From contig JAVXUO010002555.1 of assembly GCA_033065855.1 (NCBI GenBank), positions 1 to 64,000 on the forward strand: 64,000 bases of DNA, in the 5' to 3' direction. This document shows, in pieces, positions 1-64,000 of the stretch. Under the pieces are notes generated by a model. That model saw only the letters and a program-made list of their open reading frames with translations, did no database searches and was not told the origin of the DNA. The stretch comes from Escallonia rubra. Taxonomy: Eukaryota > Streptophyta > Magnoliopsida > Escalloniales > Escalloniaceae. The translations under genes were made by a program, and so were the position numbers. How positions within the stretch are numbered: position 1 is the stretch's first letter; each line of letters begins with the position of its first letter.

Positions 1-221
1 GTTTATTAATGTGATTTTCCTTACTTTCATTACATTTTTGTTTGTTGGTTCCTTGGTTGTACCATTGTCTTTTCTTTACTAGTTTTGAATCAATTTCTGT
101 TTTCTTGACTTCTCTTTTTTATGGAAGTTAAGATTTTATTTAAATCTCTATGAGGCAAAATCACAAAAGAAGATCTGCATCCTCATTTTTCAGGATTCTG
201 TTGTTTCTAAGATGCTAGGTT

Positions 222-385
222 TTCAGGGCTGCGGGGCGGGGACGGTTTTCTAACACTTGCTTCGGATCGGTTTTGGTATTGGACTTACATGACCCGGTGG
301 CGGGGCGGGGCGGGGCGGGGTTTCAGGGCTACCGGGGCGGGTACGGATTTTATAAGATCCGCATCCGACCCGCCCCATTGCCATC
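222..385. mobile_element. GC-rich hAT-like terminal fragment
   Basis: A strongly GC-rich block in AT-rich surroundings. It carries four CGGGG units at 301-320 and repeated GGGCTRCGGGGCGGG-type motifs. It ends in ATTGCCATCC, whose complement GGATGGCAATGGGGCGGG resembles the ends of plant hAT elements. It abuts the 5' truncation of the LINE at about 386. No target-site duplication is visible, so the class is inferred from the terminal motif only. Confidence 0.4.
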
Positions 386-3300
386 CTTATCATGAAGGCT
401 TTCTTCCGGTTGTCCAAACAACCTGGAATCAGAATAATCATAACCTTAATGAGACTATTTCTCAGTTTAGAAACTCTGTCCAGGAGTGGAATAGGAAGTG
501 TTTTGGCAATATTTTCCATCGTAAAAATCATTTATGGTCGAGACTGTTTGGCATTCAGAAAGTCCTATCCATCCACTCTTCCCATAACCTTCAGCTCCTG
601 GAGAAGAACATTAGAAATGATTATCAAAACACTCTTCTTTAGGAACATATCTTTTGGTTCCAAAAATCGAGGATTAGATCCTTAGAGTTAGGAGATAGAA
701 ACACTAGATATTTTCACCTTTCTACTCTTATGAGAAAGAAACGGAATAATATTGAGACCCTTATAAACGATCAAGGTACTTGGATTACCAAATAGGAAGA
801 GCTTACCATGCACATTTTGAATCATTTCCAGGGGCTGTTTAGCCAAGAAACCAATGACAATATGAGGATTGTTGACATTTACCAGGACATCTTAGCCCCC
901 ATAATTGATGATGGGGATTCTAGAATGCTAGAAGCCCCTCTGTCTGACACTGAAATCCATAAAGCCTTCATGAATATTCATGCCTTCAAAGCTCTTGGCC
1001 CTGATGGTTTAAATGGCTTCTTCTTCCATAACTACTGGGATATAGTTGGCCAGTCTTGTTGCAATTTTATTAGAGAGTGCTATACTTCTGGGATTATGCC
1101 TAAAGAGAATAATTTGGCGTATGTCACCCTTATTTCCAAGGTGGATGTACCCCAAGAAATATCCCAATTTAGGCCCATCAGTCTTCTTAATGTCACTTAT
1201 AAAGCCTTGTCCAAAATTTTGGTGTCTAGACTTAGACCCCTTCTGCATAAGCTTATTGGCCCTGCTCAAAGTAGTTTCATTTCCGGTAGATCTACCGTTG
1301 ATAATGCTATCGTTACTCAAGAGATCATACATACCCTCAAGCATGCTAAAGTTAAAAAAATGGGGGTTGATTTTCAAAATAGACCTTGAGAAAGCTTATG
1401 ATAGAATGAGTTGGAATTTTATTGAGCACACTCTGATGTATTTTAATTTCCCCCAAAACTAGATCAAAATCATTATGAGCTGTGTTATGGGGGCTTCCAT
1501 GTCTGTGCTTTGGAATGGTAATCCTCTTCCCCACATTAACCTTGGTAGGGGCCTTAGACAGGGGGACCCTTTATCACCCTATATCTTTGCTATGTGCATT
1601 GAGAAACTTTCTCACATGATTCATCATATTAATAAGGATAAAAAGTGTCTTGGTTTGCGTGCGTCTAAATCTGGACCTTTTATCTCTCATTTGTTCTATG
1701 CGGATGATCTGATTCTTTTTTGTTCTGATAGTGATTCCAACTGTGACACCTTCATGCATATTTTAAATGATTTTTGTTGCATGTCTGGTCAAAAAGTGAA
1801 TTTGAACGAGTCTAAACTTTATGTCTCCCCCAATGTCCCTACCCTTAAAGCTAAGGAGCTTAGTATGAGATGTGGGATCCCCCTGACTTCCAACATGGGA
1901 ACTTACTTGGGTATTCCCATGGTTCACAAGAGAGTGTCCAAAAACTTGTATGATGATATTCTTAAGAGGATGCAGAATAAACTTGCGGGTTGGAAGACTA
2001 AATTCATTTCCCTAGCTGGCAGAGCTACTCTCATCCAGTCTGTGACTTCCACCATGGCTAATCACATCATGCAAACCCAAATTCTCCCTAAAAAGGTCAC
2101 TAATGAGATTGATAAAATTAATAGGAACTTTCTTTGGGGTGACATTGCCGCTTCTAAAAAGATTCACCTTGTTAACTGGAATAGTGTTTGTCAGCCCAAG
2201 AGTAAAGGGGAATTAATATCAGGAAAGCCCACCGTAATAATTTGGCTCTTACTTCCAAGATTAGCTAGAAACTTATCACTAAGGATGATCTTCTTTGGGT
2301 CAAGGTTTTGAAGGCCAAGTACTCTGATTCTTGTAATCCTAGAAATTGGCCTAAAAAAATTGGGGGATCTAACATATGGAGAAGTATTAGGGCCACGATA
2401 CCTCTCATGAAGCTGGGCATTAAATGGCGTGTCCAAAGTGGCAAGACCATATCCTTTTGGAAAGATTGGTGGGTTGGTACCGCCCCCTTAACCCCAGCCA
2501 TAGCTTCAACCCTGATGTTACTGTGAATAAGTTTATCTCCCCTGATGGCAAGTGGAATATGCAAGCCTTCATTGGCCAGGTTCCTAATTCTGATATCCAA
2601 GCTATTACTAATACCCATCTTACTATGAATCAACCTGAAGCTGACTTCCCCTTTTGGGGAGTGGAGAAAAATGGCAGATTCACCACGGCTAGTGCCTATA
2701 ATTTTGCCCTTTCCCTGGACGATGCTCCTGTGACCCCAGATCTGGATTTTAATTGGATTTGGAGGCTTAAGATCCCCCCAAAATTCAAAATTTTTCTTTG
2801 GATTATCAACAATGGGCGTCTCCTCACTAATGAGATGAAAGCTATTAAAAATATTAGTCGTATTGTTGTTTGTAGTAGGTGCCACCAAGAGACCAAAAAT
2901 GTTGCTCACACCCTTAGAAATTGCCCTAAAGCTAGGATTATGTGGACTAGAATGTTCAATCCCACTGATTTTGTGAAGGATATGGATATGAATATTGTGG
3001 ACCGGATAAAACGTAATATGAAAATGAAGGATAATCACCTTTTTTTTAATATCCACTGGAAATTCATGTTTTTGGCCTGTCTTTGGCAGATTTGGAAGGA
3101 ACGCAACAAAGAAAGCATTGAAGGAAAGACCTTCAACATCTGGCCAGCTTGGAAAGGAGCCATGGAATTGGCTAATGACCTGGATGTGATCACTAGTAAG
3201 CTACCTCAACCTCCTAATAAAGTGACTAAACTAATCAAATGGTTGATGCCACCTGCAGGGAGTGTCAAATTCAATACTGATGGTTGTACAAAAGGAAGCA

Positions 3301-3770
3301 AGAGATGAGGCTTTGGAGGCCTAATACGTGATGACAAAGGACAATGGCAAGGAGGCTTCTTTGGGTCTCTTCCAACGAATGATAGCCTTGAAGCATAAAT
3401 CCATGGTGTCCTCAAAGCTTTACAAGTCCTTAAGGACCAACACATCAGTGAAGTTGTGGTAGAGACAGATTCGTTGATGGTCCAACAACTCCTCACTGAT
3501 GAAAATAATGCAGAATTTCATCCCTTGGCAAACATTTTGAATGACTGTCGCTTTTTGCTCGTTGCGACAAAGTCAAATATAAACATGTTTTTAGAAAAGG
3601 TAATCAATGTGCTGATATGCTTACCAATTTAGGTACTCACCAAGATGGGGCTTTTGTTTATCTCGATCAACCCCCTGTGGAACTTCAGTCACTACTTAAT
3701 GCAGATGTAATCGGGACAGAATACCCAAGGAACTAAGTTGTATTTCTTTTTCATTTATTATCAAAAAAAA
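386..3770 (+). mobile_element. Degenerate L1-type LINE, ORF2 (RT, zinc-binding, RNase H)
   Basis: This is a 5'-truncated L1 ORF2; the endonuclease is missing. Reverse transcriptase motifs appear in order: FRPISLLN near 1169, DLEKAYDRMSWNF near 1383, GLRQGDPLSPY near 1550 and YADD at 1697-1708. A zf-RVT region follows (about 2640-2950, with CSRCHQE and HTLRNCPKA). An RNase H domain begins with KFNTDGC at 3267-3287 and continues past a TGA at 3306. The frame is broken by several in-frame stops (for example near 642 and 795), a frame change near 1377, another stop near 1460 and more shifts around 2200-2420. The copy is therefore dead. The 3' end is an A8 tail at 3763-3770. No flanking duplication was found, consistent with loss of the 5' side to the GC-rich hAT-like fragment. 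Confidence 0.93.
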
Positions 3771-6700
3771 GACCTAATAACAACATTTTGTCTCTTTGTC
3801 TTCCGTGATATAGGGTTAGGACCAAACAGGGTAAAATATCAGCTAGTTGAACATCGATTTTTTGGACAATTAGACCAAGTTGAATCACAGAAACCTTAGA
3901 GTTGAATGGAGCTTTTAGCATTCATGAAGAGGCCTTGACCAGGAGACCCTTTCAAGTTCCGAACAACACGTATAACAGCATGGGAATGGGATTGGCGAGG
4001 AGTTTGCATATGCTGATTTAAAGCATGAACAACAAACCTAATATCAGGTCTTATGATAGTGAGATATATGAGCCGGCCAATAAGCCCCTGATAACGAGAG
4101 GGATCAGAGAGAGGTTCACGATCAGAATTCGACAAATTAAGATTTTGTTCCATTGGAGTCTCAGAAATTTGACACCCAAGAAGTCCTAATTCAATGATAA
4201 TATCCAAGGCCTACTTTTATTCACATAAGAAAATGCCTACTTTAGATCAAGCCACCTCAATTCCAAGAAAATATTGAAGAGGCCCAAGATCTTTGATGTG
4301 AAAACAACTTTGAAGACAAAAGTTGAGTTCATTAATGGCACTTGAACCTACTTCGTTTATAATAATGTCATCGACGTAAACCAAGACATATGCAGATGAG
4401 CTTTCAGTTCGATTATAAAAGAAAGAGTAATCCGCACAAGATTGGATGAATCCAACTTTGAGAAGAGCATTGGAGAATTTAGCTAACCAATTGCGAGAGG
4501 CTTTTTTAATCCATAAATGGATTTGTTTAAGTGGCAAACTCGAGTCTCTCCCTTACGTGAAAAGCCAGGTGGGATACACATATAAACTTCTTCTTCAAGG
4601 TTGCATGCAAGAAGGCATTATGGACATCAAGTTTATATATAGGCCAATTAGAGATTGAGGCAACGACAAGCAGGCAACAAACAATGGTTAACTTTGCAAC
4701 AGGGGCATGTGTTTCATGATAATCGAAGCCTTCCAGATAAGTGAACCCTTTAGCCATGAGGCGTGCTTTATGGCGCTCGATTAAGCTATTAGAATTATAT
4801 TTGAGTTTAAAACCCCATTTACATCATATGGCTTTTTTGCATGGTGGTAAAGGGGCCAATATCCATGTCTTATTTGCTCTATAGTAAGGATTTCAGCAGC
4901 CATGGCATCACGCCAGTAGGGAGATTTCATGGCTTTGGTTCTTCGTGTGAGCATATTGCTACTATAAATACGTTATGAGAAGGGGAAAACTGGTATAAGA
5001 TAGAAAATTTCGAAAATGAAAGTTAGTACCTTTATTAAGGATATGATGTAGAGTGGGTGCTGGATGGCTGGTATTTCTACACGCATAGTCCTTGAGATAT
5101 GGAGGGGGATAACGTTTGCAGGTAGAATACCGAAGAGTTGGGCCATTTGAAATTGCAATGGTTGGTTGTTGATTTTCATACATGAACTCAGAGGATGAGC
5201 AAATAGAATGAGTAATGTCATTATGTTGTAAGGATTGAGGCACGTCAAGGCAAGAAAAACTTGATGCAGAATTGGTACAAAGAAAACAGAAGAAGTAGGA
5301 GTGGAACTAGGAACATCTTAAGATGGGAAAATGTCCTAACATCCCGGGAAGTGTAGATACGCTTTGTCTAAATGTTATATACTTTGTAACCTTTCTGAAC
5401 AAAAGGATGCCCAACAAAGGTACCTAGGAGTGCTCGAGCATCAAACTTAGTCTTACGAGGAGATGAATTACGAGCAAAGCAAAGACAACAAAACACACGA
5501 AGATTAAAACAGTCAGGTTTTTGGTGCAAGAGTATTTTGTAAAGAGTTTTCCCTTGCAAAAGCAAGTGGGAAGCTTTTTCAATAGGATAGACAGCTGTTA
5601 AAACACATCTCCCTAGAATTTCTGTGACAAATGTGCTTAAAATCGTAATGCTCGAGCCACCTTAAGAAGGTGCCGATGTTTGCGTTCAACAACTCATTTC
5701 GTTTGGGGTATCGACGCAACTCTTTTGATGGATTAAACCATGGCACAAAAAAATGTTGAACATCTTTGTGAAATAACTCTAGACCATTTTCAGGCTGATT
5801 TTGGCGAATTCAATAACCATACTAAGTCTTAACCATGGCAAAAAAATTTAAAAAGATTATGTTTGACTTCAGATTTGGATTTTAAGATATAACCATGTGC
5901 ATCAGGGAAACTCATGAACAATTGTAAGAAAGTAATGTGACCCATTTCAAGATGGAATACGGTAAATGTGCTAAATATCATAGTGGATCAGCTGGAAAGT
6001 AGAAGCTATAGAAATTTCACTGATAGCAAATGTAACTCTAGTTTGTTTGGCTTTCAGACAAACATCACAAAGGCAACTATTGAGAAATCAAATAGAAAAG
6101 TTGACTTTGGCTAAGGTCTTAATTCAAGATAATGAAGGATGGACTACGCGCTTATGCCAGAGGTTGGAAGAGAGGGAAACAGTAGCACCCCCAAAGCTGG
6201 TTTAGCCTGAAGTAGATACGAGCCATATGCAAGTGAGCCACTCCAATTGTCTCTTTCGAGTGAAGGTCCCGAAAAGGCAATGTGTAGGAAAAAAGGAAAC
6301 AGTATAAGTTAATGACCGGTAAAGGATGAAGGAAGATAGAATACATATGAGAGAACTGATTGAGTAGAAATCATGATTGATCCAAAGTGAGTAATTGTAA
6401 CTTGTTCTCCATTTAAGAGTTGAACAGAAATTGGAGGCTCACAAGTATTATAAGATGTAAAGAAATCAAGAGAAGCACACATATGGGTACTAGCCTCAGC
6501 ATCAATAATCCAAATTGGTGAGAAGAGGGCGCTTGAAGGACCCATATCGGCCAGGTTTGCAACATGCGTAGAGTTATTGTCATGATCCTTGGATGAGATG
6601 TGAATAGTGGAAGGACTATGCGGGGGGTTACCATTGCCAAGGGGAGAAGAAAGGGTGCCATCTCCATGAGGTGGAGGGAAAAATCCTTAGACCGCATTTA

Positions 6701-7627
6701 CACGTTGTTTACGTGGAGGGAAGCCATGGATTTGTAGCAAGTTGTTACCCAATGTCCATCATGGTAACAATAGGTACAATGAGGCCGTTGACGAGGCCAG
6801 TGATGATTGTCAGTATGAGTTTGATCACCACGAGTTATCGAAGTGGTAGCAAGTCTCACAGCATCAGGCAAAGAAATGGTCGAAATGGCATGAAGTTCTT
6901 GGTGTTTCTCTTCTTAGAGAATAAGTTTATTAATAGAAGACAGAAATTCTGTCAGCAAAATTTGACTCCAAATTGCCGAGTAAGAATCGTGTAATCCTTG
7001 AAGAAATATCATAACTTGATCCTACTGGAGAATAGTAAAGATCTCCTTTGAAGCGCCACAAGTACACGAAGGAACATTGAGATAAAAATGAATTTCATCC
7101 GAAAGTCATTTGAGACGAGAAAAATATGCGGAGATTAGCAAATCATCTTGTTTGAAAACAAAGATGGCCTGCTTGATTTGATAAATACGTGGTGCATTAG
7201 GCTGGTGAAAAGGGCTCATGAAGATCCAACCAAACAGCATTAGCAGGTTCAAGATTGATAATGATGTGTGCAAAGTCATGACTGATGGATCAAAGAATCC
7301 ATGAGAGAACCATGTCATTGCAGGCCCCACAAGGGAAGATTCGGGTCTGATGAGGACACTTAGGAATTGTGTCGTTGACAAACCCAAGTTTATTCTTGGC
7401 ATGAAGAGCCATTCGTAGTTTTCACCATTCAAAAGAACTGAAACAAGAATAGTTGTGGGTGTATCTGAATTATGAAGAAAATAGGTAGATGCAATGGATT
7501 CAATGGGTTGAAGTAAAGATGTATCGTTGTTTGGTGAAGAAGCCGTTAAAGGAAATGTTGGAGAAAATAAATGAGAAAGAGCAAGGCGACAACGTGGATT
7601 GCAAACCCTAGTCTGTTGATACCATGT
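3771..7627 (-). mobile_element. Decayed Ty1/copia retrotransposon
   Basis: Read on the minus strand from 7627. A primer-binding site TGGTATCAACAGA follows LTR-like TTTTTACA at about 7615-7627. A gag region follows (LNGENYEWLFMP at about 7400-7432). Then come a C-rich zinc-knuckle-like stretch (about 6710-6780), a protease relic WIIDAEASTHMC (6478-6516), integrase remnants (5400-6300) and a reverse transcriptase with YVDD at 4367-4378. The RT core is preceded by AKGFTYLEGFDYHETHAPVA (about 4695-4757). An RNase H start lies at 3896-4207 (RYQGLIGRLIYLT). A detached QLADIL motif near 3840 is the usual copia C-terminal signature, so most of RNase H has been deleted. There are many stops and shifts. 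A 3' LTR is not recognisable before the LINE tail at 3770; the element's 3' end is missing. Confidence 0.9.
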
Positions 7628-8219
7628 AAAAATTGATTATTAGTATTAATGTATTTGCTTCTGTAGAATTGAATTAATTTATGTACTATAGGGATTACAA
7701 GAATATTCACCAGAATTCGAGCCATAAATTTGGGCATAGATTGATCTTCAGCATGATTGACCCGATTGATAGAATCAGTGCATTATTTTATCGAATCTAT
7801 GGATGATTTTCTCGAGTTATAGAAGTAGATTATTGATTAAACTAATCACGGCTAATATATATTGAGTTTTTTCATTATATTTATGTCCATCTTTACCTTC
7901 CTTCAAGCTTTTCCTTGATCTCGACAAAACCATTACTAGTTTGCTTTCCCCGATTTGGGCTGATTAATTTGTAGGCTTAGATATCCAAAACTCAAAAGTT
8001 AGAATATCTGAAGGGGGATTTGTAAAGTCTCTTTGAACCCTTCTATTGCCTCCCCAGGCTCGGTATTTTGGAAAGTTTTGTGTTATGTGAATTATCAAAG
8101 AGAAAAGTTCAATAGTTCAATATACTAGCTTATGGGTGTCTCTATCCATATCCATAGCCAGTTGAAAATGAGTTTGGAAGCTTTCATTATAAACTGCATC
8201 AGGAAACTCATAAACATTA
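7628..8219. other. Possible copia 5' LTR remnant, then featureless AT-rich DNA
   Basis: On the minus strand the copia 5' LTR should lie immediately above 7627. The plus-strand boundary begins TGTAAAAATTG, which fits an LTR terminus (TG...CA). Its outer end cannot be fixed, because no second LTR copy exists to compare with. The rest, up to the MITE, shows no coding potential or repeat that I can recognise. Confidence 0.3.
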
Positions 8220-8587
8220 CTCCCTTCATCCCACATAAATTAATCATATTTTCTTTTTGGGTCTTCTCACAAAAAATGATCACTTCCAAATTAAAAAAGA
8301 TTATGTAGGTAGTTTTACATATTTATCTTTTTATACTTTTTTTTATTCTATTTTTCTCTCCACATTTAACTATCCACCAACTCATTTTCTCTCTCTTGGC
8401 CCACCTTGTTACACTTATTTATGCTATTTCTATCTCCACATTTAACACTCATCTAACTCATTTTCTCTCTCTTGACTCACTTTTTTCTCCTGCTCTCTCT
8501 AAAAGGTAAAATGAGAAACAAACCGTATATGACATAAATCTTTAATATGCGTAAAAAAAATTAATCAAATTATGTGGGACGGATAAG
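8220..8587. mobile_element. Stowaway-type MITE, copy 1 (upstream of lyase gene)
   Basis: This is a 368-bp element flanked by TA dinucleotides (8218-8219 and 8588-8589). Its inverted ends are CTCCCTTCATCCCACATAAA on the left and, as complement of the right end, CTTATCCGTCCCACATAATT. TA target sites and CTCCNTCCGTCCC-like termini are typical of Tc1/mariner Stowaway MITEs. It has no coding capacity. The interior ATCACTTCCAAATTA block is shared with the copy at 25927-26283. It lies 292 bp upstream of the lyase ATG. Confidence 0.85.
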
Positions 8588-8645
8588 TACTATTTTTTAA
8601 GTACGTGGATCTCTTAGACACTAAACACGATCTCAATAAAGTTTC

Positions 8646-8867
8646 TTGCAAGCCATATCTACTTCACGACCAAGTCAAGAGATCTCTTCTAAAGCTAAAG
8701 CCAACAAAGATCAGTGCTTTTCGTGTGATGAAAGAAAGCTAGCATTGCCACCAACTACCTCTATGAATAGCCTTCCCCTTTTCAAATTTCCACTTGAGAT
8801 ACATCTACTTTACAAGCAACTGTTCATCCTCAATCTCTCTGAAGTTACAGGAGATAGCAGGAACTAA
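8646..8867 (+). other. Leader ORF of 73 codons upstream of lyase start
   Basis: An open frame from ATG 8646 to TAA 8865-8867 ends 12 nt before the lyase ATG, in the same frame. The product is serine- and lysine-rich at first and leucine-rich towards the end (QLFILNLSEVTG). I do not recognise it and see no signal peptide. It may be an upstream ORF in the 5' leader or simply chance. Its in-frame stop rules out an N-terminal extension of the lyase within this exon. Confidence 0.3.
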
Positions 8868-8879
8868 TCAACGTTGGCT

Positions 8880-11800
8880 ATGGGGGTGCAGCTACACATT
8901 CAAGATCGCCATGTAAATGTTTAGTTTGTGCATGTTTAGGATTCTTTCTTTCTTCTAAGCGACTGTCAAGAAGTTAAAGACAGAGGGATCACACAAGTCA
9001 ATTGCAAGTCTAAACTTGCCCTAGCATAATGTGCTAGAAGTGACTTTTCTGGGTCAGTACTAGGAGATAATCAGACGTTAGGAGTAGAGAGCCCCTAATA
9101 TTAAGGGCTTCACAGGTTTGTGATGAGTAGCAACCACCCCTGTCATCTGTGGCTTGCTTTCGAAGAGTTCACCGTTTGCATATTACGAATACTATTTAGT
9201 TACATCTCGTTTGTTTGAACAATTGCTCGAATTGAACGACTTTAATTTGGTTTGAAGTGACAATATATTCACAGTGGTTCACGCACCGGATGTTGTATCG
9301 TACACTCGTTGCATGTAGTAAATGCAAGCGAAAGTTTGGTAAACTTTGCCGTTTCCACTTTTCCTCTATGATCAAACTAGCTACTTATTTTGCCTTGATC
9401 TTTTCAGGTAACGATGAAGAATGGCATTCTCGAGGTCACACTGTCGAATCCAGAGGGGATTGTCACTGGGATACATTATAACGGCATCAAGAATTTGCTC
9501 GAGACTAAAAACGACGAAACTAATAGAGGGTCTGTGCGTCTGCGTGTGTGCGTTTGTGGGTGTTTCTGTGTACATAGATAACTGTTTCATCTCTTTTTTA
9601 TGCACATATGTAACTGCTCGAATATCCTTACGTAAAAGTGCTACATATTTCCACGAAAAATGGTTTCATTGTGCATATGATGGATGTAAACTGTAAGGGT
9701 AAAGCCCTTAGATCGTTGAAAGCTTTGAAGACCTTAACCGAAATTATACTGCCCTGATCGAGAAAGAAAAAGAATGAAAGCTTTACGATTGTAGCTTAAA
9801 TTTTACTAATTTTGCAAAGTGAAAACTAATGACTGCAGAAATTTGAAAAGTTTCTGATTTTATGCTGGGACATGCATTAGGTACTGGGACGTTGTTTGGA
9901 GTCCACCAGGAACTACAGTAACAACTGGAACTTTTGAAAGGTATATGCTCTCAGCCTCTCAAAGTTTGCTAATGCATCGATGTTGTCATGTTTCCAAAGC
10001 TAAATTTTGGTTTGACTATAATTTTTCAAGCAATCCCTATTGATTTGGTAGCTTGAAGGTTGCAAATAAAAGGAAACTGACTGATACAAATGCAGGATTG
10101 AAGCAACAACGTTTGAGGTTATAGTAGAAACTAGGGAACAAGTGGAGCTCTCATTTTCACGAACATGGGATCTCAGCCTCGAGGGCAAGCTGGCTCCCTT
10201 AAGCATAGACAAAAGGTTCTTGCCATTGGAGTTTTTGACAGTAAATCCAATTTAACATAGCGGTTAATTCATAAACACGCTAAAGCTGATGATCGTAAAT
10301 GGATATTTGGTAGGTTTGTAATGCTTCTTGGATCATCGGGCTTCTACTCTTATGCCATTTACGAACATTTGAATGGCTGGCCTGGTTTCAACCTCGACGA
10401 AACTAGGATCGCATTCAAGCTCAGGAAAGACAAGTAAGGATACTTTCATCAACTACGTCGAGAATTCCGGTCAAGACTAAGATTCTTAATTAAATGTCCT
10501 CGGTGATGTACATATTATTTTGTTGGAATGAATAGGTTTCACTACATGGCCATGGCAGACAATAGGCAAAGATATATGCCTTTGCCAGATGATAGGTTAC
10601 CAGGAAGAGGCGTAGAATTAGCCTACCCAGAGGCAGTCTTGCTTGTTGATCCTGTGGAGCCTGAGTTCAAAGGCGAGGTAAATTAGGCTATGTTTGAATA
10701 TACTTCTTGGCGTCTTCTTTTCATAATTCCAGAAAATAAGACTGGCGCACCGCTTGGAGTTGTTTTTTCTTCTATTTTGTTCTTTGAAAGCATGAAAGTA
10801 ATTGCATGAGCCTGGCCGAGCGTACCGGCAAGTTAAAACTCCACAATAGACATTCATAAAAAGTGAAAACGCTTAATTTGAGCAAATAGAAGCCATAGTT
10901 GTGCGCGCAATCTACCTAAATCAGCTCGATGGCATTCTAGGGCATATCGTTGCCCTGATGTGTGGCGCGGTCCGCCGTGCAGATGGGCATCGGTCCACGC
11001 CCTAGTCGATCGGTGGACTGTGGCATGACCGTGGCAAGCATTGGCTTGACCTTGGTATCATGTGGCTTGGCCTTATTTCGTTTTCCTAACATTTTATGCT
11101 TTTTAAGAGAAGGAAAATGAAAGTATGTGAGCAGAGTTACAATAACTTATCAAAATTTATGTTGGAAAACAAGTATTGTACTATGTTAGGACTTTAAAAT
11201 TATTAATTTGTATGGTTTACGCATTGCAAACATTGATAATGTTAGGCAAAGTCCTTCAATTCTTTCGTTGGTTTTATGATTTTTGTTTAGGTAGATGACA
11301 AGTATCAGTACTCGTGTGAAAACAAAGATCTAAAGGTTCATGGGTGGATATGTACGGATCCACCCACAGGGTTCTGGCAGATCACGCCCAGCAACGAGTT
11401 TCGAACTGGTGGATCCGTAAAACAAAACCTCACTTCTCATGTGGGCCCCACCACTCTTGCTGTAAGTGAATTTTTTTTCTTTTTTCCAAGAATTGCTGTA
11501 AGTAACTTACTGGTGCTAGAATGAAGCTATTTTTACGCCTTTAAACAACCAAATTTTGATTTTTTCGCATAAAAAAATTGAAGAAGTAGTCAAAAGGAGT
11601 GCGACTCATGGTGTGGATCTCACCCTTCAGTAAGTAGTTTTGGTAACGATTCTTACCGCAAGACATACACGCCAAAGAGTTGCGTTAGCTTCTGAAACAA
11701 GTGCAATTATTTCACTCCTAACCTGTTAATGGCACTTGAATACAACTGAAGATGCATGTACAATCATTCGAGAGGCTTTGAATGTATGTATGAAGTTCAT

Positions 11801-14473
11801 CAGAGTGTATTACACGTAGCTAATATCTGATATTCTTGCTTTCAGATGTTTATTAGTGCTCACTATGCTGGGATCGATCTGGTGCCAAAATTCGGACAAG
11901 ACGAGCCCTGGAAGAAAGTATATGGCCCTATCTTCATTTACTTGAATTCATTGCCAAAGGGAGACAACCCGCTTACACTTTGGGACGACGCCAAGACACA
12001 GGTTTTGTAAAAAGAAAAAAATAAAAGTGTGCAAATGCTTAAAACTTGATCAGAGAGTGTAGCATTACTTTGGATAATTACGCACGCTAGCTACATGATC
12101 AGAGAGTGCCAAAGCTGTGAATATTTTTGTCTTGCAGATGCTGGTTGAAGTACAAAGCTGGCCTTACAGTTTTCCGGCATCAAAAGATTTCCAGTTATCC
12201 GAACAACGGGGTGATATAAGTGGCAGATTGCTAGTCCAAGACAGGTGGAGGCTAATATTTCTCTATTTTTGCTTTCTCCCTTTTTCTTTGCCCATACCTA
12301 CTCTTGAATTGCGTTTAGCGAAGAACATATGATTCAAGTAAGACTCCAATCCTAATTTAGGTATGTCAGCAATGACAATATACCAGCAAATGGAGCGTAT
12401 GTTGGGTTAGCCATACCGGGGGATGTTGGATCATGGCAAAGAGAATGCAAGGTGATCTTTGCACTGTTTTACATTAGATTTGTTCAACATGTTTCGATTT
12501 TAAATTCTCGAGTATTCTATGAAGATAAGCTGAATATGTTATTTTTTTATCAGGACTACCAATTCTGGACTGAAGCGGATGATGAAGGTTATTTCTCCAT
12601 TACCAACGTCAGAACGAGTGATTATAATCTTTACGCTTGGGTTCCTGGATTTGTTGGAGATTACAAGAATGCATCAGTTATCACCATAGCCTCAGGTTAT
12701 ATTGCTGCAATACAAAACACAAAATTCTCCCATATTCTTCTTTAAAGAATTTAACTGTTCTTACAACTACTATAACACTGAAATAGGCTCTGATATTGAT
12801 ATGGGAGATCTTGTGTATGAACCTCCAAGAGACGGGCCAACGCTGTGGGAAATAGGCATCCCTGATCGTTCTGCTGCAGAATTTTACATTCCTGATCCTA
12901 ATCCAAAATACATCAACAAACTTTTCGTCAACCATCCAGATAGGTTAGTTTCCTCATTGCATTTTCATAAAGGAAATAAGATTGCTAGACTTTACTGTAA
13001 TTCCTTTTTGGTAAGAACTTCATGTGCTATTCTCCAACTATGTTGAGTGCATCATTATGGTTTGAAGTTTGAAGAAGACACTCCTACCTGTAGCCATTTA
13101 ACAAGCAGACGTTCCTGTTTTAATTGTGGATAGGTTTAGGCAATACGGATTGTGGGAGAGGTACTCGGAGTTGTATCCTACACAAGACTTGGTGTACACT
13201 GTCGGCGAGAATGACTACAAGAGAGATTGGTTCTTTGCTCAGGTGACCCGGTGAGATTGTATTGCAATTCTCATTCTGATTTCGTCAAGAATCTAAATAA
13301 CATTTCAAAAAGAGGTTTTTTGGCTGAAGTATATTCCTCATCAAAGCATGTGTAAAAGTTGATAAGCTCAACAGGGTAAGTGGAGCACAACAGGATGAAT
13401 GAAAGCAAGATTATGCATTCTGAGGTTTTGAAATCCTGATCACCGATCAATGAAAGTGCATTTCACTTAGAGGGAAAAGGCAATCATTCGCTGATTTAAT
13501 ACTCCCTCCGTCTTTTTTTATTTGATCACATTTGACTTGCATGTTTATTTAGGATATTGATTATATTTTATGAGTTTCTCATTCTATCTCAAGAGAGAGA
13601 AAGAGAGAGGGAGAGAAGTCGGTTAGGAAATAGAAAAATGAGTTGGTAGACGATTAAATGTGAAAAAAGAAATAGAATAAATAAAGTGTAAGAAGGGTAA
13701 ACATGGAAAAACATCTATTGAATTTTTTTTTAAGTTGGAGAGTGGTCAATTATTTTGGGACTGTCCAAAAAGAAAATATGAACAATTAATTACGGACGGA
13801 ATGTGTACTATATTTTATGGCAACTTGGTCTTTTGCTCACCTTAGTCGTCCGTTAAGTCTCAGTTATGGTATTCGATTTTCAATGGCAACAATGAAAAGC
13901 AGCACTATTCTTTTGTTAAAGACGCCACTCGAGAGAGTAAAAACCTTATTACTGATGCCATTGAGGGTGACAAAGATTTTCTGTGGTCCTATGATTTTGG
14001 CATTGTAGGAAGAAAGATGACAACACATATCAAGGAACAACATGGCAGATCAAGTTCAATCTTGACAGCACAAATCAGACTGAAATCTATAAACTGAGAT
14101 TGGCACTTGCATCTGCTGCTCAAGCCAAATTAGAGGTGAATATAGTATAATAAGCTTTGTGATTCTATTCGTTCTTTTCATATTAATTAATCTACGGTTC
14201 AATCTTAGAAGAATTTGGGTTTTGCAGGTCCGAATCAATGATTTGTCCACAGAAAGTCCTCTATTTTCAAGCGGATTGATAGGTGGGGATAATGCAATTG
14301 CAAGACATGGCATACACGGCCTCTACTGGCTGTACAATGTGGACATACGAGGCCATATGCTTTTGCAAGGGGAAAACACCATTTATTTGACCCAAGCAAG
14401 CAATCAAACCCCTTTTCAAGGGATCATGTACGATTACATTCGCCTAGAAGGCCCTCCGCGGAAAGCTTGCTAA
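8880..14473 (+). CDS. Rhamnogalacturonate lyase (PL4), complete 15-exon gene
   Basis: Predicted rhamnogalacturonan endolyase. The family cleaves the rhamnose-galacturonate backbone of pectin by beta-elimination and acts in the cell wall. Exons: 8880-8912, 9408-9529, 9881-9940, 10096-10215, 10314-10433, 10536-10677, 11291-11461, 11846-12001, 12138-12244, 12361-12451, 12554-12695, 12787-12943, 13134-13250, 14009-14135, 14228-14473. All introns are GT-AG and phases match, giving 636 aa, the usual plant length. An N-terminal catalytic domain (about 1-260) starts MGVQLHIQDRHVTMKNG. An fnIII-like domain (about 333-400) contains GDISGRLLVQD. A C-terminal carbohydrate-binding-like domain (about 430-634) contains TLWEIGIPDRSAAEF. 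K152 (DKFHYMAMADNRQR) and H249 (SHVGPTTLAMFISAHYAG) are candidate catalytic residues by analogy with fungal lyases; this is not proven. The start is the first ATG after in-frame TAA 8865. No signal peptide is seen, so secretion would need a missed upstream exon or another route. Intron 13 holds a MITE. Confidence 0.95.
13502..13805. mobile_element. Stowaway-type MITE inside lyase intron 13
   Basis: The 304-bp element is flanked by TA (13500-13501 and 13806-13807). The left end is CTCCCTCCGTCTTTTTTTAT; the right end in complement is CACATTCCGTCCGTAATTAA. The interior is A/T-rich with the CATTTAACT-like and tandem GAGAGA motifs common to this class. It accounts for much of the 758-bp intron 13 (13251-14008). 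It leaves both splice sites untouched, so the gene probably tolerates it. Confidence 0.8.
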
Positions 14474-15265
14474 ATTTGTACGGGATGCTACATATGTGGA
14501 AAACTGAAGGTTGCTTTGGTATTTCCATGTGAACCCAACACGTGCAAACTTTATTTTACTCTACTTTTCTCATTAACTGCATAACATTTTTTGAAAAATG
14601 AATGGAGCCAGATATGTGCATGCCATACAAATATCTCATTTCAAGAAATACAAAAAAGGAAAATCACGTGTGAGATTGATTTTTGGGACCTTATATGGAT
14701 TTAAAACTCTAACTGCATAAATTGAGGCTAGTAATAAGTATCTCTAGCTAGTGGCCCTCCGATAGCTTGACTGGAAATACCACACTTGCCAGGGAAGATT
14801 GCGTGCTACAACCTCTGAAGTACTGAGTTGGCCAAATGATCTTAGGAGGCCATGTAAAAATTCCTAATAAGTTCTGTGAAAGGTACTTGACAAAGCTTGT
14901 GATATTTCCCGGAATCCTTTGGAGAGCTATTGTCACTGTATATGTATGTATTCGTGGGAACAAAAATTCATGGAGGGTGGCCTATATTTGAAATCAGAGT
15001 ATTAAAACCCACACCTAGCATCCAATTTTAGGAACATGTTGTTCCTAACCGATTCGGGTTATACACATTTGATAGCTCTCAAGTCCCGCTTTTGCAACAC
15101 GTCAAAAGAAAAAAAACACACAACACTGAAAGTTTAACGCTACCAATCCGCTCAACTTAGAAAGCACACTCCAATCAGGTGCCATACTTTTTTCTCCCTA
15201 AAATTCTCCGAGTGTTGGTTTCAACACGCTTCCTTACTTAGCCAAGGAAGTCAACAGCGCGCAGC
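14474..15265. other. Lyase 3' UTR and downstream intergenic DNA
   Basis: The stretch starts right after the lyase stop codon. It should contain the 3' UTR, but there is no clear AATAAA signal near the stop and the cleavage site cannot be placed. No other gene, repeat or RNA was recognised here. Confidence 0.4.
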
Positions 15266-15900
15266 TTGGCTTTGGGGGTCGGCTGGAGCCCCTCCCCTTG
15301 GAGTGGTTGGCCAGATCCTCTCCTTGGAGGCTTTCTCTCCTTACTCCTTGGTCTCTCATCTCCCTGGGGACTCCTTGCTCCCCCTTGGTCTTGCCTCTCC
15401 TTGGGGGCTTCTTACTTTCCTATTTGGTCTCTCTTCTCCTTGGAGACTCCTTGCACCATGACCTCCGTCACCATGCCCGAGCGCCATGACATCGATTCGC
15501 ATATGAGTGTCGCTTCCAACTATACGTGCCCCAGACACTACTTTCCTTGGTCACGCTCAAACACTATCGCCATGTCATGTGCCCCCACACAACATTCATT
15601 CACAGTGTTATTGCCTTGTCATCTTTATAGAGCGTGCCCCTAACACTACACACATCTTGTTGTGCCCATGTGCCGCAGTATTTACGTAGTCACGCCTCCG
15701 TGTTCTCTTTATTAAGCATGTTCTCAACACATCCCACCGTGTCCATGCCCCGAGCCACTTATACAATCGCGCACCCTAGCACTTTGTCACACTGCCACGC
15801 CCCCAGTTTTGGTCCATTGTCTTACCACATGATAAGCACCTTGCCTTGGTCATGGAACATGCTTCGACCTACTTTCTAGAGTGTGTAGCATCCCTCTGGG
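15266..15900. repeat. C/T-rich degenerate short tandem repeats
   Basis: Two low-complexity blocks. From 15290 to 15460 short CTCCTTGGxxxCTC units recur (CTTGGAGGCTT, CCTTGGGGGCTTC and similar). From 15470 to 15880 there are loosely repeated CCACGCCCC / ATGTCATGTGCCCC / ACACTACACAC motifs with a spacing of a few tens of bases. The open frames across this DNA are compositional and do not look like real proteins. Confidence 0.55.
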
Positions 15901-16730
15901 TAGGTGACTCCTCTTGGACGCTACCTCAGGGAGCTCTAAGTGCTCTGGTAAGAGGACCTCCTTCTGCCAGGTAGAGGACTCCTCTTGAAACTACCTTGGC
16001 CCGTCAGGTAGGCAACTCATCCATGGCATTACCTTGACGCACTCCGAGTGCTCCGACACTAAGACCCATCACGGGATAGTAGACTCCATGGGTCAGTATT
16101 TCTGCTAAGAAGGCCCGAGTGCTCCGACATGAGAAATCCATTCCTGCCAGGTAATCGAATCCTCTTAGACACTACTTTATCCCATCGTATAGGCGAATCC
16201 TCAGAGTACTATCTTGACACACTCCGTGTGCTCTTGCACAAGGACTTATCGCGGGATAGGCAACTCCTCCGGGAGCTTATCTCCGTCATAGAGCTCCGAG
16301 TGCTTTGGCATGAGGATTCCCTTCTTGCTAGTAGGTGACTTCTTCAGAACACTACCTTGGCCTGTCGAGTAGGCGGCTCCTCCGAGACACTACCTTGACA
16401 CGCACTGAGTGCTCTAGCGCAAGGACTTATTGTAAGATAGTGACTCCACAAGGATACTATCTCTGCCAGAGAGTTCCAAGTGTTATGAAATGAGGACCTC
16501 AGGACACTACCTCCACTTGTTGGGTGGTGACTCATCAGGGACACTGCCTCGACACATCGGGTTAACGATTCCTTCCATACACTACCTTGACTCGTCGAGT
16601 AGGTGACTTTTCTAGTTCACTGCCTTGGCACGCTCTAAGTGCTCTGGCACAAGGACTCGCTGCGGGATGGGTGACTCTTCCTGAACATTATCTCAGCCAG
16701 GGTTTCTGTATGAGGGCTGCTCTTCATCGG
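15900..16730. repeat. Degenerate tandem array, period about 180-230 bp
   Basis: Units share GTGCTCTGGCACAAGGACTT, GGGATAGGCGACTCCTCC and ACACTACCTTGGCCTGTC motifs. Near-equivalent points occur at about 16049, 16228, 16409 and 16639. Each unit itself contains two related half-units. The array continues into the large duplication described next and recurs at 18301-18900. It is non-coding. Such arrays are found in some Ty3/gypsy LTR elements, but nothing here proves that origin. Confidence 0.7.
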
Positions 16731-18300
16731 CACTTATAAAGACCATGACCCAAGGATCACTCTGAGATGGAAGCAAGTCTCTGGATAACATTGCACTAGT
16801 TCGCCTACCAGTTGGGTCCAGGCCTTCCACACTATTGTCAGGTTATTTGCATCTCCTGACACCCCTGTGGGATTGAGTAAGGACTTTAGATTGGTGGCTA
16901 GATTAAGGACATTCTTTGGCCACACCAACATCGTATGAGCCAGTTTTCCTAGACAAGTTAAGCAAGGCTGTGCAGGGGTAGGACGAGTGAATATTCGATC
17001 CGATAGTTCGTAAAGCACCATCATTTATGAGGCCCCTCGATAAGATGTCACTTTCAGAGAGTAGCACGTGTCACTTGATGACATCACTTTCCCAACTACT
17101 ATGCATAATGAATTTTGAAACTCTTTCTAAACGAAATTGGAATTCATTTGTAAAATCTCAGTTCCTCATTCGAGAACTAAAGCTAGAGAATTCTAGAGAG
17201 AGAAAGAACCTGAACTTCAGACCTCGACTCTGGACCTAAACATCAGATTAATGGCAGTCGTCGCGTATTCAATTCGCGTCCCCTCTACTCCTTAGGCTCG
17301 ATCTGTCTGGGAAGCTTTGGTCTCTATCCTTATTCAATCCTTGTTCAGTCCGACATCAGCACACTTGACTTCTGAACATACTACACTCTTTGTGACACCT
17401 CCACATATCCTGTGAATCCACTTCTTCGCCATCACATATATTAACAATCACTTTAAACTTGTAGTTACTGATTTTAGAGTTTGGTATAAAAGTAAATAGT
17501 TTACATACTTATGTAAAAAAAATTCCTTGGTAGGCAAGTAACGTGTTTATGGTTCTAAGGAGGCGAATATGTCTATATCATTCACACCAAGTGCTTCTCC
17601 TTTGTTGAAAGCCTTTCGTAACATTGTTAATTACGAGTATTAATTAATATGACAACTTACTAACCAAGCAAGAAGTGGAAACATGAATGATGTATATTTC
17701 TCTTAACATCTGTAAGTCGGCGAGAATAGCGATAGCTAGTCGACAAGAACGAGATGATGATGAGTCCACGACAATGAAGACAATGTGTATCGCAGATGGC
17801 TCTTCTTTGCCTTCAATTAAATTTGAGTAGCCGAAGACGGCTCTCTGATCTGACATTGCATGAACAAGATGCATATGGAGAGGAATTGAGGTAACATGGA
17901 TGCCGACCATCTCGAAGGGCCTCGATGACCCCCAAAACACCTACCCCCAAAACACCTACCCCATGTTATTTTTCCCTGCCTTTATTGAATTTGTCGCCAG
18001 CAGGTCAATTTATCGATAAGTTGTCTTCACTGTTTCAGATTGGGTGAATGGTAACGATGGTCGCATTGCATATTTGGGTGGCGATGAGGATCTCAGTATG
18101 ACAAATTGCTAGAACTCAATTAGGCCGTGATATCGTGGCGCAATATCACAATGCAACCAAGTTGCACTTACTTTTACGATCGTCACGCGTAACTAATTAC
18201 CTACCCTGCTTAAACTAGAGGTAATTGATATTTGAGTTTTTTTTTTCTTTCTCATCGTATGAGCTCTAATTTTGTTACTGAAATTCTCTTAGCTTTCACA
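16107..18300. repeat. 2.2-kb tandem duplication, copy A
   Basis: The first of two adjacent direct copies. Position 16107 (AAGAAGGCCCGAGTGCTCCG) aligns with 18301, an offset of 2194 bp. Alignment continues through the tandem array, the TTAGCGACG-free middle part, the GAGAATTCTAGAGAGAGAAA block (17188), the ATATTAACAATCACTTTAAA block (about 17438) and the end AGCTTTCAC. Both copies keep a similar minus-strand frame (17644-17940 here) of unknown meaning, containing IPLHMHLVHAMSD. It vaguely recalls the start of glyoxal oxidase-like proteins but is too short to call. Confidence 0.85.
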
Positions 18301-20457
18301 AAGAAGGCCCGAGTGCTCCGACATGAGAAATCCCTTCCTATCAGGTACTCGACTCCTCTTGGACACTACTTCATCCCATCGTATAGGCGACTCCTCATAG
18401 CACTATCTTGACACGCTTCGAGTGCTCTTGCACAAGGATTTATCGCAGGATAGGCGACTCCTGCGGAACATATCTCTGCCATAGAGCTCCGAGTGCTTTG
18501 GCATGAGGATTCTCTTCTTGCCAGTAGGTGACTTATTTAGAACATTACCTTGGCCTATCAAGTAGGCGGCTCCTCCAAGACACTACCTTGACACGCATCG
18601 GGTGCTCTAGCACAAGGACTTATTGCAAGATAGCGACTCCACAAGGACACTATATCTGCCAGAGAGTTCTAAGTGCTCTAAAATGATGACCTCAGGACAC
18701 TACCTCGACCTGTTGGGTAGGTGACTCTTCAGGGACACTGCCTCGGCACATCGGGTTGACGATTCCTTCCACTTTGGCTCGTCGAGTAGGCGAATTTTCT
18801 AATTCACTGCCTTGGCACTCTCTAAGTGCTCTAGCACAGAGACTCAATGCGTGATGGACGACTCTTCCTGAACATTATCTCAGCCAGAGTTTCTGTGTGA
18901 GGGTTGTTCTTTAGCAGCACCTATAAGGACCATGACCCAAGGATCACTCCGAGATGGAAGCAAGTCTCCAGATGACATTGCACTTAGTTCGCCTACCAGT
19001 TAGGCCTAGGCCTTCCATACTGTTGTCAGGTTATTTGCATCTCCTGACGCCCCTATGGGATTGAGTAAGGACTTAAAACTAGTGGCTAGATTAAGGACAT
19101 TCTTTGGCCACACCAACACCGTATGAGCCATTTTTCCTAGACAAGTAGAGCAAGGCTGTGCAGGGGTAGGATGAGTAAATATTTGATTCGATAGTTCGTA
19201 GAGCAACAACATTTATGGGCCTCTCGACGAGGTCACTTGATGACATCACTTTCCCAACTACTATGCATAATGAACTTTGAAACTCTTTCTAAACGAAATT
19301 GGAATTTATTTGCAAAATCTCACTTTCTCATTCGAGAACGTCAAAGCTAGAGAATTCTAGAGAGAGAAAGAACCTAAACTTCGGACCTCGACTCTGGACC
19401 TAAGCATCGGATTAATGGCAATCGTCGCGTATTCAATTCATGTCCCATCCACTCCTTAGGCTCTGTCTGGGAAGCTTTGGTCTCTATCCTTATTCAGTCC
19501 GACATCAGCACACTTGACTTCTGAACATACTACACTATTTGTGACACCTCCATATATCATGTGAATCCACTTATTCGCCATCACATATATTAACAATCAC
19601 TTTAAACTTGCAGTTACTACTTTTAGAGTTTGTTATAAAAGTAAATAGTTTACATACTCATGTAATTTTTTTTCCTTGGTAGGCAAGTAACGTGTTTGTG
19701 GTTCTAAGGAGGTGAATGTGTATATATCATTCACACCAAGTGCTTCTCCTTTGTTGAAAGCCTTTCGTAACATTGTTAATTACGAGTGTTAATATGACGA
19801 CTAATTACTAACCAAGCAAGAAGTGGGAACATGAATGGTGTATCTTTTTGTTAACATCCGTAAGTCGGCGAGAATAGTGATAGCTAGTCGACAAGAACGA
19901 GGAGATGATGAGTCCACGACAATGAAGACAATGTGTATCGCAGATGGCCCTTCTTTGCCTTCAATTAGATTTGAGTAGTCGAAGACGGCTCCGTGATCAG
20001 ACATTGCATGAACAAGATGCATGTGAAGAGGAATAGAGGTAACATGGATGCCGCCCATCTCGAAGGGCCTCGACGACACCTAATTGGCAACAATTGCCCC
20101 CAAAATGCCTGCCCCCCGTTATTTTTCCCTGTGCTCGTTGAATTTGTCGCCAGTAGGTCAGTTTATCGATCATGTTGTCTTCACCGTTTCAGATTTGGTG
20201 AATGGTAACGATGGTCACATTGCATATTTGGGTGGCGATGAGGACCTCAATGTGGCAAATTGCTGGAACTCAATTCGGCGGTGATATCGTGGCGCGATAT
20301 CACAATACAACCAAGTTGCACTTACTTTTACGATCGTCACACGTGACTAATTACCTACCTTGCATAAACTAGAGGTAATTAATATTTGAGTTTTTCTTTT
20401 CTTTCTCATCGTGTGAGCTCCAATTTTGTCACTAAAATTCTCTCAACTTTCACCATA
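18301..20457. repeat. 2.2-kb tandem duplication, copy B
   Basis: The second copy, about 2157 bp, differs from copy A by scattered substitutions and small indels. For example, a short stretch after 19227 is missing relative to 17040-17070. The matching minus-strand frame is 19801-20079, again with IPLHMHLVHAMSD. Homology ends near 20457, where B reads AACTTTCACCATAGAAGACC against A's AGCTTTCACAAAGAAGGCCC. That places the duplication junction at the A/B border and suggests unequal exchange at an AAGAAGGCC-like site. Confidence 0.85.
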
Positions 20458-21543
20458 GAAGACCTTAAGTAAAACTTGTGTCTCAAAGGTTAAATGCAGA
20501 ACTTGCAAATGGGTTCTTGAAATAAAATGGTCTCCTGACACATTGGACATACGTTGGGTAAAGTACTTGGATTCTCCGTCCTCGCACCCGAAGAAAATAT
20601 CTTCGGTACAAGTTGGCACTGCACAGCTCTAATATCTTGTACATTCGCTGTTTCCTACAAAAAGCAGTATTAAATCCGTGACACGTTGATGCAGAGTAGG
20701 TTTCTGCTTTGCCACCTTTAATCAATTGTTAATTAAATACATATTAGTAATATAATATTATTATCGGTTCTTGATTAGGGGTTTGCTTTATCTGTCTCGG
20801 AAAAAAGAAGCTGTGTACTTTGCTGTGATTGAAAGGCCAAGCATTAGGCTACGTGTTTGATTTACAACTTTTCCCGAGAAGCCATGATTAGTTAGGCAAG
20901 TTTCCAAAGGTTGTGGTCAAGTGAGCGTGGCTAGTCCTTGGAGTGTACACGTGTTTTGTTACATCTCTTGCTTACGCGATTAACAGTTCTGTTTACTGGC
21001 GCGGCTTCGTCACTACTTCCCGGCTAGTTCCGAAGCCCATGATGCGGCTTGGTTGCGGAGAATTATTAGTTTTTTTTTTTCTTGTCTCGCAATCAAGCGC
21101 TAATTTTTCGTGATTGTGATGGTGCGTTTTTTTTTAAAAAAAATCAAGAGAATTGACATCGACATCAAGAGTATTTTTTTTTACTAAATGATAGCTATGT
21201 TAACATTTCGAAAAAAATCACATAAAAATAACTACTATAATTATATCGAATTTTTATTCTAACGAGTGAATTAACATGTTTCTTTTTAACTTTTAATGTT
21301 TTATATATGAAACTAACAAAATCTACAAAAATGAGATTAGGCTAAAAAAAGTTACGAGGAATATCAATTAAAACTCATGTTGTTAAATCTAAATAACGTG
21401 ATTTTTTTTTCCTTTTCTAGAGTGTAAAGTCAAATATAAGCATATTCTACGGCCCCCCTTCTAAAGTCAAAAAGGAAATTAAAACTAGCTTTTCTACCCA
21501 AAGGATCGTTCAGAACTTAGAGGTTACTCCATGGTGATCTTCC
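20458..21543. other. Intergenic AT-rich DNA, nothing recognised
   Basis: Short A and T runs and scattered open frames under 80 codons. No protein family, RNA gene or repeat boundary was identified between the duplication and the CACTA element. Confidence 0.4.
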
Positions 21544-21899
21544 CACTACAAGGAAAAAGGTTTTTAGCGACGGAAGTAGTTCCGTCGCTAAAGGTGATTT
21601 CTGCAACGGAATTTTCGTGGGTAAAAACGTTGTCCAAAAAAATATTTTACCGACGGATTATTCTGTCGGTAAAAACATTTTCGACGAACTTTTACCGACG
21701 GGCTTTTAACGACGATATAAACCGTCGCTAAATATTTTTAGAGAATTTTATAATATTTGATGATTTTTTAAAAAAATTTAAGCAACGGAATAATATCGTT
21801 GCTAAAAATATCCGTCTGTTAAAATGTTTTTACCGACGGACCTTTAGTGACGGGATAATTCCGTCGCTAAAAGTTCTTTAATAAACATATTTTTCTCTC

Positions 21900-22330
21900 T
21901 CCCCCCGTTTCTCTCTCTGTCCCTCGTTTATCTATCTGTCGGCGTTCTCACCTCCAGCGATCCCCCCTCACGGCGACCCACCTTCGCAACGTTCCTCCCC
22001 ACCACCATGCCGACGAAAGGCCCTTGCCTTTGTCCCTCCCCACTAGCCCCCCACGCCGGCGACAGGCCCCTGCCACCACCACACCTCCCTTCCCTTTCCC
22101 CTCACATCTGCCGTCCCCATAGCCACTTCGCCGCCCCACAGCTACCCCACTACTGCCACAGCCACCTCACAGTTGCACCATCATCGCCACAGTTCATCCC
22201 CCTCCACCGAACCACCACCCTCTGCCGCCTTTCGCGCGCCACTGCCGCTGTCGCTGTCTTTCGTGCGCCACTGTCGTCATCCGCCTCACACCACCACTGC
22301 CCGAACTCACTTTTTTTCCCGGTTAGAATT
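21900..22330 (+). other. C-rich leader-like segment inside CACTA
   Basis: Pyrimidine- and C-rich DNA (CTCTCTCTGTCCCTCG, then CCACCACCATGCCG). It gives low-complexity proline/histidine/serine frames in several phases. It looks like a 5' leader of the parental element or of a captured host exon. The frames are not convincing proteins. Confidence 0.4.
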
Positions 22331-22559
22331 TATTTATCATATTGAATCTGTTCAAATATCCTAGAAATTAATCTGTTGTTATAATGTAATTGTATGCTAG
22401 AAATTATTTATCGCATTGAATCTATTGTTATAACGTAATTGTATTTAATCTGTTGTAATGTAATTGTATTTGATTTGTTATAATGTAATTGAATTTAATT
22501 TGTTGTAATGTAATTAAATTTAATTTTTTTGTAATGTATTGTATTGTATTTAATTTGTT

Positions 22560-23720
22560 GTAATGTAATTGTAACGATTAAACCCTAATTATCCCTAATT
22601 TGTTCCCAAGTAACCCTAATTGAACCAAATTAACCCTAATCAAACAGTAATTATCCCTAATCTAACCAATTAACAGTAATTAACCCTTCGTAACCCTAAT
22701 TGAACGAATTAACCCCAATTAAACCTGATTAATCCTAACTGAACCAATTAATTGTAATGAACCCCGATTCAACCTAATTGAACCAATTAGCCCTAATTAA
22801 TCCCGATTTACCCTAATTGAACCAATAAACCCTAATTAGCTCTGATTAATCACAATTGAACCAATTAATCGTAATTAGCTCCGATTAAACTTATTTGAAT
22901 CGGTTAACCTTAACCCTAATTAAAGCATAATTAGCCCGGATAAACCCTAACTATCCTTACTTTGTTCCCAATTATCCCTAATCAAACCGTAATTATCCAT
23001 AATCTAACCAATTAATAGTAATTAACCCCGCATAATCCTAATTAAATGAATTAACCCCAATTAAACCTGATTAACCCTAACTAATGAACCCTGATTCAAC
23101 CTAATTGTAATTGAACCCCTAATTGAATGCCCTAATCCAACCGAACCTTAAATTGAAATAATTGAACCCCATAATTGAACCCTTAATTGAACCTCCTAAT
23201 TGAACCCTAAATTAAAGTAATTGAACCCTAATTAAACCCTAAATTGAATGCCCTAATCGAATCGAACCCTAAATTAAACTAATTGAACCCTTAATCGAAT
23301 GCCCTAATCCAACCGAACCCTAAATTAAAATAATTGAACCCCCATAATTGAACCCTAAATTGAATGCCCTAAATCAACCGAACCCTAAATTGAATCAATA
23401 GAACCCCCTAATTGACCCTAAATTGAAGTAATTGAACCCTAATTAAATCCTAAATTGAATGCCCTAATCGAATCGAATCCTAAATTAAACTAATTCAACC
23501 CTAAATTGAATGTCCTAATCCAACTGAAACCTAAATTGAACCCTAAATTGAATGCCCCAAATCAACCGAACCCTAAATTGAATCAATAGAATCCCCTAAT
23601 TGAACCCTAAATTGATGTAATTGAACCCTAATTAAATCCTAAATTGAATGCCCTAATCGAACCGGACCCTAAATTAAACTAATTGAACCCTAAATTGAAT
23701 GCCCTAATATGATTATTAAT
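22560..23720. repeat. CCCTAA-like AT-rich minisatellite in CACTA
   Basis: About 1.2 kb of degenerate tandem units built on AACCCTAATTGAACCAATTA early on and AACCCTAAATTGAATGCCCT later. The second half has a higher-order pattern of about 80-130 bp: CCTAATCGAACCGAACCCTAA, then AATTAAACTAATTGAACCC. The plant telomere heptamer sense (CCCTAAA) recurs imperfectly. The preceding 22380-22560 is a related TGTAATGTAATTGTATTTAAT repeat. It has no coding capacity. Confidence 0.85.
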
Positions 23721-23918
23721 TGATGATTTTAGGTTATTAGCTGTGCATTTGAAGTAATTGCGATTATTAATTGATGATTTTAGGTTGCTAATTGATGATT
23801 TTAGATTGTTAATTGTGCATTGAGCATTTGAGATATTGAGATTATTGACGGAGGATGGGACCCAATTAGATTGAATGTGTGATTTTTGTTAATTTTTATT
23901 GCATTGAGCATTTGAGAA

Positions 23919-24415
23919 TTGAGAATTGAGATTATTGACGGAGGATGGGACCCAATTGGATTGAGATACCTGTTAGTTAGAGCAGACACGGACACCACGT
24001 CTGATCAACGGTGTCAGACGCACGTGCGGAAGAAGGACAAGGACGAGGCGCACCAGGCGGGCGACTATATTTCAGATATTTCTCGGCGGATCGGTGTGAG
24101 TCAATTTGTTTAAGTTGTTAATTTTTTGTCTTTCTATCCTCAATGTCCGTTGCGTTAATTAATGCCCTAACATATCGTTAAACCACTATTTTTACAGGCC
24201 TCGTATAAACAACTTAAGGGGTCCAAGCAGCAGTCCGGACAGCCACCAGCGTCCACTACTACGGGTGCGAGTACTGGGGCGTTGAAGCAATGGCTGGATA
24301 CGCCGGAGGTCGTCAATCGGACGAAAGGCCGCATACGCGGCCTGCCTAGCACGACTGCTCGTGCCGTGATAAGAGCGTCCTCACCCCCCGCTGCCCCTCC
24401 ATAGACACCGGCTCC
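23919..24415 (+). pseudogene. Short coding relic inside CACTA
   Basis: Two open blocks in plus orientation. The first (to about 24092) encodes TDTTSDQRCQTHVRKKDKDE; the second (24199-24402) encodes SYKQLKGSKQQ ... TKGRIRGLPSTTARAVIRA and ends at a TAG. A GT at 24093 and TTTTTACAG before 24199 could bound an intron. The charged, low-complexity character and position suggest a residue of the accessory ORF found in plant CACTA elements. I cannot assign a family by eye. Confidence 0.4.
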
Positions 24416-25199
24416 TCGACGTCCGTTGGACGACGATGAGATCCAGCGCATTGCTACAGTGGTGGTGAGGATGATCAGGGAGTAGGGTACCGCTGTTGGA
24501 CATGCCTAGCCGGCCCCAGATCAGCAGGATCCAGATCCGGGACTCGGTAACCCCTGATGAGCCTCTTCTCATGCCCGTTCCTAGCTTCCCCCCACCCCCC
24601 CTCGCACCCGGCTTGTACTCTTCTCCCCTCCCCTAACCAGCTGTATCCGGTTCCCGGCTTGTACGTAATGAGTCTTTTTTATAATAAATATTTTTTATGA
24701 TTGATTATATATATTTCTTTGTGTATTGATTATTGCGCGTTGTTGTTGAGAAATGAATTTTTATTACAGGTCAGGGTAATAGAAAAAAAAATTCAATTTT
24801 TTTTTACTTTTGGCGACGGATTAATTCCGTAGCTAAAAGTGTTCATACTATTAGTTAATTAGCGACGGAATATTCCGTCACTAAATAATCTTTTTAGCGA
24901 CGGAATATTCCGTCTCTAAAACATTTATTCTGTCGCTAATTTAACAAAAAGAAAATAAATTAAAATACTTGAAATATAATTAAAGACGGATATTCCGTCG
25001 CTAATTAAAAATAAATTCGTCGCAAAAACTTACATATTTGACGACAGATTTGAAAATTTCGTCGCTAAACTATTAGTAACGGACTTTTATACGAGGGACT
25101 TTTAGCGACGGTAAATCAGTCACTAATTGTTTTAGCAACGAATTTTAGGCTTTTAGCGACGGATTTACCCGTCGCTAAAAGCCTTTTTTTCTTGTAGTG

Positions 25200-25924
25200 T
25201 TCCCACGTCCGACACAATCACAAACAAAGCACAGTTACTAGTATAGAAGCCTACTGCAAATTCTGACGCATCCAAGTCAAACAAACTGCCATAACATAAA
25301 AGAAAATAACCTATCATCAATACATTACCCAAAAAATGGGAAACACTACGCAAATAATGAAACATTGAATGGGCAGGATTGAAGAATTGTTTGTTATCGG
25401 GCTCTCTTAACTTTGTTTTGACACTCCTTCTATACATTGAGCTCCAAAAGAAAATAATTACATTTTGATTAGACACGGAGATTTGGGCCGAGAAAAATTT
25501 AAACAACGAGATTTTTTAATACGACATTTGCATGACAATTTTGTAATACGTTATTGTGGCTGCATTATTTTAATTTTCCTTCCAATGCTTCATAATTTTC
25601 TTATGTAAACTACTAGTCCCCTTAATCTAATTAAACAAGTTCTTTTTGTCGTAAAATTCTTTACCGATTAAACTCACCAAAAAGGAAATCCTTTTTCAGA
25701 TCTATAACATTTTTTAACGGCTAGGGCTGGAACTCTCACTTATGACAAAAAGAGGTTGATAATCACAAGACAAATGGATAGAAAATTTCACTCTCTGTAG
25801 AAAAGCTCAAATAGCTAAATAAAATGTAAATATTAATTTCTTGCCCAATTCACTAAAGTAGAAAAAGTCCTTTGGTGGTTCTGAATCTATGTACCAAAAA
25901 GCCAAAGGCTAAGACGTAACTTAT
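25200..25924. other. Intergenic DNA with a short hydrophobic minus frame
   Basis: A minus-strand frame at 25165-25506 encodes a hydrophobic stretch (FLGNVLMIGYFLLCYGSLF), but it runs into the CACTA end and shows no family features. The rest is AT-rich and unassigned. Confidence 0.3.
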
Positions 25925-25926
25925 TA

Positions 25927-26283
25927 TTTCTTCCATCCCACATAAATTGATTATATATATTTTTTGAGCAGTCCCACAAAAATTGATCACTTCCAAATTA
26001 GAAAAAATTATGTAGTTATTTTTACATATTTACTTTTTTTATATTTTTTTTCTTCTATTTTTCTATTCACATTTAACTTTCCACTACTTCATTTTCTCTA
26101 ACCCGTCTTCTTACACTTTATTATTTTATTTCTCTCTCCACACTTAACACTCCACTAATTAATTTTATTTATCTTAATTCACTCTCTTTTCCCTCTCTGT
26201 AAAATAAACAACACACAATATATAATTAATTTTTTTAATATGCGTGCAAAATCAAACCGAGCGATTTATGTGAGACGGATTAT
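25927..26283. mobile_element. Stowaway-type MITE, copy 2 of the 8220 family
   Basis: The 357-bp element is flanked by TA (25925-25926 and 26284-26285). Its left end is TTTCTTCCATCCCACATAAA and the right end in complement is ATAATCCGTCTCACATAAAT. The interior matches the element at 8220-8587 over ATTGATCACTTCCAAATTAG and ATTATGTAGTTATTTTTACA, so both derive from one family. It is non-coding. Confidence 0.83.
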
Positions 26284-26439
26284 TAGTTGAATCGGTTGCC
26301 TGCCACGGTGAAACAGCAGCCTTTTCACGAATGACAGCTAGCTCCGGCCAGCGGCAAGAGAGCCCATATCGCCGACATTCAAAAGAGTCAATAAATAAAT
26401 AAAATAAAATAAAGTAAAAGAAGCAACGCCTAACATTAT

Positions 26440-27056
26440 TACTGTGCGCAGTGTGGGGGCATCCCCCCACCCACCCGCCCCTCTTCCTATTCCAGATATT
26501 TTCTCTCCTCTCCTCTCCTCTCTTCTCTTCTCTCCCCCCCCCCTCTCTATATATATTATATATTATATATGTATGTTTCACCGGCACGTTTTCCGGCCGC
26601 CATGCATACGCCGGTTAATTTTCCGAATATCTCTCTGTATCATTCCGTCAGTCATCTGCTTCATTTCTTGGAATTAAGATCGTGATTCCGGTGAATCGCC
26701 GGTCGACGCTCGTCTTTAGCACCGCAATGCTGATGCATGCGCACGTACGGCGGTAAAATCCGTTCCTTTTCGCCTGGTTCTCCGTTAGACTATATTGAAA
26801 ATGGAGGAACAATTGTCAGGTTTTTCTTTTCGTTTTCTCGTGAAACCAAAACGGACTTCTGCCTTTCCTTCTAAACAACCGTCTCGTTTAATGCAACCTA
26901 GCGAAGGAAAAACGATAAAATTAAGCACAAGTTGTTCGTATTAATGCTGACTTTTTACTTATTTTCTTTTTGTTGTTTTTGTTTTGGAATGTTTGTAGAC
27001 GGTGTTAGAAGGAAAAGTCGATCATGATCTGATGCGGCCTGCCTTTAGTCTTTCCG
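26440..27056 (+). promoter_or_regulatory. Possible promoter and leader exons of an unidentified transcript
   Basis: Pyrimidine-rich DNA (CTCTCCTCTCCTCTCTTC) is followed by a TATA-rich stretch near 26548-26570. A GC-richer leader-like segment comes next (26575-26818) and ends CAG|GTTTTTC. A second segment (27000-27055) is bounded by TTTGTAG and CCG|GTAAGG. Joining them after ATG 26802 gives a stop within 16 codons, so no protein is supported. This could be a 5' UTR of a gene since destroyed, a non-coding transcript, or coincidence. Confidence 0.25.
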
Positions 27057-28879
27057 GTAAGGCTCATTCTTTTTACTCTCTTTTTTGAGTTTGTTTTGTT
27101 CTCTCATTGACGCGATGTTACGCCTTTTACCTTAATTGTCTCACCTGGACATTATAGCTTAGGATTCTTTAATAGTTGAAATGTAATGATCAGGGCATAA
27201 ACCCCAGTTTCTCTCAAACATGCTCACATCGTAAATTTAGTTTTTGATTTGGTTCTGAGCAGGTTTAATTTTGTGAGCTCTATACACAAGTTGCTTGTGC
27301 ATAATATGCATGAAGGCGTGTGTCCGTTAAATTGGTTCTCGCACTCGCTTGATAAAAATAAATCACGCCATAGGATAACTATTTGATTTTTTATTGGTCT
27401 GTGAAGTATGGGTTAGAAGCACTTATGCGTATAAGGCGCACGGTAAGTAAACTTTGTTAAGAGGAATTAAAAATAATTTACAGCATTCGATGTGAAGAGG
27501 ATGCCTTACCATGATACTAGTGATTGAATATCCCTGTAACCGTGTTAATCTTGGTAGCTCACCAATTTGCAACACTGTTATGGACTATGGAGGTAACAAG
27601 TCATGATTTTCGTTTTTTGGTATTGTTTGAATTAATTGACTGATTTAATTATCGGTAAACTATGTATTGAAATTCAAGTGAAGAAATATGGAGATCAAAG
27701 CTGACACTAACAGGCACGATACACCACATTTAGCTTGGGAAATCCTTACAGAAGTAGGAAATGAAATTCTGCAATAATATGCTTTGTAAACGATAGGGGA
27801 GAGGAGTGATGTTTGCATAAATATGGGAAAGTCATTCCGGAGAATGCCGACGAGGGTCTATTTATGTGACACAGGTTGATGGTCCTTTGGCATATGTACT
27901 ACGATGGATAGAGGCGTGAAACATTTGCCTATCAGGTGGTGGAATTTTAGATCTTAACTATCCGAGTACTAATTAGATAGGCTGCGCCGGAAAAAATTTG
28001 TGGAGCATAGAATAGTGGAGAGGCAAACAAAGATACGCTTGGGTGATAATAATATTGATGTGGTTCAAAACATGAATGATGGATCAACAATTAGTTTGTG
28101 AATATCTTGTAAAACTTGTCAAAGTTTAGCTGTAAGTCCTCGTTCAGTTCCTTAATTGGTTTATTAACCGATGATGCTAGAACATTGATTAATAGAGTGT
28201 TGGAGTTTCATAGTAACAATTTCCAAACCAAAGGTTGTTACTTTAGTGTGACTAGGTGTAAACAGAGTGAAACTCTGGTGATAGTTGGAGTATCATTAAA
28301 GTAAATATGCACCTCAGTAAATGTAGGAGTAGAACCAAGGGGTAAACTTATTAATGGCAGGCAAATGGCGCCTAAGGATGAAGTTCCCTGTATCTTTAAA
28401 ACCGTTTTGCACGAGGAATGAGACATTAATGAAACTGTTGCCTGTAGAATGGGAGCGTGTTTGATAGTGTTGTAAGTGTTCCTAGTTGTACGGCCTTTTT
28501 CCTATAATAAGTTTTTGTCTAATAGGAGGGACTGTGCCTTGCATAGTCCACTCCAATGTGTATAAGAGACTGAAAATCATCAAAGATTAGTTAGAAGACT
28601 TTCCGTTTAAGCAAAGCTTAGTATGAACGCGATTGGCTAATATCATGTGGGCATAATTGCTGATCTTATTAGAGTTACATGCGGTCCTCAAAAGAGCAAC
28701 CAGTGAAGCCCCAATGGACAGAGTAATAAGACTGCATAAAGAGCTATGCTTAAATAAGCCCTGTGATAGTATCTGAAAATGCTTTGCAGGATAGTACTTT
28801 GATCAACACTTGATAGAGAAAACAATTGTCACCAGAACCATAGCAAAAACTAAAGCCACAAGTTTGGAGGCAAGAACTT
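27057..28879. other. Intergenic DNA, probable LINE debris
   Basis: No intact gene. Around 27990-28070 a plus-strand stretch could read as decayed LINE coding sequence (ERQTKIRLGDNNIDVVQ). Short frames at 28116-28304 and its antisense are unconvincing. I assign nothing firmly. Confidence 0.3.
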
Positions 28880-29640
28880 TGGCAAACTTTGGGATTTTTG
28901 AGGGTTTTCATTGGAGGTTGGAGACCAAGAATTGTCAAGTTGCCCAATCATTTCATGTCTCTCTGTTTGATCCCGGCCCTTACTGCGGAGAAGAAAAGCT
29001 TCCTTGGCAAAAGTTCATTGGAGTCACTTTGGTCAATTGCAAAGTGGTGTACACACCTACTACTGATGGTGGGTTTTAAGAAGTTGAGCACCTTAAATGT
29101 GTGTCCCTGCTTGCTTAGTGGCTTTGGAAATATACGGTGGAGCGGTGGCATTGTGGAGGAGAATTATCATCGGAAATTTTTTGGGGCTGGTGACAGCTTT
29201 TGGGCTTCTAAGCAGATATCTGGAGCCCATGGGTGTAGTTTGTGGGTAGGCATAATGAGGGGTGGATTTGTTTGCAGCATATATACTTTTGATGGTTTGG
29301 ATTGGATGGGGCCCGGGTATGGTTTTGGAAGGACATTTAGTGTGGAGAGAAGGAGCTATGTAAGACCTTTTTGTTACTCTTTTGCTGGCCATGAAGAAGG
29401 AGGTGAGGGTGGAAGAGGTGCTTTTGGGCTTGCCCGAGGTGTTTATTGGAATCCAGTGTTTCATAGGAATTCCAGGATTGTTGGTTGGATGTTGTTCCTG
29501 ATTTCCTTTAGAGGCTTTAGACAGTGCGGACTTATAGTGACGGGGATGACAAAGTGGTATGCAAGGTGGATCCCTGGGGGTTCTTTGCTAGATTGGAAGA
29601 CTGAGCTTTATTGTAAGACATCAAAGTCATACTATGAAGT
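28880..29640 (+). mobile_element. L1-type LINE fragment (3' part of ORF2)
   Basis: An open stretch of about 256 codons, with frame changes, resembles the region after the L1 reverse transcriptase: KKLSTLNVC, then KFFGAGDSFWASKQISGAHG, CSLWVGIMRGG and SKSYYEVFN. It matches the same part of the fragment at 38879-39763 (the SLWxGIxKG block). There is no RT core and no clear tail. The copy is dead. Confidence 0.75.
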
Positions 29641-31020
29641 GTTTAACTTTACAATCTAGGTTGGTGGTGCTGGACATATATATCAGAGATGGAACATGAA
29701 CCTTAAAAGGTTTGAGGTCCTATTCTTAAAGAAACTTGGTAGTGGAATAAGGTGTTACAATAAGCAATCTAGTCTAGGAGAGAATGTTTAAAGGGTTGCA
29801 GGAGTGCAGGAATGAGGAGAATTTTGGGAAGTACCAGTGAGCTAAATGAGAAACAAAACAACGCATGTAGGAAAAAAGGCATATAGCTTGTTTGCGAGTT
29901 TTTTTTAGGAGAGAAAGGGAAGGAAAAGAAAGGAAAGTGACTCATTTCCTCTCTTTTCTCTAGTTTGTGAGTTTTTTTAAGGAGAGAAAATAAGAGAAAG
30001 GGAAGGAAAGTTTGGGCTTCTTTTGTCTCTAAATCTTTCCTCCCAAAATTGGGAAGAAATGGAGAGAAAGAAAACTCTCATAAGTAACATTTTTATAATG
30101 CCCGTACTACCCTTGAGACACTGAAGACTAAATTTTTAATTACTTTGGTTTTAGGGTATCTTATAGGAGCTTACCACTTTATTTACAATCAAATGATTGT
30201 TTTTAGATGTTATAGTTGACTCATAACTGATTATTTTGTTTTTGGCGTGACATTAATTAGATTTGGATGTTGGGATGCTTGTGGTCAACTCATGGCTATT
30301 TTTATTTTTTACATGGTAACATTAATCAACTATGTAAGGCTTATGACATTAGTATGATATATATTTTGCATGATTTATCGTAAACTAATTTGTTTTCCCA
30401 ACGAAATCATGTTTTTTTTTCTTAGGATTATACATTCATAGTGTTTGTTAGAATTATCACAATATAATATAAGGGTATATACGTAATCGGGTGGCTTTTC
30501 TTTTCTTTTCTGCTGAACTCACAAACAAGAGAAAATAATGATACTTTCTTTTCTCTCTTAAACTCACAAACAAGAGGAAGGATAATTGTCTTCCCTTCTC
30601 TTCTTTTCTCTTCTCTTCCCTTCTCTTCCTTTCTTTTCTTTTCTCTCATCTCAAAATTCGCAAACAATAGAGTTTTGAAATATTTGAAAAGTTGGGTACT
30701 AAAAAGGGTTAGAAATGATGTACAAGCTAACTAAGCTAAGAGGAACGTGAGGCAGATGCTTCAATCATATAAAGTGTATCAAGGATGACAATCCGAGACT
30801 ATTAGCAAAAGAAGATAAGTTTTGAGAAAGATGGAGAGCTTACTTCGATAAACTGTTTGATAAACCAGAGATAATTTTGGAGAGCATGGTGATTCACTTG
30901 ATGTTTCCAATGGGATGTCCTTATGTTTGTTGTGGAGATGTTTTGAGGACGGCTGAAGGTCTAGAAAATATGGGGTGGAAGTTGGCACGTCTGTGCCTTT
31001 TTGGGTCGATCTAGGAGGAA
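29641..31020 (+). mobile_element. RTE-type LINE fragment split by a MITE-like element
   Basis: Two parts of one degenerate non-LTR polymerase ORF. Before the break (about 29700-29887): KETWWWNK and FGKYQ, the linker between endonuclease and RT. After it (30668-31020): FEKLGTKKG, NHIKCIKDDNPRLLAKED and ERWRAYFDKLFD, the N-terminal RT signature of RTE-like plant LINEs. Stops and shifts are frequent. The same IKCIKDEN motif occurs at about 38370, so this is the same family. Confidence 0.72.
29888..30667. mobile_element. Palindromic MITE-like insertion in RTE LINE
   Basis: About 780 bp. The outer ends are TTGTTTGCGAGTTTTTTTAG and, in complement from the right, TTGTTTGCGAATTTTGAGAT. Both lead into purine-rich AGAGAAAGGGAAGGAAAAG-like arms. 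A second inner copy of each arm is present (29970 and 30500-30560, CTAGTTTGTGAG / CTCACAAACAAG), so the terminal arm is duplicated on both sides. A TAG trinucleotide flanks each end approximately. The superfamily is undecided. Confidence 0.6.
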
Positions 31021-33877
31021 AGCAATAGAGGCACGTTTGGGAAGGAGCTTCAAATTCACCATTTGGATATTTCTTTTTGACCCTCCTTTTTTCTACTGAA
31101 GAAGATTATCAAGAAAATGGTATGTATTGATCTTGTTAGTGAGTTTTGCCTTGCAGCTGCCTTGTAGTAATTTTCTTGTTAGCTGTGGCCCATGGTTGAG
31201 CTTTTAAGAACTGTTGTGATTGCTTCCGTGTCGTAGGTTTTGCCTGGATGGGTGAGCTGCGGCATCCTGGGCCAATTTCTTCTCTTTTCCTTTCCTTTGC
31301 TTCGTGTATACGTTTTATAATGCAAATGGTACTCGTTTATATTTGCGCTAACGTGGGATTTGTTTAAAGTAAAGCAGTTTGCGAAGCGCATGATGCCTAG
31401 GTATAGGGAGTTGTCTCTTCTAGTTATTTTCCCCCTTCATTTTCTTCACTTGTAATGTTTATTTAACTGCAACAAGAATTTTTAAATAAATTTAGTCGAT
31501 CCAAAGTCTGCAGAACTTGTAACTACCATGGAATTGTTGTGCGTCTGATAGGTAATTGGCAAATGCTTCCTATTACAAACCTGTCTTGCATATCTTACTG
31601 CTTCTCTTCCACTTTCTTAAATCTTAGGTTTAGATCCCAGACTAAGCAGTCAAATATACAATTAAAGGAGGCACTAGCCTTAGTTTTACTTTTATCTGCT
31701 GTCAACTTTCCGGAAGCTATGAGTGTTTATTCTTCTTCTTCCTGTTTTTTTGTAAGCTTGAGTCTCAAATGTTTTCCAAAACCTTGGTAAATGCCTAAAC
31801 CAGGTACTTGCATTTGTGCTGTATGCTATTTAGTCTTTAATCTTGACCCATGACCCTGTAAAGATGACCCTAGTAAATCAGTTTTGGCTTTTGCCATTAG
31901 AAGAAAAGCTGCATTATTAAGTTTATAATACGGTTTATTTCTTACAACTTCTGAAGCACTATGGTTGGACTTGCAGTATGTGTGCAGCCAGAGAGTCTTA
32001 AGTTATGTGCACTTAATTTTTCTGTCCTTTTTTCATCTGGAAAATATATTTTTGTTGAAGCACATCAAGCTTATGCGGCCTTGCTTTGACTATTTCCAGA
32101 ATTAACCTATTACAGTGATTGTTGGCGTTGCCACAATTTACAAGCTTCATCTCTAACCATCTGGTGGTTGGAGAGTTGCTAGTATGATACGAACAACATT
32201 TTCTTTGTTAGACTCTACGGCTTCATGTAGTTTTAGCGCTTTTTGTGAGGCTATTTATTTCCTCTACCTTTTTTTCCCTATTAGGTTGATGTGGCTTTGT
32301 TTAGACTTGAAGCTGGACGCCGCTACCTCGCCAGTGAGTTGTCCGTTGAAATTCCAATCAATTGTTAGTATTTAAGCTTGCGCATAGTCTCACCTTTGTA
32401 TTATGACACAGAATGTCCGCTGATTGCATTGATTAAGGATGCTCACAGAGTTTAATGGGAATTTGGTTGACATTCAACTTTGATTTTTTGATTTCTGTGA
32501 TCCAAGTTATAGTACCTGCCATGTTTGCCTTCTATGAAAACATATTTTTGGCATGGGGTGCACTTCCTTTCAACGCCATATAATAGAACCTACCTAACAA
32601 AGGGAAAACCACCTTTAGTTTTAGCATTACGTTTTAAGAAAGTAAGTGAACAAAGAGAAGAGATATATTAAAAATTGACCAGCAGATTTCATGTTAAACC
32701 TTTATTATTATGTACAAACACAATAGTACCCCAAACAGTTAGTGCAATCGAACCCAAATGATGTACAAGAAAAATATCTAATATCCTTTTGGACCTTTTT
32801 TATTCAGCTTACAGTTTCTTGTCATGGGCAGTTGTTTATCTTAATACTTGGAGCTGCTTGTTACTTGTCAAGAAATGTAATAATAAGAAGCTGCTTTTTT
32901 CTTCTAAGATGGATATGCTTCTTGGTTGTTCTAGTGTGTGGCTATTCTGCAATTTTATTAAGTGCAACCCTTCCTCGTCACGACGTTTGCCTAGGGTTTA
33001 TATCACAGTTTCTTTCTTGTTTATGTGTTTATGTAGTCTCTCATGTGGGTGCAGGTCTAGACCTTGCAGTGTGCAACGTAATTTTAATTTACCAATTTGT
33101 TCTCAAATGTTGAGTCCAAGCAAACTAATGAGGTATATAACCCTAAATTTTCCCTTTTATCTTTAGTAGTCCATCTTGAAGATTATGTAGCATGTATTTA
33201 TCGTCGCTGAACTGTCTCTATTGCTTTAGTTTTGGATTGAGTAAAGTAACTAACGTTGGTACTTTCAGTTGCTATGATTATATGGCTGTTAATTCTCCTT
33301 CATACATTCTTCTGTCTGTTCAATGAGTTTCTGTGTTACTATGAGATGGTTCATTTATGGATTGTGTTTTCAGTTTTAGACCACTTTTTTGATATTCCTG
33401 CATGCTCGTAGTTATGTTGTGTTCCAACAGATAAAATATGTACATTTATTTTCACCAAAATCTTTAGCAAGCCAGTACATGTACTTTTTTTGGAGGCATT
33501 CGTCCAAATAATGTCCAATCGAAGAAATGCGAGCAACTACAGAAGTTCTGACACGAGTGATTTAGGCATCTCTTTATTACTCTACATTTGACATCATCTT
33601 TATTTGCTTTTGATCTTAGACTATGCAGATGGATTCTTCAATCACCTCACCCATGTCATAGTTGATTGCGTGAATCATGCGAACTGAGTCTTTGCTCTGA
33701 ATGCTTGTGGTTCATATACCGCTTTCATAAGTAGAAGCACATCTAACCTCTTCCACAGATGATCTATCTTCTTTCTAGTGCAGCTGCAGTCTGCTGCAAT
33801 TTCACAAAGAATGTGGATAAAGATAACCACAAAGTGTACGGGAACTATTGGGTATATATTGTTATATAGACCAGGAT
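31021..33877. other. Region downstream of the MADS gene, no gene recognised
   Basis: This DNA lies between LINE debris and the MADS stop codon. The part nearest 33878 should include the MADS 3' UTR on the minus strand. Frames such as 32742-33113 and 32789-33166 overlap each other in different phases and have no family features. No tandem repeat or TIR pair was noticed. Confidence 0.4.
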
Positions 33878-34875
33878 TCACCCCAATTTTGTAGTTCCAG
33901 CTGTTGTTGCATAGTTTTGTTGCTGCGGCTGGCAAAGCTGGAGATAGGCTGGTGCGCATGGGTCCTCTTCTATACTTAAACCGTTTGTGAGAAGGGGGTT
34001 TCTGTTAGATCCGTCAGCACCCCTTGTTCCATAAGCCTGTCAAAAATGTTTTTGCTGAGAGTAACAGTGAAATATCTCTTTTTCCCATAGTCGACAAATA
34101 GAGGTCCTTTTTCTTTCTAAAGCTTGCGTTAGTTAGTCTAAACTAATACCTTCTTATACAGTTCCATATTTTCTTGGCGTATTTGGTTTACCTTCTTATA
34201 CAGTTCCACGTTTTCTTGGTGAATGAGGCTTCCCTGCGACAAACTAATGAAATTCAGCAAGTTGAAGATATTTATGTGGAAGGTAAAAGGACAATTGGTG
34301 GTCTCAGTTTATAGGGTTGACCTTTTGGTTTAGTTCTTCTATTTCATCCATTAAAACTTGATCCTACAGACAAAAACACTTCGTTAAAGCACATGCAGAA
34401 ATATTATATGGTCATAGAATGAGCATTTTGTACCTTTTTCATGCGGACTCCTCGAAGACTCATTTCCATTTGGTTCTCCAAATTCTGTAAATCTTTGACA
34501 CTCAAGCCAGAAAGCTCTTCACCCATCATTTGCCTGCAATTATCAGACCTATATGAAGGATGAATCTTTGAGAAGTACTGCAACTTATGCATTGCCTTCT
34601 TTGCATTATGATATTAGAAAAAGGAGGTGGATTGGTTTCTTTGTTCTTGAACTGGTGTATATAAGTGCTTCCACGGAATGCTTCGGATTCCACATATTAG
34701 ATTATTTCTGTCACATTTGTAGTAAAGTGTTCTCAGCTTTCTTATCATATACTTGGATAAATTCCTGTTAAAAGTTTTCTGTTGACAAGTTTTAGAAATA
34801 AAATACTTTATACCGATGATTCTCTTGCAGGTTCTGCAATTGTTGCCTCAATATTGCTGCCTCCCTTTGCCAGTA
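33878..34875 (-). other. Compact MADS exon cluster, exons 3-7
   Basis: The five downstream exons sit within 1 kb, separated by introns of 280, 70, 88 and 113 bp (34534-34813, 34364-34433, 34234-34321, 34037-34149). On the minus strand donors are GT and acceptors AG at each. The donor after ELNQK is GTCAAC, a weaker but acceptable site. This compactness contrasts sharply with introns 1 and 2. Confidence 0.9.
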
Positions 34876-37800
34876 CTGTTAATGAAGTAGCAAAATTTAG
34901 TAGTGTTCCAGTGCTACAGATCAGCAGGATTCAATGGAGATAATCAGCTACTTTGTTCAGAGTGGTCATGAAAGTAAGTAAAATAGTAATGAGAGACGAT
35001 GCGTTTGCAAAAATAGTGATACTTGATATCTGCCTACACCATTTAGTTATTTGAGAACTTGCACATGTAAATTATTTAAAACGATGCTGCAATATGAAAA
35101 CATGTTATACCTATCTATCTAATTGTTTGTGGCAACTTTGTTTGCGTGCATGTGCTTGCATGCAGGATGGACTGATGCAGTAGTGAGGTTCAAGTTATTC
35201 AAAATCTTAGATTGATGAATACTTGAAGTTTATTATTTGTGCACTTATACTTGGAAAATGAATCTGAAATTGTATTTTAAACAGCCGTTGATGCCTAGAA
35301 GCATTACTATTCACAAGGTTGTTTGTAGTTTAAAGGGTTAAACACAGATTGGTACCCCAGAAGTGTACGGAAATCTCACTCGAGGACCAATGTTTTCAGT
35401 ATTTACATGACAGGGTCTGGAGTTCAATTTTGCTATGTCTAAGTATTTCTGTCCAAATCCCTAAGTTTGCTCCAAAACTGTCGGGCAAAAGTGTCAAGTT
35501 TGCTTTTTCTCTCCTCTCTTTTTCTATTTTCCATTCTTCACTTCAGCAGCCCACCCTTCCTCCGCCACCACCACATCCTAAGTCCCACATAACCACCACC
35601 GCCTACCCCGCTCCAAGAAGACGCCACCGCCAAGTCCAACAACCTGCCGTTTCCTGCGGCTGCCTATCCTATTCGGCCCCCCTCCGATGTTAACGCCACC
35701 ACTCTACCCCGGTCCTCTCACCTCTATTTCATTGCATAGGTGGGTAGATCTGGTGGGTTGTGTGTGCTTATGTGTAGGTGTATTTTTTTTTTTTTGGGGG
35801 GGGGTTGGCAAATGGGTGTGCTGTGTGGGTGACTGCATGGTGGTGCGTGATGTGATGGGGTGGTGCAAATGTGAGTGTGTGCACGCAGCTGTGTGTGTGT
35901 GCAGCTGTGTACACAGCTGCGTGTGTGTGGATGTGGGTGATGGGTGATCGAGGTAGGGGGTGGGGACAATGGCGTGTGTTCTCTATGTGTCGCCCGCGTG
36001 GGCCACTGTGGCCGGGGAAGGGGACAGTGCATGTGGCAGTGTAGGGTTTGGTAGGCAGTGGTGTGTGGTGGTGTTCGGTTGGGTTTGGTGGGTTGGGCAG
36101 CAGTGTTGGGTTGGTGGCCGAGAAAGTGGGGATGGCCGGTGGCCGGCGAAGGGGGCGGTGGCCGGTAGTTTTTGCTATAATTATAGGTAAACTAACGTTT
36201 TTGCCCTTGACAGTATAGGAACACAGTCAGGAATTTGGACGGAAAAAAGAGTTAGGTACTTACTAATTGCAAAGTTAAAACTCGAGACCCTGACGCATAA
36301 AAATTGAAAACATGGGTCCTGAAGTGAGATTTTCACCTAGTTTCGGGGTACCAATCTGTATTTAAGCCTAGCTTAAATATATGCCTTATATAGTGATGAC
36401 TCTGAGGTCTTAGTGAGATGATTTGGCTTTCTTCACTTTCTTCTTCTTTCCTCCTCTCATCATTCCATTTGTCACTTTTATTGCTATAACAGATCTCATC
36501 CTCTATCAGTCCCTAGGATTATAAACTGCCAAGCGTGAACATTCTCTAGAATCTAGGAACTTAAGATACCAGAAAAGAGCCTCAGATATTGTTCACGTTT
36601 TAAGTAAAAATACGTGTTTTATGCGCCTTTCATACGACTGTTTTGAAGTATACTTGGTATCATGAACTGAAACCTGAGGCATACTGTTTCATTTCTTTAA
36701 GAGAATGTATTATGCATTGTATATGGCATACTGTACTTTTTGGAACTTAAAACCCGTCATCTTTTTCTCCTCAACTGACACTTAGATTTCTGTGAGAGCA
36801 CTCAAAGGGAATGACGTCCATTTCCCCCAATTTCATGGCTCACCCTTGCCTTTGTTTTATTAAGTAGAGAAAAACACACCACTTTTTGTCTGCCTTTTTT
36901 CCGCCAAAAAGAATATTGTTAAACTATAGTACTTGCTGAACTTTAAAAGGTTAATTTTGAGGTTTTCCGCTTCTGTTAATTTTGAATAATGTGACATTTG
37001 ATAATAGTTTGATTGGTGTATATCAAACATCAATCTTGGCAATTCTTAATTGTTTACAGTGACATACAGTTTTGAATAGAAACCCTGCAAATGTTGTATA
37101 AAGGATCTAGATACTACCTCTGAAGCACGGACACTTCAAAATGGGAGGAGTATCGGGGTCAGGTGCGCATCGGACACGGGTGCGCCTCGGGTGCGTGTCG
37201 GGTGCGCACCCATGATTTTCCATTAATTTTTTTATTTTCCGAAATTCGGGTGCGGCTCGGGTGCGGTTCGGGTGCGTATCCGACACTTCGGGGGCTGAAA
37301 CATAATTTGTAGAAGATATTTCGGGGGTTGAAACATAAAACTTAATTTTTGTGGGGGGTGAAAACATAAAATAATTTAACTAACCAAATTAGGGCACACG
37401 ACTCAGATAGAGAAAGAGAGATCGCAGCAGCCGCGACTTCCCTCGACACCGGCGATCTCCCTCGACGTCGGCAACCTCCCTCGACACCGGCGACGTCCCG
37501 CGACACCCATCGAACAGCCGCGACCACCCACGACCTCACCGAACAGCCGCGACCACCGAAAACCATTGGGGGACCTCCGGCGACTACCGAAAATCTGAGA
37601 GGAGACACTGGAGAGAAGAAGAAGGAGAAGAAGAAGGAAGAGGAAGAAGAAGGAGGAGGAGGGGACTTCCGGCGACCCACTGCGTCGTCCCCCTGCGCCG
37701 AGTCCCGGAGACCCACTGAGGCGAGCGCCGTGCGCCTTCTTCCAGAGAGTCGACCCGTCGATGTGTGAAGTTATCTTCTTATGATTGATGTTATGTTATA

Positions 37801-40800
37801 TTATTTACATATTATTAGTTTTGTTATATTATTTAAGGACCCCCAATGTTAAGTTATTACATAAATCAACCCCAGCATTTCATAGAAATAGAAGTGATAC
37901 CACATAAAAGCTTTATTATGTTCAGTTTTACAATTTTAATATTTATAGAACAACCCATTAAACTTAACTAATTTGGTTGAAAGCTTTAAAATTTACAAAA
38001 GAACCCATTAAACTTAAAAACTCACTACTTTGTTTGGAATATTAATATCTTTTCACATATATCAAACACATATATTATGATTATTAAGATTTAAATTGTT
38101 TAAAAATTAAATACTAAGTATATATAATTAAAAAAAATATTTATAAAATATGCCGTATCCCCGCCGCACCCGTATCCTAGAATTTTTAAAAATGCCGTAT
38201 CCGCGTATCCGCACCCGTGTCGTATCCGCACCCGCACCCGAGTCCGTGCTTCTTAGGATACTACAAATATTGTATTAAGGCTTTCGAAAATTTACACTAA
38301 AGAGGGTGAAAAAGAGATTGACAAGCTAGTTATAAACTAAGAGAAAGGAGAAGGGGAGACTTGAATCATACAAAGTGTATCAAGGATGAAAATCAAAGGC
38401 AGTTAGTAAATAGGACGAAGTTTTAGGCAGAAGGGAATTAACTTTGACAAGTTGTTTAATGGAGAAACCAAGGAGAATTGACAAGAAATTGGAGGTAAAG
38501 GAAGCCTTGGAAGGGATGAAAGTAGGACAGGCTGTTGGAATATGGTATTCCTATTGAGGTCTCGAGATGCGGGCCTAGATCTGTTGACTAGTTGTTTAAC
38601 CATATTTTAAGTATTAAGGAAATGCCAGTTGAGTGGCGGAAAAACACTTTGATACCTTTATAAAAGAAGAAAGGAGATATCCAAAGTTTGGGTATCAAGC
38701 TTATCAGTCAATTGAACATTGACTAAGAAAGGAGACCGAATGTCACTTTTTTTTTTTGTAGAACGCATATGATGCAGTTGGTTCTAGATAAAAGAGGAAT
38801 TCATTGCATAAAATAGGATTTCATTGCCAATATGTTCATGCAATTCAGAATCTGTACGGTGGAGCGGTAACAAGTGTGCGCACCAAGTTTGGGAATGAAA
38901 AACTTGGGCCTCTTTATACTGCCCTTCTTGGGAAATGGCTGTGTAGATTTTTGTCAGAAAGGAATGCTCTGTGGAGGAGATTTGTGGTCAACAAGTTTGG
39001 GGAGGTCGAAGATATTTGGTTTTCTAAGATCATTAGGAGAACTTATGGCTGTAGTCTGTGGCTTGGGATATGCAAGGGGCTTCTTTCTTTTCGTAACCAC
39101 ATTCACTTCGGAATGGGTGGGTTCTGGCTTTATATTTGGTGTGGGGAGGAGGAGCTTAAGAACATTTTCCTTAATTTGTACGGCGTGGCTTGTAATAAAG
39201 AAGCGAAGGTGGCCGATATTTTGTCTAGTTCTGGGGATGTCATAACTTGGAATCCTTTTTTTAGAAGAAAATTGTTCGATTGGGAATTGGACTCTTGTCA
39301 CTCAGTTTTTCGATTTGCTCTATTCTTTAGAGCTTAGTCAGGGTGGTTATGACAAAGTGCTGCATTCTACTGCATGGTCCACTCGCCAAATTGCTGTGGG
39401 ATTTGATTTTCAGTTTGGTGGGTATTAGTTGGGCTATGCATCTTTCGGTTGTGGATTTCCTGAGGAGTTGGTCTCTTTATAATCGCCGGAGGCGAATACG
39501 GAAGCTCTGAGATCTGATTCCACTTTGCCTGTTCTGGTGTGTTTGGAAATAAAAAAAGCTGCCTTAATCGTACTTAAAGGCAGTTTTTTTGCTTTCTCTT
39601 TATGGCTGGGCAGAGGAATCCACTATTGGTTACAGTGAAGCCTATCTTGAGTTCTGGACAGCTTCAAATGTTGTATAGCTGGCTGAGTAGGTATTTTTAT
39701 GTTCATGGGTGTCACCCTCTTGGTGTTCCTTCTTAATACATTTTATTACTTATTGAGAAAAAGACAAGTGTGTAAACCACGGATGGTCTAATTACTTATT
39801 GTCCACTCACAACTGCACTTCACCAAGGATCAACTATAAGCCCATATATCTTCACGTTAGTTATGGATGGCCTTACTGAGTATTTTTAGGATGAGGTCCT
39901 GTGGTGTGTTTTCTTCTATTGATGACATAGTTACAATTGATGATAATCGAGTACGGGTAAATGCAATATTATTGACCTATAGAAGAGTACTTTAGAATCC
40001 AAAGGCTTTAGGTTAAGTAAGACCAAGATCTACTTGGGGTGCAATTTTAGTAAGACTAAGAGGAGGTCTGAGGGTGAAGTAAGCATGGATGGGCAATAAG
40101 TACTTTTGATCTATATCTGCACAAGATTGAAAATTATGAGGATGTTGGCCATAATGTAAGAGCACAAGAGTGCTATGTGGTTCAGAATGCTGGGAAACTA
40201 AGAAACAACATATACAAAGCTGACTGTATCTGAAATGCATATGCTTACGTGGACGGGACGAGGAGGAAGAGAATGGGAAATGAGGATTTTGCAAGGTCGA
40301 GGAAAAGACGAGGGAACAACGCTTGAAATACTTAGGTCACTTCAAACACATCTGCTTGGATTCCGTAGTAGGAAAGAGCGATTTTGCCTAGTAGATGAGG
40401 GAACCAAGAATAACATGGGGAGAAGTTGTAAGAAAAGACTTGAGCTAGGAACTTATTAGGGGATATGTGCTTAGGTGACGGAGAATGGAACAAAAGAATT
40501 CATGTAGCTGATTGCATTTAGTTTGAGGCAAAAAGCCTAGCTAATATATTAATTGTACTTGTCAAGAAAAGCTTAATGATATTAATTACCTTACTAACAT
40601 CTGTACTAAACACATATACACATGAATGCGTACTTTTCCTGTTCCTGTTATTTTATGTCGATTCAACGTACTTTCCAAAAAAAATCTGGACTATACACGT
40701 AGGAACGATTTACCAAATAGTTCCCATGCCGTATTGTACTAGGTTCCACAGCACCACTGAACAAGCTTTCATTCTCTGTTTTCTGCCTCTAAACCATCAC

Positions 40801-43800
40801 AAACGCCTACAGAGTAAAGTCCTACCACCAGATTCCAATTGTGGGACATCCTTATTTTCCTCGCAAAGGTTCTTTCATGCATAAATCACACGCAACTTAA
40901 TCAGGTGGAGAGACCAACAAGGCTTATATCCTTGATTACAAGGCTTTATACGTCCTCACGTTCTGCCAAACTTTCCTCAATGAATGGGCCAAACCATGTG
41001 GATGATTTGAACTAGGAGATGGGAAGACTATAATTTCCCTTCTCTGATGCCAGGTCTTACAAGGCTAATACTAAACTGCATTGTCCGACCTGGGAAAAAC
41101 ATTCTTGACAAGGACGGAGGTCGAGTGGTTAAAGACAGTCAAAAGTTGTATTGAAAGTTCTTGTTGGTCATTCAAGTTTAAGGGAAAGCCTCATACCTTT
41201 TTGGAGGTTGCTAATGATCGAAGTATCTTGCTCTTGAACCTACTTCTATCTACATTTAGTGTTGAGGAACTTTTACAATGAGAGAAGACCTACATCTGCT
41301 TTATATTACTTTTCAGACACTAGTATTGATGAAAACAAGTAACAAGAATGCTTGCACTTGTAGTCTTAGCTCTCGACCATGTCATTTGTCACAACATGCT
41401 GATACATGTCATGGAAAGAAACGTTGCTCGATTGGCTTAGTGATAGGAACAAGTTCGATTATGTCAAAGAAATGATTTACATGTTCGACCCATTCTTTGA
41501 CAGCTTAAGCTTTTAGAGCAAGTGGCAGTTTAAACATAGATCCAAAGCTCACTGTTGCTCTACGTCTTGGGTTTATTTTCTCCCACTTGCCTTTGGCACC
41601 ACTTCTATGTTTCTCATCAAGCAGATACTACATCTATTAGTGCACTTGGCTGCGATGCACCTGAATTATTCTTGTTGATTTGACTTTGTACTTGCAATTA
41701 GGGCTTGTGCCTGAAGTGAGTGCCTAAGCAATAATATACATCTTGGTCCCATTCTCTCACAGCTCAGTGATTAGGTGGTAATCATTGTATTCTAGTTGAA
41801 GAACGAAGGGGCAAGAATCATGTCAGGCAATTCAATTAACTTCGAAATCCAAAAATTGAGGACGAGTAGATGTTGCTGTAGTCAACTTGGCCCAGCCTGA
41901 GTATAATTTAGCCTTTGTTTATGCAAGAAGTTTAGAATGAATGAGTGGATTCCAACCACCAATTATAAACTCTACCTTGACTTTGGCACGGAGCTTTGCT
42001 TTTTATGCTAACACACTCATGGTTAGTGACCTAGCTAATACACTCAAGTGCTCATCTCGTACCAAGTGTCAATCCAAAACCTTGAGTTTCTCATTGAAAA
42101 CAAGTAGTGGAGGTGTGATGAATGGTTTCTGCATTGTGACCTACAAGAGGAGAACTCTGTTCTAAACCTTGACTCTGGCACGAAGCTTTGCTTTTTATGC
42201 TACCACTCCCATGGTCAGTGACCTAGCTAACACACTCAAGTGTACGTCTCGCATCAAGTGTCCATCCATAACCTTAAATTTGTCATTGCCCAAATTTAGT
42301 GGAGGTGTAGCAAATAGCTTCGGCATTGTGATCTACAAGAGGAAGTTTACATGGAGCAACTTCTGGTGTTTTTTGTTTAGGGGAGTCGGAGCTAGTTTGT
42401 TGTTGGAAAAGTTCGGTATGTGATTCCAAGCAGTCTCATAGAGCTTGGTCTGATTGTCTCCTTGTATTGGGGTCAATCCTTTTAGTAGAAGATTGGGCTG
42501 AGTTTAATTGCAATTTATGAGGTTGTAATTTGTCTCTGTTTCCTTTGCCTTCTTTCTAGTTCTCGTTCTCTCTTCTATTTATTGTACGAAGTTGGTTGTC
42601 CCTGTGGTACATGGCTTTCCATTTTTGGTTAGGATAGTTGTGAAGCTATTTGGAAATGGAGCTGTAACTCCCCGAATTTTTTTTATTGGGCTACTAGTGT
42701 AAATAATAATTAGAGAAGTATTGTGACTTTGAACTAAATGTTGGGCATTGGAAAATTTGTTTGGAAGTCCTTTTATTTACAAACTTAATATTTGATATTA
42801 TTTAGTCACTAATGTGAATTAGATTAGACATTAAAATGGATTTTGATTTGGTCTAGGACTTTAGGTTATATTATCAATTACATCAGCAATGATGACTTTA
42901 AGTTATACCATAAATGCATTCGTTATTTAGACTTGAAGTTGTATTATGATTACATTAGCAACTGTAAAGTCGAAGAACACATAAAAGTCTTCATATGTTA
43001 TCGGGGAGAGAGGAGAAGAAAAATAAAAGAATAAGGCATGGTTAAAGACTTTTGCGTTTTCAAACATAAGGTTATGATCTTTCTTAGATAAGAAAGAGAT
43101 TTTTGACGCTAAATTTGCTTGTTTGAGTTAGGGTCCTTATGCACCATTTTTCCTTTACGAGTCGATCAATGTCATTACCTTGATTGTATCGTTTCTAGTC
43201 AATTAGCATCACTTTTTTGTGGTACCATTTCTCTATTATGTCATTAACTGTATGTTGATTTCCTTCTCATTTGGTTACCAAACTTGGTAGTGTACAACTC
43301 CCTAGGTTTCCATGCCTGTGTCTGCCATGAACGTGCCATAAGAGTTAACTCCTTGCACATGATGTATGTATGTACATGGACATACATGACATCAAAAGTT
43401 GTCCTTGAATCCTTTGAACATAACTTTTGACGTTAACATAACTTTTGACGTGTGGCATGTTGATTGTTTGTACACACGTCACTTCCCGATTTGTCCCTTT
43501 TCCTTTAATTTGCACCCAAAACATATCTCACTCATTTGATCTCAGATTAAGCTGATTTTTGTCTCGTTGTATTCATATTTTTTATTTTCTTTAGTTTGAG
43601 TCTACAATGATTATTTTTGGACTCAGAATGAATTTTTGATACATTTATCAAATTAGTTAAATGTGGGTGATACTTGATTATGAAAGTCATTTTTAAGAAA
43701 ATCTTGTCTTATATGGTAAGGATAGTCGTGACACCATTTGGAAATGGAGGTATAACAACCAGGATTCTTTTTATTAGGCTACTTAGGTTTAAATAATAAG

Positions 43801-46800
43801 TAGAAAACTACTATGACTTTGAATTAAGTGTTAGGCTTACAAAATTTGTTTGGAAGTCCTTTTAACTTAGCATTTGATATAATGTAGTCGCTAATGTAAA
43901 TAATATTATACATCAAATAGACATTGACTTAGACTAGGACTTTGACTTTAGGCTATGTTACAATTATATTAATAATGAGGACTTTAAGTTATATTATAAA
44001 TGCATTAGTCATCTCTCTCTCTCTCTCTCTCTCAATTTTAAATTTATATATCTCATTGACATGTGGCATGTTGATTGTTTATACCACATGTCACTTCTTA
44101 ATTTGTGCCTTTTTACTTTGGGAAGTGCATCAATTTTTGTACTTTTAATTCTTACCCAAAACTCTATTTTATGGTATCTTACTCGTCTGATCTTTGATTA
44201 AGCTGATTTTTGTTTTGTTCGATTCAACTTTTCTATCCTCCCCAGTTTGAATGTACTATGACTATTTTTAGACGGAATGAATTTTTCATGTATTTATCAA
44301 GACACTAAATCGTAGGTGATATTCGAATACGAAAGTCACTTCTAAAAATCATGACTTATATGGTAAGGATAGTTGTGACACTATTTGGAAGCAGAGATGT
44401 AACACCCGGAGTTTTAATTTTATCGGGCTACTTGTGTAAATAATAATTAGAAAAGTACTGTGCCTTCAAATCAAGTCTTGAGGCTTAGAAAATTTGTTTG
44501 GAATTCGTTTTATTTACGAACTTAGCATTTGATATTATATAGTCGCTAATGTAAATTAGATTAGACATTAAAATAGACTTGGACTTGGACTAGGACTTTA
44601 GCTTATATTAGAATGCATTAGTAATTAGGATTTTAAGTTGTATTATTACATTAGTAACTAGATAAGGACAAGGATAACATAGTTAAGAGACAGAGAAGTT
44701 AAAAAAATAAAAAACCTTTGTTAGACTTTTGGGTTTCAAGCTTTAGGTTGTGATCGTTTTAAGGTAAGGAGGAGATTTTTGATACTTAATTCACTGCTTT
44801 GGGGTAAGGGTCCTTAGGCGCTATATTTCCTTTACGAGTCGATCAATGTCATATCTTGGTTGTATTCCTTTTTTTTTTTACTCAATCAACACCACTTTTT
44901 TGTGATTTCCTTCTCATTGGGTTTAGACCTGGCAAACGGGTATACCCGCCGGGTACAGGCAATGCCCGGGCGGGTCCGGGTAAAAACGGTCCGGGTAAAA
45001 TTTACCCGGTTTTTTCCGGGTAGCCATTTTTAATGCCCAGACCCTACCCTTGCGGGTCGGGTATTACCCGCGGGTAAATAATTAAATTCTTATTTTTTAA
45101 TAAATATAATTTAATTTACCACATTTTAATAAACTACTAACTAATTAGGCATTTTTTTCCCCTCTGTTTCTTTAGCTTTTTTGAGCTAGGATGTTCTTAT
45201 TTTTAGGAGGCTGATAGAATTATTTTCAATTTCACAAGAAATCAAAGTTAAAATTTATATTAGCTAACACATTAAATAGCGTAACTAATTTCCCACCCAG
45301 AATCCAAAACAAACAATTAATTACAATCTCAATCCCCACTAATAATCCAAAATACAAAACAATCAATCCGAAATACAAAGGTTTTTCAACAGAGATCCAA
45401 CATCACATACATAAATAATCCAAATAAAGTCTTCAATTCCTCGTAGAGTTCCGTGTCAAACTACTGTGAACAGCGGCGCTGCGGTGGTGGGGAAGTGAGT
45501 TTCTCGTTCGGCGGTGGACTGGAAGCTCGGCGGCCGTCGGCGGCCAATCTGTGAGAGGAGATCGACTGACGGACTGAGCGAGGTTGAGGTAGAAAGAGTG
45601 GCGGCGACAGATCTGTGAAGAGAGCGACCGTAGATCTATGAGGAATACTGGAATAGAGAGATCGATGAGGGATAGAGCGACCGCAGAAGAGAGAGGCGGC
45701 AGCAGATCTGTGGGGCCGTGGGGGTAAGGGATGGAGAGGGAGTCGGCAGAGCAGGGCGGTGGCGTTGATTCGTTGAAGAGTGAGGTGGCTAGTCGCTGAT
45801 GAGTGGCAAAAGATAGGTGGCGATCGGCGGTGGCCTGGGGAAGACGGAGTGACGGTTTTCGAAGGCAGAGAGGAATGGGCTGCGTGAGATTGAGAGAGAA
45901 GTGAGACACTGAAAAGTTGAAAATGAGGGTTAGGGCACAAAAGTGCCTTACATAGGCATGAAATCCGGGCAAAACCTGGTAACCTGTTATCCGTCCCGGA
46001 ACTACCCTGAAATTACAGTCCGGGCTGGGTACGGGTCTGATTTTGACGGGTGTCTCATATATGTACCCGTACCCGGGGTTTTTGAACGGGTACGGGCCAA
46101 AAATTTCCAGGTCTAATTGGGTTACCAAACTCGGTATGCACAACTCCCTAGGTTACCATACCTATGTTTGCTTGGATATGCCATAAAAGTTAACTCCTTG
46201 CACATGATGCATGTATGTACATGGACATACATGACGTCAAAAGTTGTCGATGAATTTTTTTGAACACTAGTTTCTATGTTCTGGCATGTTGATTGTTTGT
46301 GCCACATGCCACTTCTTGATCTGTCCTTTTTCGTTTGAGAAGTGCGTCGATTTTTGCGCCTTTAATTCCCACCCCAAACTTTTTTCAACGATATCTTACT
46401 CATCCAATCTCCAATTAAGCTGATTTTTGTTTCGTTGGATTTATATTTTTAATCCTCTTCAGGTTAAGTCTACAGTGACTTTTTTTGGACTTCGAATGAA
46501 TTTTTGATATATTTATCAAATTACTAAAATGGGGGTGATATTCGAATATAAAAGTCGCATTTAAAAATTGTGACTTATATGTGACGCGCTGTCTGCGCTA
46601 TTTGACATGGTATAACCATGATCTTGGTGATGCTTAATAGTAAGCAATTGTTATACGACACTACAAGATTTGATAAATTGTATTTGATAGTTGGCTTATT
46701 GGTTATTTGACCTCCTTTTTGGTGACTTTTGTTATTTGTTTGTGAATTTGATCGAGTTATCTAAATTCCTATTCATTGGCTCTATTTGAAAAGTCAAATG

Positions 46801-49800
46801 TTTATCAGTTTTAGGCCCTGCGTGTGTAGAATTATATACCTCGTTCTTACCCCTTTGCTTTTCGTTTTTTCCCCCTCCCAAGCCAAGAGTAGCATGTAGG
46901 GTGAGGCCTGCGGTCTTAGTAGAGCTGTTGATTTGCTTTGCAATTCAGAATTGGGAATTGTAGACGTTATGAATTTTCTTTAGACGAACTATTACTTTAG
47001 TTTATTATTATTAACTGTTGATTAAGATGGTTTACCTGAGAAGATTGTAATTTAGTTTTGGATTATTTTTGCAGATTAGTGTTTGCAATTTGAATTATTA
47101 TTTTTACGGTATTTTAGATGCTCTATTATACGATTATGATAGTTAGGACGTGATTAGATTTTGGTTTAAGGACGTCTACGGATCCTCGGGTTCGGGGCAT
47201 TATAGGAGCATAGTTGTTAGGGTTTTATCCTCATGGGAGTGGTCTTATGAAGGAAATCCGGCTAGTGTAGGTGGTTGTTACGGGCCAAAGCTTCTTTTTT
47301 CAGGAACAAGTCTCATAGACCTCGTTGTCAATAGTCTGGGTTACTAAAGATGAACCTGACGTTCTTCGTCAAGTATACATTGAGGATCACATACGTCAAC
47401 TATATGTTTGGCAATGCTTATGTCAGAAATGATCTTGTGACCTAATTTTATAATTTTTCCTAGGGTGAATTTCATACTACGAATTTGACTCGAGTATATC
47501 CTATAGAGTGTACTAAGGTTCCGGGCGCTAGCTGATTCTTGGGGTTTGAGGTTTACACAGGTGCAGACTAGGGCGAGTCCCCATCTGATTTTGGGTATAT
47601 TTGGATGTCATTTGGCGTCTTGAAGAGTAAGATTCAGACAACTGTTCACCGGGTGAGTGCTGATTATGAGTATAGAGCTACGGCACACAAGTCACTGTAA
47701 GTTCGGAAGTTGGTCTAGGCCTTCATACCCCATCCATGGTTTTAACGTTGATAATCAGGCTTTTTTACATATTGCTTCTAACCCAGTACTCGATGGTTGG
47801 CAGAGTTGTTTGCTAGACCTTTGGGTAGTTCAGCTAGGTGCATATAATACATGAGCCATTATTCACAAGTCCAGTGTTTTGTTGTAACCTACAAAGGGGT
47901 AGTTATACTCTATATGTGTGTGCGCGCGCGCGCGCGTGAATATAGAGCATCTCACTTCAAGCTGGGTAATTTTTCTTTAAATCTTGATATATATTTTATG
48001 TGGTTCCCCTTGTGAATGAAACCTTAGTGGACTATTAGATGAATTCACAATGAGGACGACTTGGAGCTGTTATGATGCATGGTTGATTAAGTTTGAGTAG
48101 AGTTTTTGCTTGTGATAGTATTCCCAAAAGTAGTGGCTGAACCGGACAACTATTATGATCAGGAGTGCTTCCTTTAGAACAAATCTTACCAGAATCGTGA
48201 TTCTACCATTTTCGGTGCTCTGTGCTCCATGGAAACATCCCACCAGCGTTGCTGCATATTGGAAGCAGCTTTGCGAGGTTTGTCATTATCGAACCCATAA
48301 TTTTTCTGAGCTTGCAAGGTTCGCCGTGTGCATCCTATTTGACCCGTCATATATTTGTTTGCATCATCCATGTGTCACTGATCCCTTGAGAATAAACGAA
48401 CTATCTTTTGATAGAAATTTCCCGTACTGCTTCAGTATGTGAGAACTGTGTCTTAACAACAATTACATTTGCTTTTTGAAATTCCGTGGTTACTTTTTGT
48501 GATTTCTGCAACTGGGGAAAAAGGGTACTAGATCATCCTCAGCTAATAAAGCTGATATAGCAATGAAAGCAAAGGTTAGAAGAGCAGTAGTCAACCCCTT
48601 TGTGACCACTCAGTCCAAAGACAATCTTACATGCTTATTTGTTGGGGCTTTTTTGTTACGTGGGGTTGCACGTGGGGGGTAGGGGAGGTCTTTAGTCATG
48701 GGATTTGGAGCAGCTACCAAAAGTCCTTATCGTCGCACTTGGGGCAAATGATAATCATAATACAGCATATGTTGATAGAACCATTCTATGATATTCCCCA
48801 AGACTTGGTTGTCAAGAGTTCTTTTAGTTTAAGTGGAGTAATTTAGTAATAACCAACTAAATCTAGGCTATGAGGGGGAGAACAACGAGATGGAAGCAGG
48901 TATGATGCAGCATGCAGCAGGAATGAAGTGGAATTGAGTCCTGATTATGTGGGATTTAGGGTTTAAGAAGGGACTACCGGTTTGAGGACCAAATGGGACA
49001 AGGATAGGTGCTGTTTAGGGGCTGTTTTGGTCAGAGGCTCAACCTGCGGGAATGAAATGAACAAAGACAAACAAGGTAACCTAGCTAGGCATTACAGCCT
49101 GGGTCCTGTCTCTTTGACAAGTAAAAGTATTGAAGCCATCAAGGTGGCAAACCCAAGTACAAGGAGAAACCTAGCAGTAACTTTACAACTACCGAAACTG
49201 CCTAATTCGTCCAGAAGGATCTCAGTAGAAGCGATAAACTTATACTGAGACCACAAAAAGAAGGTACTCAGCCAATGGTCTCTGCTTCTAAAGCTCTTTT
49301 ATTCTCTCACCATGAACACCATAAAATACATAGGGAGTCACATCCCAAAAAGTTATCTTCTCTTTTCCTGTTGTGAAGGTACCAGCACAACAATTAACTA
49401 CTGACTTGGGCATGGTGCAAGATACACCAAAAAGAGAAAATACTGCCCAAAACAGATTTGCCTCCTTGCAATGCAACAAATATGATCCGCGCTCTCCCGG
49501 CGTGATTTACCCATCTAGCACGAAGTAACTTGTATCTTTAGCCTTTTGTGCAAGTTGTCCCCAGTAAGTGCTGCATTTAACGCTGCTTCCCAAGCATAGA
49601 AACCTACCTTGAGAGTGGCTGTGGTATGGGTACCATTACTAGCGGTCAATATCCCATGCTAAGATTTCATCTGAAAATAGTCCCAAAGAACTGCCCCCTT
49701 ACAGGGGTATCACAGTTGACTAAATAAAGTTGGAAGAACACAGTCACCAATATTATCTCCCAGTCCTTGGAATCTCTGCAAAACACAGGGTTTCACTTAG

Positions 49801-52800
49801 CCACCTCATGGCTAGAAATGAGACCACCAGCCACAGTGAAATGCTTGTCAAAAGACCAGCATGAATAGCAATGGAAATGATTTGCTAAGCTCTTCCCTAC
49901 ACCAGAAATTATGCCAAATCAGCAACCGTGAACTAGACCCCACAGAGAAACTGATATGCTTCCAATAAGCAGTCAAGCCATGGCTAATACCCAACAATAA
50001 ATTCATACCGGAAGGGGCCCCTACCTCTCTAGCCTATCAAGCAAGCTCCACAACCCCATACTTGCTCACCGCTACCGATCTTCATAAAGCGCCATCCTCC
50101 AGCAAGCATCTCCACCATTTATCAAGCAACACAGCATTAAAGACACTCAAATCTTTCTTCCTTAAACCATCAGGTTTATTGGCGAACATCCATGATCCCA
50201 GTTCACTAAATGGTACTTTCCTTTCTCATCTTCATCGGCTTCCCACAAAACTCATGCTTTAATCCTTCCAGCTTTTGTTTTAGGATCACACCCAAGAGAA
50301 AAGAAACGTAGGCATCACTCTTGAGCATCGCACCCAAGAGAATGATGCATCACAATAGAATGAACAACCGGGATTTCTTACTACCTTCAATTCCTCATTT
50401 CACATATAGTACATCAATTTTTGGAGAAATACTAAAGGGAAAAATAGAGGCTGGAAAAAAATCGCATCTAAAACAACAATTTTTGTCTGCATCATTCATT
50501 TGCGCATCTTATGCATAACTGAATTTGTAGCAAAAAACCACTTGTCAGATCTGATTTTTCCAGAGATGAAACTTGCAATAAAATCAGTCAAAGATCTCTG
50601 CCAGAAATCTTCCAAAATTTTTCATCTCATGTTGGTGATTCCATCTCATGATGGTGGCCCACTAGTGCCTTGAAACTATACCAATTGGCCCCCCAGTTAT
50701 ATTCTATACCAATTGGCCCCCCAGTTATATTCTTTGGGTCTTTTGCTACTCTCTTGGATTGCATCAATGCGTGTCATCAATTCGGATAGGAGAGAAGATG
50801 AATGAGAGAAAGCTATGGATCTGGCTTCCTTTCTTCATGACATGCACTTGTAGGCCAACTTGCAACTTCAAGAGAGTAGAACGACTATCGTGAAAATTTT
50901 AGTGGAATTGCATTCCCCCAATGTTGGAGGTGATCTTTACATACGTATGAGGTTTTGAAATCTTGACATCTTGGATTAACCTAATAGATCCTCGCAAGGG
51001 GGTTACTGTAGTCAGTATTGAATTAAGCTCCTGATTGAATGTTTGACGTGCACTTGCATTTATGTGAGTGTCTAAGCAAACTTCCCATGTATAAATTGAA
51101 CGTTTGACCCACTTTTGCATTGATGAGATAATCAGCCATCATACTCCTAGTGATAGGACTCTTTAGGCGAAAATTTTAGCCATCTTAAATCTTAGGATTT
51201 CTAGTTGACCCTCATGTCTAAAAATGGTATATCATATAAGTGGAGAATAATATGCATGTTTGTTTTGTGTAGACAGCAAATCTTAGGTTATATGCAGCAG
51301 AGAGAAGGTGTTAGGAGAATTGTGTATTAAGTACATTTCCGTTGTTATGATGCTACCCTTACGAATGGTTTTCCTTACCATCTATGAAGCATTATTGTAA
51401 GCAGATGTTATGTGTTCCCTGTTTTATAAACTTTGGCTGATCTCATGATTCTTGGTCATGCATCAATAACTTTAGCTTCTGGTGGTTCCTACATGAATGC
51501 ATGTATATCATGGTACGCATGAGGCAGGAACGGGTAACCTAAAGAAACGCTTCTTTCAATGTGTGCGTCTTTGCCTCTATTGCATTTTTCTCTTCATTTT
51601 AGAGGTGTCTGAAGGGGAATTTTTTTGGATAAAGTATCTTTTTATGCGGTTCTATCAGCACCAATATGTTTTATAATCAAGTCTATTGTGCAATGTTGGT
51701 TTTAGTTGGGAACGCTATATTTTCCTAAAATCTTGTGATTAGTATCTGGTTCCTGGACGTCTACAATGCCAGAAGCTTGGAATACTTATATATTGAGCTA
51801 AGTTGTACTCACTTTAACCCACTCTCTTTCACGATGTTTTCGTTATGCTCTAAAGTCTTGCTTCATTCCGGAAAACTACCGGTTACAATTACTCACTTTA
51901 ACCCACTCTCTTTCACGAAGTTTTCGTTATGCTCTAAAGTCTTGCTTCATTCCGGAAAACTACCGGTTACAATTACTTATATTTTCAATTCAATACGTAC
52001 ATTGCGATGGCAAAATTGTTTTGACGTATTTTAGCCTACCAACTCTCATTTTTAATTCCTTAAAATTAAGCTTGTGCTACTCTTTCAAAACTATCAGCTT
52101 GCGTTTGCGAGTCCTTAGAAGTATGCTTATGCTACTCTTTCAAAACTATCAACATTTTCCACAGTGGAGCTGCTCCTTTCTTTTTTCTAACGCAGCCTCC
52201 TTTTTATCATTGCATCTCACCTCGGCATTACTAAAGAGGGGATGTATGACACTATTAAGATCTTAGACAGCTACAGGATGAAACCAAAGATGGTTAGTAA
52301 TGCTAGTGCCGGATTATCCCTCATGCGCCTTGAATTATCTGTTGTCAATTTCTCCAACTTTGTTTTCCTTGTACAGCCTATTTTGCTCCAAAAATTGTTC
52401 AACAGGGCTTCCTCTTCTGTGACCACTTTGATTCTTCATCTTCTTGGGCCTCTTACCCTTGCAATTACACCTCTTCTTCTTGTTTAATTATGTTTTCATC
52501 TGGAGGGGATGATTTTGCCGCCTCTGCCCAACTGATAGTTGCAAGCTTGACCATTTTTAACAATGCATTGGATGGACAAGGAGCTCTGAGTTGACTGATC
52601 TTGTTGAACCAAAATGTCTTGGCATTGTCCAGTAAGATATCAAGACCATCTTTTTGCCCATGACTAATCTCCTTGTTTTTTCCGTTCTTCTTGTCCCTTT
52701 ATGTCTCCTAGACAGGGGGGAAGAAAAAGGTTCAAATAAATGGATATTTCCGTTGGCCCCTAGAATAACACTACCAAGAATGTTGATCATGTCATCCCTG

Positions 52801-54040
52801 ACTAATAAATTTCAGCTTCTACTGCTGCATGTTTTGGAGGATCCATCACACGTCCATTTTATGTTTTCATTTTTCCTGGCCTAGTGCTTTCTTCAAGAAA
52901 GTGCAGACATGAAGAATTCATCATGATTTGATGATCGGTCAGAATCAAGCTGATTCTATATCTCATCTCCTTTGTTCGAAGGTGTAATAACATATTACAA
53001 TACTGGTCTTCTCATCTCTGGCTGTGCACTTTACATGGACAGTCCAGATGTCATATACTAGCGGACTAGTTGAAATGACAAACCTGCCCCTTATTGCGCT
53101 AGGACATCTAATGAACTGTGTAAATCTGGACCGTCCACTATGCTGACGATGATATATCTAGACCGCTATGTTGACGTTGACGCCAAATTATTGGCAGTTA
53201 GCTAAATGTTTCGCAAGGGCCATTGATCAGCCCCGATATATCTGTTCATGGATGTAATTAACTTATGCTTGCATAACCTTGGGCACAGAGAAGTCTATTG
53301 TATTTCACCTCAGTGTATTAGCGTTAGTGTTATCAGGGATAAGGTATTAAAGAGAGAAGTACGTATGGATTCAGTTTTAATACGTAGACGCTGACTACTA
53401 TCATGCCATAGACCGGCTGCTTTGAAGGTAAAGCATTTTGCATTGGTTAGTACACTTCTATCTATAGGTTGCCTATACTCCGCATTCTCTCATCTCCATA
53501 CTTTGTTTGTAAGATGATTTGTGTGAAGTTTATTAAGTAGCCTGAATGATTGCGAAATTGTATATGGATGATATATGTTTGGCATGTGTAACATGCTTCA
53601 GGAATAATGTATACTATTTAGCCTTAGACGCCCCTCTCCACCTGCTCGATGTTCAGAAAGGAATAAGGGAAATTAGAAAGCTCTTAGACATTGTTTCTTT
53701 GGTTCTGCTGGATAATTATTGATGGAATGGCAATATTCCTGCTGTTATCCGTATGTTTTCCTCTTTCAAATAAAGGTAGTGTGTTGCGATTTCAGCATGC
53801 CCTCTACTCTAGAAGGTTTCGAACTACATCTTTTAAGATGATCCACTTGCTCAAAGCGTTGTTAAATTCTAATTACATGCAAGAAACATATGCCCAGCCC
53901 TTTTTGATAAGATGGCGTGCTTACGAATAATCAGAAGACTTGAGTACTAAAAGATTACCTTGACCTCAGATGTTGAGTTCGCCATTTGGTGATCTTCCTC
54001 CTTTGCTTTCCTGTACCTATCAATTACTGACTTCATGCTG
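33878..54040 (-). CDS. AGL17-like: AGL17-clade MIKC MADS-box gene, exons 2-7 (exon 1 off window)
   Basis: Minus-strand MADS-box transcription factor of the AGL17/AGL21/ANR1 group. These are DNA-binding dimers; clade members act in root nitrate responses, flowering time and stomata. Exons in coding order: 53959-54040 (82 nt, I region, [17 protein letters not shown]), 34814-34875 (62 nt, [17 protein letters not shown]), 34434-34533 (100 nt, [20 protein letters not shown]), 34322-34363 (42 nt, [14 protein letters not shown]), 34150-34233 (84 nt, [12 protein letters not shown] then [11 protein letters not shown]) and 33878-34036 (C terminus, [16 protein letters not shown]...KLG, TGA). The 62/100/42-nt exon sizes are the canonical MIKC pattern. 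Phases match and no stop occurs over about 175 codons. The roughly 61-residue MADS domain is absent from 54041-64000, so exon 1 must lie beyond the edge (or be lost). The doubled ELYKK motif is a clade hallmark. Intron 2 is 19,083 bp. Confidence 0.93.
35335..36368. mobile_element. MULE-type element with about 100-bp inverted repeats
   Basis: The 1034-bp element has ends GGGTTAAACACAGATTGG and, in complement from the right, GGCTTAAATACAGATTGG. Similarity continues about 100 bp inwards (CTCACTCGAGGACCAATGTT against CTCACTTCAGGACCCATGTT). It is flanked by a 9-bp near-duplication, TAGTTTAAA (35326-35334) and TAGCTTAAA (36369-36377). Long TIRs plus 9-bp target sites fit Mutator-like elements. The interior is CCACC-rich, then a T13G10 tract at about 35787-35808, then GT/GGT-rich DNA. 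It shows no transposase. Confidence 0.85.
37118..38256. mobile_element. Non-autonomous hAT element with 8-bp TSD
   Basis: The 1139-bp element is flanked by a perfect 8-bp duplication GATACTAC (37110-37117 and 38257-38264). The ends are CTCTGAAGCACGGAC on the left and, in complement of the right, CTAAGAAGCACGGAC. Subterminal regions are rich in GGGTGCGYRTCGG on the left and CCGCACCCGTATCC on the right. The interior includes a minus-strand low-complexity frame (37342-37716) that looks like a leader, not a transposase. Confidence 0.88.
38320..40570 (+). mobile_element. RTE-type LINE, degenerate, split by L1 insertion
   Basis: Left part (38320-38878): [47 protein letters not shown] and [10 protein letters not shown], the first half of an RTE reverse transcriptase. 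Right part (39773-40570): [20 protein letters not shown], a damaged catalytic region where ADD is expected, [12 protein letters not shown], then the C-terminal tail region ([31 protein letters not shown]). Stops occur throughout. Other tail copies of this LINE type carry GRPKKTW and RKRIHVADPI blocks, which these echo. Confidence 0.82.
38879..39763 (+). mobile_element. L1 3' fragment nested in the RTE LINE
   Basis: An 885-bp 5'-truncated L1 carrying the post-RT region ([47 protein letters not shown]) and ending in a short A-rich tail (GAGAAAAAG). It is flanked by the 9-bp duplication ACAAGTGTG (38870-38878 and 39764-39772), which lies inside the host LINE's codons for TSV. Confidence 0.85.
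40571..42635. other. Intron DNA; unassigned apart from a 200-bp duplication
   Basis: No clear element between the RTE tail and the LTR-like repeats, other than the tandem pair at 41970-42366. A plus-strand stretch near 41100-41250 ([14 protein letters not shown]) might be LINE or gag debris; I cannot decide. Confidence 0.35.
41970..42366. repeat. About 200-bp tandem duplication
   Basis: Copy 1 begins CCTTGACTTTGGCACGGAGC and copy 2 (about 42166) CCTTGACTCTGGCACGAAGC. Both continue through TTTGCTTTTTATGCTA, AGTGACCTAGCTAA, CACTCAAGTG and GTGGAGGTGT to CTACAAGAGG. They are about 85 percent alike by eye. No function is seen. Confidence 0.8.
42636..44923. repeat. Tandem LTR-like repeats, three starts
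   Basis: Three units begin with GTTGTGACACTATTTGGAAA-like DNA followed by TGTAACACCCGGAGTTTTAA-like ends (starts near 42636, 43717 and 44363). Each continues with AAAATTTGTTTGGAAGTCCT, TTAGCATTTGATATTAT and GACTTGGACTAGGACTTTA. Unit 2 has an internal deletion around a (TC)11 microsatellite (44012-44033). Unit 3 is interrupted by a hAT at 44924. TGTAACACCC is a common start of plant Ty3/gypsy LTRs, so these are probably LTR-derived; no polymerase or integrase is present. Confidence 0.7.
44924..46115. mobile_element. Non-autonomous hAT element with perfect TSD
   Basis: The 1192-bp element has termini TAGACCTGG and CCAGGTCTA and an 8-bp duplication ATTGGGTT (44916-44923 and 46116-46123). GC-rich subterminal DNA (GGGTATACCCGCCGGGTA on the left, GTACCCGTACCCGGGG on the right) encloses a C/T-rich interior on the minus strand. 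The minus frame at 45433-46143 (236 codons, proline- and serine-rich) overlaps the right end of the element and reads like a leader, not a transposase. Confidence 0.92.
46124..47203. repeat. Right half of third LTR-like unit
   Basis: The LTR-like unit resumes exactly after the hAT target site (GGTTACCAAACTCGG...). It continues past the point where units 1 and 2 stop and ends around GATCCTCGGGTTCGGGGCAT (about 47180-47200). A ...GGGGCATTATA end would pair with a TGTAAC start and suggests an LTR terminus. The full third LTR would then be about 1.6 kb without the hAT. No primer-binding site is evident downstream. Confidence 0.5.
47204..49239. other. Intron DNA, unassigned
   Basis: Possibly the internal region of the LTR element at first (47204-47850), but without domains. 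It contains a (CG)n/(GT)n tract at about 47919-47937. Frames such as 48155-48442 are not recognisable. Confidence 0.3.
49240..50320 (-). mobile_element. Degenerate L1 LINE fragment, minus strand
   Basis: Minus-strand L1 post-RT and zf-RVT sequence. [13 protein letters not shown] occurs near 50200, and [20 protein letters not shown] near 49960-50010. [20 protein letters not shown] lies at about 49420-49477, then [20 protein letters not shown] to 49288. Order and spacing match the 3' part of ORF2. Frameshifts and stops are frequent. It is parallel to the MADS gene strand. Confidence 0.8.
50676..50731. repeat. 28-bp direct tandem repeat
   Basis: Two identical adjacent units beginning CTATACCAATTGGCCCCCCA, at 50676 and 50704. 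This is a simple local duplication. Confidence 0.85.
51807..51974. repeat. 84-bp near-perfect tandem duplication
   Basis: Copy 1 is at 51807-51890 and copy 2 at 51891-51974; both begin ACTCACTTTAACCCACTCTC. One mismatch was seen (CACGATG against CACGAAG). The low divergence indicates a recent event. Confidence 0.92.
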
Positions 54041-55099
54041 CTTGAAATAGTGTCAAAATAGCGTCAGATTAGTGCTTTACAATAATTGCCATTATTGTGC
54101 ATCAGATAGCATCAGCAATGTGTTTTTTTTTTTTTTTTTGGGGGGGGTTGGTTATTGCAGTTCTTTTTCTAGATTCTTAGGTGTATATAGTGATGGTGGA
54201 ATTTTCCAGGTCTACTTTTCACCAGGTTCTTAGGTGTATACAGTGATCGTGCGGTTAGGTTCCTAGACTTGCTTCTATCATAATTTTTATAATGTTGTTT
54301 TTAACCAGTTGAAATTAGTTAAAAAATAAACTAATTGCCACGGCTTGTATAGGTAAGTTAAGATATTTCGCCACAACTTAAGGTTTTCTAGCATGTCTTT
54401 AGACCATGTGTCTCTCCATATGGAGGATAGGCTTTCCTTCCTTTCTCCCTTCGCTTTTAGCAATGTTCGTACCTTTACCATATGACTAATAATCGTTGGA
54501 AAAGAATTGTGTAACATAGATAGGGGAAAATAAGCAAAGAATTTTTAGCTAAGAGAAAAAAACATTGGGACTCAGAACAAACAAGCACGCATATAAATAG
54601 TATGAGCTAACAGATATCTTGAGAATGACAGAAACTTGAATAGTCTGACATAATTTACCTAAAGAAATAGCATATCAATAATTTTAATGCATCACAAATG
54701 TGTGTTATAGAAGAATGATTAGCATAGTGCAAATAACCTCATTCTCATATGGAAATCACAAAATCGCAAAGGAAATAGTTTTACTCCTAAGCTGCTTTGG
54801 TAAAAATTGCAAAAAGAAAGATCCGAGTCAAAGGATGGTGGCAAACAGAGAAGTTCACGTAGTGGACGAGGAGGCTTGGAGGAAAGTGCATGTATGGACT
54901 CAGAATGGTACTGTGCAACATGGGTTTATCAGATGAAAAGGATCAAGTGATAAGGAAAGGACTGGAATGGAATAGGTAGGTAAGAGGATTGTGAAGGAAA
55001 TCGGGCTGGTATTAGATCCCACATTGGATGGTTGTGAGTTTATGAATGGCGTTATAATATCGTCTATTAAACTCACTTGTACTCACTTGGCTAGCCCTT
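54041..55099. other. MADS intron 1 (near exon 2), unassigned
   Basis: Intronic by inference, because exon 1 lies beyond the window. It contains a T-run followed by eight Gs at about 54122-54148. No MADS-domain coding sequence is present on the minus strand, and nothing else was recognised. Confidence 0.45.
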
Positions 55100-56462
55100 T
55101 CCAGAATTAATTGCAACCAGCCTCTAGCTTGGATGCTAATTGCACCCAGTACCTTGAGTTTCAACTTTGGCGACCAGTACTTCGAACTCAAACTTCCTCA
55201 ATCGTAGTTTCTAGCACAAAATAATGGTCAAACTCGATTTTGATCAAACGTTTGCTTATTTTTTTAAGGGCAAAATAGTCGTTTCACTTGTTAAATCCAC
55301 TTTGCATCTAAGTTACTCTATTCCTTCCACCATCATTAGCGCACTAGGCCATTCACCACCACCGCTAGTGCCATACCTACATCCATCTAATCTCTTAGCC
55401 TTACTATCGATTTCCTTTGTCACTTAGCTGATTGTTCCCTCTTCATGACACCCCAAACATATCATTCACTGTCATCACTAATCAAGTCCACCCATTTTAC
55501 ATCGATCATGAGTTTTCTTTTATCAAAACAACCAATTCTTGTTCCCAATTTGAAAAATTAAAACAAGAAAAAGATTTAATTATTATTTTGATGGGACTTG
55601 GCCATTTTTTAGTGGTGAAATCTCTGGCGTTATTCAGCGCCGCTTATCCACTATCTCGGCAGTAATTATGCAGATGGTGGTGCGATTGGTTCAGTGGTAA
55701 TGGGTGGACAATTGCTGTGGTGGTAGAGGTGGTGAGTGGGGTGATCAAAGGAGATTTGTGCTGGTGGTGGTGGTTCGGTGGAGTGGGGTTAGTAATTAGA
55801 GATGGTGGTTGCTGATCAGTGAAGTTGAAAGGGACATGAGAAAGTACTGTTTTGGGTTTAATGGTAGTGGGTCAACAATTGTGGTGATGGATGGCCGATC
55901 AAATGAGGCATGCAATGATGATTGTGCAGTTCGGTTAGGGTGATTGCAACGGTGGTTGTTGATCAGTTAAGTTGAGAGGGAAAGGAGAAAGTGGTGTTTT
56001 GGGTTCAATAGTAGTGCGTTGATGACTATATTGATGGGTTGGGCGATGTAATGAGGTCTGCGATGGTGATGGTGCAGTTGGGTTGGCATGAGGGTAACAG
56101 TGGATGTTGATCGGTGAAGCTAAGGTGTATAGGAAAAATTGGTGGTGGTGGTCGCCTGAGTGTGGTGGTTTTTGTGGATATAGATGATGATAAGTCAAGT
56201 GGGTGGGATGTGGCGAATGAGGGACTATAAAACACAGCTACCACGTGCAGGCAACATGGATGTCATATCATTGAAATAGACAAAGAGAATGTTTTGCCTT
56301 TAATAAACTGACGGGTGTTTGGTCAAGGACGAGTGTAACCTCCATTTGATGCTGGGAACTGTGATCTAGGGAGAGTGAGGTGCCGGATGCCAAAGTTGAA
56401 ATTTCAAGGCACTAGGTGATATAAGCCCCCAAGTTGGAAGTGCTGGGTGCAAGTAATCACCC
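55100..56462. mobile_element. MULE-like element with degenerate long inverted repeats
   Basis: The left arm (55104-55270) and the complement of the right arm (56300-56460) share ATTAATTGCAACCAGC / ATTACTTGCACCCAGC. They also share TTTCAACTTTGGC, GTCAAACTCG / GTTACACTCG and AAGGGCAAAATAGTC / AAAGGCAAAACATTC. The repeat is about 160 bp and imperfect. The interior has a roughly 150-bp GGT-rich tandem motif repeated (TGATCAGTGAAGTTGAAAGG, TGATCAGTTAAGTTGAGAGG). No confident target-site duplication, so the exact ends are uncertain. Confidence 0.65.
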
Positions 56463-56950
56463 TTTTCAAAGAGGCATCGCGTATTGCATTGTGGTGAGAA
56501 TGTGGATTTTGGTTGTATTAGAGCTGACTTTAGGAAGCTCATCTGGGTCGGGTAATCAGGGTATCGATGGCTTACGTATAACACTTTAGGCTAGAGAGCG
56601 AGTTCCTACGCAATGTCTATTAATGGGTTTATAACGCAGATTGATTGCGACATCCCCATTCGATGAGAAGGAAATTGCAGTGGGTTTATAAGGAAAAGAT
56701 ATTACATTAAGTGTGTACATTGATATTTGTCTTATAAGAACCTGTTAAAAATTTCCTAGTATTAAGTTAACTAGTGCACTTGAACGAGACATTTTTCAGA
56801 GGTGGGGCTGTGGGCCTCTGTTGGTGCAGATGGTATTATTGGTATCAGAGTCGAGTCTTCAAACCCGACCTTCAGGTCGGTTCGTTTGGCCAGGTTGGCT
56901 ATAGGAGTCTGACATTAAATAATTGGGTCCCGTTGTCTAGTTGGGTTATC

Positions 56951-57150
56951 TTTTTTTTTTTTGGTTAGACCACCCGGTTTCCGGACACCACATTGGGAGC
57001 CGACTAATCCGGGTTCGAGCCGGGCAGGACCACATGGGCGGCAAAGCTCTCCCTACTAAGTTTTAACACAGCTGCATTCCCAGGGCTCGAACACGAGACC
57101 TCTGGTTAAGCTAGGACAACCCCTTACCAGTTGACCTACGCGCTTGGTGG
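56951..57150 (-). mobile_element. tRNA-derived SINE (Au-like)
   Basis: A 200-bp element on the minus strand. Its 5' region has an A-box-like GGTCAACTGGTAAGG and a B-box GTTCGAGCC. The 3' region contains GGCTCGAACCCGGATTAGTC and ends in an A12-13 tail (T run at 56951). It is flanked by a perfect 17-bp duplication TGTCTAGTTGGGTTATC (56934-56950 and 57151-57167). The 3' motif recalls the widespread plant Au SINE; family membership is from memory and should be aligned. Confidence 0.9.
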
Positions 57151-57578
57151 TGTCTAGTTGGGTTATCGATGAGTCCTATGTGTTGCCTTCTTTTGCCGTA
57201 ATCCCTAGGCTATTTTTAACAAGGTTAATAACTAGAGTTATATTCCAAGATCCTACATTGGATGTGACGGTGTGTGATTGACTTTGTAAAATCTGTCAAC
57301 GAATTTTTTGTGCCTACTAGCTAACACTTTTGAGTGTCATTCTCCTTTGGTGGAGTTGTGGACTTGGATTGTTACAGATGTAAATATGAGCTATCACTAA
57401 AACTTTGTTCTTTGTTTGCAACATGTTTTCAAATTCTTTTTTTTTTCAACCAGTTGGCCTTCAGTTAAGTTACACTCTGACCAAGAAAACATTCTTGTGG
57501 GCCATGAGTTTATCGTTGTCACCGTCCCTTTCACCCAGGATGGTACTTTATGGATCTTTTGAAAGTCCTTTTTCTTTT

Positions 57579-59028
57579 GGGTTAATGACAAAACTGTCCA
57601 TTGAGATTTACACGTATTTGCAATTCACTCCCCGTGTTTACAATTTTGGCAATAGTCTTCCTTTAGGTTGACAAAATTAACGTAAACGACTCCAAATTGG
57701 ATGGCTGTTCAATTTTGGAAGTTAAATCCACATATGCGGTGCACATGCCATTTTACCATGGGCAAAAATGTCATTTCCCCTACACCCATCATCCCTTTCT
57801 CACTCTTTTCCTCTGCTTCTTCTCTTCTCGCACATGCCATTTTGGCATGGGCAAATATGTCATTTTCCCTACACCCTTCTTCCCTTTCTCACTCTATTCC
57901 TCTGCTTCTTCTTCTTCTCTCCTATGTCTCTCTCTCTCTCTCTCTCTCTCCTAATCTCAATCTGCACAAGAATGGAACTGGAATTAATCTCAACTGTTCC
58001 ATTAATTCGAAATTGCTCCCAAGGTTCCGTAAAATACTAACATATCTAAATCGTAAGAATGGAACTTGAATTAATTAGAGTGACATGATAAAGCAAAATA
58101 ATAACGCTGAAAGAAGTCATTGAACTCGAAGGATTATTAGCCGGGCAGAATAATGCTTTTCACTAAGAATTTCAAATCAATTTGTGAGAAAGGGGAATAG
58201 ATTGATTAGATGTCATAGCTTATAAATAAACCTCCGGCTCACACAAACCCTAACTGCAACGATCAGATTTGTACTTCTCTCTCATTTAAAGTTCCAACAT
58301 TTCATTATGTTAATCAATCAAGGCCCATGAATTCATCCAATTCAAGCTACAAACCAACTGGGTTTCGCAATTCGAGAGAAATGAATGGTGGTTTTGGGTT
58401 CAAGTTTCACGTAGCTGGGTCGAATTCGGGCCTTTCCCGGCCATGGTTTCAGAAGGTGCGAAACAGTCTCGCATCGGCCAACCTCGACGCCCTCTTCAGA
58501 GAGGTTAAAACCTGATCTGAGTTTTGATTTCTTGAACCCTAGCTCAAAGCAAAGTAAGAGATGAGTTGACATGTTAAGCAAATGGGCAATGCTTTTCGTT
58601 TGAATTTCAAAATTCTGAAATGCGAAAATTGCTCCCTGCTTCAAGTCATTAACCCATATACAGATTCAGAAAAGCATCGCCGCCAATGGCATTCTTTAGC
58701 ATCAATTAAGATGTATTCAAAGCTCAAACGATTAGAATTGGAATGCATGTCAATAGAAGTATTGTTTGATCGAGTTTGTGCTGATTGATATTTTTTTAGA
58801 GAGGGGAGATGGGGAAATGAGGTAGGGGAAATGACAGATTTGTCCATGCCCAAAACGGCATGCACCCCACATGCGGACTTAACGTCCAAAATTGAACGGC
58901 CATCCAATTTTGGAGCCATTTGCAATGGATTTGTTAATCCTCGGGGAACACTATTACCCAAGTTGCAAACACGGGGAGCGAAAGTCCAAATACGTGTAAA
59001 CATCAGGGGACAGTTTTGTCATTAACCC
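57579..59028. mobile_element. MULE with about 220-bp TIRs, possible Pack-MULE
   Basis: The 1450-bp element has both termini reading GGGTTAATGACAAAACTGTC. The inverted repeats run about 220 bp (TTTACACGTATTTG, CTCCCCGTGTTT, CAAATTGGATGGC, GTCATTTCCCCTACAC). It is flanked by a perfect 9-bp duplication TTTTCTTTT (57570-57578 and 59029-59037). Just inside the left TIR a roughly 90-bp segment (CATGCCATTTTACCATGGGC) is repeated once, followed by a (TC)n tract at 57926-57951. The interior contains a short plus frame at 58327-58515 and no transposase. Confidence 0.93.
58327..58515 (+). other. Unidentified 62-codon frame within the MULE
   Basis: It begins MNSSNSSYKPTGFRNSREM and contains SRPWFQKVRNSLASANLDAL. 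Codon usage and GC content are more gene-like than the surroundings. It could be a captured host exon or chance; an antisense frame of 100 codons covers the same DNA. I do not recognise a family. Confidence 0.3.
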
Positions 59029-59290
59029 TTTTCTTTTTATGTGTAAACATCAAGGGACAAAAGAAAAGAGAGAACACAGTCAATGGCTGGCAAGCCCGTT
59101 GGTATCTTCATTGCCACAATCTCTAGTATCACCTCCGGCATGCATGACATGTAAATTCTCAAGGGGAACACTTGATGTTATTAATTATGTCAGCTCTCTT
59201 ACATTTGTAGCCTACAAGAGTTTATTATATGCCTACAAGAACCCTTAACAACCCATAATTAGTTCTTAAAGGTCTTTTCACACACCCTTA

Positions 59291-59592
59291 GGCCCCGTAC
59301 GCTTACCATATTTGTTTTCTGTTTTCATTTTCATGATTTTCATATTCACTTTGAAAATTCGTTCCTGTACTTTTATCATTTTCACAAAAAAAAAATTAAC
59401 TATTTTTTCTTATATTGGGTTAAGTTTGAGTGAAAAAAGCTGAAAACACATTTTAGGTGTTTTTAGTTTTTTGTTACTATTTGAGTAATTTTATTCAAAA
59501 CGAAAACAGAAAGTGGTAAAAATACGCAAAAAAGAATCTTTTTCATCATCATTGCTAAAAACAGAAAACGAATATGGTAAGCGTACGGGGCC
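59291..59592. mobile_element. Tourist-type (PIF/Harbinger) MITE
   Basis: The 302-bp palindromic element has ends GGCCCCGTACGCTTACCATA, the right end being its near-perfect complement (TATGGTAAGCGTACGGGGCC). It is flanked by TTA on both sides (59288-59290 and 59593-59595). A TTA target site plus a GGCCC terminus is diagnostic of Tourist MITEs. The arms remain complementary well inwards (GTTTTCTGTTTTC / GAAAACAGAAAAC). It is non-coding. Confidence 0.92.
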
Positions 59593-59599
59593 TTAGCTT

Positions 59600-59793
59600 T
59601 TAGGGGTGAACACGGTTCGGTTGGGAGTCAAACCGCAAACCAAACAGTTACTCTTTGGTTTGAAAATTTTTGGAACGAATCGAGGCAAACACTATCAGTT
59701 TGGATGGTGCGATTTAGTCAGTTTAAACGGTTTGGTTTGGTCGGTTTGGATCGGTTTGCTCCTGTTTTTAGAGGTTGTCGGTTTGCACACCTA
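59600..59793. mobile_element. Probable hAT-like MITE
   Basis: The left end AGGGGTGAACACGGTTCGGT and right end GTCGGTTTGCACACCTAC form short imperfect inverted repeats. The body is rich in GGTTTGG/CGGTTTGGATCGG motifs, as in common plant hAT MITEs. Its target-site duplication is not clear. It starts directly after the Tourist MITE. Confidence 0.5.
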
Positions 59794-61379
59794 CAAGCAA
59801 ATATACATATACATATTGTTAAAATAAAAGTTATATTCTATCTAAATTGCACTTAATCTTTTTATATTTAATATCTAGGTGCTCTTGTTAACATGAGATA
59901 TAAGTATTATATCTTGGCTTCTTTATAAGCTGTAACCATAAAAAATATGAAAAATGATTTCCTTAACTCTCATGTGACACCTCTTAAATGCACAACCTTT
60001 CCAACCTTACAACACCCATGCTACTCGACCCACCTTGGCCTAAACCTTAATGAAGTTGCCTCACTTGGATTCAACTTTAACACCTGAACCAAATGATGCC
60101 CAACTTATCATGGCTCTTTGTTTGGGCACAAAAAATGATCGGGAAAAAAGATAAATCCCAATTAGTATAATTTTGTTCAAGACCAGTCCATGTGTGTCAA
60201 CTTGGAAAAAGCCAGACCGCAGTATAGTGCACGGTCACTACTCGCCTGTCAAATATTCATACTGACCAAGATAATCATGATTTCAGTTCTATGGAGTCGT
60301 GGAAGTACTTGATGCAGCTTGGTCCATATATTATGGCTATCTGACATCTCAGCCTTACAAAAATCAATCAGTGCTGAACTTCAACCTGCCGTACCATCTG
60401 TACATGAGAAGGTGTCATACTGATCTCCACCACCTGAAACCTCACGACAATCTTTCTTTCGAAAGCACCCAAATTTAAAGATGAAGAACTTGATGAAACT
60501 GACAAGAACCAAGGGCCAAGTGATTCCACGACAATATTGGACATCATTTGCCCCTACCCAACATCGTTTCTTGGATTACACATGCAGCTAAACGAAGGAC
60601 CTTGAAGATCATATTAGGACCAAGCCATCCGATAGCAAAGCAAAAACCTCTTTGCTTATTCCAAGAAGCGCAAATGTGAAGTGATTCTGACGGACTCCAG
60701 GGATAACCTTGTTAACCCTTTATTAGGGAAAAAAATGCAAGGGATAGGCTGCCATTAACACCAAGCAGTCCCTTCGTGAAGTTTATGATGTTCATCATGT
60801 TGCTCTCCTCTCGTCGATGGCAGGTTCTATTCCTTTTTTATACCTCTGCATGTCATTCTTACTTTCTATAGCCAGCTTGTACTTTTTGTTTTACTAGAAC
60901 TATAATTGAAAAAAATAAAAAAAAAGCTCCTTTTATTTACTTATACAACCCTTGAAATGGCCACGGTTGAAAGCAGTCAACAGTTTTCCTTTGCTGGTTA
61001 GCCAAACCACCTGCCCTTCAAATTTAGAAACCTCCGTCTTCTTAACCCTTAGGTTTTGAACGTTGCTCCTCTACAACAACACGACCTAAATGACTATCCT
61101 TAGTTCCCCGAAAGGTTTAAACGGTAAGAGATTTGATCAAAAATTTTAAGTTGAATATATATATATATTCAAAAAGCTCTTTTGCTTGTGCATGTCGGAA
61201 GGTATTTTGGCGGGCTCTGGGTAGGTTGGCAACCTCAACAAGATTTTCTTTCGATATGGTTTCACTTTCTTTGCTGGTTTTGACCCAATCTACTCATCGG
61301 AAGGTATTGTGGCGGGCTCTGGATAGGTTGGCAACCTCACATAGTTCTCTACAGTTAATTTAAGACTGTAACTTTATCC
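59794..61379. other. MADS intron 1, mostly unassigned
   Basis: No coding or RNA gene was recognised. A 55-bp segment (TCGGAAGGTATTTTGGCGGG... to GGTTGGCAACCTCA) occurs twice, at about 61195 and 61298. The remainder shows no clear repeat structure. Confidence 0.4.
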
Positions 61380-64000
61380 TTCTCAATATTTATTTCTTGC
61401 CTCGTTTAGAGTGGTGGGTTGTGTCATTTATGGTCACCTTACCGTTTCTTGTCACAAAGACACCTAGCTTCTTTAAGCAATTTTCTTGGCCCTATCCCGG
61501 GCCCAATCCTAGTATGTGCTAGGTCCACTTGCCTACTGAGCAATGTCTCACTGTCTTATATCCCTGATCTCTTTTCTTTTTTACTTTCGCACATACCTTG
61601 GGGCTGATTCATTTGGCCAGAATTAGCCTCACTTTCTTCTGGACCAGCAATCAGGTAGGTGGGGCTTATACCTTTGAAAAGAATGATAAAGCATTGGTTA
61701 TCCTTGATTGGCTTAGACTCCATCCTAGAGCTTGCACTAAAAATCTTGGCATTCAAGTCTGTGATCACGCTCCCATTTGAGTGCTCGCTCCTTTGGTCCT
61801 CGAAAATACCTTCCGAATTCTAGGCCTCCTGTTTGTTGTATCTTGGATGCCTACCCTTGATCGAGTCAGTTTGGAAATATAAATTGTCCGGGTCCTTTAT
61901 ATTTTGTGTTCTTCAGAACAGGAAAAATGATGAAATCTCTGTCTCTGGAACAAAAGTACCTTTGGTAACAGCACTGCCCAGATTGAAGATACCAGTCACA
62001 AACTACTTGTTGTCCAATCTGATTTCCCTGATCCAGAAGCTCTCGCACGACACCGCTCTCTGACCAATCCTTTGGATTGGCTACTCGACTAAAAGGAACT
62101 TTTTTGGGCTTAAAAAAAATGCTCCGTACATGGATGTGGGGTGGTGATAGAAATACTAATTAATATGTTTCATACTTCTACCTTGATTCGTCAAGCCCGT
62201 AACCGTGTCGTTGGATTATATGATATGTCAGCCTGATATACTGAAGTCTCAAGAATTACACACATTTAAGTCGCTCACTTTGCACGTGTTAAGAGAATCC
62301 ACTGCAAGTAATGAGTCCATTCGTGGAACTCCTCCCTTGTTAATACCATCTCTATTATCCTTTCTCCTATCAATTTCTGAAATTCTCCGTTCTTGAGTAG
62401 AGAAGTGAAAAAGGCAATACTTGATTGGCACCTCTTAAATCTTCTGGTTCGAATGATATCTCGCCGGTGGCCTATCAGAAAAAGCTAGCATTTTGTTAAG
62501 GATGGCATCAGTACTACAGCTTTATCTCATACATGTTTACTGAGTTTAGCTTCTCCTACATCTCTTTCATTCTAAAATCTTCCTTAATAGACCATTGGAT
62601 TTTAGACCGATCAGTCTTTACAATATGCAAAAGGTCTCACTAACAGAATCAAGTGGATTTTTCCATCTCTGATCTCCCCCTTTCAAAATGCCTTCGTAGA
62701 TAATCGTGTTATCTCAGGTAATATTCTCACTACCTAGGAGCGAGCTTAGATAATTCAAACAAAGAAAAAAGGTAAGACAGGAATGGAGGCATTAAAAATT
62801 GATACAATCAAGGCATCTGATTGCTGACTGAATTTACTGAACAAGTTCTTAGAAAAGTTGGGTTTTAGGGATTTTGGAATCGTTTTCTCATTGACTATAT
62901 ATCACACGTGTACTATTGAATATTGATCAATGGATCACCTTTTGTGTTTATCCTTTGTACATAAGTATTACATACAGCTTGACTCGCGTTGATGTCCTAT
63001 TGAATATTGATCAATGGATCACCCTCTTGTCATATACACCCAAGTAATAAAATCTAACACGATGATTCATTATCACCTTTTATGTTTATCCTTTGTACAT
63101 AAGTATTATATACAGCTTGACTCGCGTTGAAAAACTCAAACGAATTCGAGGAATCCAGTTTGGAATCTTGACACCACCGATTAACCACGTCATGTTTGCA
63201 GATGAAAATATTGTTCTTCCATCTAGACTTCTTAAATTACGAAATTCTGAAGCTTATTTTCAACTTTACCGTAATATATGGTCAACTCATCAACTTTGAA
63301 AAATTATCACTGTTGTGCAGTCCCAACGTTAGCCTTGAATTGCAAGCATATATACAGCAGCCTGTTTTGGAATTCAAGCATCAACACTCTTCGCTAAATG
63401 CGCAGGATTGAAGGGACTTCCTTAATAAAGCTCACGAACTACTCTTATTACTTCAGTACTTTCTAGTTTGCTTGTTTATGACAATCCTTTCTTTTCCTTG
63501 TAAGAGTGTAATAAACTCAATACAATTTCCAGTTGTTTCTGGTGGTGAGACTTTTAAAAAGAGTCTCCACCTAATTAACGGGTTCTTTTTATGCGGCTTA
63601 AAATCCATAGAGGCTTCGGCTTCTAAGAAGTCAAAACTTTTCAACTTGGCCCTCTTGGCGAAAGTAAGATGGCGTGAATTATTCTATCTCCATCATCCCT
63701 CACAAGTCATGTGTTCAAAGCCTAGTATTGTAAAACAAGACCTTTTACCCGACTAGTCATTAACGAAGTTTGTTCTCGAGCCTGGATAGGCATGATGAGG
63801 CCGTTTGAGATTGATATTTAAAAGTAAATTTTGGCTTATCAACCATGACAAACAACCACCAGGTTCCTTCCGTTGCCTCTCTCTGAAAATGATTCACTAC
63901 AATTTGCCTAATCTTGTGTTGCCAAGGAAAGATGGTTCGTTGCCACGTAGAGGTGCCACAAAGGATGCAGTCTGAGTTGGCTTCTGAGTAGGCAAAGTGG
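61380..64000 (+). mobile_element. Degenerate L1 LINE ORF2, continuing past the edge
   Basis: An endonuclease remnant lies at 61600-61780 (FFWTSNQVGGAYTFEKNDKA, CDHAPI). RT blocks follow: FRPISL at about 62602, SPFQNAFVDNRVIS near 62680, and a degraded GLRQGDPLSPY region replaced by a duplication (62930-63130). A catalytic box lies at 63194-63205, reading FADE. Then come INFEKLSLLCSPN near 63285-63320 and the post-RT KSIEASASKKSKLFNLALLA near 63600-63660. Many stops and shifts make it non-functional. The 3' end lies beyond the window. Confidence 0.85.
62912..63124. repeat. Local direct duplications inside the L1
   Basis: GTTTATCCTTTGTACATAAG with TACAGCTTGACTCGCGTTGA occurs at about 62946-62993 and again at 63079-63130. 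TATTGAATATTGATCAATGG occurs at about 62915 and 62998. The block replaces sequence expected between the RT catalytic motifs. Confidence 0.8.

Follow-up and report, generated by a model that had tools for sequence, protein, structure and literature searches.

An apparently intact AGL17-like MADS-box gene of Escallonia rubra with two probably insertion-enlarged introns

The window analysed here comprises the first 64,000 nucleotides of a contig of Escallonia rubra (C987:1-64000), and the next 40 kb of C987 were also examined (104 kb in all). Judged from its sequence, the locus is very probably an ordinary and apparently intact MIKC MADS-box gene on the minus strand, with eight coding exons, two insertion-enlarged introns and a predicted AGL17-like protein. 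The coding sequence of 720 nt (239 aa) is spread across 40.8 kb. Introns 1 and 2 would have grown to 20.3 and 19.1 kb via repeated insertions of MULE-like, hAT-like, Tourist-like and other repeats, and intron 2 was probably long before these insertions, as it is in the two closest paralogs. Both introns would be spliced out normally and the full-length protein would be made.

Coding exons and gene model

Exons 2-7 are located on the minus strand, are in phase and are flanked by GT/AG. Exon 2 encodes the I domain (53959..54037, 79 nt), exon 3 the start of the K domain (34814..34875, 62 nt), exons 4 (34434..34533, 100 nt) and 5 (34322..34363, 42 nt) further parts of the K domain, and exon 7 the C domain (33882..34036, 155 nt). 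Exon 6 (34150..34233, 84 nt) consists of two similar 42-nt halves, and its length is also found in paralog C2053. The spliced product matches the K-box (PF01486) with E = 1.9e-29 in the same frame as the MADS box and therefore the exon set is not due to chance. The six minus-strand, in-phase exons of a single MADS gene described in the original prediction are thus confirmed by splice sites, phases and K-box. However, exon 8 was missing from that list (33775..33790, minus strand, 16 nt). This exon ends the protein as ...KLGLQLH followed by a stop, and its pattern occurs once in the 104 kb, both strands included. Ending and phase are common to paralog C2053; a search of paralog C1389 gave no such exon.

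The best match to a MADS box within the window has an E of only 1.4 over 12 residues. As had been forecast, the MADS exon lies past position 64000 on the minus strand and in phase 2 (exon 1, C987 74370-74551, 182 nt). It matches PF00319 with 90.1 bits, and its MADS domain is identical to that of paralog C2053 at 57 of 60 positions and to an AGL17-like MADS domain at 54 of 60. Intron 1 (minus strand, C987 54038-74369, of which 54038..64000 lie in the window) is therefore 20,332 bp long, in agreement with the expected minimum of 9.9 kb.

Exon 2 had been proposed to start at 54040. An acceptor is present there, 3 nt upstream, and would add one extra Ser. The start is most likely 54037, because exon 2 measures 79 nt in the two paralogs, where no AG occurs three bases upstream.

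The putative AGL17 assignment is made by resemblance. Exon 4 agrees at 25 of 34 positions with paralogs C1389 and C2053 and at 21 of 34 with ANR1, but at no more than 18 of 34 with eight other K-box genes of the genome, AG and SEP3. A GLQLH-type C-terminal motif, which is typical of the AGL17 clade, is present and encoded by exon 8. The named AGL17-like genes ANR1 and OsMADS23/25/27/57/61 have such a C terminus, as do this gene and C2053, and they are alike in the MADS-I-K-C layout and the long I-K intron.

Exon 3 carries a degenerate miR444-like site (34840-34861) with 3-4 mismatches to five of the six published rice miR444 forms and 8 to the sixth, and its AAGCTT core is altered. A second hairpin arm was sought on the opposite strand of the 104 kb of C987, where a single match with 8 mismatches in 24 nt was found 30 kb off, and in 30 kb of each paralog, where there was none. 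Four arm-like matches in the window (6 mismatches in 21-22 nt) were taken as chance. A miR444 natural-antisense locus was rejected on the basis of the degenerate site and the lack of a convincing second arm. A closer miR444 site, which speaks against this rejection, is retained in paralog C2053, with 2 mismatches to miR444c.1, both of the U:G type.

Insertions in introns 1 and 2

Intron 2, between the I and K domains (34876..53958, minus strand), has the predicted length of 19,083 bp. The MADS-to-K-box distance of 39.8 kb is the longest among 33 pairs in the genome (next 21.1 kb, median 8.5 kb). The presumed rarity of such a gene is weakened, as intron 2 is also long in both close paralogs (7,577 and 14,896 bp) and MADS introns of greater length have been published.

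Five insertions with verified target duplications were found, two MULE-like, two hAT-like and one Tourist-like, and most of them are multicopy in the genome. Intron 2 contains a MULE-like element of 1,034 bp (35335..36368; target duplication TAGTTTAAA/TAGCTTAAA, 8/9) and a hAT-like element of 1,139 bp (37118..38256; GATACTAC, 8/8). Among the matches scored, at least 17 genome copies extend over nearly all of the latter at 90-99% identity, two of them at 99%, and the insertion is therefore recent. The second hAT-like element (44924..46115, 1,192 bp) is flanked by ATTGGGTT (8/8), has the inverted ends TAGACCTGG and is 96% identical to its closest genome copy. A rival 8-bp duplication, AACGGGTA (44943/46084), was dropped in favour of ATTGGGTT because the latter coincides with inverted ends that match and lies close to where the genome copies end. 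This element is nested in an older multicopy repeat region (42663..47198), which is mostly 71-76% identical to its genome copies and has internal tandem repeats. Its limits are the points where genome matches stop, and a search for an acceptable target duplication at this repeat gave none that was firm.

In intron 1 a MULE-like element of 1,450 bp (57579..59028) is flanked by TTTTCTTTT (9/9). Its terminal inverted repeats comprise 223 bp at 79% identity, and it is multicopy with shared ends. It is accompanied by a Tourist-like MITE of 302 bp (59291..59592; target duplication TTA) with at least 39 other copies at 92-97% among the matches scored.

Counting the older repeat around the nested element, six insertions are present in the window, and the original prediction of at least seven is not reached. 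Further multicopy stretches are also present.

A strict scan for terminal inverted repeats returned no elements. A looser scan recovered one MULE-like element per intron, with 0 matches in 20 Markov controls each; it misses the two hAT-like elements and the MITE, the ends of which were taken from genome copies. None of the intron open frames scanned (seven from one set of nine non-MADS frames, and one more) matched a transposon protein domain. The open frame at 38792..39334 (plus strand, intron 2) has no Pfam match and is tentatively likened to a plant LINE (3' part). Start motifs of CACTA and LTR elements were examined and nothing firm resulted. Rfam gave no matches at gathering score and the tRNA scan was empty.

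The description of the introns as packed with transposons was too strong. Recognised repeats make up about 9.0 kb (~47%) of intron 2 and about 7.9 kb (~39%) of intron 1, both being lower bounds, with 54041-57578 outside the genome-copy search. The segment 47200-53958 is mostly unmatched: genome matches occur only at ~48900-50650, and 47200-48900 and 50650-53958 are without a match elsewhere in the genome. Genome searches of 36369-41900 and 59029-64000 gave one abundant family each among the matches listed.

Selection and alternative readings

Exon lengths of 182/79/62/100/42 nt are identical in C987, C1389 and C2053, with boundaries placed by us at GT/AG sites. Comparison of C987 with the two paralogs (NG86; in neither comparison was dS defined for the MADS exon) gave a dN of 0.13 and dS values of 1.7 and 3.1, which are saturated, so that a recent loss of constraint would stay hidden. 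The earlier suggestion that the gene is still under selection therefore holds as a long-term average, which is consistent with the low dN and the intact frames and splice sites, but does not extend to present-day constraint.

A different reading, which we regard as unlikely, is that transcription or splicing often comes to a halt in the 19-kb I-K intron, leaving a short M-I protein as the main product, which has been proposed for the ZmTMM1-like genes of grasses. Intron 2 exceeds the size of 9-10 kb above which, as suggested by Liu et al. (2020, PMC7382388), I-K introns may end transcription, and truncated ZmTMM1 and ANR1S are described there as acting in lateral roots. Read-through past exon 2 adds V-I-F and then meets a stop, giving a predicted protein of 90 aa with MADS and I domain. 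However, this tail is different in each paralog and intron 2 shows no excess of AATAAA (17 versus a mononucleotide-shuffle mean of 19.65). Moreover, the exons for K and C are undamaged and have kept their phase, and those for K are conserved relative to the paralogs, which is unexpected if they are untranslated. In Balanophora, expression is also reported for an FLC gene whose first intron spans 56 kb (PMC9197559). There is likewise a slim chance that the intron acts as a gate, some transcripts ending inside it to give the 90-aa M-I protein, TMM1-like in lacking the K region, and the rest giving full MIKC, with the insertions tuning the ratio.

It is very unlikely that the insertions have recently silenced the gene and visible damage has not yet gathered: two other copies match at least one of the insertions at 99%, which marks it as very recent, but splice sites and frame are intact across 720 nt and dN is low. 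That exon 1, exon 2 and the block of exons 3-8 are separate loci misassembled via repeats is most improbable, since, despite intron repeats up to 99% identical to distant copies, every piece is in phase with the next, exon order and sizes recur in two paralogs, no N occurs in the window and adjoining 40 kb, matching target duplications flank insertions on both sides, and no match to exons 3-7 above 81% occurs at the 32 other K-box places compared, out of 35 in the genome. The genome also has 109 other matches to the MADS domain.

Relation to known MADS-box genes

Giant transposon-rich MADS introns are already in print for bamboo, lily and Balanophora. In moso bamboo, PeMADS1, 2, 6 and 7 have long introns with many transposons, and in two genes the introns reach ~60 kb and thus exceed those described here; no AGL17 members are reported for bamboo (PMC6122543). 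The Balanophora genes, with first introns of 64 and 56 kb and reported expression for BgloMADS12, share the very long first intron but are FLC homologues (PMC9197559). Against the 19.1 kb found here, Liu et al. (2020, PMC7382388) give intron 2 lengths for AGL17-like genes of 1,137-2,133 bp for Arabidopsis and, OsMADS25 excepted, 2,755-5,184 bp for rice. The degenerate miR444-like site is a further difference of the present gene. Some of the truncated AGL17-like genes of the ZmTMM1 type share the oversized I-K gap (PMC7382388). The gene described here differs from them in that its genomic sequence retains undamaged K and C exons that are in phase.

Taken as an intact gene with insertion-enlarged introns, the locus would be a clear-cut case of a regulatory gene whose reading frame and splice sites persist as recent and old DNA transposons accumulate in the introns. 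Annotation programs may split such a gene, as described for OsMADS61 and ZmMADS2 by Liu et al. (PMC7382388). The graded series of intron 2 sizes in one plant (7.6/14.9/19.1 kb) is suited to studying the link between size and truncation. If the intron did act as a gate, this link, which Liu et al. propose for separate truncated grass genes, would operate inside one intact gene.

Exon structure of the AGL17-like gene

The six exons of the original prediction (exons 2-7) were confirmed: all lie on the minus strand, are bounded by GT/AG splice sites and join in phase. When spliced, exons 2-7 match the K-box (E = 1.9e-29), and the spliced exons also match solved K-domain structures of AGAMOUS, SEPALLATA3 and SVP (E 6.8e-15 to 5.7e-8). 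A minus-strand MADS exon of phase 2 had been forecast past position 64000. In the source assembly (566 Mb, 3,222 contigs) 40 kb beyond the window were also examined, and exon 1 was found at 74370-74551 of the same contig, C987 (minus strand), reading MGRGKIVIRRIDN...YDYAST plus two bases and followed by the donor gtcatg.

The start of exon 2 had been placed at 54040, the more upstream of the two acceptors in a NAGNAG, a choice that keeps the frame. In the two closest paralogs of the same genome, on contigs C1389 and C2053, exon 2 has 79 nt and no AG lies three bases upstream. Therefore, exon 2 was set to 53959-54037 and intron 1 to 54038-74369 (20,332 bp). With an 82-nt exon 2 instead, exons 2-8 comprise 180 codons including the stop and the whole protein 240 aa.

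An eighth exon, absent from the earlier list, lies at 33775-33790 (minus strand) behind a 91-nt intron and gives ...KLGLQLH and a stop. If the exon 7 donor is read through, a stop is met immediately (GGG TGA), and this may explain why exon 7 was taken as the end. The C2053 paralog has the same 3' arrangement, with a 97-nt intron followed by GLQLH and a stop. The exon 8 pattern occurs once on both strands of 104 kb of C987 and was not found within 6 kb downstream of exon 6 in the C1389 paralog. The coding sequence has 720 nt (239 aa) and is spread over 40,777 bp. Exon 6 (34150-34233) is built from two 42-nt halves that resemble each other, and a possible GT donor follows the first half; in C1389 (160372-160413) the second half is only partly recognisable.

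All splice sites and frames are intact. The NG86 method was applied to 507 nt, comprising exons 1-5 plus the first half of exon 6. The window gene has a dN of 0.131 against C1389 and 0.128 against C2053, and the saturated dS values are 1.67 and 3.12, respectively. At the sequence level this comparison, which is blind to recent loss, supports purifying selection for most of the time since duplication.

Intron sizes and their repeats

Each of 36 K-box matches (35 above the curated cut-off) was assigned the MADS match lying closest upstream, provided that both shared contig and strand. On the MADS side 43 of 110 matches entered, including those correctly oriented on K-box contigs; match counts are lower bounds in both searches. 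This gave 33 pairs and left three K-boxes unpaired; 33 is above the true gene number, as C73/C1909, C2182/C2183 and perhaps C1570/C2134 look like double assembly copies. The window gene shows the largest MADS-to-K-box distance, 39,837 bp (next 21,084, median 8,465).

Introns 1 and 2 measure 20,332 and 19,083 bp in C987, 5,869 and 7,577 bp in C1389, and 2,221 and 14,896 bp in C2053. A long intron 2, the I-K intron, is therefore common to all three genes, whereas a long intron 1 is not. According to Liu et al. (2020; PMC7382388), the I-K intron of Arabidopsis genes spans 1,137-2,133 bp, and that of rice genes other than OsMADS25 spans 2,755-5,184 bp. For large MADS introns lily is a published case for comparison (PMC13026598), and first introns of Balanophora FLC homologues reach 64 and 56 kb (PMC9197559), compared to 20,332 bp here.

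Recognised repeats fill at least about 9.0 of the 19.1 kb of intron 2, including a 543-bp frame which we take to be LINE-like. Superfamily names were assigned from duplication length and end motifs and are presumptive. A MULE-like element (35335-36368) has a 9-bp target duplication matching at 8 of 9 positions. A hAT-like element (37118-38256) has the 8-bp target duplication GATACTAC; of 1,960 candidate copies in the genome 40 were scored, and 17 of these are nearly full-length, with 90-99% identity. As all scored candidates match this stretch (query ~740-1900), the search says nothing on 38257-41900. In C2053 intron 2 (405328-420223) a stretch is related to this element (window 37960-38234; 79% over 279 bp). 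Between 42663 and 47198 lies an older repeat region, which is for the most part 71-76% identical to genome copies and harbours a nested hAT-like element (44924-46115; 8-bp duplication ATTGGGTT; best copy 96% among 40 scored of 2,776). Within 47200-53958 only ~48900-50650 matches the genome (64-75% over stretches >145 bp, 36 of 36 scored); sequence lacking a match is not proven rare, and old repeats are possibly too worn for recognition. Two 84-bp tandem copies (51806-51977, 98%) in the part without matches represent a recent local duplication.

In intron 1, at least about 7.9 of 20.3 kb are recognised repeats. These include a MULE-like element (57579-59028) with a 9-bp duplication and both ends common to its copies (40 of 1,402 scored) and a Tourist-like MITE (59291-59592) with a TTA duplication (40 of 4,135 scored). 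Past the window a multicopy stretch reaches C987 65293, from where a 4.8-kb multicopy stretch extends to 70104 (best copies 95-96%, 39 of 8,030 scored).

Elsewhere in the window, fragments of a polysaccharide lyase family 4 gene (12356-14470, plus strand; domains II and III, 6.1e-23 and 7e-20) lie ~19 kb from the 3' end of the MADS gene. Further features are a direct 2.2-kb tandem duplication (16107-18309 and 18301-20464, 88% identity), a degenerate tandem array of CCCTAA-like units (22593-23729; periods such as 39, 51, 65 and 189 bp), three open frames with LINE-type reverse transcriptase and zf-RVT (796-3305, plus strand) and Copia-like fragments (6312-7636, minus strand; Pol_BBD 1.7e-10, gag match under cut-off).

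miR444 and a possible truncated product

Targets of miR444 include grass AGL17-like genes, and barley MIR444c lies opposite HvMADS27 (PMC9511987). Compared with the rice miR444 sequences in PMC2292181, the site in the window gene differs from five of six forms by 3-4 mismatches and from the sixth by 8, and its AAGCTT core is altered. C2053 exon 3 (420224-420285) carries a closer site with only 2 mismatches to miR444c.1, both U:G. A search of 104 kb of C987 and 30 kb of each paralog revealed no convincing arm on the opposite strand: its sole match, in C987, has 8 mismatches in 24 nt and lies 30 kb away. Four opposite-strand miR444 matches in the window have 6 mismatches in 21-22 nt. As the arm is unconvincing and the site core altered, nothing points to a natural-antisense miR444 locus at this gene. 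Weak targeting in trans is possible.

The overall picture of a MADS gene with two giant, repeat-rich introns was largely right; the gene itself is ordinary. Read-through of exon 2 into intron 2 would give 90 aa ending in VIF, but the K and C exons are intact, which speaks for production of the full protein. The mechanism worth testing is that the 19-kb I-K intron would lead to a truncated product with MADS and I domains but no K domain.
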